Source: Torymus aiolomorphi (taxonomy: Eukaryota; Arthropoda; Insecta; Hymenoptera; Torymidae). From it: a stretch of 64,000 nucleotides of DNA. Of this stretch, positions 1 through 64,000 are shown in pieces (position 1 is the stretch's first letter; each line of letters opens with the position of its first letter). The stretch spans positions 45,445,083-45,509,082 of the forward strand of contig CM070874.1 of assembly GCA_036365515.1 (NCBI GenBank). The letters are read 5' to 3'. A program made the translations under genes and the position numbers. The notes beneath the pieces were generated by a model. It did not search any database and was not told the origin of the DNA. It was given only the letters and a program-made list of their open reading frames with translations.

Positions 1-14
1 TATAAGCCATGCGA

Positions 15-281
15 TCACAGTAAAATATTGTCACCGATATTTCTGATGATGTCCTGAGCTCTTTGAGCAGCATTTAACACAGTGTTTTCTGTTGTCGTTG
101 AGTAATCGATAGTTGTGGGTCTATTTTCACTGGATTCGTTCACCAATTCAATCGACGACTCAACGGTCTTGATATCACTGGTGGTTTCTTTAGCGTCGAT
201 CACATGCTGCCCGATAAGGAGACAGCAAAGCACGGAAATCGACGATAGCACCGCGCCGCGACTGCTCCTCGGGCTGTACAT
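15..281 (-). CDS. Secreted protein, first coding exon (partial)
   Basis: I do not recognise the family. The ATG at 281 opens an 88-codon frame whose first residues are a basic stretch (SPRSSR) followed by a hydrophobic run (VLSSISVLCCLLIG), a good signal peptide or signal anchor. The rest is Ser/Thr/Glu-rich with an NES glycosylation sequon. The frame stops near the window edge at a TGA, but a GT (ATCG|GTGACA on the minus strand, near 33) could be the donor, so this is probably exon 1 of a longer gene lying to the left. Codon content looks coding and balanced, unlike the AT-rich noise that follows. Start choice: first ATG, directly before the signal sequence. Confidence 0.55.
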   Translation of the reverse strand: MYSPRSSRGAVLSSISVLCCLLIGQHVIDAKETTSDIKTVESSIELVNESSENRPTTIDYSTTTENTVLNAAQRAQDIIRNIGDNILL

Positions 282-2333
282 GGCTCGGATAGTCTAGTTT
301 GACTGGGACAGTATTTACCAAACGCTTCGTGTTATATGTGAGAATATCCGATAAAATCACACACGGCGCACTGAGTCATTTTCCATCATCACTGCGGAAC
401 GCTTACTGACCTTTGGGATCGAAACTGGAAACAATCAACAGAGACGCATGCGCGGGATGCTTCGTTGGTGCGCTGTCCCCGTACCTGTGATCCTTTCTTT
501 TCTTTCCACCTATATTTCGCGAACGGCTTACATATTTCTAGGAGATAAGCTGCTTGGTTGAGTCCGTCTTATTTTATGGTAATCTAACTTCGGTTGACGA
601 TTTTCTACACAAAAATCGAGAGGCATGCACCTTGGAATCGTATTAACGGCTAAGCATTTTCTAAACATGCCGCCTGAGTCGTTTTTTCAAATGAAAATTG
701 TCGAAAAAAAATTATTTAGACTATGAAACAACTTGGAGTTTGGTTTTTTAGTAAAGTACATCATTTCTTTAAATATTTTTTTATAAGTAAGGTAACTCGA
801 GGTAATTTGGCCGTATACCTATACTTAATTCGGCTACACACACTTCCTCGGTCCCACTTTTTATGGAAAAGATTATTTTCTGAATCATTTTTACTTGTTT
901 ACAAGAGAATTTATTCGAAAAGTGACCGTATTAGCTACATACACTAAGCGTACAGATAACGTAATTTTTTTTATCTCCTAACTAGGCTAATTTTATTTTT
1001 TAAATGTTCAAATTTTTTTTCTATTAGTAGAAAATAGATTGTATTTCAATGTACTTATGTTTATACATTTTTGTCGATTTTGTTTAAAAAAAATAAAAAA
1101 TTTTTTTTGGAATCAATTAGCCGAATTAACTACACATGACGAAGCACCGTCAAAGGCTCTTGTTACAATTTGGCTTCATGAAGTCAATATTAAGTATTCC
1201 TATAGAGTTTTGAATTTTTTTCTTCGTCGAAGATGTGATATATTTTGATCTTTTAAAAAAAGTTTTTTTTTTCTAAATATGCATGCTTGCAGAAACTTAC
1301 AAAAAAATTTCCGCTTAAGGTGGCCCAATTACCTCGAGTTAACTTACACAATATAACTTGATAAATATGCAGTAATATATTTTATCATTCCGTCGTTATT
1401 GAAAATATTTTTTTTCCTGTTGAAATGCTGTGAAGAAAATTGAAATACTGTGAAGAAATTTGATTCTCATGAATATCTTAGGAATTATACGGTCTTAACA
1501 TAATCTTCTTAAATGATTTTGTGTGTTTTGATGTTTTAAACCAGTACCAGTATAATTAAAAAAATGTTGGCTTGTGGAATTCCCGTCTTTACATACAGTG
1601 ATTCAGCCGCTTTCATCGCAACTTGAGACGATTATTATAGTAAACTCAAGTCGAATCTATAGGTTAGATCTCGCTAAAGGCCCAAAGAGTGCGGATCGCA
1701 TGCCTAAGATCTAAGTAACATATTAATAAAGTCTGTCATTACATGTACGAGTTGAAGTTTATTATTTAAGTCACTCTATTACCCTAAGTCAACGTCTAAG
1801 AATCTCGATTTTAATATATTTTTTTCTTTTATCTGATTCACATAAGAGAACTTCAATGGGAAGAGAAATTTAGTTACAGGCATTTTTTTAGAGAGGAGGC
1901 CATTGATAGTAATACCGACTAAAACCTCCCTGCCGATCTTCTGAGCAGGTCCTCACTCCTCCCCACGACTGATATACTAATTCCCCCCGCGGAAACGGTC
2001 ATACGGCTTCCTCTTCCTTCCTTCTTTCTTCTTCTCGCCTAATGCAATTTACTCAGCCCGTCCACCAGGCTCGAGGCGAGAGCAATCACCTCCCAATGCC
2101 ACGGAGCTGTTTCCTCTCTTCTCAAAACCTGGGACATACGACCAGAGCATGCCAGACGCTCCGCGCTTTGATATACTCCAATTCTCTTCAGGAGCTGAGA
2201 CTGCAGCCGATGGTAGTGAGCCCCTGGGTGAGATGAAAGGTGACGATCCGTGTCTCCTCTTTGTCCATATTCTATATAACGCATAGGATGCTGCGGTGTG
2301 TCCACCGATCCTCGCCTGCTATATTAGACAGAG
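282..2333. other. Intergenic, no gene seen
   Basis: 5' flank of the minus-strand secreted-protein gene followed by AT-rich DNA. Short frames at 723-947 and 1039-1248 are low-complexity. A GC-richer patch at about 1900-2330 has frames on both strands, but neither resembles a family I know. Confidence 0.5.
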
Positions 2334-3342
2334 AGCTCGGAGCCAAAAATATCTCTGAAATGATAAAAGTTATAGTTTTTTGATAATCGATTGCAGTACC
2401 GGTGTACATGAATATGCTCTGGTCAGTCAATAAGCTATTATTGGTGTCATCGAAGCGCTGTCAAACATGTCGTGGATGGCCGAGTAAATGCAATGAATTG
2501 ATAAAGGCTGAAACTTTGTATGCAAGTTATATATTGGGTCCCTTGAAGAATATAAATCGCAGTCAGTCAGTTCTATGTTGGGACGGGGGTAGTCAGTCAG
2601 ACCCCAAGTATATGCATGAAAAAATAATAATGTACAACTCATTGATGAAATCAAGAAATATTTGTATAGGTTCTTTATATGATATAAAAATGTTCTTATT
2701 TAAAAATGTAAAAATATTTTTATCATATACAAAATACAATATAATACCATAAATAAATCCTATTTTCAAAAATCAAATTGTACTGAAATGGCTTAATATT
2801 TATTTTATAATAATAATAATAAGTAAATCTATTTGATAATAATCATAATTTATAGAAAGTTATTATTATAAATATTATTATTAATATTTAGATTAGATTT
2901 TGAACTATAATTAATAATAATAACGAAGACAAGAGCAAGCGGCCGCCCGCCGCAACGATCGCGCGCGCACAATATTTATACATTTTTTCGCTGATTGGCT
3001 GGCGTCGTTCCATCGAATGGTTGACTGAACATTTTTTTTATGGTTTATGTCATATAAAGAACCTACACAAATTTTTCTTGATCTCATCAATGAGTTGCAC
3101 ATTATTATTTTTTCATGCATATTTGGGGCCTGACTGACCACCCCGTTTCAACATAGAATTGACTGACTGCGATTATTCTTCAAGGGATCCAATTTATAGC
3201 TTGTATACCATACAAAGTTTCAGTCCTTTATCAATTCAGTCAATAACTTGACTGACCAGAGCATATTCATGTATACCGGTACTGCAATCAACCATCAAAA
3301 AACTAGCTTTTATCTTTTCAGACTTTTATGGCTCCGAGGTCT
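2334..3342. repeat. Foldback element, ~300-bp inverted arms
   Basis: The left arm (about 2334-2700) and right arm (about 3035-3342) are reverse complements with scattered differences. Shared landmarks are GCTCGGAGCC / GGCTCCGAG at the tips, the ACCGGTGTACATGAATATG block at 2399 and its complement near 3270, and the GGTTCTTTATATGA block at 2668 and 3050. The centre (2700-3030) is AT-rich with a short GC patch at 2938-2970. The frames at 2402-2752 and 2911-3141 are translations of the two arms and are not genes. No target duplication was settled. Confidence 0.8.
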
Positions 3343-3948
3343 TCAACTATATCCTACCTATCGGCGTTACCACTCTTCCCCGATCTTCCTGGACCATTGG
3401 TTGCATTGTCTCTGGTAGAAGTCATCCTCTTCCGCGGGTGGTAATCCCGCGATTACCGAAAAAGAGCAATTAGGAATACTTAGGGTGACTTCACCAGTGA
3501 AGGAACGAATAAGGAAATTGTAACTTTTGTTATTTAATTAAGTGGTTTAAAAATGGATTAAAAGTAAAATCCTTTTAAAATTTATATTCTAAAATGTTCA
3601 AACTTTACGTTGGTGAGCAAATTTTGAATAAAAAATCAAAGTAAAAATTTTATTTAATGAAAATCTGTAAATATCTCCTAAAAACCAGTAAACAAACACG
3701 CAATCTTAGTATCTAAATACGTTTCACCAGTGAAGGAATACATCGCCAGTGAAGAAACCCTTAATAGCGGCGATTTTATGATTTTATTCTTAACAAGATA
3801 ATTTCTTTTATGCAGAATATTTATATAAAATGAAATAAAAATTTTCAAGGATTCGAAAATGATCGTCATGTTAGATAAGCAATACATAGAAAGCTTGATA
3901 TTTTCATATTTGTGCAAATCCGCGTACTATAGCAAGCAACTGGGGTAT
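3343..3948. other. Intergenic, short repeated motif
   Basis: No gene. The motif TTCACCAGTGAAGGA occurs at about 3489 and again at 3722, with a third partial copy (CGCCAGTGAAG) just after; it is itself a small palindrome (TTCACnnGTGAA). Confidence 0.4.
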
Positions 3949-4532
3949 AAAAACGGAAAAATTTTTTTTTGAGGGCACACCTATCACATAAGGTTTTTTC
4001 GGTTCTTTAGAACACTCATCATTCGTTGCTAAGCTTTTTTGCCGACGAAATCAATTTTTCTTATGGAAATTTAACATGCGAAAAATGGACGAAAAGTAGT
4101 CATTGATGATTAACCAACAGCAAACTATTGAAGAGGGCAAACCAAATTCCACAGAAGAATTACGTGGGTTTGAAAAAAATCGCTCATTTTCGTCATTATT
4201 CGCCAATTTGAAATTCACGTAGCTTTGCACAGAATCGACCGATTTTAATGATTCTCATCTCAAATTAAAGCTCTATTCTTTAACTTTAATCGCCTTTTTA
4301 TGGAATTTGGTTTGGCCTCTTCAATAGTTTGCCATTGGTTAATCATCAATGACTACTTTTCGTCCATTTTTCCCATGTTAAATTTTCATTTCAGAAAAAT
4401 TGATTTCGTCGGCAAAAAAGCTTGGCAACGGATAATGAGTATTCACGAGTATTTTGATGTTGCGGGACCTCCAAAGAACCGAAAAAACCTTATATGGTAG
4501 GTGTGCCCTCAAAAAAAATTTTTTCCGTTTTT
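3949..4532. repeat. TIR element (~580 bp, ~200-bp arms)
   Basis: Arms 3949-4150 and about 4295-4532 are reverse complements: the tip reads AAAAACGGAAAAATTTTTTT, then GAGGGCACACCTA, CGGTTCTTTAG, GACGAAATCAA and GATGATTAACCAA, all present in mirror order on the right. No coding capacity, so it is a non-autonomous DNA transposon or foldback element. The frame at 4300-4500 is an arm translation. Confidence 0.8.
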
Positions 4533-5532
4533 GCACATATATAAAGTAAATGTTCTTTAACTGGTGACTGTTCTAATACTGGTGTAGTCATCCTATTTGG
4601 AGGATCATCCGCATGAACCGCCCCAGTAAATAGTAGGTTTGCAAAAAAGCATGTTTCAATAGGCGCAACTTTTGCTTCCGATGATTACTTACATATAACT
4701 ATCGTCAAAACTTTACACCTGGTATGTGTTCCGGAAAATTATATGATTCTCACCTGATCATATAAATATACTTTTAAATATTCACTTTCAGTTAACGTTT
4801 TATTCTCTGTACTTAGTATTTGTTACTAATGTAATGTAAACATCGAAATAATTTATGTATTGTGGAATTTTTCAAAACTGATGAATCCATTGTTATAAAT
4901 AGTCAATTGAAATATCGTTCTGAATTTATTTAAATATATTTACATTTAGAACATATTAAGGTACTTGTATCCTATAAATTAAAAGACCCTAACTTTTTCT
5001 AAAAATTTTTGGGAGAAATGAATTCTTTGATTATAAAATATGTAGGTACGTTAAATTTTAAGATAATGTATCGTTTAGATTCAAATATATAGTTATCCAA
5101 AGTTTCATACTTTTGATATTATTTAATAATATCAATTGCATCAGCAGATGAAAATTTTCAAAACTTCATGAATTGAATTCTAGTAATTACATTAGTTAAT
5201 ATTTATAGAAAATCTCAAAAGATGCTATCAACTATGAAAAAGTAATGACATATTATGTTTGTAAATTTCTATCATTAATTAACGCAGTAATATCTATTTA
5301 TAAACTTTCTAATTTCCAAAAACTTTTCACGCTTCGTTTGATCGTCGTAAACGTGGAGTTAGGTACATTACATATAGGTATAGGTCAGCGTATCCGCGTA
5401 TGTCCACATTTATAAATATTCACTTGACATTAATATAATTTTGATTTATACAAATCAAAGTCAATTATTGTAAAACTTTCATTTGAGAAAATATCATTCC
5501 AGCCGCGCTTTTTATTTGCGATCCTAGGTAGC
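4533..5532. other. Intergenic, nothing recognised
   Basis: AT-rich, without frames, repeats or motifs that I can support. Confidence 0.4.
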
Positions 5533-5641
5533 GCGCCATCTGTAAATAACGTGCGGTAGGCCCACATACCGCCCATAAGAACTAATCTCTTTGGAAGGAG
5601 GAAAGCCGAAAGGCCCACCGCACGCTATTTACAGATGACGC
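5533..5641. repeat. Small hairpin MITE
   Basis: GCGCCATCTGTAAATAACG at 5533 and its near complement ending at 5641 flank a short loop. The arms are about 30 bp and continue through GTGCGGTAGGCCC / GGCCCACCGCAC. The 62-codon frame at 5430-5618 only reads through it. Confidence 0.75.
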
Positions 5642-6312
5642 ACTAAACTTGGGATCCTGAATACGCAGCAAATCTTAGGTAAACACGAAAGCAGAAGAAC
5701 GTTGTCGAATCACATTTATTAGATACGTGATAAAAAACTAGTTGACTGTAGGTAGATATTATTTAATATTTTATTGTTTTTGTGTTTGTAGTACCACGTC
5801 TGTGACTTTTTCATAATATTAATATTTTTCGTATACAAATTTAGAGGGGTGTCAATCTAATCACAAGAAGAAGAATAAATTTAGAGTGTCAGATAACATG
5901 TGTTTAAATATTTCACTTAGATTTTGTTTTGACTCATATAGTTAGGATACAAGTATACCTAAGTAGTTCATGTACTTATAGAATAAAAAAATTTCTTTGA
6001 TTGCGGAAATGTGAAATTTCATTGATTTTAACACACATGACTAATTTCATGGTATAACGTGCATGTAGGCAGATCATAGGATATGCATCCAATTGGGATT
6101 TAAAGTGTAGTGGCTGAAGCAAGGCAGTAACATATTTAAAAGCTACAAGTGCGAAAGCCGAAAAGGATATATGTTATGGACGAAGCAATAAGGCAGTAAA
6201 TTGCACTTTTCCCACTCCTCCATTTCACCGTAAGAAACAACGGTCTCCTCTTTTCAATCCGCCATGATACTTTAAATCCGAAATAGAGTGAGATTTGCAT
6301 GTGACAGAGTAC
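5642..6312. other. Intergenic, nothing recognised
   Basis: AT-rich; no frame longer than 60 codons and no repeat I could pair with another part of the window. Confidence 0.4.
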
Positions 6313-7103
6313 CTAGAAGTTCGCACCCCATATAAGAAATCATCAAATATTATATGATTCGATTGCGCGTAAAAAATGATTAATAAAAATGCAAAGTAGA
6401 CTTTTGCGCGTGTTTTCGTTTTTTAGATAATAAGAAAAGAAAACGTTCGGGTGCTAGAAAAATTAAAAGTTTTAATTTTATCATAGAAAAATTGATAATG
6501 CGACAATTGTTTCAATGGTAATTGATAGTTTTCAACACGCGCAAACAGCACCCGTAATTAGTTTTATCATAGGCCAATTATTTATGCAATAAAAAAAGTT
6601 TCAAATTCTCAGTCACGTACTGACTCGTACTCACGTATTTGATCATGCGCATGCGCGTGAATCGAGAGTTAGAGACTGCGGCACTTGACTAAAGAAATAA
6701 TATTCCTCTTGTTACCGACTCTTTAATACTGTCCACGCAGAGAGGGATATTATTTCTTTAGTCCATGTTGTCCAGACTCTGATGAATAAGAGACTATATC
6801 TCTTTAAAAGTACCGATTTGATAATTATGTAAATATTAGGTCTATTGCAAAACTAATTACGGGTGCTGTCTGCGCGTGTTGAAAACTACCGATTACTATT
6901 GAAACAATTGTCTCATTATCAATTTTTCTATGATAAAATTAAAACTTTTAATTTTTCTAGCACCCAAACTTTTTTTTTTTATTATTTAAAAAACGAAAAC
7001 ACGCGCAAACGTCTACTTTGCATTTTTATTAATCATTTTTTACGCGTAATCGAATCATATAATAATATTTGATGGTTTTTTATATGGAGTGCCAACTTCT
7101 TAC
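6313..7103. repeat. TIR element (~790 bp, ~240-bp arms)
   Basis: The left arm 6313-6565 and right arm 6841-7103 mirror each other: AGAAGTTCGCACCCCATATA versus GAGTGCCAACTTCT at the tips, then ATTCGATTGCGCGTAAAAAA, GCAAAGTAGAC, GCGCGTGTTTTCGTTTTTTA, ATTAAAAGTTTTAATTTTAT and CACGCGCAAACAGCACCCG. A second hairpin sits in the loop (ACTAAAGAAATAATATT at 6689 against its complement ending at 6762). No coding capacity. The frame at 6863-7072 translates the right arm. Confidence 0.85.
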
Positions 7104-7141
7104 TGCTATGTAACAGTCAATCGCAAAAGCAATGTGTTTAT

Positions 7142-7161
7142 CCCCCCCCCCCCCTCCCCCC
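7142..7161. repeat. Poly-C tract
   Basis: A 13-C run, one T, then 6 C, with no gene nearby. Confidence 0.9.
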
Positions 7162-7807
7162 GTCACTTATAAAGAGAACGTAATCTCGTGATTGGTTGCC
7201 AGATACACCTCTTACGAACGTACCTACTTTTACTTTAACAAGAGAATCGGGATGATCACACGTTATAGTGATTGGCTGTTACCCAAGGAAATGTATAATA
7301 GATACTATTGATAGATATAAGTATGTATGTCTACAAGAAGAATATTTAGATTTGATATTGATTTAATTAGTTAGGAACATGTAATTAAGTTAAATGACCA
7401 ATCGCCGCTTCGGTTTCTATGAGTTCTCTATAGTTTTTCGTCCAGTGAATTCACACAGGATACAGCTGTGCCGGCCCAGTGCCGATCTTAGCTTTTCCAG
7501 TGCCCCTGGGAAAATTTTTTCATGGCGCCCCTTTAAGGAATACAAAAGATAGAATTTATAAATCTTTTGATATAACAAAGTTAAAAAATTTTGAACTTCA
7601 AATTGTTTGAAAAAGTTTATACTGTATAAACAAAAATTTAATTATCAAAATTTCTATTATCATATAATGACAAAAGTTAATCAAAATTATTTTAAATAAC
7701 TTAAGTAGTATATAAAAGATTTGGATGGAAATTTTTAGTGTAGATATAAGTAATGCACAAAATGTTGTAAAAAGTTAATAATTGAATAAACTCCAAAATC
7801 TAAATGT

Positions 7808-8180
7808 CGGGGGATGCGAGTTCCGCGTAGAAGTAGAAGGAACGCAGACGAGCCGAAGAAGCGAGTTAATTATTGAAAAAATAAAAAACCAAAATAAACG
7901 GGTGTCGGGATATTGCCTTCCTTTTCTACGTGGAACTCGCAACCCCCGGCTATTTGGGGTTTGTAGTTGATTACATATTCAACTTGCTTTCTCCCGCCCG
8001 TCTGCGTGCATTCCTCTTCTACGTGTAACTCGCTTCCCCAACTATTTGAGGTCTGTAGTTGATTAAATAATCAACTTGCTTTCTCTCGTCCGTCTGCGTG
8101 CTTCCTCTTAGACTTGGATCTAGCATCCCCCGGCTATTTGGTTCTGGAACTTTGGAGTTTTCCCCCAGCTATTTGTGTTT
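7808..8180. repeat. ~90-bp GC-rich tandem repeat with inverted leader
   Basis: About two and a half direct copies from 7925: each reads CTACGTG..AACTCGC, a CCCC..CTATTTG..GTC/TTTGTAGTTGATTA block, then CAACTTGCTTTCTC and CGTCTGCGTGC. A copy of the same block lies in inverse orientation at 7808-7875 (GCGAGTTCCGCGTAGAAG). The short frames here (7782-7970, 8098-8286) are not genes. Confidence 0.65.
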
Positions 8181-8236
8181 TGGAGCGCCCCTACCAGCCC
8201 GGCCCCCTAGGACGCCGCCCAACCGCCCCCCCCCCA

Positions 8237-8590
8237 GCAGAGTTCTCTATGCCGTACCGACCACAATATTTTTAATTAAATATTAATTGTTACAAGCTTT
8301 TTCTTGAATTCTGAGAGTCGATGCACAAAGGCAAACTTATTATCTAATTCCGGGTTAAATTTTAGATAAATCTATTGGAAAATCAAGACGAAATTTGAGA
8401 ATTCGCAAGATGTCGTATTTTGGGGTTAATATGATATATTATGCGACGTTACAAGTTCTCAAATTTCGTCTTTATTTTCCAACAGATTTATCTGAAATTT
8501 CACCGGGAAGTAGATAATAAGTTTGACTATGTGCGTAAACTCTCAGAATTATATTAAAAACATTGTGGTCGGTACGGCAGAGAACTCTGC
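8237..8590. repeat. TIR element (~355 bp, ~150-bp arms)
   Basis: GCAGAGTTCTCTATGCCGTA at 8237 is mirrored by TACGGCAGAGAACTCTGC ending at 8590. The arms continue through CTGAGAGT, CAAACTTATTATCTA, AGATAAATCTnTTGGAAAAT and GACGAAATTTGAGAA. A third, solitary copy of the right tip follows at about 8617-8650, so ends of this family recombine or nest here. Confidence 0.8.
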
Positions 8591-8697
8591 CGGTATAAGG
8601 AATCCCCTTAATATTTAATTAAAAACATTGTGGTCGGTACGGCAGAGAAGGCATCCCCTTATATACCTATGAGGAAGTTTGCCTTAGAAGCTCGGAA

Positions 8698-9431
8698 CAG
8701 AGGGAGCCAGTACGCGTTAGCCCTGTCATGGCCGCCGCACTAATACAACCATACCTCTATGCTTGTTGGTGTGTCCGTGAGCTCATCTGCATGTGTGTGA
8801 CCGTTGCTAACATCTGATATAATTGGAGTGTGTGTTATGTTGACTAATTTTAAAGAAAACATAATGAATGATATATAATAAAATGTAAAACTATTTTAAC
8901 TTGTATATAATATTATTTAATAAATTTTTAAACTTTTACAAAAATATTTGAAATTGTATACAATATTATTTCATAAATATTTCTTAGCCAAAAAAGGTAG
9001 AAATAAAACTTAAATATTATATTTCATAAATATTTCAAACACAAACATTTGAAATCGTATATAATATTAATTATTAATAAATATTTCTGGGCCAACTAAG
9101 GCTGAAATAAAACTTATATTTAATAAGTATTTCAAACTCTTAGAAACATTTGAAATCTTATATATTTACTATTTAATAAATATTTCTGTGCCAAATAAGG
9201 CTGACATAAAACTTATATTATATTTGATAAATATTTTAAGCTTTTACAAACATTTTCAATTGTAACAACAATAAATTTACTATACTTAAATAGAATCACA
9301 TATTTTCAAATAATACTGTAACTTTTGAATTAGTGCGGGATACATAAGCATAAAAGTACTTATGGTTGGGTAGGTTAGGCTAGTGCGGCGGCCATGACAG
9401 GGCTAGCGCGTACTGCTACTGCTGCCCTCTG
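8698..9431. repeat. TIR element with internal ~100-bp tandem array
   Basis: CAGAGGGAGCCAGTACGCGT at 8698 is mirrored by ACTGCTGCCCTCTG ending at 9431. Shared inner arm: TAGCCCTGTCATGGCCGCCG with its complement near 9390. The body (about 8870-9280) is four degenerate direct copies with period 100-103 bp, marked by ACATTTGAAATC at 8943, 9043, 9146 and 9249. No coding capacity. Confidence 0.8.
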
Positions 9432-10029
9432 TTAGTGTTTTATTTTAAACCTGGTTACCGTCTGTCGGTATCAGTTACACCCACACGCGCGCCGAACGCG
9501 CGTTAAAAGCGTCTATGTAGACGCAGCCTAAGACGGCGCAGCGCAGCGCGGCGCGGCGCTTATGTAGATTGACTAGATTCACTCTTCCATCACTCAGTGT
9601 CTCAGCGACTGTCAAATGGTCGAGTCGCTGCAGTCGCTGTAGAGCCTGCAGATCTGTAGTATACTTCTTGAATCTTGAAACAATGCACATTAGCATGCCA
9701 ATTGCCAGCGTAGGTATAGCTCGTATAAATATAATTTAGACTGTCTTTTACAGTCTGCTAATTTTTATCAAATAGAAATAATTAACCGTGAAAGATTTGG
9801 AATTATCTGGGAAATTGATTTTTATTCAAGTTTACCGCCAAATACTAAATTTGAGGTATAGGTGTCACTCGTGTTAGTGTCAGTGCTGCCATTTGCAACT
9901 CCTGGTGCATCGTGCATATAATTGACCTCAATATGGCCGCTGCCATGAACATCAGTTGTTACTGTTAAGGCGAAGTGGAAGTGCACATATATACATCAGT
10001 GATTACACGGAGACGGACCATAGCTTACA
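9432..10029 (+). other. 5' flank of the NXF1 gene
   Basis: Contains a CpG-rich stretch at 9478-9560 (runs of GCGC and CGGCGC) and then AT-rich DNA up to the start codon. It likely holds the promoter and 5' UTR, but I cannot fix a transcription start. Confidence 0.35.
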
Positions 10030-13000
10030 ATGCCTAAGAAGTCAAACAAGCCCTTCTGGGTAGGACGAGGACGAGCTAGTAATCCCGAGGAAAAACATTT
10101 TTACGGTAAGAATCAATCAATATTATATAATTTAACAAGCAAAACTTGGTTATTGAGTCATCATAACCTTTACTCAGTTTCTACACCAGATCATTGTTTT
10201 ACATATGTTTTTTAATAAAGTAAAATTTCGTTTTCTAGGAAAGAGTCATTAATAATGCGCAATTTTTGATCTATATGAATTAATAAAATTTAACATTTTT
10301 TGCAGGTCATGATGATAGGACAAGCCGTCCAAATGATGGTCCAAAGTTCACAAATAACAGGCCTCGGGTATTGTTTAAGACACAGACTTGTAAAGGAAAA
10401 CGTGGAGAACAAAACTTGAGAGGAGAGCAACACATGAAAAAAGTTGGCCTTTTAAAACAACAGTTAGATGATGATGTGTTAATGTCAGCCAGTTCAAATA
10501 ATAACAGCCGACAAGTTGTCAATAGAAAACGCAGACCCATAGCATACATTAATGGACGGAATAGTCCATTGCCACATGGTGACTCCAGAGATGGATGGCC
10601 AAGACAAATACAAACTAGTGACTCAAATTGGTATCAAATTTTTGTAAGTATCCATCTTCAAATAGATTATTTTTTTATTATTATACTTGTATTATAACTA
10701 GTGTTTAATTATAATATAGTAATAGTTTAAAAACTCAAAGAAACAAACTTGAGATTTATTTTTTGGTTTTAATTTATGTAGTTCAAATGTTATATATAAG
10801 CAAAGTTTAGTTATATTTATATAGCTGTATATAAACAAATTTAAAGAATACGTTAAGTTGTTTTAAAAAAAAAACTTCTCAGTATTTACCTTACGAGAGA
10901 AAGGATACTTATAAACATAACATTGAAAATAGATATTTATGAATTGAAAAATACTTATAAAAAATGAACTACAAATGCTTACAGTTACTATAACTAAGTT
11001 TCCATAAAAAAGTAGAAGACATTGATCAAAGCTTATAGCTACTTAATATCAAATATAGAAAACTGACGAGTTTGACTGCCTGAGTTTTAAATTGAAACGT
11101 ATACTAAAAATTTTTTTAAATATGAGAGAATGAATAATTTTTCTTATTTTTTGTAATTGTTTCTGTTTTAATTTATGAATTATAAAAAAGCTTTAAAAAG
11201 AAATTAAAATTCTATCTACATAGCTTTATAGTTTTATCATTTAGTTTGAGAGTTCCAGGAAGATAGTAGGTTTAATATTTTTGCTGAAAAAAGATATTTA
11301 TGGATTATTCTTTACTTGTTTTAAAAAGGTGGTATAAAAAGTAAATGAAATTATTTGCTTTCTGGTAATTTTAAATATTTATGTATTTATTGTAACTATA
11401 ATATAATGTATAAAAGCATAATGTCTTTGGCTTGCCTATGTATTTAAACTTTTCTTTCCTTCAGAGTACTCCTTTATTCGTAGACAAATAAAACTTTTAA
11501 GAAATGTTCATTTTGATCATGGCAATAAAAGTATTAAAGTATTATTATTTTATTATAAAATCACATTAAATATGTTAAATATTGGCAAAAATATTTTGTA
11601 ATACATAATTTTTTAAATTTTACTAATTTGACAAGTAAAATATTCAAGTTTTTATATGCATAGGTAGGCAATGAAGCTTTTAAAGTGTTGACACTAATTT
11701 TTTAAAAGAAAACTAAAGACAACTTTTTTACTGTTTGCTTTTTAACTTAAAATGGACCTAAAATAGCTTCATTTACAGATGATTAGTTTCTAAAATAGAA
11801 AATATATAAATTTTTATACAAATTTAGAAAATTCTTAAGTTTATAAACACTAAATATATATGAATTTGTAAAAATTAGATTAAATTTATTTATTGAGTTT
11901 CCAAAATATGAAATCAAGCTTCATTTTTTTATGATCAAATTTTAATTGTATTTGCTATTTAAATAAAAACATTTTCAGATTTATTTATTTTTATTTAGTT
12001 TAGATAATAAATTAAAAAATACAAAGACTAAAAATTCACAATATTTGAATAGTTTTTCATATCTATGGTTTTACTATTGATCATTTGTATTGACGGCTTT
12101 TTATGTAATGATAAAATTGCAATATATTCACTATGTATCACAGGATCTTATGCCAATAAACAAATTTCATATGAAATATATTGCTATAACATTCCCCTAA
12201 TTAGTTTATAGATTGAGGTTAAGAAAATAGTTCTTTTAATATATTGGTGATCATACATTGTCTGGCAATTACCAGATATTTTACATCTTAAATTTTTAAC
12301 AAATAAAAATTTTATAAAATTATTAATTTATTTATCACTTTCAAGGCAGTAGGACTCATGTTTATTTTCATGATTCTATTTATATCCTACTTATAACGTA
12401 TAAAAAGAAAATAAGTATTGAAATTGAAAGACTATTAAATTACATTTATTATTGAAAAATTGAAATTTTTTTTATTTGTACATAAAAATGAATTAATACA
12501 TAAGTATTAATTCAATTAGTCTTATTCAGTTCGTCACAAAATTAATATCATTAATATATTTGTATTTTTTTCAGATTCCACGTGGGCAAAAGTTCACAAA
12601 AGAATTTGTACTTGGTAATTTACTTAATTATACAGCTCCTACTTCTTTTACTCCTATTATGGTAAGAAAAAATTGTGCAGTATTTACAAGTAGTTAAAAA
12701 ATAAATTTTTCATGATATTAACTTTTCTTTTTTTTATCTCATGTAGTATAAAATTATTGGAAGTGACGCTATTTTCTATGTTGAGGATTATAGAGTTGCA
12801 AGTAAGTTAGCAGATTGTGATAAAAGAATCACAACAAGTGACGGTTTCAAAATGCAAGTCAGAGTTAGACCAGGTGCTCCTCCTATTGATATTAGTGAAT
12901 CTCTTAAAGAGAGGTTAAAGCAAGCTATGGGTAAAAGATATGTTCAAGAAACAAATGCTTTGAATTTATCTAAATTTTATCATGATCCAGGTAAGAAACA

Positions 13001-14636
13001 CTTTTCACACATTAATCTACAATAATACTGAATAATAAGTATATATATTATATGATACAAATATTGTTTTATATTGTTCAGAATTAGCTACAGATTACTG
13101 GTGTCCTCTTGCTAGACCAAGTATGTTAGGAGCTGTATTAGATATTGTCCAAGAACATATACCTAACTTGGAAGCATTAAATTTAGATTCTAATAAGATG
13201 TACAATATCGAAAAACTTGGTTTACTCGCCAGCAAATTTCAGAACTTAAAAATTCTTCACATTGGTGATAATAAAGTATGTAAAAATATTTTTATAATTG
13301 TTTTAACGTTAATCATGTGTTATAAAACATATATTAATATATTTTGTTAATCTTTTTAGATAAAAGACATAAGTTATTTAAATATATTAAAAAATCTACC
13401 ATTAGAAGAACTTCGACTTGAAGGGAACCCTGTATGTAATAAGTATAAAAATAGACAGGAAGATTATGTCAGGTACATTTATTGTTTATTATACTTTAAA
13501 GTTTAAGTTTATTAATATTTATCCAGAATATTTGATATTCCGAAATTACTTTTTTATAATTATTTTTACATTTTAGTGATCTACGTAAAACGTTCCCTAA
13601 ACTTTTAAAATTGGATGGAGTAGAATTGCCTCCTCCTATTCTATTTGATGTAGAAGATGAAAAACTTAAACTGCCCCCTACTCAAAGAATGTTCATTGTG
13701 CAATCTAATGCAAAAGCTCAGGAGGTTGCTACTCAATTTCTTCAGCAGTATTTTATGGTTTTTGATAGTGAAAATCGTCAACCACTACTTGATGCATATC
13801 ACGAGCACGCTAGTTTTAGTATGACAGTAAACATTACGCAAAGTTCTAAAGGGTATGTATAATTCAATAAAAAACAACTTATATTGCTAATTTCGTTAAA
13901 GAATAATTATTTTTAAAACTTTTACTTGCAGATTTGGTCAGTACTTGACAGAAAGTCGTAATTTATGCAGAGTTATAGATACAAATCGAAGACGAAAGTT
14001 ATTAAAACAAGGAAGGTTACCAGTAGTTTCCTTTATATCTGGAATGCCACGCACAAAACATGATTTGTCAAGTTTTACAATGGATCTCAGTCTAGTCACT
14101 GCAAGTATTCTTTATTTACATTTTTGATAATTTTTAAAAACAATTTTTATAAAATTAAAATTTTTCTAAATAAAATTCGAATTTACACTTTAATTATTTT
14201 ACAGGAAGGAATGATGTTAATTACCGTAACAGGTTTATTCAAAGAATTGCCCAGTAAAGAAAACAAGGAACTGTTACGATATTTCAACAGAACTTTTATA
14301 ATTGTCCCAGAAGGAGCTGGATTCTGTATAAGCAATGAACAATTGCATATTACTAGTCCGACTATGAATCAAAAAAAACAATTTTATTGCACTGCTCCAG
14401 TTGTTCAATCAACCCCAGGACCTTCTACAGCACCTGCACCAGTTGTTAGTTCAGTACCATTAACAGAAGAAGTAAAACAACAAATGACTCTGACTTTAAG
14501 TCAACAAACAAATATGAACATTGAGTGGAGTTTAAAGTGTTTGGAAGAAGTACAGTGGAATTTTGAAAATGCTCGAGCAGCATTTCAAGAAGCCTATAGT
14601 TTAGGCAAAATACCTCCTACTGCTTTTATGAAATAA
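10030..14636 (+). CDS. Nxf1: Nuclear RNA export factor 1 (NXF1/TAP; small bristles homologue)
   Basis: Principal bulk mRNA export receptor, carrying mRNPs through nuclear pores with NXT1/p15. Nine exons, all in phase: 10030-10105, 10306-10643, 12575-12661, 12747-12990, 13082-13275, 13360-13472, 13577-13852, 13932-14100, 14205-14636, giving about 642 residues against 619 in human NXF1. Exons 1-2 give a basic N-terminus with an RGRA-like patch (cargo/Aly binding). Exons 3-4 form the divergent RRM (begins IPRGQKFTKEF). Exons 5-6 are leucine-rich repeats (LNLDSNKMYNIEKLG; LPLEELRLEGNPVC). Exons 7-9 are the NTF2-like domain that binds NXT1 (FLQQYFMVFDSENRQPLLDAY). The C-terminus is a UBA-like domain with the nucleoporin-binding NWE/NFE type helix (VQWNFENARAAFQEA). 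The ATG at 10030 starts a basic MPKKSNKPFW. Intron 2 is 1.9 kb; the others are about 85-200 bp. Frame intact throughout. Confidence 0.95.
14101..14204 (+). other. GC-AG intron of NXF1
   Basis: The last intron begins CACT|GCAAGT and ends TTTTACAG. Only this donor keeps the frame from LSLVT into EGMMLITVTG; the nearest GT, 4 bp on, would shift it. GCAAGT is the usual sequence of the minor GC donor class. Confidence 0.85.
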
Positions 14637-14884
14637 ATTTGTATTGTTGTCATGGATGAAAATATGCATAAAAATAGACTATTTTCATACATGAATATTT
14701 ATTAGTTCTACATTGCTTTATACTTCATTTAATAATCAATTTATTATTTTTCAAATCACATATTACATTCTGTTTCTGTGATTGCCAATCATGTAAATAC
14801 TTCAATTCCTGTAACAATGACTGAGACGTTAATCAACCTATTGTCTATTATGAGACAGTTTTGTTAAGTGTAAATAATGGATAA

Positions 14885-14890
14885 AATAAA
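14885..14890 (+). promoter_or_regulatory. Candidate NXF1 polyadenylation signal
   Basis: AATAAA 249 bp after the NXF1 stop codon, just before the convergent integrin gene's 3' end at 14946. The two genes' 3' ends are therefore very close. The assignment is by position and consensus only. Confidence 0.45.
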
Positions 14891-14945
14891 AAAAATTTTT
14901 TATAAATTCAAATTCTTTTTAATTTCTTGTTTTATCTTTATTACA

Positions 14946-17900
14946 TTAGAATACTTCACTAAAGGTTTCAATACCATTTGATACTTCATTGTTTAATTCT
15001 TCCACTACATCTTGATCCTGAATCTCCTTATTTTTACTGACTTTCAAATAGCTAATTTTCAATTTTTGTTTTTTTTCAAAAAATCCAATCTAAATATGAT
15101 GATTGTTATTTTTACTTAACAGAACAATTAAGTTTCATTCTTATAAATAAATACTTACATAATATAATGTTGATGTAATAATTGCCAATATGATTAAACC
15201 AATATTCATAGATATTAAAATTAACCATGTATTGTGTTTTGTTTCAATGATATTTTTTAAATTATAAAATGTTGTTGAAGCTTGAATAACTGCTATATTT
15301 TTTAAAGGATTTAGAATAGTTAATTGTCCTCTTGTATGAAATTGGATAATTGTTCCAGTATTAAACATTTTTTTAAGTAACTCTAATTTTATTGTCAAAT
15401 TCAACACTATAGTTCCAATATCTTCAGATAATTTCAAAGAAGTTAAGTTGCATGTAATAATTTTACAATGTATTATATTGTTTAAACAATCGAAGAATAC
15501 AGTATTATTTTGAATATTTTGTGTCGAATTTGTGAATTTTAATAGATTTATAACATTGCTTGTATCTTGATATTTTTTTTTTAGAAAAATATCTTTGAAA
15601 GATGTCTGTGGTTGTGGTAGAGCATCAGTAAAAATACAGTCATACACTGAATCAAGATGCTGAAACTGTGGATTTATGTTATATATAATGTAATTTTGTA
15701 TATAACATAGGAAATATAAGTAATATCAATTTTAAAGATTACTTGTGGTTTTTGTATGAAAATAAAAGGTTCATTATCATTTATTCTTGTAGGAACTTCT
15801 ATTTTAATTAAGCCTTTAGTGATTGAAGTAGCTCCGTGCTTAATTATGTTGTAAACATGTTGAAATGTAATATTTGTATTTTTCTGTTCATCACTTACCA
15901 AGTAGTAACTGTTTCGAATACTTTTGCTATAACAAAATTATGAAACAATAAAGCTTCATAGGAATTATTTTAATTATCAAATACTTACACTGTAAGTGAA
16001 GATGAAGTATTACTTTGCAAAAATAGAGGAATAGAAATTTGTTTTGTACCTTGATTTCTAGTTTGGCTTTTAATTGTTACATTTATAAAAAGTTTACGTT
16101 TATCAAAATTAACAAAGGAATTGGATTCATAATATTTCATATCCAGATCTAATTTTATCATTTTCTAAACCCAATAAATAATAAATCAATATTAAATAAA
16201 ATTCTATAGAAAAAGTAGTATTTACTAACTACTTACTTGTTCCCCTTTGTTGAATGGATTTCCTACTTGACAAGTAACTATAAGATTTTGAGAAATTTCT
16301 TCTTGACAAAAAGATAAAATCCTTCGTAAACGAATACCTTCTGGAATGAAAAATACCGCATTAACAAAGTAAGCTGGTTCACCATGATTCTGAAGCTTTA
16401 GTTCAACATTTATGTCACCAGAACCAATTTCCCAAGTATAATTTTTTCTGTAACAAATGATCTGATATATTAGATTTCATTAAATACCTACAATTTAATA
16501 ATAAATAACTCCAATTACCCTACACCATATGTGGATGTTGTAACGGATATATCTGAATCACATATTTTATTCTCTCCACAAGAAGTTTCATAGGGCACAG
16601 ACAAAGTAAAAGTTTTTGATTCTTGTCCTACATATTTTATAGGACACAATTTACAAAAATTGTTTGCTGTAAAAAGATAGAAATAAGGATTTAATTTATA
16701 ATTAACTGAATAACAAGCCATCTACATACAATATGTATCATTTTTATTCAATTGCTTTGTTTGATAACTATTTAACTCATATGTAAGAGTAACATCAACA
16801 GGATCATAGAAATTCTGTACATCTGCCTAAAAATATATCATACATTTCATACTTATACATTTAATATATAAATTTGTCAATACAACTTAATAATTTAGAC
16901 GTTCAAATTTCATTTACTTTTACATTAAAATGTGAAGTGGTACACCCATTCCAATGAGGATTTGTAACACGAGACGATTTTTTTTGGGATGAATAATGAT
17001 ATTGAAATACTTGATATGTTTTTTCTGTAATAGGAACATTCCATACAATATAGTCATATGTAAATCGTTTACACTTTGAATCTATAACTATCATAAAAGT
17101 ATAATCTGCAAAAAATATTACAAATTTATGAATATTTTTGTAATTGATAAACTAATTTCTAAATTAAAAATCTTTATTTACTTTTTATTATTTCAGAATT
17201 CACAGTTTTATAACTTTTCAAACAGAACTCAGGTGAAATTCTTTGCGCATTTCTCTTGAATAATGTTGGTTGTATTCTAAAATCAAGCTGAATTTTCTCA
17301 ACTGGTTTTGCTCTGAGAATTACAGCATGGCTCGATTTATATGCTCCCACAGCAACATCCAAAAATCTAATAAAATATAAAAAAAAAAATTTGATGAAAA
17401 TCTGTCAAAGATTATCTTTATAATAATAAAATTATTATCAAACCCATTGTTATCTATATCAGCTAGATTTGAAATAGAAAAACCAAATCCTCTAAGTTCT
17501 ATAGAAATTTCAATAGCTAATATTTTCTGTGAAACTTCCAAAATATTTCTTTCATAAAGATTAGAATATCCATTATAAATGTAAATTGCTCCAAATTGTT
17601 CCCATGGTGCCCCAATAATTAAATCTATTTTAAAAAAATTTTAATTGAAATATTTTATAAATTACTGTTTATAAACTAATAATAATAATTATTCTACCTG
17701 CAAATCCATCAAGATCCAAGTCACCACATGAAAGGGAATAGCCAAATTGTGCTCCTGGGACAGTACCTTCTAATACAGGGTGATATTTGAGAAATTCCTG
17801 CCAAAAATTTTAAGTTTTAATAAAGTTAAAATTATTTAATTTATCTAAGTTAATGTTAGTACATTTTCACTGCCTAAATAAATATACACTTTGCCCTTGT

Positions 17901-19547
17901 CATCACCATAATGTGGGGCTCCAACAATGAGATCATCAAAACCATCATTGTTTAAATCACCACTTACTAAACTGGCTCCAAAATATTCACCTAAGTCATG
18001 ACCACTAAGAAATGTTATAATAATTGGATCAACTGTGCTACTATTAATAATTCCAACCTGCAATTTGTAAAAATCAAGAAGATTAAAGAATCATAACAAA
18101 AATATGAAGCTATAATTTAAAATTTATGAAGATACCTTTCCTGTGAATTTCCATGCAGGGGCTCCAGTTGCAAAAAGTATTTCATTTTTCTTAAAATAGC
18201 ATCCAGATGTCACAGAAAATCCTAAAATTAATAATATATTAAAAGAAAACACACCATTCAAATTTTAATTGCAAACAAATTTTAGTTTTCAGCTGTACCG
18301 AATTCTGCTTGCTCATATCCCTCATTGGAAATTTCCAATGTTTTATGTCTGTTTGTTTGAATGATGTTAATTGAACCTCTACCCTCATGTGTTGGATTAC
18401 CAATTATTATAGATGTATTTTTAAGTGTTGATTTAATGATAGATTCACTCTTCTCTTGTATGTTTAGTTTTAACAACGGCTGTAAAATATATTGTTATTA
18501 AGTTTAATCATATTCTGGCCAACTTATGGTGAATTTTCTACCAGGGACATTAAAGAAAATTAAATTAACTGTTACTTTTAGTTAAATTGTACTATCAAAA
18601 AATGATGTTTATTAATTATTATAATATATAATATATATTATAATTATTTTTAATTGAATAGTACAAAATGTATATATGCTTTGTATATTTACTGAAATGC
18701 CAACTGCAACATTTTGAGAAAATCCATGTTGAGGATCATACCAATGAATGGAGCTGAAATCTTTATTATCATATAGTAGAAATTTTGTATGATTTATTAA
18801 AGATAGTAAAGTTTCAAGTTTATGACTCAACTGTAAGTAGTTAAGCTATCAATTTCAAGTTGTAAAAAAGAGTTATCTGGAGATTTTGAATAAAAATAGC
18901 ATATCCCTTGCATCGTTTCAAAGTATTTATCAGTGAATGGTTTAAATAAATGAAGTTTTGTATGAGGGGCACATATCTAAAAAGAGCAATTGTAAGTACA
19001 TAATAATAGGAGGTAATAATAAATCATATTGTTCATTTATTTTTAAAACATACTTTTAATAATGTTGGATGTATAGAAGCTACTGACATTCCAAACCAGC
19101 CGTTATCTTGAATTAACTTTGCATACATTCCTGGTATTTGCATCATAGATATATCTGGTGATGAATCTGTAGTAGGACTGATAGCAAGACATTTTTCAAA
19201 TAGAGAACATTGATAGGCAATACCTGGTTCTTTTACTAATTTTTTTAGATTCGAATAATTTGCCCTTGGTGCTCCAATAATAAGCCTGTATCAAAATAAA
19301 AATTACTGTTATAATTACGAATCTGTCATTTTTGTAAAAATTATTTTGTTAATAATTACTGTGATTCAAAGTTTTCATATTCAGGAACAAGTAATACACT
19401 AAAGCCAAAATAATTATTTTTATTTTGCGCATTACTATCAAAATTTTTTTTTGCAGGGTCTGTGTAAATTAGAGGATATTTAAAATCTAAATTATATGCA
19501 AATATAAAAGAAAATGAAAAAGTAGTTAAAATATAGAATAGAATCAT
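14946..19547 (-). CDS. Integrin alpha subunit (alpha-PS type, no I domain)
   Basis: Cell-surface adhesion receptor subunit that pairs with an integrin beta. Seventeen exons: 19360-19547, 19054-19285, 18693-18976, 18299-18479, 18136-18221, 17863-18057, 17698-17797, 17444-17624, 17182-17366, 16918-17105, 16730-16826, 16519-16666, 16237-16447, 15989-16164, 15743-15927, 15159-15665, 14946-15089; about 1,095 residues. The start at 19547 gives a signal peptide (MILFYILTTFSFSFIFA) followed by mature NLDFKYPLIY. The beta-propeller FG-GAP blades include LIIGAP, DLNNDGFDDLIVGAPHYG, DLDLDGFAD and DIDNNGFLDVAVGAY with their calcium loops. No inserted I domain. Then thigh/calf domains, the late CKIITC cysteine pair, and one transmembrane helix (WLILISMNIGLIILAIITS). 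The tail begins IGFFEKKQ, a variant of the KxGFFKR signature. Two frame problems: one base appears missing near 18841, and the 15989/15927 junction does not stay in frame. Either assembly errors or early decay. An alpha-PS3-like subtype is only a guess. Confidence 0.9.
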
Positions 19548-19946
19548 TATAATTGAAGTAGATGTATGATGCTTTAAACAAGAACTGAAAAATACAATAA
19601 AGAGATGAGGGGAACAGGATGAGACATGTGATAATGCAATCACAGGACAGTAATGCAATATACCAGTTAATAGGACAGTATTATAATTAAAGATTGTAAA
19701 AGCATTGCTCATTATTTAATTCATGTATTTATTTTTATAACAACCTTGGTGATAAATTAAGACAGAAAAATTAGTTATTTTCTACAATAAGTTCATGAAA
19801 GTATATATTAATCACCAGATCATTGATTGTTTTAATTTACAAGTTTTAATATTTTTAAGATTATTATAAATTTTGTTGATCTGATTAAAATTGTATAATT
19901 TATTTATCATGATTTAATTTCCCAATAAAATATCATTATTAACTGT

Positions 19947-21963
19947 TTATGACTCAATAACTCCTCGTTGTTTAAGACGTGCAACTTGTTCTTCAACAGA
20001 ACGCTGGTAAAACAATATTCTAGGGTCTATATTAGCTAATGTAGGACACTGTAACATACAATATAACATACATAAAAATGTTGAAACAAAGAAAAATGTA
20101 ATTTTATACAATACATAATTTCGAATGGTTAGTTAATAAATATTTTTTATAAAAGAATTCGTTTATATAGTACTTTCATTAGAAATAAGAATGGAAAGAA
20201 AATACAATAGCTTATAGAAGATAAAAATAGATATAGAATGTAAATTTAAAATTTTAGATAATTATTGTTATAGCGCAATAAATATTTGCTTTCTTAATTG
20301 AGAACTAACAAAATTCAGGATTCTATTAATTTATAGATAGTTTGAAATAATAATATTGAAATAATAATAATATTCTTGAATTACATAAAATTAGTATTAC
20401 GTACTCCTGCTTGATTTCGGAAATGAAGAGCTTCAGCTAATAATCCATTTATTCTTTTCTCTCGATCTCCATGATCTGGATGAGTTGATAACCAAGGAAT
20501 TTGATTAGGTTCTATTTTTAAATCTGCTAAAGTCCGCATTGTACCCCAAAAAACTACTGCTTCCCGAATATCTATGCAAGCCTAAAAATTAAATTGATAC
20601 ATTTTTGTTAGAGAAAAATATTTAGATAATCATTTAAATGATTTTAATTAATATACTTTAGCAGCTACGAATAAACCAAAAGTATCAGCTTCTGTTTCCA
20701 GGGCTCTACTGTAAGGTAAGGTATGAAAGACATCCACAATAGATTGACCTATTATTAACAGAAAGCCTGCCAGCAGGTCTGGGAATATGGCCCATGTGAT
20801 TGCTATTGGTATTGCAAGTATTAACTCAATTATAATTCCTCTGGAGACCTGCTCATACTAAATATTATAATTAAAATCTGAGACTCAACATATACTTATT
20901 AAAAAACAAAAATTTGAAGATACTTATACAGATTTCTTACTGAATGATTTAATACAGCATGAGCCATTTCATGAGCTAAAACAATTCCTAGTTGATCATC
21001 ATTTTCTACCATTTGTAAAGTTCCAAGGAATACAAAAATATTTCCACCCTGAAATAATATTTGTTAATATTTGTTCCAAATTTTACTAGAAGAGAGTTTA
21101 CAAAACAAATATATTGAATAACACACGGGTAAGACATAAGCATTTTTTGATGGAGAATCAACAACTGTTAGAGTCCACTTTTTATCTTTGAAATTTGGTA
21201 AGTCTCTATTAGCATTAATTAATTTTGCAGTGACTCTCAAAAGCTTTGAATATGTAGGATGTGTTTTTGGCAACAAAATAGATTGAAATTGTTGAAGATG
21301 CTATATAAAAAAAAAAAATAAATTACATTATTATTGGTAGAAATAATTCTTAAAATTTATATTATACATTGTTTACATAATGCAAGTACCGTTTCAAATG
21401 TGAGTTTTGCAAGTTTTGCTTGTTGCTCCTTATTCAACATAATAAATTGTGATCGCTTCGTTAAAGGATCATATTCTAGATGAGAAATGTAGTAAAGAAA
21501 TAGTGAAAAAAAGTATAATAGAAGACAACCTGAAGTAACCATAATAATTATACTTAGTTTAATATGAAGTATATAAGTATAAGGCAATATTGAATATTTT
21601 GTTTGACAAGTTACCAATGAAGAAATTTTTTTTTGCTTGAAACCACTTTAAAAATTCTTCTCTTTCTTCAGGAGTTCTACTAGCATACCATTTTCGAAAT
21701 TTTCTTCCAAAAAGTAAAGCTACAAGTCTTATCAATGGTCGTATAATAACAGCTAGAATAGGTGGAATATTACGACGTTCTGAAGTATGAAAACTATTCT
21801 TTTTCTCATTGATAAAATGCAAGATTTTCACTTGAGACTTAGATTGCACTTGGTTAAATCTACATATTCTTGGATAAGAATAATGTGAAATAGTACAAGA
21901 TGTTATTTTGAATCTGATACTAGCAATTCGACTTGCAATGCGGGTGATTCTTATAATAGACAT
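19947..21963 (-). CDS. Oma1: Mitochondrial metalloendopeptidase OMA1
   Basis: Inner-membrane M48 zinc protease that cleaves OPA1 and other substrates when membrane potential drops. Seven exons in phase: 21615-21963, 21390-21529, 21127-21300, 20941-21048, 20657-20857, 20405-20581, 19947-20048, giving 416 residues. The N-terminus is Arg/Ser-rich and acid-poor (MSIIRITRIASRIASIRF), a mitochondrial presequence. Exon 2 carries a transmembrane helix (CLLLYFFSLFLYYI). Exon 4 carries the zinc site HEMAH within VLAHEMAHAVLNHS. Exon 5 has a hydrophobic segment and the third zinc ligand region ETEADTFG. Exon 6 has the family's THPDHGDREKRI block, and the end NIDPRILFYQRS fits the conserved C-terminus. 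The splice choices at 20857 and 21529 are those that hold phase. The donor at 21126 is the weak CCC|GTGTGT. The gene lies 400 bp upstream of the integrin start on the same strand. Confidence 0.93.
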
Positions 21964-22079
21964 CTTGTAAATAATACTTATAAAACACGTTCATATATGA
22001 CTTCAAAACTTACATAAATAAAAAAAAATAAAAAATAAATATTAAATAAAAAGGTTTAAAAATGTCTTCTTTTTCATAA

Positions 22080-22340
22080 TCACATAAAGTCCAAACAAGC
22101 TGCTAACAGTAACAAATAAAGACCAAGACGTGCGTGATACTGGAACATGATTCCTCCGGCAATACCAATCTTTACTGCGGAAAAAAACATTTTCTTTGAG
22201 AAAAATATTGTAATCAGATGCAGCCAAACAGGACGTATTCTTCTTCCTACATGATTTACAGGTTCCTTTTGAGCTTCTTCGTGGTAGGAAATATTATAGG
22301 TGCGAAGATTGTAAGATTTATATTGCCATGTTGTATCCAT
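22080..22340 (-). CDS. Small membrane protein, unrecognised
   Basis: An 86-codon frame starting MDTTWQYKSYNLRTYNISYH, 117 bp upstream of OMA1 on the same strand. As read it ends in two hydrophobic segments (FFSAVKIGIAGGIMF and LGLYLLLLAACL). The overlapping frame (22042-22227) also encodes a membrane helix (SWSLFVTVSSLFGLYVIM) followed by KKK, and would join the same N-terminus if one base were missing near 22240, as happens elsewhere in this window. I cannot tell which reading is used. The glycine-rich GIAGG helix faintly recalls MIC13/QIL1, but the rest does not fit. No space is left for further exons before OMA1. Confidence 0.45.
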   Translation of the reverse strand: MDTTWQYKSYNLRTYNISYHEEAQKEPVNHVGRRIRPVWLHLITIFFSKKMFFSAVKIGIAGGIMFQYHARLGLYLLLLAACLDFM

Positions 22341-22811
22341 CAGGCAAGATTTTATTCAGGTTTTGATTGATAATAACAAAATCTAAAAATATGTAAAAAT
22401 ATAACATAAATTACAAGTATTCATTGGAAAGAAATTAAAATTAAAGCAATTCCAATATGTACTAGATATTAGCTTTAATTTATATTTGCGCTAGCAAGAA
22501 TTTATAATATTTAGGTATCGACATTTTTCACAAACTAAATGCTAAGCAAATCAGAAAAAATTAAAAACATAACCTAAAAAGTTTCATCGCTTTGAGAAAT
22601 AGAACTGAAAAATAATATATTTTTCATAAGAGTTAAAAGAATGTTCAAAAGTGGTAAAAAATGTAAAAGTACACAAAAATTACATTACGTACATTATTAT
22701 TCAGATCATCGAAAAGTGTACATAATAAAATTGTTTTCGTTGCTGTCCGCAATGTTGCCAGAAGTTAGCCAACCCAACTCGGCACTCGCCGATAGCGCGC
22801 GCGCATATAGC

Positions 22812-22842
<31 letters not shown>

Positions 22843-23003
22843 ATATACATAATAATGTCTCAAAATCAAGTAATTCAAATGCCATTCAGCGAAATATTTA
22901 TATAGAAACTGCAAACTTTGTAAAATGATAGATAATAATGTAACGGAGGGCAATGCAGTCCTGGATTTCCGTAATATTGTTTTTACTATTTGTTATAGGC
23001 AAA
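22341..23003. other. Intergenic with (TA)n tract
   Basis: No gene. Holds a perfect (TA)n run at about 22813-22839 just after a GCGCGC patch. The short frames at 22641-22953 read across the TA tract. Confidence 0.5.
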
Positions 23004-23830
23004 TTACTTATTTTTTTGTCTGCTATATTGTGGCGCGAAATTTGAATTTTTAATTGACTTTCGGACCCCCTTAACAGCTCCAAAGCAAATAGTGCCAGCT
23101 CTGTAAAAGGTTGCTCTCCTACTGAATTTGTACAGTTTAGTACACAGGCCCAAAAGTGATTTATATGTCCATGCTTCGAATATCCGAGTTAAATTCGGCA
23201 TGTGAACAGATATCCAGAAGTGACGTCGTTCCCAGCTCGAGCCATTGACTTTCAATTACGTCGATGCCCACAGATAAATCGATCTATATGAATGTATTAA
23301 ATGCAGTAAGTCAATAATAAAAAGTTTTAAAATAATACATGTGAAAGCATGGTTTAGTTTTTAAATACCTGCCACATTTTTGAAACAAAATAGCCTGGTC
23401 TTCGTCGTTCAATTTTGAAACCAATAACAATTGCGTGAAATTGCTATCCGGGGGCCGATGATTAGCACGGTCAGCAAGAGCTGCCTTAAGCATATGTATA
23501 CTTCATCTACTCGAAGTACGCTTGGTCTCTCCAATTCAGCTATCGCCTGCAGTTTTAAAATGCGGCTATAGTTAAGGAGAAGGTAAGCCTTCGAAGATCC
23601 GAGTAGAGCTTAGTTACGTCAGCATTTGTTTGTTGAAATGCAAAATTGGTTTTAGCTATGCCTGTCAGTATTGTTTTCATCATTTCCAAGTAAAGTTTAT
23701 TACCCTTATTATTCATCAGCCGAGCAATGTCAGAGGCTGCATAATTGCTTTGTTGAAGAGCAAAAAACTCTCGGAGTTCATTCCACTGCTCTAGAATGAC
23801 TTCTGTAACTGGCAACCATATCAGCCAACG
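23004..23830 (-). pseudogene. Broken transposon-derived protein fragment (hAT-like?)
   Basis: Three frames in sequence on the minus strand look like pieces of one protein. The first, from 23815, reads ILEQWNELREFFALQQSNYA and continues through a YLEMMKTILTGIAKTNFAFQ segment. The second, from 23493, has ANHRPPDSNFTQLLLVSKLN. The third, from about 23200, has AWTYKSLLGLCTKLYKFSRR. The style (WNELREFF, NxAFQ, TKLYSDLRRL) recalls the many hAT-type transposase-derived proteins of animals, but I cannot identify catalytic residues. Stops and shifts between the pieces make it inactive. It lies just outside the giant element's left end. Confidence 0.4.
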
Positions 23831-23968
23831 AGTTGTAGATAACGAAAGTATTTTTTTGGGTGATTTTCCATCATTTATTGTCTAAAATTTTAACCACATT
23901 AAAATTGTTTTAAATTAAATAAGATATTGATGTTTGATGAGATGAATGACAGCGACGTGTATTAATGT

Positions 23969-24060
23969 TGAAAAGATGATAGGAATGGTCCAGCTATCGA
24001 AGTGGTTTCAAAATGAATAATCCAGTTATCTTTCCGACGTTTCGGGTATTTTTATGTTCC
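23969..24060. repeat. Left flank repeat, inverted copy of 57222-57315
   Basis: Reads GAAAAGATGATAGGAATGG, CGAAGTGGTTTCAAAATGAA and CGTTTCGGG in order; the reverse complement of 57222-57315 has the same blocks at about 85-90% identity. The similarity lies outside the CCCTG tips of the giant element. Confidence 0.75.
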
Positions 24061-24180
24061 TCTTCTAGGCTAGATTACATTTTATGAAACGTGCTCTACG
24101 CAGCAACAACTGCCAGTCAAAGAGGTGGCAGTTGTTGCTGCGTAGAGCACGTTTCATAAAATGTAATCTAGCCTAGAAGA
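24061..24180. repeat. Perfect 55-bp hairpin
   Basis: 24061-24115 and 24126-24180 are exact reverse complements, with a 10-base loop (GTCAAAGAGG). The hairpin sits between the flank repeat and the element tip on the left only; the right end has no equivalent. Confidence 0.95.
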
Positions 24181-24499
24181 GAGCCCTGTTGAAAAGACCT
24201 CATAAAATACTATAAAAAAAATTTTTTTATCGAAATTTGCGAGGTTTTTGCACCCGGAGAGCCTGATAAAATACTATGTATTATTATAAACCTATAAGGG
24301 TTTATCTGATTCAACCTATTAGTTCTATAGTACACCCCTTATAAGATATGACAAAACGTAATTTTTTATAAGGATTTATAAGGGTCTAATATTAATATGA
24401 AAATAATTTCAGTAATTTATAGTAACTTATGAGGTATATATTACTAATAAAAAATATTTGGTTTGCATTTATCTGGGTTTATAAGAATTTTCACAACTT

Positions 24500-27360
24500 T
24501 TGAATAATTTTAGTAAAAGATACTATCTAATCGGTATTTATCATACTATTACTATAACGCCATTTACAGTGTTTTATAATGATCGTTGCATGAAATTCGA
24601 CGTTCATCTACCGGATGCTACCGGCTGAACCGACGATCAAAGCATTATTATTCAATTCGCTTATCGCAATTTATCAGGCATTGCAATATAAAATATTAAT
24701 TACTAACGAATAGGCATATATCGGGATATCAAGAGAATTATTGCTTTAGGCCGCATTTTTGTATCGGGTTTTATGGGCCTTTCCACGGTTAGAGAAAGTA
24801 GGGGCTATCGGTTTTTACCGCTATAATTCTGCATTTTCAAGAATCCTACGCGATCCATTTATAGTGTTTTATGGTGAATGTAGCATCAAATTCGAGGTTC
24901 ATCTACCGGATGCTACCGGCTGAACCGACGATCAAACCGTTTTTCCTCAATTCGCTTATCGCAATTTATCACGCATTGCAATATAAAATATTAATTACTA
25001 ACGAATAGGCATATATCGGGATATCAAGAGAATTATTGGTTTAGGCCGCATTTTTGTATCGGGTTTTATGGGCCTTTCCACGGTTAGAGAAAGTAGGGGC
25101 TATCGGTTTTTACCGCTATAATTCTGCATTTTCAAGAATCCTACGCGATCCATTTATAGTGTTTTATGGTGAATGTAGCATCAAATTCGAGGTTCATCTA
25201 CCGGATGCTACCGGTTGAACCGACGATCAAACCGTTTTTCCTCAATTCGCTTATCGCGATTTATCAGGCATTGCTATATAAAATATCAATTACTAATGAA
25301 TAGGTATATATCGGGATATCAAGAGATTTATTGCTTTTTGCCGCATTTTTGTATCGGGTTTTATGGGCCTTTCCATGGTTAGAGAAAGTAGGGGTTATCG
25401 GTTTTTACCGCTATAATTCTGCATTTTCAAGAATCCTACGCGATCCATTTATAGTGTTTTATGGTGAATTTAGCATCAAATTCGAGGTTCATCTACCGGA
25501 TGCTACCGGCTGAACCGACGATCAAACCGTTCTTCCTCAATTCGCTTATCGCGATTTATCAGGCATTGCTATATAAAATATAATTACTAACGAATAGGTA
25601 TATATCGGGATATCAAGAGAATTATTGCTTTTTTCCGCATTTTTGTATCGGGTTTTATGGGCCTTTCCACGGTTAGAGAAAGTAGGGGCTATCGGTTTTT
25701 ACCGCTATAATTCTGCATTTTCAAAAATCCTACGCGATCCATTTATAGTGTTTTATGGTGAATGTAGCATCAAATTCGAGGTTCATCTACCGGATGCTAC
25801 CGCCTAACCGACGATCAATCCGTTTTTCCTCAATTCGCTTATCGCGATTTATCAGGCATTGCTATATAAAATATGAATTACTAACGAATAGGTATATATC
25901 GGGATATCAAGAGAATTATTGCTTTTTGCCGCTTTTTTGTATCCGGTTTTATGGGCCTTTCCACGGTTAGACAAAGTAGAGGCTATCGGTTTTTACCGCT
26001 ATAATTCTGCAGTTTCAAGAATCCTACGCGATCCATTTATAGTGTTTTATGGTGAATATAGCATCCAATTCGAGGTTCATCTACCGGATGCAACCGGCTG
26101 AACCGACGATCAAACCGTTCTTCCTCAATTCGCTTATCGCGACTTATCAGGCATTGCAATATAAAATATTAATTACTAACGAATAGATATATATCGGGAT
26201 ATCAAGATAATTATTGCTTCTTGCCGCATTTTTGTATCGGGTTTTATGGGCCTTTCCACGGTTAGAGAATGTAGGGGCTATCGGTTTTTACCGCTATAAT
26301 TCTGCATTTTCAAGAATCCTACGCGAGCCATTTATAGTTTTTTACCATTTTACCATTTATAGTGTCTTATGGTGAATTTTGTATCTAAGATAAGGTTCAC
26401 TTACCGGATGCTGTCGGCTGAACCGCCGATCGAACCGTTCTTCCCCAATTTGCTTATCGAGATTTATCAGGCATTGCTATATAAAATATGAATTACTAAC
26501 GAATATGTATAATCGGGATATCAAGTTAATTATGGCTTTTTGCCGCATTTTTTTATCGGGTTTTATGGGCCTTTCCATGGTTAGAGAAAGGACGGGCTAT
26601 CGGGTTTTACCGGTATAATTCTGCATTTTCAAGAATCCTACGCAAGCCATTTATAGTGTTTTATGGTGATGTAGCATCAAATTCGAGGTCCATCTACCGG
26701 ATCCTACGGGCTGAATCGACGATCAAAGCATTATTATTCAATTCGCTTATCGCGATTAATCAGGCATTGCTATATAAAATATTCATTACCAACGAATATG
26801 TTTATATCCGCATATCAAGATAATTATTGCCTTCTACCGAATTTTTAAATGGGGTTAGGTTATATATGTCGTTTCACGGTAACAATAATTAATTGTTATC
26901 TGTTCTTACCGCTATTTTCCAGCAATTTACGAAACTTACCTGATTAATTTATAGTCTTGTGATGGTCGTTGACACAAATGCATGTTTCGACTCCGGATGT
27001 TCCCAGCTGATTAAAGCAATCTTTATCTATGCACTGATTACGATCTATTGTGTAATATTATATAAAATATTGAAAGCGAAGTAATAAGTTTATATATATG
27101 CGAATTTCAAGTTAATTATTGCCTTCTACTCTATTCTTTTTACGGGGAGGTGAAGGCTATTAAACTTGAACAGTAACTAACATCTATCGGTTCCTACCAA
27201 CATATTTCATTATTTTCAAGAAATCTGCGTTATTTGTTCATAGTTTTTTATGGTCATTGCAACAAAGCCGAGGTTCGTTTACTGGATGATGCCGAGTTAA
27301 TCAAACATTAAAGCAATCGTAATTAATTCGTTTACTGCAATCTATAGTGCATTACTACAT
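24500..27360 (+). repeat. Left subterminal satellite array, ~295 bp x ~9
   Basis: The landmark TCGGGATATC recurs at 24721, 25016, 25311, 25605, 25899, 26194 and 26513, with degenerate copies near 26807 and 27099: spacing 294-295 except one 319-bp step caused by a local duplication near 26330-26360. Units are close to identical at the outer side and decay inward. The 60-codon frames at 25331, 25625 and 25919 are translations of successive units, not genes. Confidence 0.9.
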
Positions 27361-27389
27361 ATAGTATCAATTGACAAGCTCTATATATA

Positions 27390-27770
27390 TATAGTGATGT
27401 TAAATACCGACATAATTTTCAAACGAGTACATCTCATGAAAATACCAATAGAATCATCCAAAAAAAAATCGAAGTATAGTATTAACATATACAGAGCGCT
27501 TGAAAAACGTGTTTTTCCAAAAAAAATATGAGAATTTATTTAATTAAATAAAAACCGTACTGTCGGTAAGTAGGAATATACAATTGACCTACTTTTCAAA
27601 CGAGCGTAGCTAACGAAAATGCTAAAAGAATCCCTAAAAAAAATTCCTGAATATAGTTTTTATGTGTACTGAGCGCTTGACAACATTTGTTTTCCGAATA
27701 TACGCTTGAATGTTGATTTAAAAAATATTGAAATTTACGGTTTCACGTGGCCTTAATTTATTTATTTTAT
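27390..27770 (+). repeat. Subterminal segment S (copy 1)
   Basis: Two related ~170-bp halves, each with an (A)n-TC.GA.TATAGT block and GAGCGC(C/T)TGA. A direct (not inverted) counterpart lies at 54390-54775. The ends resemble the TIR element at 62997 (CGGTAAGTAGG; CACGTGGCCTTAA). Confidence 0.6.
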
Positions 27771-27959
27771 AAATTTGCAATCAAATTTGTTTACTTAGAG
27801 TATACAGGTACAGCAGCAATCACATTGGGTTTTTAACATCTATTATAATTAATACCTTTCTAACTAACATTTTTAAATTGTTATAACTTAAAAATAAAAC
27901 ACAATACTTAAAATTGTAATCCGATAATCTATACCATTACTAAGAGCTCCACGTTGCTT

Positions 27960-30900
27960 TTATTCAGACTCGTCACTACTGGTGTCATCACTATTGCCAC
28001 TCGTTTCTTCAATACTGTCACCTTCCGATTTTTCTTCATTACTTTTTTCACATTCTTCATCATCAGATTTTTTTTTCTTCATCTGTTTTTATATTTTTTG
28101 CATCATCATCTTTGCATTTATTATTTTTTTATTAATTTTTCGAGACTGGCGAGGTGGTCTATTTAGATCCCACATCTTTGCGGCTATCCATGCACCGACC
28201 TCTCTTCTTAGGTCTGCAATTTCCACAGGAGAATGCAATTTTTGAGTTTTCAAATAGTATTCAAAAATACCTGAAAATTAAAGCATTTTTACATATCTTA
28301 CTTTTCTACTGTTGTTTTCTTTTAATTTAGCATTACATTATGATACTGCACTTTTTAATTATTTCTTTTTTTATTATTACAAGCGATATTCAAACGCGCT
28401 TCGCGCGTACTTTTCTGTTTTTGATGTTATGCATGCTATCTTCATTACATTTTACTTTTAACTTATTTAAGTATTTTTTCTAAGTCAGAACTTAATCATT
28501 TTTATACTACTCTAAATGTAAAAATTTCATTTAAAAAAAATTCAAACATTAAATTCCAAACAGTAAATTTCTCGCGCCTTCTTATCGACCAATCAAAATC
28601 AAGCCTTTAGATGCTTCAACATGGCTGCTCATCACTTTTTTAAGAAGGGATAAAAATTTTAAAAATGTTTGCTTCCTCGTAAGAAATTTCTACACAATTT
28701 TTTCTACGGACGAAGAATAATGACTATATTTAAATGGACTATAATTGCATAGTAATACAAATGTTATTTTATTCGAAAGTTTTCAATTATTTATATATTT
28801 TTAATAATACAAAAGTGATATAATTAATCTTTTATAATTATGTTTGTTTTATAATACGGCTATAATCTTTTAAATTATACTAATAAATAACTACCCTAAT
28901 ATAATACTCGTATCTGAAAAAGGATTTCATGTTATCATTACTTACTATATACTGCAGCTAACTTTGTTGGATTTGTTTTTCTTTTTGTTTCATTGTTTTT
29001 GGACCTATGGCAGCCTCTGCCTGTAATGCTGGTCTCCTTTAATTCCTGAATGCCAATAATTGATACGGCAATTTCTTTAACGAAATGACTGTTTGAATTG
29101 CCATACCTGGCGGCATTGCTTTTAGCATTATCATAAGCTGTTAAGCTTATATAAATATCGTTACCACAATGAATCTAAAAGTTTGAAAATGATATTTTAT
29201 TTACTTTGTTTTTGTAACGTTTTTTTAATAAATAAATAAATAATTTAAGAAATAGGTCGAGTATGTCTATTTTTTCCTAGCAAAAAAAAAAAAAAAATTA
29301 CTTTACTTTACTACTTCTTTTGGATATTCGGTTCTCTCTTAAAAAATAACTTAAAGTTTGCGAGAGAACGAGTGAGAGCCAACGAAGAACTAACACAACT
29401 CGAAATATTGAACTGGCAATAGAAAATGTATAGGGAACTAAGGAAAACTGGAGAGAATTACGTCACACGTGGTTGCGCGTAAATAAACGCAAAGAAACCT
29501 CTTTTAATTTTCTTCAGTTTTTGCGGATCGCTTGAATTTTTGCACTCACTTTTTATATGTAAAAAGAACTTTATGATAACCTGAGAGAACTAAAGAGAAT
29601 TTTTACATACAACTGAGCATGCGGAACTTTTCTCAACTTGTTTTCTCTATGTATAATATAAAAGATTCATGAAAAAACTCACGTGTCCATCTTCTCTTAC
29701 ATATCCCACCTCAATATCACTTTTTGACATTATTTCAAAAGGATTGATTTTTCGAGCAGCTGTAAACAATAATTAAAAATAAATATTCAATTTTTAGATT
29801 AAAATCATTTTTCAAATTGGAGTTACTCCAGCTATTTTTATGCTATACCAATTTTTTTGCATCTGTTTTTCTATATACTGTTCTATTTAGTGTCTGATAG
29901 AAAAAAAAACCGCTGCCAATTCATTGGCCCGTAGCTTCCTCAACCTTAATTTGTTGATTCCTTTAATTAATTTTTAATAACAAAATTTATAAATCTACCT
30001 CTACAAAGAATTTTGATGTGATTAACTGAATTTTACTCCCGTAATCGTTGGACATGCAAATCTCATTTTTTTCATTTTTCAATGTTTACGTTATGGTTAA
30101 TAACAAAAGAACCGTAATAGCTAGAACCTTTTTTTTTAAATATAGCTATTTTAATTCTCTTTCGAATGCTACCCATCCGATTCAGATACATAGAGCCGTT
30201 CTCGAGAAATTGCGATTTGATAAAAATGTTAAAAAAATTTTAACCTCAAATATCTGTGAAATTTATGGACCAATCATTTTGCCCAAAGAACTCGACTAAA
30301 AATTTTTTTCTGTATTTTAGATACTCAATAGAACATAAGCATAACATTTTGGCGATATATTAAACTACGAACAATCCTCAAAATACCAAATAGTTTTAAA
30401 AATGATCTTAAACTTTAGAATTAGCAAAAAATGTGCTTATGTTAAACTAACTTTCGAAAAGAAATAGAATAAGTAAAACATAATTTTTTTTAAAGAAAAA
30501 ATGCAACTAATTGGTAGGTCTTACCGAATTCATCCATCTTAGAGATGACCTTGTTCTGTAAATCTATATTTATTTTCTTTAATTCCTCGCATTCTTTTTT
30601 TATATAATCTTTTGCCTCTTTTTCCTGATTTACCGTATTTTCTAATACCATAATTTTTTTCTTTAAGGCTTTTATTTCTTTTTTAAAATTTATTTCTTCC
30701 TCCATTCGTACTCTCTTTTTTTGCTTCTTGTGGGGGGATTTTTTATTTTTTTCTACAAGTTGTTCGTCTTTCTTTTGCTTTTTATCCTTTACAATTTTCT
30801 TTTCGACTTCTAGACATTCCATTTGTTTTTTTTTCTCCTGTAGAACAACTTCTTTTTCCTGCTCATATTCTTTCTCTTTCACACTGTCATTATTTCCCTC

Positions 30901-33900
30901 TTCCTTATGTTTTAATTTCTCCTTCATTTCACCCTCTTTTACTTCAACTGTCAAATCATCTATGGATTTTTCCCCCTGTAATTCATCATTTACACCTTCC
31001 TTTATTTTTTCTTCTTGGTTTTCGTTTATTTCTTTTAGTTTTTTATTTTCTTCCTCCTTCTCATCTATTTTCGTATTATCTATTGATTTCTGCTCATGTA
31101 AAATTGGTTTTTCATCTTCCTTCACTTTCTCCTCTTCATTTTTTTTATTAATATTTCATTTTTTTTATTTTCCTCGACATCACTGTTTTCTCTTTCTATA
31201 CATTCATCTTTTTTTGTGTCTTCATACGTGAAATTTTAGATATTGTTTTCTTTTTTCTATTCGATTTAGAATTAATTTTTGATTTTTTTAGTGTTTCTTC
31301 AGGCTTATCGTTCTCATTTCTTTTACGTTTTACATTTACCTAAAAAATATTCGATATGTAAATATATATATATATATATATATATAGCGCGTTATAAAAG
31401 TCTGAGAACGACAAAATTTCTCACACTCAAATTTTTGTTATTAAATAAAACAATTTTTGAACCTTAATCATATAGTTTTAATATAAAAGAAAAAGTATCA
31501 TATATTACCAATTTACTGATCAAAATTTAAACTTCTTTAAATGTAGTATAATTGATAAAATCTAATAGTGACTACTGTTTACTTTAATCTAATGTTCAAA
31601 ATATAATTTAATAGTTTATCTTTTAACCCTTTCAGTCACAGAAGCCGATATATCGGCCGCAAATTTCTTTTTCTTCTTTTTTTTCATATTTTTCAAATTC
31701 CAGGCAGGATTTTGAAATTTTTGGCACTTTCAGGTACTGAAGTACCAATCGACTTTTAAGTCATGAAGATATTTTGTCGATATGTAATTGTTGATAGTTA
31801 TTATAAATAAACAATTGTCAAAAAAATGGATTTTTGGGAATCTAATGCGTTAGCGGACAAATTTGATAGTTAACATATGCTTTTTACACTTGTAATTCTT
31901 TGATTGATTAACAAAGCTTATAGAATCGTTATTAGATTTACAAAATTCAATATGGCGTATCCAATATGCACTCTTGCACCAAAGTACCTGAATTATGTGA
32001 CTGAAAGGATTAATTCGCTAATAACCACAACTTAAAAATGTTTAAGTGGATTTCTCCGAGAATACCCTTGAAAAAATAAACTACTGGACAAAAATTACTA
32101 CATAAACTACGACACATTATTGACGAACTACTTTATTCCTATAGTAATTCGATAACTACCAACAATTTTACCCTGTATTATAAATATATACAACATATGA
32201 ACCGCTGTTGGAGCTATTGCTCAATAGTTTATCTGCAGTATGAAGATAATAATGAAGTTTTCGTAACTAGCTATGACCTTAATCGTATCATTCAAAGACT
32301 AGAAACTACATTTTAACATTTACTAATTATTAACTGCTTTTCAGCCAATTAAAATTTTTTAACTACCAAAGATTATTGATATGCTGGTAATACCTTCATT
32401 GTTTTTTTCCTTTTGTCTTTTTCTTGTTTAGCCATATCTACTTTCTCTTTTTTTATTTGCAGCTCACTCATTAGATTAAATGGTTCGCTAGGAAGCAATT
32501 TATTTTCATTGTTCTGAAACATGTTTGATAAGAGTATATTAGCTTTTTTAAATACAGTAATTAATAGCCTTATTTAATGTTTTATGTTCAATAAAATTGA
32601 AAAAAGTCAAGTAACTTGTACAGTGAGAGAAGAATACGGTTATATTAAATAAATATTTGAGTAGGTGGCACAACTAAACGTATACAGTAACAGTTACTAT
32701 ATCTCATTTGAGTGAAACATACGTACAGTATATTCAATTATGGTACATTAACTATTACCTTAAAGCTCATAAAATGGCTTCAAAATGGCTTAAATAATTG
32801 CGTATAGTAATAGTTACTATTTCATCACTTTTTCTAATCATTTAAAATTTTTTGAAATTAGATAGAAACGACGACTACCTAATGTGGTCCACAAAACCTA
32901 GCCAAATTATTTTATTCAATAACTCTATCAGTTTAGATGTCATAAAACTATATCTCAGAGATTATTATAGATCAAATATGTGGTTGAAGTTTGCAACATT
33001 GCGACTCCAACAAAATCCCAACTTGTAAAAAATTATACTTTTCGCCTGGAATCGATTCTACAGCGACAATAATGATGTGAACAGCAAATAAAGGTGCAAG
33101 AAAATGAAAAACAACAAAAAGTCACCCCTTAACACCCCATTTTGTAATGGAAAAAAAGAAAAAAAATTCTAATTCCGCCAGTTTTGAGATCGCCAATAAT
33201 TTTATTCCCGGAATATATGTTTAAGCCTGCAGGATACCTACAGAAAAATTGGCAACCCCGCAAGCACCGTGAAAGACCCCAAAACTACCCCTTTCGCCCG
33301 AAACAAAAATTCAAAAAATTCTAATTTGTCCGTTTTTGAGATCGCCAAGAATTTTATTCCCGGAATACTATTTTGAGCCTGCAGGGTAGCTACAAAAAAA
33401 TTGGCAACGATGCAAGCACCGCGGAAGACCCCCAAACTACACCTTCCGTCCAAACAAATCGCAAAAAAAATCTAATTCCTCCGTTTTTGAGATTGACAAT
33501 AATTTTATTCCCGGATTAGAATTTTGAGCCTGCAGGGTAGATACAACAAAAATGGTCAAATCCCGCAAGAATCGCGGAACACCCACAAACTACCCCTTTC
33601 GCCCAAAAAAATCGCAAAAAATCTAATTCCTCCGTTTTTTTACATTGCCAATAATATTATTCCCGGAATATATATTTAAGCCTGCAGGATACATACAGAA
33701 AAATTGGCAACCCCGCAAGCACCGTGGGAGACCCCTTTTCACCCGAAAAAAAACATACAAAAAATTCTAATTTGTCCGTTTTTGAGATCGCCAAGAATTT
33801 TATTCCCGGAATACAATTTTGAGCATACAGGCAGCTACAAAAAAATTGGCAACGATGCAGCACCGCGGAAGACCTCCTTTCGCCCGAAAAAAATACAAAA

Positions 33901-36900
33901 ATTCTAATTTGTTCGTTTTTGAGATCGCCAAGAATTTTATTCGCGGAATATATGTTTAAGCCTGCAGGATACCTACAGAAAAATTGGCAACCCCGCAAGC
34001 ACCGTGAAAGACCCCAAAACTACCCCTTTCGCCCGAAACAAAAATTCAAAAAATTCTAATTTGTCCGTTTTTGAGATCGCCAAGAATTTTATTCCCGGAA
34101 TACAATTTTGAGCCTGCAGGGTAGCTACAAAAAAATTGGCAACGATGCAAGCACCGCGGAAGACCCTCTAACTACACCTTCCGTCCAAACAAATCGCAAA
34201 AAAATCTAATTCCTCCGTTTTTGAGATTGACAATAATTTTATTCCCGAAATACAATTTTGAGCATGCAGGGTAGCTACTAGGTGACTTTTTGTTGTTTTT
34301 TATTTTTGTTGGAGTCGCTATGTTGCAAACTTCAAGCACATGATCAAATTTAGTGATCTGTTACTTAAAATAATTTTTTTTTTTTTTTTTTTTTGACTTA
34401 ACGGGATGTGATGTTCATTGTTAGGAATCTTGATCACGATCTTTTTAATAATTATTTAAAAATCAAAACATATTTCCGAAAAAAATGCAATGTGTTACAT
34501 AAGATTCCAAAGATTATTTGATTGTAATTATAAGTTATTTCATTCATAATACTAGGAAAAATTTTTTTTTTAAATTTTACTTTTATAGTTAATATTTATG
34601 TTAGCTTGAAATCGATGTTCAAAGATAAAAAAAATGACGAAGAGAATAAGTTTGAAAGATTTTATTGTATCCCTCTCGACGCTGTATCTCAAAGCACACC
34701 TCGACCCGAACCATTCGTTAATAGTGCTCGAAACAATCTGCCGCCCGTGCAGAATCTTCCTGGTTCCTTGCTTTACATCCACGCTTGCCTTTTCAGGCTG
34801 GTCGCTGTCGATTGGTCCCTTTTTAGGGATTTCTCTGGGTCCAAGAATATGTTTTGCCCAATGTTTTGCCCATGTTGGCAATCAAGTGAGGGATATCTGG
34901 ACGGCATTATGTCTTCTCCATCTTGGAGGCCGGTTGACATGCGCTTTCTTGTACAGTTATGAATCGAATGGCGAAATGGAAGCTAGATAATCTTTGCAAA
35001 ATTACTGAGGGCATCACGTTGCTTTTTGATTTTGTTTTGATTTTGAAATCCTATCCTATCCGTCTTTTATTAAATTAAGGAACAACTTTCAGTGTAATTT
35101 TTGACGTCACATCTTTTTCCTAAATGACACACCATATGTGTCATTTAGGGCGTGTGTGGATGAAATGGATGAATATGGGTGAATATGGGATGGGTATAGA
35201 AGAATATGGATAACCGAGTGAGCATTACCGAGCGAGGTATTAATGCTCGTAATAAAATAATATCGATTTCAATAAAGTATATCTCTGACCATTTATTTTA
35301 TATCTTCTTAAATTAGGTAGAAAATGATTTTAGTTTACGTGTTGTGTGTGAGAGGAAGGATTAAGTTTCTTTATTTAATATATTCTTTATTTATGAAGGT
35401 TCAATTATAAAATAAAAATACAAAAATAAGAGTATAAATTTTTAGATCAATTCTTTATTTAAAAACAAGTTTGCATGAATTTTTTCAGTATTTTTGATCG
35501 CGCATTTTTTAGAGGGAAAAATTCATAAAAATTGAGTCTGTGGAAAAGGGAATTATAACGCTTTTGAGCACAAAACTCTATTATAAAAATGCAGATGTTA
35601 AGTAACAAAATCTATAGTTTAATAAGAAAACGGTCAAAGAATGAAAATGCAGGCAAGTCTTAAGAAACTCTTCATTTAGTGGAACAGTTTTGATTTTATA
35701 GTAATTACTGTAAACTACGTATTAATCTAAACTACTAAATTGAGGTTACGTACCAAATATATTATACATACTCGTTGACAGAAAAATTATGATGTCCGAA
35801 AGTACTGCTTTTTATAATTCTTTATATTATATTTCTGGAAATAACGATGTCATTGTATTTCAAAATCATTTGGAAGAAAAGAAATGTATAATTCTTTTGC
35901 TATATCAATAACAACAGCCTTCTGTGCAATTTCATTGATATTGAAAATACTATATGAAGATTTTTTTTTTGTAACCTTGAAAATGTGTGGGGCTATTGCT
36001 GACTCATTTTGTCCATTAAAATCATTACTACCTATCAGCCAAATTTTTCCATATATATAACAAACATTTCCTGAGATTACAAAATAGTATATTTGTAAGA
36101 TTTCTCCAGTAACAGTTTGGATTACAGAATCATCGGTTTTTTTCACTCGATTGTACTTTACAGTATGAATATATTTTGATTCATAAATACAACGATCGTA
36201 AACTTTTATAACAATTGTTTCATCCTTAGCAAAATTACGGAAATAATTTTGAACTCCAATGTTGTTAATTCCACTTCCAATTAATGTTGCTGTTCCAATT
36301 CTAGTAACATTTTGTAACTGCTGTCTATCAATAAAAAGTGATTTACAAAATTCGATAGCAGGAGAACATGTGTTTTCATTTGTTAGGTAACTCTGAAACT
36401 CAGCATTTTTTAACCACTTGTCGGCTATTTGTTTAACGCATCCATTCGGGGCATTCATCTCTCTCAGAAATTTATATATGCCATTTTCGAATGGGAACGC
36501 TGACGTACACCATAAAGGACCAGTTTTACGTACTGCTAGGCAATAATGAATTAGAGAGTGTACATTGAAAGTAATAAATTTAACTTCATAAAAAATCTCA
36601 CTTTCACCTACAAATTTCATCAAGTTAAATTCACATTTAGCAATATTAGCGTCAGTTATTGATTTCTGTACAAGCATGTAGATACTTGAAACAAATAAAG
36701 CATATGAATCAAATAGTTCTTTAGGAAGTATTCCATGCAGACATGGTAAACTTACAAAAAGCAACCATGTTTTCAACTCAGTTGCTTTGTATTTGTCAAA
36801 TAAATCTATAGAACGAATATTTCTACGAATGTCTCTGCAAAGTTTTATATTGCACATTCGTTTTTTAATTTCTTCGCGATCAGATTTACTGAAATAAAAT

Positions 36901-39900
36901 GTATTCCAGTATCTGAATAGTTGCCGTACCACACCTAATAGGGTGCCATGCATATAATCTGGAGGAAAGCTCCAAATTATATCGAAAATTGGCAGTTTAA
37001 GTAAAACTGAATGGCCTTTCACTCCATTTATCCATTTTCCAAATTTTAATGACTTTTGTAAATCTGTTACATGGTCTTTATGTGATCGTATTTGGGGATC
37101 ATTTGCAAGAAGAGGATATCGCATGGAACCACTATCATATTTGCCAGGATGATAACAATAGCTACAACCACAACATCCATTAAATTTAATTCTATTTTGA
37201 AATAACGGTCTAGCCACAGTATCTGTACAACCGAATAATGGGAGAATTATTTTGTTGATACGTATTCCTGTGCGATGATCAGTTATATCAATACCTTCTG
37301 ACCGAAGACTTTCACACTCCTCCACAAAGGTAATCATGAAAAGATTCATAAAATCCGCTGTAGGTTCTTTTTCTGTTTGTAACAATGCAGCTAAAATTAT
37401 ATGTTTAAAACGAACATTGGGTGTTAATTCGTTGATGTATAGTTGAAGTGGCCACAAACTTTTTTTTTGCACTATTAAATAATTGTGCACCATCACCGTT
37501 AAAATTAAATGTCAAAGCATCAGGAAATTCCTTTTGTATATTTTTATATAATTCACAATTGGTAATGTCTTGTATAGTATCATTATTATGCGAAAGTTTT
37601 TTTAATAAATCCATATTATCTTGGATATCAGGACGATTCAGTAAAAGCTGTAACTGGTATTTTATGTCAACTGTTATAAAATAATTCAGTGATTTCGATG
37701 ATATAGTTATCATTTTTTCGCACTTCTCACATTGCACTGACTTCGAAATATTTATAACACTTTTAATCGAAAGTAATTTCACATTGCATTCGCTACAATA
37801 ATAATGTTTGTTAATCTTATCAGATGGAGTTTGAAACATCCTTGATATCAAGAAGGGTGTATAATTCCAATTATCAAATTCTGATCCAGCTAAAGTTTGA
37901 ATTAATTGCAATAACTCAATTTGCATATCTCGCGTCATATTGCATTTGATGATCATGCCTTTTAACATTAAAAGGACTTCCGAAACTGTTAAATTAGAAG
38001 CTGCAAACATAATTCTGTTGTCTTTTTCAAGTTATACAAATTTCTACTATCAGATTTTGAACGTGTCTCATCATCTTCATCGGATTCTTCGTCAGATTCA
38101 CTATCACTACTGCTATATATCTCGTTTTTCTTATATTCATCTTCAATAAACTCTGTACTTTCTTCAGAACCGCAACTTGAGGTAGTATCACATTCATCGT
38201 TCTCAATAACAATGTCAGTATCTAATAATGAAACATCGTTATCTTCAAATTCAATGTCACTGTGGCAAACTTCCGGATTTTGTATACTACTATTTTCTGT
38301 ATGTTCTATCTTTCTACTACTACTGGCAATTACATGACAATCACTTGTATTAGGTTTGTCTTCATTTCTTATGCATTTTTTACTGTAATAAATTTATAAA
38401 ATACCAATACAATGTATTAACAAACACGTATATTGTAACAAGATAAATTTTCACATTCGGTTCATATATAACTAATGTTAATTAAAGTATTTTGCATAAA
38501 AATTATTAATTAATTGCTTTATGGTATATGTTTTATCTTTTTACATAAACAGCTATTTGACGGTCCCAAGACCCCATTTTTTTGTGGTTCCGAGACGAGG
38601 AATATCTCAAGAAGTAATAAAATAGTACATTGTGTAACATGGGGGTGAAAGTAGCAGATAGTCCCTTGTGTTTACTGCCCGAAGCAAGAGCAGTAATTAC
38701 CCGAGAGAAAAATCTTCTCGCGAGGGCAGTAATCACCCAAGGGGAATATCTACTTTCGTCTCGTATTACGTATAGTATTTTATTCCACATTCGAGTGTCG
38801 CCACCTTTTGACCATGAGAAGAGAGACCGACTCATCCGACGCGTTTTTTGTTTTATTAAGGTTCGAATTTATAGTCAGTGCTCAGTGCTCAAACTTCCAA
38901 TATGGCGGCCATATTATTGTATATCTATATTATACATTGAAAGTTTGAGCACTGAGCACTGAATACTGACTATACATTCGAGCCTATGTTGATTTAAAAT
39001 GTGCGCGCATCTACCAGATTCTCTTCGATTCTACTACCGGGCGTTGCGCGAGAGGTGACGAATTAATGATTAACATTGGAATTATTAATTAAACAGAGTA
39101 TTAATTTGAGAATTAACTCTTCAATTGTTAATTAAATAACACAATTAATTGAGAGTTTTTCAATCGTTAATTAAATAGCTAATTAATTGAAAATTAACTT
39201 TCCCATCGATGAATTATTAAATGAGAATTAACTTTTTAATCGTTAATTTAATGGCCAATTTATTTGAATTCTTAATTAAATGACACAATTAATTGAGAAT
39301 TAATATTCTAATCTTCAATTAAATAGCTAATTAGTTGAGAATTAATTTTCCAATCTTCAATTAAATAACTAATGAATGAGGAATTAAGTTTTTAATTACC
39401 TTACTCCCGTGAATCTATAAATTGGCTAAATACATAACTGTTATCAGTAAAATACAAGAGAAAAGTGCTCGAAGTCTATAAAACGTTTGTACTTAGGAGT
39501 CGTACCTCCTAGGGTCCACCTACGACCATTTTAAGAAGACGTACACATGTAACGAGGAAGGGCGATTTGTGGTGAGATTTTCTTACCCTCGAATTTCGAA
39601 TATGCGCAGTATTACTAAGGCTTGTCTATTACGCAGTGAACGCCATTTCGGACGTTTACCTGAACTCGCGGCAGTTTACAAAGATTTTATGGATGAATAC
39701 TTCACAATCCATCATATGGAAAAAGTGACCATTGAGCTGGTAAGAACTGCATCCTGTATTGAAAAACTTTAGCAAAAATATCCGCGTCGTATTTAATGCT
39801 CCAACTTGCTGCCGATGAAGAGCGAGCTTTTCCCGAAGTTGCTGAAGTACTGCGCACAGGATGATATGCAGATGACTTTTACGCGGCAGAAGACTCCGTG

Positions 39901-42900
39901 AAAGAAGCTGCCAATTTGCGCGATCAACTAGCTTCAGCGGGTATGGAAGTTAGAAAATGGTCGGCCAAGCATAAAGATTTATTTAGTGGTTTAAGTGCTA
40001 CAGGAGCCCATTGTAAGGAGGATACCTTAAAACAAGAGGAGAAAGCAATATTTTCCTTAGGCCTTCGTTGGTTAGCGAACGTAGATGTTTCCTGTTTCAA
40101 CATTGCAGACTCACAAGTCTCATCTAGCTGTCGCGAAATGCTCCATTGTAGCCGCTACAGCAAAGCTTTTTGATCTAGTAGGGTGATTGTCGTCTACTGA
40201 TTACTATCGTGCATGCGAAAATTCTTTTTCAGAATTTATCGCTTCAGAAGTTGAATTAATATGATCAAGTTTCCCACAAAATTTTAAAATCTTGGATGAA
40301 ATATTCCAGTTGAAAGAGTTGGAAAAAATTAAAAGACCTTGCTGGATCGGCACATGTCAAAACTCCGAGTGGCTTCTCCATGGATTCTGTGATGCATCAG
40401 AGCGTGCTTTCGCATATGCAGTCTAAACCGTGGTCCCACGCCAAGGCGACTATTCTGTGAAATTACTCACGGCCAAATCCAAGGTTACACCTATTAAAGT
40501 TATAAGTTTGCCGAAATTCGATCGAAAATTGCCTTAACTCTCGGCCGCTTTGCCCGTTAAGTTCCGATGAAGAAGAAAAGGTAGTGATAACATGTAGCTA
40601 GTTGCGGTTGCGAACCGATGGTGAATGGACGAAGTTAATCATTTTTTAAATACATATGTGTGTATGTGAGTGAGAACTGGTAATCAATATCCAGTTTTAC
40701 TCTTACCATTGCTAAAACGAGTTTTTCTTTGATAACTCTGTCCTCGTCTGAAGACCGAACATATTTGAACAAAAGTAAAAATGTATCTTGTTAACAACTT
40801 AAGCTAATAGCTTATTCTTAAATAAATAAACAAATAAAAACTTACACTCCATATTTTGCTTATGTGATAACAAAATTTTTTCGTATCTTCTACGAGTCCA
40901 TTTGCTTACTTTGCCTTTACGATAATCATCAGATAAATACAATTTATAATTTTTCCTAGTTGGACCCATTGTTATTTAAATAAATATCTAATTAAAATAT
41001 TGCTAAACCTAAAATAATTTTAATCATCAAATATCTGCTTTTTTTTAAATGGATGTGAGGAAAGCATAATTCTTGTAAAAGAACGCGGGCTACTTAAGGT
41101 GGTTCCCCGGAAATCAGAGTTGATTCAACACATACTTAATTATACACGTAGGTCAATAAAAACATAACGTTTTGACATGTTTAAAAGATTTGACATTAAG
41201 AAGACACTGCGATTTTGATGATAAAGTGCATTTTTGAAATTTTACTGCAATATTTACTTCTAAAAATACGGATTTTTGAATAACAAAATTATAACAGAAG
41301 CAAACAATTTTTTTTAGTGCAGTATTTTCAAAATCGCAATGCAGTTATCTTCGAAATATATTTTAGAATATCTTTGAAAAGTTTCAAATCGATTGGTCAA
41401 ACCCCGTTGCGCTAAACAAAATGTTCTGATTTCATTCATTTTGACAGGTTTTTAGCTTTTATCCACTATAAAATGGACTTTAATGGACCCTATCAACATT
41501 CATATATGTTTGTTATGATGTATTTTAGTAAGTTTTACAAGAAAATATAATTAATTACGTAAAGAATTTGACCTTTACCTGTACCTTCTTCCGTTAAGGG
41601 ACGTGACAACAAAAAAGAAAATAAGAACAAGGAAGCAAGAAGATTGCAAAATAAGGGAAAACCGATTGTTTAAATAAATTAGTTTTGCAAAAACAATGTC
41701 AACACATATATAACATGCATGTTGAAGATAAAAATACGCTGCAATCACAAATTATGAATATTATGAAAATTGAAAAAATTTGTTATTAATTTTGCAGACG
41801 TAAACCTTCAATGAAAAAACTCAGTACATACACTAAAAAAGGTAAGGGCGCTGCAAGCCGCCGCGTATGTGTATACAGCTGCGCTCAGGTTTTGAGTAGA
41901 CGTTGCTGATTTTAGCGGAACATACGTCCTAAAATGAATCCGCAACAATATACGGAACTACGCATGCGTAGGTTGCGCGAGTGCTCCCCTAAAAGCGGAC
42001 AGTATAGGGTAACTAGCCCAGTAGATATAGACACAGATAGACGAATAATATAGTTTTATCATTAAGTAAAGAAATTTTTAAAGTAAACTACACTTAATCT
42101 TCAAGAACTATGTAAAACTAAGTGAAAAAACTTTTTTTACTACGTCTATCTGTTAACAGTAAGTTGTATCATTAATTAAAAGATCGTCCATCTACTGGCA
42201 TTTCGTTTGCTTTAACCGTCCATCTATTGGGCAGTTAGTGGATAGTGTGGGTGGAGTGCTTCGTCCGACTTGAGGACCTAATAAAGCAGTGCTTTCGGTC
42301 TATCTGTCAGGTTATAGAGAGAATAGAGGGTAGGCTCCAGAGAAATAAGGGCAGTGTAATATAATGGGGGACAGCCGCTTACTCGTTCCACTCAACAGAT
42401 ATAAACATAGGACATCATGTGGAAAAAACGACCTCGAAAATGGTGATAAGGTATTTTGCGCATTTTTTATAGATATTTTCATGATGAATAATCTTGTAGA
42501 AAAGGGAACGTGTAAAAAGTGTCTTTGTTGTGTTAAAGAGTTAATAAAATATGTTAAATTATTAACTAAATATGTTAAATGGTTAATTAATTGTGTTAAA
42601 TAATTAATTAAATATGTTAAAATCTTACCCTGTCAGAAATCTCATTCAATTTGCAACTTAGAATACCAGCTGTATCATTTATACAGTTAATATTAATTTT
42701 GTTCTTCGACGTTCCAGCTTTTTCTATTTCTGAAAGTTCAGAGGCTGAATCCAAAATATTTTGAGGAGGAAGTGTAATTCTATTTTTCTTTATTTTTTCC
42801 TCCAATTTTTGTAAATCATCTGAAAATTATTTTAACATTCTATACATAGTTTTTAAATGTCACCTTTACAATAAAAAGTTCCTTTTAACATAAATACGCG

Positions 42901-43609
42901 CGGTGAAACTATTTTCTAGTTATGCTACTTTGATCATTATAGCTTAAATTGTACATTTCCATGTTTTGCATCGATTGATTAAACAATAAATTAAAAAATA
43001 ATTACATTAAAATTAAAAGAGCAAGTTTTATCAGAAAATTTACTTTTGAAATTGATTATGTAGCCGGTACATTCAAGGTGGCCCTTGCAATATATATAGT
43101 ACCTTTAAAAATAGTTTTTTATTTCTTTCTGAAATATTTTATGCTAATATTATTAATAAGGAAATTTCAAAGAGACTTACCAGTTATAGATTTACTATTA
43201 CAGCTATAGATATCACAACTAAAATATCTCTGGTTATTCCACACCTTTCTTGCATTAATAATATTAGCATATTAACATATAATATTGCAGGGATCACCTT
43301 AATTACAAAGTCATAAGGTGATGACAAAAATGATATAATAAAAATGAAAGATATTTTCCTTATACATAAAATCTCATCCTATTGTACGGAGTTCTTTAAC
43401 TAAAACTCCCTGAACACAATAAATTTGTAATATAATATTATTTATTTAATATTACCTTCAAAAAATACAATTACAGCATCAAAGGAATTACCATCAATCA
43501 AAACTTTGTATTTTTTTAACTTATCTACACAAGCGATATCCACTCGTGGAATATTACTATCATCCACTATTCTAAAAGCTCCGTCATTCAACTTAACATA
43601 AAAATACAT
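27960..43609 (-). CDS. BEN-domain protein encoded by the giant element
   Basis: Predicted DNA-binding/chromatin protein. Exons: 43456-43609, 42629-42819, 32394-32513, 30525-31339, 29679-29760 (approx.), about 28935-29175, 27960-28271; junction phases agree. The N-terminus MYFYVKLNDGAFRIVDD matches the usual start of insect BEN proteins (a short beta-rich module ending IVFFEG). A coiled-coil/Lys-Glu-rich middle follows (exon 4). The BEN domain spans exons 5-7: VREDGH-IHCGNDIYISLTAYD, SHFVKEIAVSIIGIQELKE, SITGRGCHRSKNN, then DLRREVGAWIAAKMWDLNRP. Four apparent one-base losses in A runs (near 31236, 31142, 28127, 28072) break the frame; read strictly, translation stops at 28089, whereas the acidic Ser/Asp-rich tail runs to 27960. 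Intron 2 is 10 kb and contains the whole transposase gene. Whether the first two exons truly belong to the same transcript is inferred from phase and family architecture. Confidence 0.7.
29905..30300 (+). repeat. Dispersed repeat R, copy 1 (partial)
   Basis: Begins AACCGCTGCCAATTCATTGG, then CTTCCTCAA, and further on TTCTCTTTCGAATGCTACCC. The same blocks recur at 43860, 45045-46400 and 46405-47640. Non-coding; it lies in an intron of the BEN gene. Confidence 0.65.
31362..31386. repeat. (TA)n tract
   Basis: Uninterrupted TA dinucleotides immediately upstream (in minus sense) of BEN exon 4. Confidence 0.9.
31640..32393. other. Intron sequence of the BEN gene
   Basis: AT-rich, without frames. 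Nothing recognised except that it lies between BEN exons 3 and 4. Confidence 0.4.
32968..34352. mobile_element. TIR element whose body is a ~150-bp satellite
   Basis: GATCAAATATGTGGTTGAAG at about 32971 and GTTTGCAACATTGCGACTCC just after it are mirrored by GGAGTCGCTATGTTGCAAAC and CTTCAAGCACATGATC near 34311-34345. The inner arms also pair (AAAACAACAAAAAGTCACC at about 33106 against GGTGACTTTTTGTTGTTTTT at 34281). Between them is the tandem array. No protein is encoded; frames at 33238-33453 and 33657-33998 are unit translations. It lies in BEN intron 2. Confidence 0.75.
33125..34285 (+). repeat. Higher-order satellite, ~151-bp units
   Basis: The GAGAT.G.CAA.AATTTTATTC anchor lies at 33186, 33338, 33489, 33641, 33784, 33921, 34073 and 34223. 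Units fall into three types by sequence: A (TTTAAGCCTGCAGGATACCT), B (TTTTGAGC..GCAG..AGCTAC with AACGATGCA) and C (GATTGACAATAATTTT). The order is A-B-C, A-B, A-B-C. Confidence 0.8.
34353..35849. other. No gene seen; GC-richer patch and small palindrome
   Basis: Poly-T at 34374-34394. The 34600-34990 stretch has frames on three readings (118 and 103 codons) that overlap each other and resemble nothing I know, so I call none. AAATGACACACCATATGTGT at about 35123 starts a 26-bp near-palindrome. Confidence 0.4.
35850..40969 (-). CDS. CACTA/EnSpm-like (Plavaka-type) transposase
   Basis: Predicted to cut and paste the giant element. Exon 1 is 40846-40969 (MGPTRKNYKLYLSDDYRKGK, basic); exon 2 runs from 38382 to the TAA at 35850. 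The exon-2 start is Ser/Asp/Glu-rich (SSSDSESDEESDEDDE). Then comes a two-CxxC zinc ribbon (YYCSECNVKL...VQCEKCEKMI), the first catalytic-Asp region (FNFNGDGAQLF...LWPLQLYINEL), a second Asp plus Cys cluster (FGCTDTVARPLF, FNGCCGCSYCYHPG), and the diagnostic DYMHGTLLGVVRQLF block. The C-terminal part has NVHSLIHY and GPLWCTSAFPFENGIY. These blocks are typical of animal and fungal EnSpm transposases. Frame breaks of one base lie at A runs at 38376-38381 (exon junction), 38023-38027 and 37460-37468, so as given the ORF is split into 37405-38010 and 35850-37496. A BEL/Pao fragment, a MITE and a tandem repeat occupy its intron. Confidence 0.8.
38857..38986. repeat. Hairpin MITE, TAAGGTTCGAATT family (copy 1)
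   Basis: TAAGGTTCGAATTTATAGTC at 38857 mirrors GACTATACATTCGAGCCTA ending at 38986. Inner arms CAGTGCTCAGTGCTCAAACT also pair. The second member is at 53734-53861. Confidence 0.8.
39065..39400. repeat. ~45-50-bp AT tandem repeat
   Basis: Seven or so degenerate copies of (A/T)GAGAATTAACTTT.CAATC followed by TTAATTAAATAGCTAATTAA. A related ~21-bp repeat (AAATATGTTAAAT) lies at 42545-42620. Confidence 0.65.
39560..40560 (+). pseudogene. BEL/Pao retrotransposon polyprotein fragment
   Basis: Plus-strand relic of an LTR retrotransposon of the BEL/Pao group (reverse transcriptase to RNase H). In order: SITKACLLRSERHFGR and a YKDFMDEYFTIHHMEKV block (typical of the segment before RT), ADEERAFP, an altered active site YADD, LRDQLASAGMEVRKWSAKH, LGLRWL, AKLFDLVG and LLHGFCDASERAFAYAV. 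Internal stops, a missing piece between 39775 and 39795, and frame changes make it dead. No LTRs were found at its edges. It lies in the transposase intron, opposite strand. Confidence 0.8.
40970..42628. other. BEN intron 2, upstream of the transposase start
   Basis: It holds whatever promotes the transposase gene. An imperfect inverted pair lies at about 41209-41350 (CTGCGATTTTGATG / TCAAAATCGCAATGCAG). GC-richer 41830-42000 and 42180-42370 show no recognisable frame. The 79-codon plus frame at 42364 ends in the 21-bp AT repeat and is not convincing. Confidence 0.4.
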
Positions 43610-43859
43610 AGCGTACGCCAATTTAACGTAATAACTAAAGATGCAGCTCTATTTCTGAAAAAATATTTAATATTACAACAATAGCCATTGATATGATAAA
43701 AATGGAAAAATTTTAAATGGAATATATAAAATGAAAAGCTAAAGAACGGTTATATTTCAGCACTGAATCTGAGGGAAAACTAAATATAGCCATTAAATTA
43801 ATAATTCTTACATTAGATAAACTTAAATTGTATCAGTTCTAAAACAAAACATAAAATAA

Positions 43860-44450
43860 ACCGCTGCCAATTCATTGTCAAGATGCTCCCTCCAATTAAT
43901 TAATCGATTCAATTTTTAAAATTTTAAAAACAAAAGAAAATTTTTCGCAACAAAACTTTATTAATAAATAAACTGTTTTCTTTGTTGTTCTTTGTTGTTT
44001 GTTAAACAATTTTACTTAATACAAAAATATCTTTTTTGTTTTTTCATTTACGTATCCTATACAAACAATTAATTATTGTTATAACAAATATTAAAGAATT
44101 ACATTAGTTTGAGAAAGAAAAGTATTTCTTGGCAATAATAAATATTTGTTTTGAAACAGGGATTTAATCGTAAACGAAAGAAAACGCACTTTTTTCAAAA
44201 ATAATTTTTTTCTCGGAAACAAATCAACATAACCTCTTCAAATTTTAACACAATGTTGTACTCGATAAGTGTAATAATTGGTACAAATTTTGAGTGGATA
44301 CATGAAAAAGTTTATGAGACATTAATTAAAGAATTATAAACCATATTTTCATTAATAACAAATGACAGGCTAAATATAATTTAAATTTACAAAAAAAATG
44401 TAGGTAATTTAACGACCTTTTAAGAAAAAGTTATTATATTAATTTTATTT
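43860..44450 (+). repeat. Dispersed repeat R, copy 2
   Basis: Begins AACCGCTGCCAATTCATTGT and ends with the TAATAACAAATGACAGGCTA / GTAATTTAACGACCTTT blocks, which also occur near 45718 and 51220. Confidence 0.65.
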
Positions 44451-45044
44451 GAATCAGATGAATTGATTAATAGTAGTAACGCAAACAAAAATAAGGAGCA
44501 TGATGACGCGGAGAGCAAACAGCAGTTAAATCCTGATGTAGTTAAAGCCATAACAGGTAAAACCGAATGTCCAGAGAAAGATAGCGATGTATATATATTT
44601 AAAATTATATTAGCGGTACACATATTTATTTATGTATATGATTTTTTTAGAATGTGTAATTGAAAAATTTGCTGATAAAAAAAAGAGAAACATCAAAGTG
44701 TAATAATTTATCAAGAAAACAATAAGCTATTGTGTTAATCAATAATTTCTGAATCTTTTATATTAATTTATTAATTTAACAAAACTCCCTATACTAATTA
44801 AAGACTGCCGGCAGTATTAACTATACGCTGTAGTTACTACTTTACACTAGTTGTAGTAACTACTGATATACTACCTGTAGTAACTACTACAGAATTCCTG
44901 TAATGCTAAATACACACTGCAGTTATTTTTGCAGATTTTAGCTATTTATATTCTGCATTATCATGATTTTTTTCAAAAAAATTTACCGTTTAGTTAGGGA
45001 GTTATAAGCTTTTAAAAAAAAAATAAAAAAAAAACACATTTTTG
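44451..45044. other. No gene seen
   Basis: A plus frame at 44463-44663 starts Asn/Lys-rich and ends hydrophobic; it is too short and composition-driven to call. AT-rich otherwise. Confidence 0.35.
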
Positions 45045-45994
45045 TTAATAACAAAACAACCGTGATAGCTAAAAACTTTTTTTTTATAGAAAAAATAGGT
45101 ATTTTAATTCTCTTTCGAATGCTACCCATCCGATTCCAATAACGCGATCCTATCATTAAAAAAAAACCCGCTGCCAATTCTTTGGCACTTAGCTTCCTCA
45201 AAATAATTTATCGTTTCTTTTTATTAAATTGAAATTATAATAATGAATTTTTCACAAAAAAAATAAAAAAAATAAAAAATTTTCTAAATTAAATTATCTC
45301 AAATTTATGACTTTTAAAAAATACATTTTCATATTAATATAATATTTCTTTTAAGATTATATTAATATAATTTTCATTAATATAATCTTATTAGTCATAT
45401 AATCGTCTTTTTCAAATATCTTTAGTCGTAATGGAGCGTTTTTTGTTTGGCAACGAACTCGGTTCGAAGATATAAAAAAGCTGTGTCTGTGCCAAATTTC
45501 AAGACGATTCATTGACTTTTACTCCTGTTATCGTGTCCGAAAGAAAATGTACGTTTTTTTCAAAAATATTTTTTTCTCGGAAACACATGAAGATAATCAC
45601 TTGAAATTTTAACCAAATATAGTCTTCAATGAGTGTTTTAAGTGGTTGAAATTTAAGGTCGATAAATAAAATATTTTTTGAGAAATAAATTTATGAAATA
45701 TAAAAATGTTTTCCTTAATAACAAATGACAGAGTAAAAATAATTCAACTTTTAAAAAAAGAAATTATAGGTAATTTGACGACCTTTCAAGAAAAATTTAT
45801 TATATTATGTAATATTGGCTGTATGATATCAAAAAATCAACAAAACTAAAAATTCAAAATCGTTTTTTGGTTATAAAACAAAAGAAAAACGCTAAAATGA
45901 AAAAATAGGTTAAGCTATCTCTATTCTACTTCCAAACGAAGAGAATAAGCCCTCTCCGAAGAAAATCGGTGAATTGGTTCAAAAGTTATAGCAG

Positions 45995-46068
<74 letters not shown>

Positions 46069-46404
46069 ACTCACCCACCCACCCACACACACACACACAC
46101 AAACACGAAAATTTGTTTGCTCAAAAACGACGGATTTTGATGCCAAAAGTCTTAAGACATGTTTTTAAACATTTTTTATTTCAAAATTTTTTTTCATCAT
46201 TAGAAAGCTTCCCCTTTGAGGAAGCAAAAATAAATATTTGGAAAAATAGGAATTTTTTTTTTCGTCGAGGGCTTTGGATCTCTGTTGGAAGTAGTGACAT
46301 TTCCTTAAAGGTATTGAAATTACCTATCACTCCATGTTTGTGTCGGCCCAATCGAATAATATTAAGTCGGTTAGAAAAAAATAAAGAAAAATATCGATAA
46401 ATTG
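45045..46404 (+). repeat. Dispersed repeat R, copy 3 (long)
   Basis: Runs through CCGCTGCCAATTCTTTGGCA, the AATATCTTTAGTCGTAATGG block, CCTGTTATCGTGTCCGAAAG and ACAAATGACAG to a CTTCC.CTTTGAGGAAGC palindrome. It contains the (CA)n tract and provides an empty site for the MITE in copy 4. Frames here (44983-45201, 46181-46420) are repeat translations. Confidence 0.75.
45996..46106. repeat. (CA)n microsatellite
   Basis: About 55 CA units with a few CCCAC interruptions near the right side. The Thr-His frame through it (45969-46400) is not a gene. Confidence 0.95.
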
Positions 46405-47640
46405 AAAAAACCGCTGCCAATTCTTTGGCACTTAGCTTCCTCAGAATAATTTATCGATTCCTTTTATTAAATTGAAATTATAATAATGAATTTTTCACAA
46501 AAAAAAATAAAAATTTTCTAAATTAAATTATCTCAAATTTATGACTTTTAAAAAATACATTTTCATATTAATATAATATTTTTTTTTAAAGATTATATTA
46601 ATATAATTTTCATTAATATAATCTTATTAGTCATATAATCGTCTTTTTCAAATATCTTTAGTCGTAATGGACCGATTTTTTTGGGCAACGAACTCGGTTC
46701 GAAGATATAAAAAGCTGTCTCTGTGCCAAATTTCAAGACGATTCGTTGACTTTTACTCCTGTTATCGTGTCCGAAAGAAAATGCACTTGTTTTCAAAAAT
46801 TTTTATTTTCTCGGAAAGAAGTGAAGATAATCACTTGAAATTTTAACCAAATATACAACTTGTTCGGAAAATGTATGCGTCTGTAAACATAATCCTGTAG
46901 AGCGCAAAATTCTAAGAAAAAGTTCTTTTACCATTTTTCATACTAGTACTTTTTAGTAACTGATGTGTTTAAATTGTTTGTTTTGAATAGAAAATGTATA
47001 CCTATGTTTATAAGATGATATCTATAGATATACAATTCCTATTAAAAACAAACAATTTAAACACATCAGTTACTAAAAAGGTAATAGTCATATGAAAAAT
47101 GGTAAAGGAACTTTTTCTTAGAATTTTGCGCTCTACACGATTATGTTTACAGACGCATACATTTTCCGAACAAGTTGTAGTCTTCAATGAGTGTTATAAG
47201 TGGTTGAAATTTAAGGTCGATAAATCAACAATTCTCTAAAAAAACGCGATTCGAAAATTAAAAAAAAATTTTTAACCTCAAATATCTTTTGTCGTAATGG
47301 ACCGATTTTTTTGGACAACAAACTGGGTTCGAAGATATAAAAAAGCTGTGTCTGTGCCAAATTTCAAGACGATTCATTGATTTTTACTCCTGTTATCGTG
47401 TCCGAAATTCAAAATCGTTTTTTGGTTATAAAACAAAAGAAAAACGATAAAATGATAAACTAGGTTAAGGTATCTCTATTCTACTTCCAAACGAAGAGAA
47501 AAAGCCCTCTCCGATGAAAATCGGTCAATTGGTTCAAAAGTTATAGCAGGTACACACATTTTTTTCACCATTACAAAGCTTCCTCTTTGAGGAAGCAATA
47601 ATTTTTGGTAGCTCTGGGTTTGCGTATCGGTCGAAAGTAG
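46405..47640 (+). repeat. Dispersed repeat R, copy 4, with nested MITE
   Basis: Same order of blocks as copy 3, more than 90% alike over long stretches (e.g. TTCGAAGATATAAAAAGCTG), interrupted at 46856-47177 by a TIR insertion. Confidence 0.75.
46856..47177. mobile_element. 322-bp MITE with TA target duplication
   Basis: CAACTTGTTCGGAAAATGTA at 46856 mirrors the right end (CCGAACAAGTTG to 47177). The arms pair for about 130-150 bp with few mismatches. It is flanked by TA at 46854-46855 and 47178-47179. The sister repeat copy has the intact site (ACCAAATATAGTCTTCAATG at about 45622) with a single TA, showing precise insertion. TA duplication and TIR form suggest a Tc1/mariner-type MITE. Confidence 0.92.
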
Positions 47641-47805
47641 GCCTATTTTCTTAAAGGCCTTGAAATTTCCTATCTACCAATATTTTTGTCGCGCTGTAGC
47701 ACAAGCGCGGCTCAAGGCAGGTTGCTTATGGCTTTAAACAGCCGTGAGCGCGTGTATGAGTATGTATATTATAGATATGTGTGAATGTTTGCTTGCACAC
47801 ATGTA

Positions 47806-49034
47806 GGGGAGGGCGGGGCACGTGTGACACCCTAACTTTGATTAAAAATAACAACTAAACCGTGTATTATTTCAAAATGTACAAAAACGGAATAATTAGA
47901 TCAGAAAAAAATAAAATAAAATAAACTATTAACTTTTTTTTCATTTTCTTTTAATTATTGATAAAATACAGAAAAGAAATTCTGAAAAAAATGCTCTACG
48001 TGCCCCACCGGCGGGTGGATTGTGGCACCCGACGGGGCACGCATGGCACGGTCAAATTTAATATTTTACTATAGGTATTTTTCAATTCTTTTTTCCAGTA
48101 ATTAATACTTTAATAATTATGCCATAATAAAATTTTCAAAAATCAAATAATTAATCAGTCTATTGAAAATTAAAAATTTTATTTTTATTAAGGAACATAA
48201 CAATTTTTATTTTAAAATAAATTATTACATTTTAATAAATGATTTTATATTATAAATTCCTTCTTATAAAATATGATCACAACATAATACTTTTGTTTGA
48301 TTAACAAATTATCATTATTATTACAATAAGTTTAAATTTAAAGATTTCGCATCATTTTCATCTATGTAGCATATTTGAACTACCTGACCATTGAAAAAGG
48401 CAGTTTGAGTATCTACAATTGATTCCTTCCTTACCATTGTTTTTTCTACTCTATAACTTAATACGCAGTCGAAATAATCGTTATTTACTTATTAATGTAA
48501 TAATTGAAACTAAAAACTACTTAAAACTAAATTATTGCACTGCGTAGTTGTTAACCCATCTTGCTCCATTTTTGGTTTGTAGGTTACATCACTTCGCTCG
48601 GCGGCCGCCGCGGCGCACTGATACGCCCGAGTGTGCCACGCGTGCCCCGCCAGGGTGCCACGTCATGCCCCATTTTAATACCATTTTCATTTTTTAATTA
48701 TATTATTTATAAAGATTTTCTGAAAAAAACAAAAACAGGGCTTGAAAGATAAAAGTTGAAACTATCAAATAGGTTTGGTCTCATTTAGAAAAAAAATCAT
48801 TTTCTCGTTGCTCCAAGCGACTTAAAAATGAAGTCAACCTTGTTTCTAAGCACCGATTTTCAATCTTATTAAATTAAATGTTAAACATTATCTATAATCT
48901 CAAAAGTATAGAGGAAAATTCTAAAAGCATATCTAATTAGGTTTATGTAAAAATTACATTTTTTGCATTCATTAATATTAAAAATATGAGGGTGCCAAAC
49001 TTACCTACCTGACACGCCATGCCCCGCCTTCCCC
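47806..49034. mobile_element. GC-tipped TIR element (~1.2 kb)
   Basis: GGGGAGGGCGGGGCACGTGT at 47806 mirrors CACGCCATGCCCCGCCTTCCCC ends (last base 49034). TA flanks both sides. Related GC blocks recur inside (CACCCGACGGGGCACGCATG at 48027 and GCGTGCCCCGCCAGGGTGCC near 48641, opposite orientation). No protein is encoded. Confidence 0.75.
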
Positions 49035-49307
49035 TATATATGGTGACGTATCGCAGTTATAAGAATCCAAGTTAATAATATTAAAAAAGTATACATAATT
49101 AGTTACAGTTAATGCACCTTTTTTTAAAGGTAGGCACATTAAATCCGACAAGATATTTTCGAATACTAAAGAAGGGATGATAGTCTAAAAAAAGTTGGTA
49201 ATTGTACATTACGCAACTAGTGCGCAAAGTAGGTCATTCCCGCACGAGTTGAGTTTGTCGCCCGAGCGTAGCGAGGATGACCTACTGCGCACGTGTTGTG
49301 TATACTA

Positions 49308-49448
49308 TTTTTCCTAAGGAGTTGCGCAGAGTTTGATTTTGCAAACCGGAATGAGCGCGCAAAATAGAGCACATTCCCGCACTAGTGTGCTATTTTGCAC
49401 ACTCATTCGGGTTTGCACAATCGAATTTTGCACACTCCGTTAGGAAAA
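49308..49448. repeat. Hairpin repeat
   Basis: TTTTCCTAAGGAGTTGCGCA at 49308 mirrors the TGCACACTCCGTTAGGAAAA end at 49448; GAATGAGCGCGCAAAATAG and CTATTTTGCACACTCATTC pair in the middle. A GC-rich direct relative (GCGCAAAGTAGGTCATTCCC) lies just upstream at 49216. Confidence 0.75.
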
Positions 49449-50599
49449 GAATTTTTTTTAATGATGTAAAAAGGATGAAAATTTCCTACAGTATGCAGGC
49501 AAAACCTCTAAATTTAGGGCTTTTCCGATTGCCCATGGAGCTTATCCTTATTTAAAAGTGAGTTTTATGTACTGGAACATTTTACTGGATTTGGATTTTA
49601 TAAATATTTGATTGACTAAGATAGCTCAATATATGTGAACCATAAACACGTACGATACAGTACGATAAAAGTTTTAGAGAATTGCTCATATGAAGAAAAG
49701 AAGTAATAAAAAGTTTTGTTTTTAATGATAAAATAGAATGGAATGACATTACAAAGTTCTTTGAGAAAGCATTCTGCGAAAGCAGTTAGCAGCAGTTTTA
49801 AATTATAACGATTTTAATTTTTTTCGAATTTTTTGACCTTTAAGATGACCTTCAAAATGTCCACAAAAATTTGTGTGGATTCAATATTATTTCCACTATT
49901 ACTCAGAATTTTTTCAGATTTTTTCTGTAGCGCATTTTAGAAATAAAAATTATTATGTAAAAACACGACTTTTTTGAGGTTAGATCGGTACGGGAATGGG
50001 TTCGGAAGGCGTTTGGGTGGGAAAACTTACTTTTTTTAGTGTCCAAACAAATATATGAAGCTTATAGCAAAGGCATTTTGAATATTATAATGAGATACCC
50101 TTTTGATATCAATATAATAAATATTTACAGCTATATCTTTTTGATATCTTCAAATTAACAAGTGGATGATCAGGGGTGTGGGATAATCACTTGAAATTTT
50201 AAATTTTGTACCTACCAAGTGGTTAAAATTTCAAACCAAATATCCGACTGTCACGACCAAAAATATTTGAGGTTAAAAGTTTTGAATGAGTTCGATGAAA
50301 AACGATCTAAATCAAAAAATAAAAATGCTAACATGACATTTTACTTGATGCTGCCTTTATTAAGATAAATAAGAAAATATCATTCATATCGTGTATCATA
50401 TAAATTTGTTGCGGGAACTTGCACTCTAAATCGTTATCTGTTCACTTTAACATAAAAGGCTAGTTTTTTAATAATTATTTTCTGGAAAACTAATAAATAT
50501 AATCTCTTGATATTTCAACAAAATATTATCTTAAATAAATTTAATAAATGGTCAAAATTTCAAGACGATTAATCAAACCCTCTATGAGAAATCGCTATT
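49449..50599. other. No gene seen
   Basis: AT-rich; no frames or repeats paired elsewhere, apart from a weak R-like start near 50180. Confidence 0.35.
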
Positions 50600-51500
50600 C
50601 GAAAATATTTAATACAAATTTTTAAACTCTAATATCTTTGGTCGTGACAGTCCGATTTTTCCAGGAAATGAACTCGGTTCAAAGACATAAAGAAACTATC
50701 TGTGTGCTAAATTTCAAAACGTTTGGTTGATGAAAATGCGCTTATTTTCAAAAATATTTTTTTTCTCGAAAACCAATGAAGATAATCTTTTGAAAATTTA
50801 ATACAATATTGCCCACACCAAATTTAATAACTGATTAAAATTTCAAACTGATTGATTAAATACTTTATGAGAAATCGTTCTAAAATATTAAAAAAAAAAA
50901 AGTTTAACCTTAAATATCTTTGGTCGTAGTGGATAAATTTTTTTAGGTAGTGAACTCGGTTTGAAGATATGAAAAAGCTATCTCTGTACTACATTTCAAG
51001 ACGATTGGTTGATTTTAACTCCTGTTATCGCCTGGGAAAGAAAATTAATTTTTTGTCAAAAATATTTTTCTCTCGAAAACGACTGAAGATAATCACTTGA
51101 AAATTTAATCCAATATTGTCGCCAATAAATGTAATAAGTAATTAAAATTTCAAGACGATTGATTAAAAATTAAAAAAAAAATATTAAAGAAATTTGAACC
51201 ATATTATCTTTAATAACAAATGACAGACGAAAGATAATATAACTTTTAAAAAAGTAAATTGTAGGTAATTTAACGACCTTTCAAGAGACATTCATAACAT
51301 TAAGTAATACTTACTGTAACAAAAAAAAAAAAAAAAAAACGAAAAATTCAAAGTCGATTTTTGGTTATAAAAGACAAACGAGAAAATGAAAAAATAGGTT
51401 AAGTTAGATTTATTTTCCTTCAAAACGAAGAGAATAAGCTTTGTCTGATGAAAATCGGTCGATTGCTTACAAAATTATAGCCGGTACACATATACAGACA
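50600..51500 (+). repeat. Dispersed repeat R, copy 5 (diverged)
   Basis: Carries TCTTTGGTCGTGACAG, GAACTCGGTTCAAAGA, CCTGTTATCG, TAATAACAAATGACAG and GTAATTTAACGACCTTTCAA blocks in R order, repeated partly twice. A DNA palindrome CTTCCTCTTTGAGGAAAC follows at 51704. Confidence 0.65.
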
Positions 51501-51839
51501 CCATCCTTGATGGATTCTGGCCGAATGTGCCTGCTAAATTTCAAAATCCTGCAATCTCATTGGACAATTTGAGTGTAACCATTAACCTTAAATTGGGATC
51601 GGCCAACGGGATTCCAGGATTTTGAAACTAAGGGGCACGTTCGGCAAGAATCCCTCAAGGATGGGTGTACATACAATCCAAAAATTTTTTCCCCATACAA
51701 ATCTTCCTCTTTGAGGAAACAAAAACGGAATAAAATGCAATCGCAAAAAACACGGGACTTCCTGCCGGAATTTGAAAAATGCGATAAAAATTATCATTAT
51801 ATTATTAAATGAAATTACTTAAATATGATTAAAGAAATA

Positions 51840-52028
51840 CTAAATAAAAATACTTATATTACCTTGACAGAGAAAGTAACTAATTATAGTAATCACAGCA
51901 GCAATGAGTGTTATTGCGTAAGGAGCAAGAATCCAAAGAAATTTGTTTAATTGCATCAACGAATCAATATCCAGACATTGAAGTAGAGCTGTTCTGATCA
52001 ATAAAACAATATCTACTTTCAGCGACAT
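51840..52028 (-). CDS. Short membrane-protein exon (hypothetical)
   Basis: The frame opens MSLKVDIVLLIRTALLQCLD and then encodes one strong helix (FLWILAPYAITLIAAVITII), followed by FLCQG and a consensus-like donor (CAAG|GTAATA at about 51860). It looks like a first coding exon, but I find no convincing downstream exon on the minus strand. Two decayed tandem copies of the region follow to the right. I do not recognise it; it could be host-derived or element cargo. Confidence 0.3.
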   Translation of the reverse strand: MSLKVDIVLLIRTALLQCLDIDSLMQLNKFLWILAPYAITLIAAVITIISYFLCQGNISIFI

Positions 52029-53225
52029 ATACTATACTTATAAAACAATTATCTAAACAAATCTGGAAAAGATAAATTCACATTTAGCATTAAAAATCAA
52101 TATTATTGAATGCGAATATTAATTATGTTGTAAAAAATCTATAAAGCAATAGCTATAATTTATTATCTGTACTTTGCTAATAAATTATAATTACAATTAT
52201 AATTACTATCTATAAAAAATAAATAACAATGTATACAAAACTATTTATTACCTGATAAGTTAATGAAATTGCCTAGTCGCAGCAAGTCAAAAAACGAATA
52301 GGACTATGCAGATCCAACAGTAGTTCTATACTGAAAACTTGTACAACCACTGAAATATGATCAGTGAGTGCTGCTACGCAAGGAACAAGCATCGAAGAAA
52401 ATCTATGTAATTGTAGTAAACCGATCAATGGTCAGATATTGAAGATCCACATTCAGTGGCAAGTATACTATACTTATGAATCAATTATCTAAACAAAACT
52501 GTAACAGAGAAATACACATTTAGCATTAAATATCAATATTATTTAATGCGAATATTAATTATTTTGTATAAAATCTTAGTGAACTAAGATTCTATTGTAT
52601 AACATTCATTAAATCAGTTGTTTTAATTTATTAGCTGTTATTTACTAATAAACTACGATTAAATGATTTATAAAGCTAATAAATGTGTTATATATAAAAA
52701 AGAATTAGTATATATAAAAACACCTATTACCTTATGGTTAATGAAATTGCCTAGTGTAGCAAGTCAAAGAGTGAACACACACTATGGAGATCCAATACTT
52801 CTATACTGGAATACTTGTACGAATACTGAAATCAAATCAGTCGAGTGCTGCTGCGTAAGGAACCAGCATCCAAGGAAATCAATTTAAATCTATTTGTAGC
52901 AACGTATCAATGGCGAGATAATGAAATAGAGCTGTTCTGACCAATTACACAATATCCACTTTCAACAATAAATACAATACTTGGAGCACTGAGGTAAACA
53001 AATCTGTAAAAAAAATTAACATTTAACATTAAAAATCAATGTTATTTCATGGGAAGATTAATTATTTTGTAAAAAATCCTAGTTAATGAAGCAAAATTTT
53101 AGTCTAAAAAATTTATTAAAACAGTACTTTTCATTTATTAACTGTAATTTGCTAATAAAGTATAATTAAAATATGTGCTATCTATAAAAAATAAATAACA
53201 ATATATACAAAAACACTTATTAATA
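51841..53225. repeat. Triplicated ~480-bp segment
   Basis: Three degenerate direct copies. Markers: GCGTAAGGAGCAAGAATCCA (51917), ACGCAAGGAACAAGCATCGA (52375) and GCGTAAGGAACCAGCATCCA (52853); each is followed by a CAAT(A/G)..CAGA(C/T)ATTGAAG block, TTTAGCATTAAA.ATCAATATT and ATTAATTATnTTGTA. GAAATTGCCTAGT opens copies 2 and 3. Only copy 1 keeps the open frame. Confidence 0.75.
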
Positions 53226-53733
53226 TGTTAAAGTATTTTTAATAATAAAATACTGCAATCTATAATATTCATTTAAATAAATTACAAGAAAAAGTTAAAT
53301 TTATTTGTAGGTTATACATGTGCTCTTCACATGCAAACGTAAATATAATAAAAATATTGCAACAATGTAAAAACTATTATTATAACTACATAAATATACA
53401 ATAAATAAATTAGTATTAATTATTTCTATGTTACTTACATTAGTTTAGAAAGTGATGCTGATGAATTTCCGTAACGACTTTATCACGTATAATGCATAAA
53501 CGCTTCCGGCCATATATCGTTAATGTGTCCGAATATTTGCAAACCCATACAGTAAATGACATAGGTTACTATACCTATATACATAAGAAACAAAGGAGCC
53601 GATTTTCATATGTATATATAGGTATAGTAACGCATGATACGTATTGTGCAGCCGATAGGTCAGGCAACTGTTTTACCGCGACAGTTTTTCAGCGCGCAAA
53701 AATTGAAAGCGTCTTCAAATATTAATTATAGAA
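53226..53733. other. No gene seen
   Basis: AT-rich. The 77-codon plus frame at 53492 crosses an inverted pair (ATAGGTTACTATACCTATAT / ATATATAGGTATAGTAAC) and is probably chance. Confidence 0.35.
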
Positions 53734-53861
53734 TAAGGTCCGAATTCATAGTGAGACGTGAGCAGTGAGACGGACTCAAGTAATGTTTGAAGCCATGCTT
53801 TAGTATATCTATATATGCCGTATTTGAGACCGACTCAGCGTCTATATGAATTCGGGCCTAA
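53734..53861. repeat. Hairpin MITE, TAAGGTTCGAATT family (copy 2)
   Basis: TAAGGTCCGAATTCATAG at 53734 mirrors CTATATGAATTCGGGCCTA ending at 53861; TA is likely the duplicated target. Confidence 0.8.
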
Positions 53862-54255
53862 TAGTTTGAAAACTCTTTAGAGCATGAATTAATTAATTAA
53901 AAATAATACAAAATATTATCATAAATAAAATATAAAATAGAAATAATATATAAAATTATTAAAATTTGAGAGTCTATACAAGAAACATCCAGCATAAACC
54001 TTAAAGTTTCAAATAATTAATAATTTTATTAATTATTACGATTTATTATTATTTTGTATTATTATTAAAAATTTTTCTTTTTATCAGAGTAAATGTGCGT
54101 ATTTACACTAGGATTTCTTCATTAAAAGATAGAAACGATATTAATCTTATAAGAATTTTTCAGTTTATTGCTATCTTGAATAAATTAATAAATTACAATA
54201 AATTTGTTTATCGGTTTATATGAGGAATTCTTGGTACAAGCACACACGTTGATTT

Positions 54256-54302
54256 CGATAAAAAAAAATTTTATAGTATTTTATAAGGTTGTTTTAACAG
54301 GG
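54256..54302 (-). repeat. Internal tip-like sequence of the giant element
   Basis: The minus strand reads CCCTGTTAAAACAACCTTAT and continues AAAATACTATAAAA into a T run and ATCGAAAT, matching the left tip at 24184 over ~50 bp. The similarity stops exactly at the CCCTG, as expected of a true transposon end. Confidence 0.7.
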
Positions 54303-54389
54303 TATGATTTTCACATGAAATATAAATGATAAACATGAATAATTATTATTGTAAACAAAATCTGCAGTTTCTAGTTCTATTTAAGATAA

Positions 54390-54775
54390 TGTGTACTTAC
54401 CGACAAATTTTAGAACATATATATCTTTTGCAAATAATAATAGAATTACTAAAAAAAAAATTGAGTATAGTATTTATATATACGGAGCGCCTGACAGAGC
54501 TGTTTTTCCAAAAATCTACTCAGAATTTATTTAATTAAATAAAAGCCGCAATGCCGATAAGTAGGGATCTGTAATACTTCGAATTTTGCCAGTTTTAAAA
54601 CGAGCGTATCTCATGGAAATGCTGATAGAATCGCACAAAAAAAATCTGAGCATAGTATTTACATACACGGAGCGCCTGACAGAATTGTTTTTCCAAATAA
54701 ACGTTCTAATGTTTATTAATTAAATAATGAAATTGGGTTGATTTTTAGGTTCACATCGCCTTAATGATGATACCG
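54390..54775 (+). repeat. Subterminal segment S (copy 2)
   Basis: Same two-part structure as 27390-27770 and in the same orientation, although the adjoining satellite arrays are inverted relative to each other. Confidence 0.6.
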
Positions 54776-54929
54776 AATTAGCTGATGAAGTGATCTCTAC
54801 CCTGATAAAAAAAAGACTATTGAAAAGCCTATTTGCAGCGTTTACTAGTTCTTATTTTATATAGTACACTATAGACGACAATAAACGAATAATTAATTCG
54901 TTTATCAATAAATAATATACATTTTTTTT

Positions 54930-56560
54930 ATTGTTGGCTCTTCTGACAGCATTCGGTTGATGAACCTTTGATGGGATACAGCGATGATTATAAAGCACTA
55001 AAAAAGGTTCGGGCATGTTTCTTTCTCTTACCGTGAAACGGCCTATAAAACCCGAGAAAATAATGCGACAATAAGAAACAATTTAGTTGATATCCCGATA
55101 TATACCTATTCGTTGATAACTAATATTTTATATTGTAATGCCTGATAAATCGCGATAAGCGAATTGAGGAAGAACGGTTTAATCGCCGGTTCAGCCGGCA
55201 GCATCCGGTAAGTGAACCTTACCTTAGATACAACATTCACCATAAAACATTATAAATCGCTCGCGTAGGATTCTTGAAAATGTAGAATTATACCGGTAAA
55301 AACCGATATCCCCCCTACTTTCTATCTAACCGTTGAAAGGCCCATAAAACCCGATACAAAAATGCGGAAAAGGCAATAATCAACTTGATATTCCGATATA
55401 TACCTATTCGTTGGTAATTAATATTTTATCAATGCCTGATAAATAGCGATAAGCGAATTGAATAATAATGCTTTGATCCTCGGTTCAGCCGGTAGCATCC
55501 GGTAGATGAACGTCGAATTTGATGCAACATTCACCATAAAACACTATAAATCGCTCGCGTACGATTCTTGAAAATGTAGAATTATACCGGTAAAAACCGA
55601 TATTCCCCATACTTTCTCTAACCGTTGAAAGCCCCATAAAACCCGATACAAAAATGCGGAAAAGGCAATAATCAACTTGATATCCCGATATATACCTATT
55701 CGTTGGTAATTAATATTTTATATAGCAATGCCTGATAAATAGCGATAAGCGAATTGAATAATAATGCTTTGATCCTCGGTTCAGCCGGTAGCATCCGGAA
55801 GATGAACCTCGAATTTGATGCTACATTCACCATAAAACACTATAAATGGCTCGCGTAGGATTCTTGAAAATGTAGAATTATACCGGTAAAAATCGATATT
55901 CCTCATACTTTCTCTAATCGTTGAAAGCCCCATAAAACCCGATACAAAAATGCGGAAAAGGCAATAATCAACTTGATATCCCGATATATACCTATTCGTT
56001 GGTAATTAATATTTTATATAGCAATGCCTGATAAATAGCGATAAGCGAATTGAATAATAATGCTTTGATCCTCGGTTCAGCCGGTAGCATCCGGAAGATG
56101 AACCTCGAATTTGATGCTACATTCACCATAAAACACTATAAATGGCTCGCGTAGGATTCTTGAAAATGTAGAATTATACCGGTAAAAACCGATATTCCCC
56201 ATACTTTCTCTAACCGTTGAAAGCCCCATAAAATCCGATACAAAAATACGGAAAAGGCAATAATCAACTTGATATCCCGATATATACCTATTCGTTGGTA
56301 ATTAATATTTTATATAGCAATGCCTGATAAATCGCGATAATCGAATTGAGGAAGAACGGTTTGATCGCCGGTTCAGCCGGTAGCATCCGGTAAGTGAGCC
56401 TTGTCTCAGATGCAACATTCACCATAAAACACTATAAATGGTTCGAGCCTATTTGTTGAAAATATAGAATTATAACGGTAAAAACAGATATCAGGTACTT
56501 TCGGTTATCGTGAAACGGCCTATAAAACCTGATAAAAAATGTAGTAGAAAGCAATAATTA
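54930..56560 (-). repeat. Right subterminal satellite array, ~295 bp x ~5.5
   Basis: The reverse complement of the left array: (T)CCCGATATATACCTATTCG recurs at 55094, 55393, 55684, 55980 and 56276. Units at the two ends share the ACCGGATGCTACCGG and TTATGGTGAAT..AGCATC motifs. Confidence 0.9.
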
Positions 56561-57180
56561 GTTGTTTATTCTTAATTTTTATCTTCTAAATTTTTATAAG
56601 TGCTTATATACAAACTTTTAATTTTACAAGTTTTTCACTATAAAATACTATAACTTGTTAGTTTATAATATTATACGAGGTTTCTGCACCCGGAATTCTT
56701 TACAAATCCCTATTAATTATAAAAAAAAAGAATGCTATTATTTATGGTAATTTTGCGATAAGTTCTCATAAAATTTTTTATAAGGAAATCATGATCGATT
56801 TAAAATTTTACATTATTATCATTTTTACTATAAAAGCCGATTGGTATTCTTATGGATTGACTTATAAAACTTCCGCTCTGAAAACTCTTATATGTACTTA
56901 TAACTTTTTTATCTGCTTATTGCGATATGTTCCTATATTCAAAAAACAATGCAATTCAAGATATATTCTTATAAACAATCTTATGAGTATAACCCTATAA
57001 AAGATTATAAGAATGGTTGCCTTATAAAAACTGATATATTTTTTACCGGGAGAAACCCTATATAATCTAAATTTATAAACTTGACATTCATGTTTATAAG
57101 GAATTCACTATAATGGCAGATAAAAATATTTATCCCGATATGTTACTATAAAAATTTTATCGGGAGTCGGATAAAAAGAG
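56561..57180. other. Right subterminal AT-rich DNA
   Basis: No gene. Rich in TTATAAG-type words, as is the left end at 24280-24500. CGAGGTTTCTGCACCCGGA at 56680 has a direct-orientation relative at 24240. The 69-codon frame at 56791 is chance. Confidence 0.5.
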
Positions 57181-57221
57181 GTATATTTTTATCGGATTTT
57201 ATGAGGTCTTTTCAACAGGGA

Positions 57222-57315
57222 GGAATAAAAATTCCCGAAACGTGGGCAAGATAACAACTGGCTTATTCATTTTGAACCACTTCGACAGCTGAACCATTCC
57301 TATCATCTTTCCAAC
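57222..57315. repeat. Right flank repeat, inverted copy of 23969-24060
   Basis: See the left flank: CCCGAAACG, TTCATTTTGAACCACTTCG and CCATTCCTATCATCTTTCC in mirror order. It lies directly outside the right tip. Confidence 0.75.
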
Positions 57316-57539
57316 ATAAATAAGATAATATTGATTCAACGATGTTTATTGAAAAACTTTACCTTATAATAAAGAACATATTCATCCCATCTTTTCGCGC
57401 TATAACCAAACCAGTTATGAGTTTGCGAAAGAATATGATGTAACTCATCTGGCATTTTTTTAAGGCGTACTCCGCGCATTTATCAGCAGAATTACACCCG
57501 CACTTGAGTAAAATCAAATTTGGTACATCCTTCCCCACA

Positions 57540-59410
57540 TAAAACGAAATATTTCAGTGAAATATTTCATGAAATATTTCATGAAATATTTCATGAAACA
57601 TTGCAAAAACCTTGCTAAAATATAACTTAAAAGGTGTAAAAACCTTTTCACAAATATTTCAAGAAAACATTACCAAAAACTTTTAAAAACATTTCGTAAA
57701 AGTTTTAACTTACCACAAATAAAACATTTCAAAAAATCTTTTAAAAAGATTTTTAAAACCATTCCTGAAACCTTTCTAGTAATGATACAACTAAAAAACA
57801 TGATATATTTCATGAAACATTTTGGAAACGTTTTTGAAAGGTTACTTGAAAAGTTTATTATTCCGACTCATTGACGTGTCAAGTAATGTTTTTAAAACCT
57901 TGCAGTAACATTTCGCGAAATGTTACGAGAAAGGTTTTGTAAATATTTCCAACATTATTTTTCGAAAAGTTTTTAAAAGGTTTCAACAACATTTCTCTCT
58001 TGGTATTAAATCTGTTTCTAACAATATTACAGAAACCTTCCTAAAACATTCTCCAAAACCTTTCTACTAATGATACAGCGAAAAACATGATATATTTCAT
58101 GAAACATTTTGGAAATGTTTTTGAAACGTTACTTGAAAAGTTTATTATTCCGACTCATTGTCGTGTCAAGTAATGTTTTTAAAACCTTGCAGTAACATTT
58201 CGCGAAATGTTACGAGAAAGGTTTTGTAAATATTTCCAACATTATTTTTCGAAAAGTTTTTAAAAGGTTTCAACAACATTACTCTCTTGGTATTAAATCT
58301 GTTTGTAACAATATTGCAGAAACCTTCCTAAAACATTCTCCAAAACCTTTCTACTAATGATACAGCGAAAAAACATGATATATTTCATGAAATATTTTGG
58401 AAACGTTTTTGGAAGGTTACTCGAAAAGTTTATTATTCCGACTCATGGACGAGTTATGTAATGTTTTTAAAACCTTGCAGTAACATTTAGCGAAATGTTA
58501 CGAGAAAGGTTTTGTAAATATTTCCAACATTATTTTTCGAGAAGTTTTTAAAAGGTTTCAACAACATTTCTCTCTTGGTATTAAATCTGTTTCTAACAAT
58601 ATTGCAGAAACCTTCCTAAAACAATCTCCGAAATCTTTCTAGTAATGATAAAGCTAAAAAACATGATATATTTCATGAAACATTTTGAAAACGTTTTTGA
58701 AAGGTTACTTGAAAAGTTTATTATTCCGACTCATTGACGTGTCAAGTAATGTTTTTAAAACCTTGCAGTAACATTTCGCGAAATGTTACGAGAAAGGTTT
58801 TGTAAATATTTCCAACATTATTTTTCGAAAAGTTTTTAAAAGGTTTCAACAACATTTCTCTCTTGGTATTAAATCTGTTTCTAACAATATTGCAGAAACC
58901 TTCCTAAAACATTCTCCGAAATCTTTCTACTAATGATACAGCGAAAAAACATGATATATTTCATGAAATATTTTGGAAACGTTTTTGAAAGGTTACTTGA
59001 AAAGTTTATTATTCCGACTCATTGACGTGTCAAGTAATGTTTTTAAAACCTCGCAGTAACATTTCAAGAAATGTTGCAAGAAAGGTTTTGTAAATATTTC
59101 CAATACTATTTTTCGAAAAGGTTTTAAAAGGTTTCAACAACATTTCTCTCTTGGTATTAAATGTATTTCTAACAATATTACAAAAACCTTCCGAAAACAT
59201 TCTCCCAAACCTTTTTAGTAATATATGCAGCGAAAAAGCATGATATATTTCATGAAATTTTTTGGAAACGTTTTTGAAAGGTTAATTGAGATGTGCATTA
59301 TTCCGATTCAAAACTAGTCAAGTAATGTTTTCGAAACCTTGCAGTAATATTTCAAGAAATGTTACGAGAAAGTTTTTGTAAATATTTCCAATATTATTTC
59401 TCGAAAATTT
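57540..59410. repeat. Satellite array 1, 287-288-bp units
   Basis: CATGATATATTTCATGAAA recurs at 57799, 58086, 58374, 58662, 58950 and 59237. The period is 287-288 bp, and copies 1-5 are over 90% alike. Units are built of short palindromic words (TTTCATGAAA; CATTTCGCGAAATGTTACG) and AAACnTTTC-like strings. A looser version starts at 57540. Confidence 0.92.
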
Positions 59411-59658
59411 CCTAAAATTTTTGAATATTCGTATAGTCTTTTAAAAATATTTCTTTTTTAGATTAAGAAAGCTTTTAAAAACTTATCTCAATAATTTCTT
59501 ATAAATTTACCATTAGGAGATACGTATAAATATAACGTGATATATTTTTGGAAGATTTGTAAGTGCGTGTGTGGATGTATGTATACGAGTACAAGACAAA
59601 CGAATGAGTGGAACGGTCCAACGGAATCAACGCCATCGAAGTATAGAGGTAATAAGTA
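59411..59658. other. Spacer between satellite arrays
   Basis: Decaying satellite to about 59500, then unique DNA. The 80-codon minus frame at 59499 overlaps the following hairpin and is not called. Confidence 0.4.
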
Positions 59659-59825
59659 AGGGCGCCTCTACATGGAGTATGGCGTTCTCGAGAATGGCAG
59701 ACTGGCATACCTAACTTTGTGAGAGCAACAAAGACAGACAATTTTCAAATGTGCTCTATCCTTCTCAATTTCATGGAGTTAGACTGTCATTCTCGAGATC
59801 GCCAGACTCCATGTAGAGGCGCCCT
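59659..59825. repeat. Hairpin MITE (AGGGCGCC tips)
   Basis: AGGGCGCCTCTACATGGAG at 59659 mirrors CTCCATGTAGAGGCGCCCT ending at 59825, with a second pairing block (TTCTCGAGAATGGCAGACT / GACTGTCATTCTCGAGA). It is nested in a wider mirror pair, GTATAGAGGTAATAAGTA at 59641 and TATACTTATTACCTCTATGC near 60013. Confidence 0.8.
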
Positions 59826-60089
59826 AACTATAGAGTAGAGGAGTCCGCTGAAAATATGTCCGCCGTTGTAGAAAGAGAATGAGAACGAAGAGGTCATCTC
59901 TTTCTCTGTCAGACGCGCATGCATTAATAGAGACAAAGAGGGCCCTCTGATTTTTCTCTCTTTCTATCGAGCGGACGATACCGCTTACACATGTGCCTAT
60001 GTCTCCCCTCCTCTATACTTATTACCTCTATGCATTGAAGGCATAGAAAGCATGGCATATGGTGTTATTTGTGGACAATCCTTTCCCAC

Positions 60090-62640
60090 ATGGCATGAAA
60101 AGTTTTGGTGAAACCTTTTAAGAAATATTTCATGAAAAGCTTGCCACAACCTTGCTGTAATATTACAGAAACCTCTCAAAAATATTTTCAGTGAGATTTC
60201 AGGAAACCTTACAGAAACATTTTAGAAGCATTTCAATTAATGTTGAAAGTAGACAATGAAAGTACATTTCATAAAATAATACTGCAAGCTTTTTTAAAGC
60301 TTTTATGAAATCTTTCTTACAACTTCTCTGAAAAGAAACGTGTAATATTTCATGAAATACTATGGCAATGTGTTGAAAAAATTTCTCAAAAAGATGTTTT
60401 TATTCCTACAGAACCATTCAAGAAACATTCTTAAAACCTTGCAAAAATATTTTACGAAAGGTTATAAGGAAACCTTTCAAAAACATTTCCGGTATCATTG
60501 CCTGAAACGTTTTAGCAAAGTTGGAACAACGTTTTGGAAACGGTATTAATATCGTAAAAACATATTTCAAGAAATGTTACTGCAAGGTTCTACAAAGCTT
60601 TCCCAAAATTTTTCGCGCAAACTTTCTATAAAGAAACATTTCATAAATGTAACGAAAAGGTTTCAAAAAGATTTCTTGGAAGGATTATTTTATAAAACTG
60701 AAAATGTGAAAAAATATTTACGAAACCTTCCAAAAATATTTCACGAAAAGTTATAAGGAAGCTTTCAAAAACATTTCCTGTATCATTTTCTGAAACGTTG
60801 TAGCAAAGTTTTCGGAACGTTTTGGATACTATATTGCCAGCGTGAAAACACATTTCAAGAAATGTTACTGCAAGGTTTAACAAAGCTCTCCCAAAATTTT
60901 TCTAGCAAACTTTCTATAAAGAAACATTTCATGAAATGTTACGAAAAGGATTCAAAAAGATTTCTTGGCAGGATTATTTTATGAAACTGAATATAAAAAA
61001 TATTTCCGAAACCTTGCAAAAATATTTCGTGAAATGTTATAACGAAATCTTTCAAAAACATTTCCGGTAACATTTTCTGAAACGTTTGACCAAGTTTTCG
61101 CAACGTATTGGATACGATATTGACATCGTGAAAACACATTTCAAGAAATGTTACTGTAAGGTTTTACAAAGCTTTCCCGAAATTTTTCTCGCAAACTTTC
61201 CATAAAGAAACCTTTCATGAGATGTTACGAAAAGGTTTTAAAAAGATTTCTTGAAAGGATTTTTTACGAAACTGAAAATGTAAAAAAATATTTCCGAAAC
61301 CTTGCAATAATATTTTGCGAAAAGTTATGAGGAAGCTTTCAAGAACATTTTCTGTATCATTTTCTGAAACGTTTTAGAAAACTTTTCGCAACGTTTTCGA
61401 TACGATATTGATAACGTGAAAACCCAGTTACAAGGAATGTTACCGCAAGGTTTTGCAAAGCTTTCCCGAAGTTATACTCGCAAACTTTCCCTAAAAAACA
61501 TTTCATAAAATATTACGAAAAGGTTTCAAAAAGATTTCTTGGACGGATTTTTTTATAAAACTGAAAATGTAAAAAATATTTTTGATACATTGCACAAATA
61601 TTTCACTAAAAGTTATAAGGAAGCTTTCAAATAACATTTCCTGTATCATTTTCTGAACCGTTTGAGCAAAGTTTTCGCTACTTTTTGGATACGATATTGA
61701 CATCGTGAAAACGTATTTCAAGAAATATTACTGCAAGGTTTTACAAAGCTTTCCCGTAATTCTTCTCGCGTACTTTCTCTAGAGAAACACTTTATGAAAT
61801 ATTACGAAAAGGTTTCAAAAAGATTTCTAGGAAGGATTATTTTGTGATAATTAAAATGTGAAAAAATATTTCCGAAACCTTTCAAAAATATTTCACGAAA
61901 AGTTATAGGGAAGCTTTCAAAAACCTTTCCCGTATCATTTCCTGAAACGTTTTAGCAAAGTTATCGCATCCTTTTTGATTCGTTATTGACACCATGAAAA
62001 ATATATTACAAGAGATATTAGTTCGAGGTTTTACAAAGCATTCCCGAAATTTTTCTTACAATATTAGGGGAACGTTTTGAAAAGATTTTCTGCAATATTT
62101 TTTTTCACATAAACAAAAACAACAAAAAATATTCCTAAAACCTTGTAAAAATATTTTATGAAAGATTATTAAGGTAACCTTTAAAAAAAAATTTCTAGTA
62201 TCATTGCGTAAAATGTTTTTGAAATATTTTCGCATCAATTTAATTCGGTATTGTCGCCATTTCTCCAAAGAGACATAACATTTCATGAAATATTATGGGA
62301 TCGTTTTGTAAAGATTTCTTGGAAAGTTTCTTTAGGTAAAGAAACTATAATAAAATATTCCCCAAAAGCTTGCAAGAACATTTTACGTCATGTTATGAGG
62401 AGACTAAAAAAAAATTGAATGTATCATTGCGTTAATAGTTAACGAAATGTCTTAGCAACATTTATCATATGGTATTGACGCCATAAAAAAATTTCAAGTC
62501 ATATCAGGGCCAGGTTTTACAAAGCTTTCAAGAATAGTTTATTACAACCTTTCCACAAAGAAATATATAACATTTTATGAAATATTATGTGAAGGTTTTG
62601 AAAAGATTTTGTATCAGGTTTTCTTTTCTCACACACCCTT
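60090..62640. repeat. Satellite array 2, ~288-bp units, diverged
   Basis: TTTCAAGAAATGTTACTGCA-type landmarks at 60564, 60853, 61139, 61428 and 61717: spacing 286-289 bp. It has the same unit length and palindromic word style as array 1 but a different consensus (GGTTTTACAAAGCTTTCCC), and it decays towards 62640. Frames at 60352-62286 are unit translations. Confidence 0.85.
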
Positions 62641-62996
62641 CTCTCGTCAATCAAAGGTTTCCTCGATTTTACTAAACTAGAGATTTCAACAGCGCGCGTT
62701 GCGCGCCCTAACCGCTAGAAAACGGTTCGACTTCCTGATTTAGACGCATGCGCACTACATGAGCCAATCACATAACGTTTATTTTGGCTTCACAACATCC
62801 GGTCATGACTTTTTTATATAGAGATATTTCTTAGATTACAATAAATATTAATTTGATTTAACTAAATATTTAGTTGTGTTTTATTGGTTATCTTATTAGT
62901 TCTACTAATTATTTAATCAAATCCAATACTTATTTATTTGATCTTGCAAATATTTTGGCAAATCAAGTGAATGTTTAATTGACAAGAGTACGAATT

Positions 62997-63521
62997 TAAG
63001 GTCATACGAAGTACCGACACGATTCATACCTTACCGACACCTAAACTTGAATTTTTGTATCGTATTTAAACAAAAATTTTAGAAAAAAGCATTCTTTCAC
63101 GCCCTCCGGTCTTAAAGCCATGTTTAACTCAACCGCAGATCCCTAACTTATCGGTACATAAATATTATGTTTTTTATCACATCTAAACAAAAATTTTAGG
63201 AAAAAGCGTTTTTCACACCCACCGAAATGGGATTAAGCATACCCTATTAAATTTCTAAATGATTCCATCCATTAGATTTTCCCAAAAACGTTTTTCAAAT
63301 TAGTAATTAACTAGAACGAAGGATTAAACATTTCCAAATCCATTTTAGAAAAATCTAATTAATACAATGATTTAAAAATTTAATAGGGCATTTCACTTAA
63401 TGTTATGTTGGAGAGCATGAAGAACTCTTTTTTTTTTTTAATTCTTGTTTAAATACGATAAAAGAATTAAAGTTTAGGTGCCGGTAAGGTAGGGATTGTG
63501 TCGGTACTTCACATGGCCTTA
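62997..63521. mobile_element. TIR element (~525 bp, ~85-bp arms)
   Basis: TAAGGTCATACGAAGTACCG at 62997 mirrors CGGTACTTCACATGGCCTTA ending at 63521; the arms continue through ACCTTACCG.CACCTAAACTT and ATCGTATTTAAACAA. No coding capacity. Segment S at 27390 and 54390 shares its CGGTAAGTAGGGAT-like and CCTTAA words. Confidence 0.85.
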
Positions 63522-63649
63522 ACAAAAGAATTAGTTGAGTTTATTAAATATCATAGTCGAAAGTACTCAATATGTTGTCTTTTAATCAAATGTTTGCCAT
63601 TTTTATTCAAGTCTACTCCATACTTAGCTAAAATTAAAATTTTGTACGG

Positions 63650-63727
63650 TAGAAGCGTTGCGTAGCGTAGTGGTTAGGGCATCAGCCTTGTAATCCGAGG
63701 GACTCGAGTTCGATCCCACCTTAGGTC
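63650..63727 (+). repeat. tRNA-derived SINE-like sequence
   Basis: A-box-like TAGCGTAGTGGTTAGGGC and B-box GAGTTCGATCC are spaced as in a tRNA, and the middle resembles a tRNA-Thr(TGT) anticodon arm (TCAGCCTTGTAA). The 3' side of the anticodon stem is altered (TCCGA) and the acceptor ends do not pair, so it is a tRNA relic or SINE head rather than a working tRNA. A T-rich stretch follows. Confidence 0.65.
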
Positions 63728-64000
63728 AAAATTTTTTTCTGCGTTTTTTCTGTAAGATAATTTGTAAATGCGAAATTGCGAACGATAATATTATAAATTA
63801 ATGCAAATATACAATAATTTAATATTAAAAAACATAACTGATATAATAACTATTCAGATATATTAAGTTGCAGGAGTTCAGGAAGGATCATCAACTACAA
63901 GGAAAAAACTGGTTTTCAAAATTGTTAAAAAAAAAATTGTTATAAAATATTATTAAAAAATTTCTAATTCCGATAACTTTTGAAAAATATTTTTTGAAAT

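Follow-up and report, generated by a model that had tools for sequence, protein, structure and literature searches.

In a 64,000-nucleotide stretch of the Torymus aiolomorphi genome (the window), two satellite-like arrays, a transposase gene and a putative BEN-domain gene lie between identical inverted tips 33 kb apart. This locus raises two questions: whether everything between the tips is a single transposon, and what the arrays and the second gene might do for it.

Extent and mobility of the element

The element of the window, copy A, and its surroundings comprise the following features (a strand is given where one applies):

24184..57220: copy A, whole transposon, 33,037 bp (paired tips, AG on both sides, copies B, C, E and F)
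24184..24208, plus: left 25-bp terminal inverted repeat, CCCTGTTGAAAAGACCTCATAAAAT, identical to the right one
57196..57220, minus: right 25-bp terminal inverted repeat, CCCTGTTGAAAAGACCTCATAAAAT inverted
24182..24183: target-site duplication AG, left copy
57221..57222: target-site duplication AG, right copy
54252..54302, minus: internal right-type terminus, in copies A to F
23960..24181: fold-back element hosting copy A, left part (insertion site)
57223..57322: fold-back element hosting copy A, right part

A genome search with the 25-bp tip gave 38 matches, including six left ends at ~100% identity, one of them that of copy A. With right ends taken from the matches of the same search, 11 paired-end elements were obtained at unrelated sites, each flanked by a perfect 2-bp target duplication (11/11); copies G, H and L, for which the search gave no right end, are outside this count. 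The full copies B, C, E and F, located at other loci, align with copy A from end to end, and pairs of full copies differ by 35 to 108 substitutions in all over ~33 kb aligned. Nearly identical copies are spread over four of the five large contigs, in sequence surroundings that are unrelated, and older families with the same anatomy are present in the genome. This comparison shows that 24184-57220 moved as one 33-kb unit, with 2-bp target duplications. Judged from the assembled sequence, it is a recently mobile transposon of T. aiolomorphi. The identical tips given in the preliminary description are present, and the single element that it had proposed is borne out by the paired ends, the duplications and the full copies; its alternative, tips confined to this locus, is contradicted by their recurrence at paired ends elsewhere.

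Inverted repeats are also found just outside both tips (23960-24062 and 57220-57322). A longer terminal inverted repeat, with these flanks as an extension of the element, was rejected: the flanks of the other copies are unrelated, and in silico excision of copy A joins its flanks into a continuous 324-bp palindrome. The flanks are mutually inverted because copy A inserted inside a fold-back element. The internal terminus is probably an older right end.

The transposase and the linked BEN gene

The coding features of copy A are:

35850..38393, minus: transposase, CACTA/TRC type (Pfam matches, motif series)
37989-38393, minus: transposase, acidic N-terminal part
35850-38031, minus: transposase core
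37477-37506, minus: motif D1
37206-37238, minus: motif D2
37143-37169, minus: motif C2C
36933-36962, minus: motif DxMHx3LG (PDYMHGTLLG)
36540-36566, minus: motif H3H
36468-36500, minus: motif E
30525..31339, minus: BEN gene, coiled-coil exon
29683..29759, minus: BEN gene, exon 2
28946..29174, minus: BEN gene, exon 3, most of the BEN domain
27960..28270, minus: BEN gene, last exon, end of the domain and acidic tail
39497..40520 (end approximate), plus: BEL/Pao retroelement remnant, carried inside

A six-frame Pfam scan for further genes between 40.2 and 54.3 kb gave a Pao peptidase match only.

The transposase has weak matches, both under Pfam's own cut-offs, to DUF4218 (E 0.0016) and Transposase_21 (PF02992, E 0.0029). 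It contains a CMC-type series of motifs (CSYC, HSLIH and FPFEN, in that order), in which the D and E residues were chosen by eye; the definition follows the description of CMC/CMCT transposases in the cited part of PMC12730594. In PDYMHGTLLG a proline precedes the aspartate where the published motif, D-x-L/M-H-x3-L-G, has L, V or I. The CCC core CCCTGTTG is found at the termini of all 11 paired elements, and CCCAGTTG occurs at the left tip of each of two loci that are more distant. With its CCC termini, 2-bp duplications and transposase motifs, the element matches the TRC group of CACTA/EnSpm as defined, CCC termini included, in the sections cited of PMC1636069 and PMC4298943. The EnSpm/CACTA-like assignment proposed earlier was right and is hereby narrowed. 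The element was also considered as a Foldback/Galileo-type transposon and rejected as such: its transposase is tnp2-like, its terminal inverted repeat measures only 25 bp and its arrays are subterminal.

TRC elements are animal CACTA transposons, among them SmTRC1 of Schistosoma and its relatives. As described in the cited portion of DeMarco 2006 (PMC1636069), they share with copy A the CCC tip, the 2-bp duplication, a Transposase_21-type transposase and the D-x-M-H-x3-L-G motif, and SmTRC1 likewise has a tandem-repeat region. The insect elements reported there measure 5.2 kb in Tribolium and 9.2 kb in Aedes, in contrast to 33 kb here, and that portion reports no BEN gene, whereas copy A has a BEN gene and arrays at both ends.

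The exons of the second gene together span 27960-31339 on the minus strand, with the BEN domain split over two exons. In a Pfam search with the BEN exon of copy A, BEN (PF10523) was not called, the score being under the cut-off. Among five family members, three match PF10523 at E-values up to 1 (best 6.5e-6), and two of these (L051 and L061) exceed the Pfam cut-off. A mixed profile of four solved BEN domains and six other BEN exons from the same genome scored copy A at 21.5 bits and the relative N at 16.3; for either, none of 1000 shuffles reached the score. The four solved domains alone gave a marginal result (8.4 bits; the best of 200 shuffles reached 7.9), and a PDB search with the family profile produced a single match, the BEN domain of Insensitive (4ix7), at an E-value of only 0.12. 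By these profile comparisons the product of the second gene contains a divergent BEN domain. The earlier naming of a BEN gene is therefore upheld as to family, which the relatives prove, but this call could not have been made from copy A alone. BEN proteins are best known as DNA-binding chromatin regulators, and Dai 2013 reportedly describes a sequence-specific DNA-binding domain in repressors. Our literature search turned up no DNA transposon described as having a BEN gene among its standing parts.

Between copy A and its sister M the transposase shows 72-75% amino acid identity over 190 and 430 codons, free of stops, with dN/dS values of 0.177 and 0.127, respectively. For the BEN gene, dN/dS is 0.16 over 74 codons of exon 3 and 0.13 over a 42-codon core of the last exon (0.20 for the entire exon). 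Purifying selection is evident in the conserved parts of both genes (dN/dS 0.13-0.18). BEN exons lie at the same place in all four further copies examined (I, K, M and N); I and K have a stop in exon 3 in common, which we count against our preferred reading. In the assembly sequence, homopolymer-length differences break the frames of the transposase, the BEN gene or both in all five fully fetched copies, one example being a difference in A-length near 37467 within the transposase of copy A. These differences look like assembly noise.

A BEN exon is located downstream on the same strand at 34 of 39 transposase loci with at least 48% identity, and at one of 36 loci below this value. Random placement gave a mean of 0.064 and a maximum of 2 (1000 trials). 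Exceptions occur in both directions: five of the 39 loci have no BEN exon, and eight of 42 strong BEN matches have no listed transposase upstream. This linkage shows that, within the genome as assembled, the constrained BEN gene defines a clade of such elements. It also disposes of the idea that the two genes always occupy separate loci.

Subterminal arrays and the tip word

The repeat features of copy A are:

24560..26846, plus: left subterminal array of 7.7 units (295 bp), in which the minus strand carries the 14-bp word about once per unit
55021..56491, minus: right subterminal array of 5.0 units (296 bp), in which the plus strand carries the 14-bp word
24202..24215, plus: 14-bp word as present at the tip, ATAAAATACTATAA

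The two arrays are inverted relative to each other and ~87% identical, in agreement with the oppositely oriented ~295-bp arrays described before. Decayed units prolong the left array to about 27400. The unit number differs only in copy F, whose left array has 10.7 units in place of 7.7; an apparent gain of units in the right array of copy E was rejected, the insertion lying just inside the array with the word count unchanged. The 295-bp unit has 196 matches in the genome. Those listed form 28 clusters, 24 of which lie within ~5 kb of a tip match; three of the remaining four lie at C1:147.454 Mb, C1:200.040 Mb and C4:61.748 Mb, and the last lies within copy J at C5:85.439 Mb. Because most listed clusters adjoin tip matches, we regard the unit as part of the element and reject a free genomic satellite.

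Arrays also occupy this place in relatives, where they are built from unrelated units of 238, 161, 292 and 360 bp. In four lineages the array lies inward of the left tip at a distance of 376 to 514 bp, and in M and N the unit family of the right array differs from that of the left. Four of the five unit types contain a tip-like 14-bp word, ATAAAANNCTATAA, about once per unit. The 292-bp unit contains it exactly, at a locus with a transposase of 50% identity; it is absent from the 360-bp unit (locus L063), as it is from 96% of shuffles. A reading of the 25-bp tip as the sole terminal signal is accordingly not borne out, as a word resembling it is repeated inside the arrays.

With up to two mismatches the word occurs 13 and 8 times in the left and right arrays of A and 9 and 12 times in those of M, compared to 0.5-0.9 in shuffles. 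Outside the arrays of A the counts are 5 in the interior (3.6 shuffled) and 2 and 1 in the flanks (2.7 and 0.6). Allowing one mismatch, the version of A was not found in the interior of five copies. The word was chosen after three arrays had been seen, so that only two later loci constitute a fresh test, which one of them passes. When 12-mers were searched without bias, the top rank went to a different word, ATWTATCGGGAT, and the 14-bp word's mismatch sum of 3 was matched by 3 of 20 control shuffles.

Possible roles of the arrays and the BEN gene

Taking these results together, we read copy A as a giant TRC-group transposon that moves by cut-and-paste and was active recently, with a BEN gene and with arrays as putative docking platforms (probability roughly 0.6). 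In the mechanism that we propose, the CCC tips would be cut by the transposase. The 14-bp tip word would be recognized by a DNA-binding protein of the element, either the BEN protein or the transposase. The satellite-like arrays just inside each end repeat this word about once per unit and, if the protein binds there as well, would therefore serve as docking platforms, by which two ends at a distance of 30-50 kb are joined or marked. Units would change fast, with the word kept in most lineages. We infer from the repeated word that these are docking arrays for an element protein; binding of the BEN protein to subterminal repeats or to chromatin would fit both the constraint on the gene and the repeated tip word. 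In maize En/Spm (TnpA, TnpD) the second protein binds repeated subterminal motifs, which offers a possible parallel; that element is ~8 kb long, its motifs are short and closely spaced, and TnpA is not known to be a BEN protein. More tentatively, there may be a whole clade of giant animal CACTA elements with their own BEN end-binding protein, which would make satellite ends time after time from unrelated sequence, each with one docking word, and bring into synapsis ends that are 30 to 50 kb from each other. In that case, part of the satellite DNA of a genome would originate as docking platforms for a transposase.

The BEN protein could instead be a chromatin factor that counters or guides host silencing or insertion, with the transposase alone using the arrays. 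We consider this unlikely, although nothing in the data contradicts it directly, strict linkage and constraint fit it as well as they fit docking by an element protein, and chromatin regulation is what BEN proteins are mainly known for. TET/JBP genes, with a proposed part in the escape from silencing, are found on transposons of fungi, EnSpm among them (PMC12730594, in the part cited), and a role as secondary transposase sites has been suggested for tandem repeats close to the ends of transposons (PMC3573991, likewise in part).

It is rather improbable that copy A is an ordinary CACTA element with a captured BEN passenger and passive tandem duplications. Random capture might produce the differing left and right unit families of M and N, and CACTA elements of Chenopodium capture gene fragments and satellite arrays, according to the cited passages of PMC8978399. 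A passenger would not be expected to show constraint similar to that of the transposase, a linkage of 34/39 in fixed order and strand, or arrays so constant in position with the tip word in most unit types. The 16.5-kb element of Chenopodium quinoa carries a satellite array, as does copy A; those passages describe a single array, made of 171-bp units and situated near the 3' end, as captured, whereas in the present clade arrays occur at both ends clade-wide, mostly with the tip word. A segmental duplication or assembly artefact is hardly credible: near-identical copies do share homopolymer errors typical of long-read assemblies, but they lie on four of five large contigs, every copy has a 2-bp duplication of its own and unrelated sequence around it, and older families share the anatomy.

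Two further groups of elements resemble copy A in part. Giant algal EnSpm elements (Chondrus, 16-20 kb with 4-5 ORFs, PMC6431247; Ectocarpus, up to 15.2 kb, PMC12477816) are also enlarged, with extra genes and fixed nested insertions. They are shorter, and the cited sections report neither a BEN gene nor satellite-array ends. Drosophila Galileo (P superfamily; PMC3573991, PMC4168063) and Tetris (PMC4079207) have tandem repeats inside long terminal regions, variable in copy number and proposed as secondary transposase sites; unlike copy A, they belong to another superfamily or to the Foldback type and are much smaller, and the text cited reports no BEN gene.

In copy A we have an animal CACTA element that moved recently and whose length is about double the greatest reported for EnSpm in the cited parts of this literature. 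Its second gene, constrained and clade-wide, has a domain otherwise known from chromatin regulators. Because several unrelated arrays of one clade share one word, the old idea that subterminal satellites are under selection as clusters of binding sites becomes testable.

Movement of the element as a unit

Copy A belongs to an element that moves as a unit, makes 2-bp duplications, has a constrained gene pair and carries arrays at fixed places. Its tips, arrays and two genes lie at the positions named in the preliminary description, and the shared tip is 25 bp long. The main features in the window are as follows.

24184–57220: copy A, 33,037 bp
24184–24208 and 57196–57220: terminal inverted repeats (tips), each with a subterminal array of 295/296-bp units
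27960–31339, minus strand: BEN gene, four exons (exon 3, 28946–29174)
35850–38393, minus strand: transposase gene
54252–54302: older right-type tip

A search of the genome (1.08 Gb, 21 contigs) with the first 301 bases as query gave 38 matches. Six left ends among them showed 100% identity and six more 91–93%. In 11 cases (copies A to F, I to K, M and N) the left tip is faced by a right-type tip of the same list; for G, H and L this list contained no right end. The flanks are unrelated between paired copies, and all 11 are bounded by perfect 2-bp duplications: AG (A), TT (B), AT (C), AG (E), TA (F), TT (D), AC (K), TA (M), TT (N), AT (I) and CT (J, where the second of two overlapping CCCT was taken as the tip). 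The chance of a 2-base match was estimated by hand as ~8% per site at 70% A+T. By coordinates, eight copies (A, B, C, E, F, K, M and N) span about 31.4–33.6 kb, with 33,969 bp for M, whereas I spans 46.0 kb, D 51.2 kb and J 116.1 kb. At that length J must contain nested DNA, and one array cluster, at C5:85.439 Mb among the 295-bp-unit matches listed, lies inside it.

Copies B, C, E and F, compared as whole sequences, align with A from end to end. The ten pairs among these five differ by 35–108 substitutions, 16–74 of them outside tight clusters, and by 60–79 gap openings, many within homopolymers. Clusters of private changes in a single copy look like conversion tracts. Two such clusters, at window 37566–37648 and 30745–30836 and each in one copy (A and C), resemble gene conversion from diverged copies. 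Copy A was inserted into a fold-back element: the two flanks of A, put together with one duplication copy, form a 324-bp palindrome at 88%. The left array of F has three units more than those of the other four full copies. Copies A to F all retain the older right-type tip at 54302, so the element seems to have gained its present right end by extending outward beyond this fossil terminus. A BEL/Pao remnant is present inside the element as well, which therefore kept moving after it was hit by another element.

Several neighbouring or related sequences were noted. A 152-bp tandem repeat within a 38-bp inverted repeat (window 32978–34341) is likely a nested element. Just outside copy A lie two arrays of 288-bp units (57768–59407 and 60434–62056), by eye unrelated to the element arrays, and an open frame on the minus strand (21559–21990) is reminiscent of a mitochondrial OMA1-like protein, perhaps a host gene beside the element. 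Short loci that combine a tip with a few 295-bp-type units, in some cases in both orientations (C5:105016506–105018754, C2:153630569–153633117, C1:206362973–206365755), are possibly small non-autonomous relatives or solo ends. A candidate miniature element at C4:50040109–50040409 has its two 87-bp tip regions in inverted orientation, 300 bp apart.

Subterminal arrays and a recurrent word

The left array starts 376 bp inside the tip. In M, a diverged sister, and in N the arrays occupy the same place with units of 238 bp (left) and 161 bp (right), neither of which matched the 295-bp unit in blastn. Two loci with transposases 50–51% identical carry a CCCAGTTGAAA tip; their arrays, which start 514 and 488 bp further in, have units of 292 bp and 360 bp, respectively. 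Among the five unit types, blastn at E 1e-3 matched only stretches of 22 bp and 15 bp.

Tip positions 19–32 form a 14-bp word, ATAAAATACTATAA, that is found again about once per unit. It has 13 and 8 matches in the ends of A and 9 and 12 in those of M, compared with 0.5–0.9 in ten dinucleotide shuffles; the interior of A has 5 matches versus 3.6 in shuffles. At both ends of A the array copies have the orientation opposite to that of the copy in the tip. Four of the five unit consensus sequences contain ATAAAANNCTATAA exactly (shuffles as good: 0, 0, 0.3% and 0.7%); the 360-bp consensus lacks it, with three mismatches at best (96% of shuffles as good). In a blind 12-mer search a different word, ATWTATCGGGAT, came out on top, and the score of the 14-bp word fell inside the range of the controls, 3 of 20 of which did as well. 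The 14-bp word is thus supported mainly because the same word occurs at the tip, and the evidence for it is good but not beyond doubt.

The transposase and BEN genes

Pfam assigned DUF4218 and Transposase_21 to the transposase, both below cut-off; a motif series D, D, C2C, H3H, E, assigned by eye, spans 37506–36468. Copy B has a single frame through most of the gene, homopolymer differences shift the frame in other copies, and in M it is open over the compared parts. Identity to M is 75% across a stretch of 430 residues and 72% across one of 190, with dN/dS of 0.127 and 0.177, respectively, ratios that are rough because dS is near 1.

The four BEN exons were placed by hand from splice signs. 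A further exon may lie upstream, near 32.4 kb, but no counterpart of this candidate was found in M. Comparisons of A with M or N give a dN/dS of 0.16 over 74 codons of exon 3 and of 0.20 for the whole last exon, with 0.13 for its core (42 codons). A Pfam search of copy A's gene did not call a BEN domain, and a profile built from four solved BEN domains, collected with a fly query, was marginal (8.4 bits versus 7.9 for the best of 200 shuffles). PF10523 has 74 matches in the genome at E up to 10, 48 of them over the cut-off (two only with neighbours), and none in a control set of 14 genomes. One matching locus, L051, shares 34% identity with the domain of the element across 90 residues. A mixed profile scored this domain at 36.6 bits with L051 and 21.5 without it, and none of 1000 shuffles reached either value. 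L051, L059, L060 and L061 each have a transposase relative of the same orientation upstream, giving four pairs within 30 kb versus a random mean of 0.28. Five aligned family members share IHCGN and 12 other invariant columns; three of them have a Pfam BEN match, and the sole PDB match of the family profile is 4ix7 (E 0.12). BEN exons are very numerous genome-wide (e.g. C1:41293140, C1:263464952, C3:64481837). As many of these PF10523 exons fall into equal-score sets, this transposon clade is probably not the only multi-copy repeat that carries BEN.

Genome-wide there are at least 81 transposase matches, a count that understates distant loci because 78 of 1675 first-look candidates were scored, and 55 matches to BEN exon 3; six transposase and two BEN secondary fragments were left out of the linkage count. 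Among the 39 transposase loci with an identity of at least 48%, 34 are followed downstream by a BEN exon on the same strand within 60 kb, in 31 cases at no more than about 20 kb. Below 48% this holds for one of 36, at 46.9 kb, where the exon probably belongs to another element; four more have a BEN match in another orientation. Conversely, 34 of the 42 BEN matches at E up to 1e-4 have an upstream transposase on the same strand, and eight, including those of G and L, have none among the loci listed. Under random placement the mean was 0.064 pairs and the maximum 2. The four further copies compared (I, K, M and N) all have BEN exons in the same place, with a stop common to I and K.

Relation to known elements and proposed mechanism

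TRC elements, a group within CACTA/EnSpm, are already known, and the consulted sections describe CCC termini and 2-bp duplications for them (DeMarco 2006, PMC1636069; PMC4298943); both are also found in the family of copy A. Likewise, excerpts of the respective papers describe giant EnSpm elements of algae (16–20 kb, PMC6431247; up to 15.2 kb, PMC12477816) and a satellite-bearing CACTA element (PMC8978399). In the portions of the open literature that were covered, we found no report of a DNA transposon with a BEN gene as a constant component.

Based on these data we propose that the transposase would cut at CCC and that an element protein may dock on the repeated word and help to pair the distant ends or to mark them. 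The same docking proposal was made for tandem repeats near transposon ends in the part of the Galileo study consulted (PMC3573991). Docking or a function in chromatin are candidate roles for the BEN protein, and either could apply.
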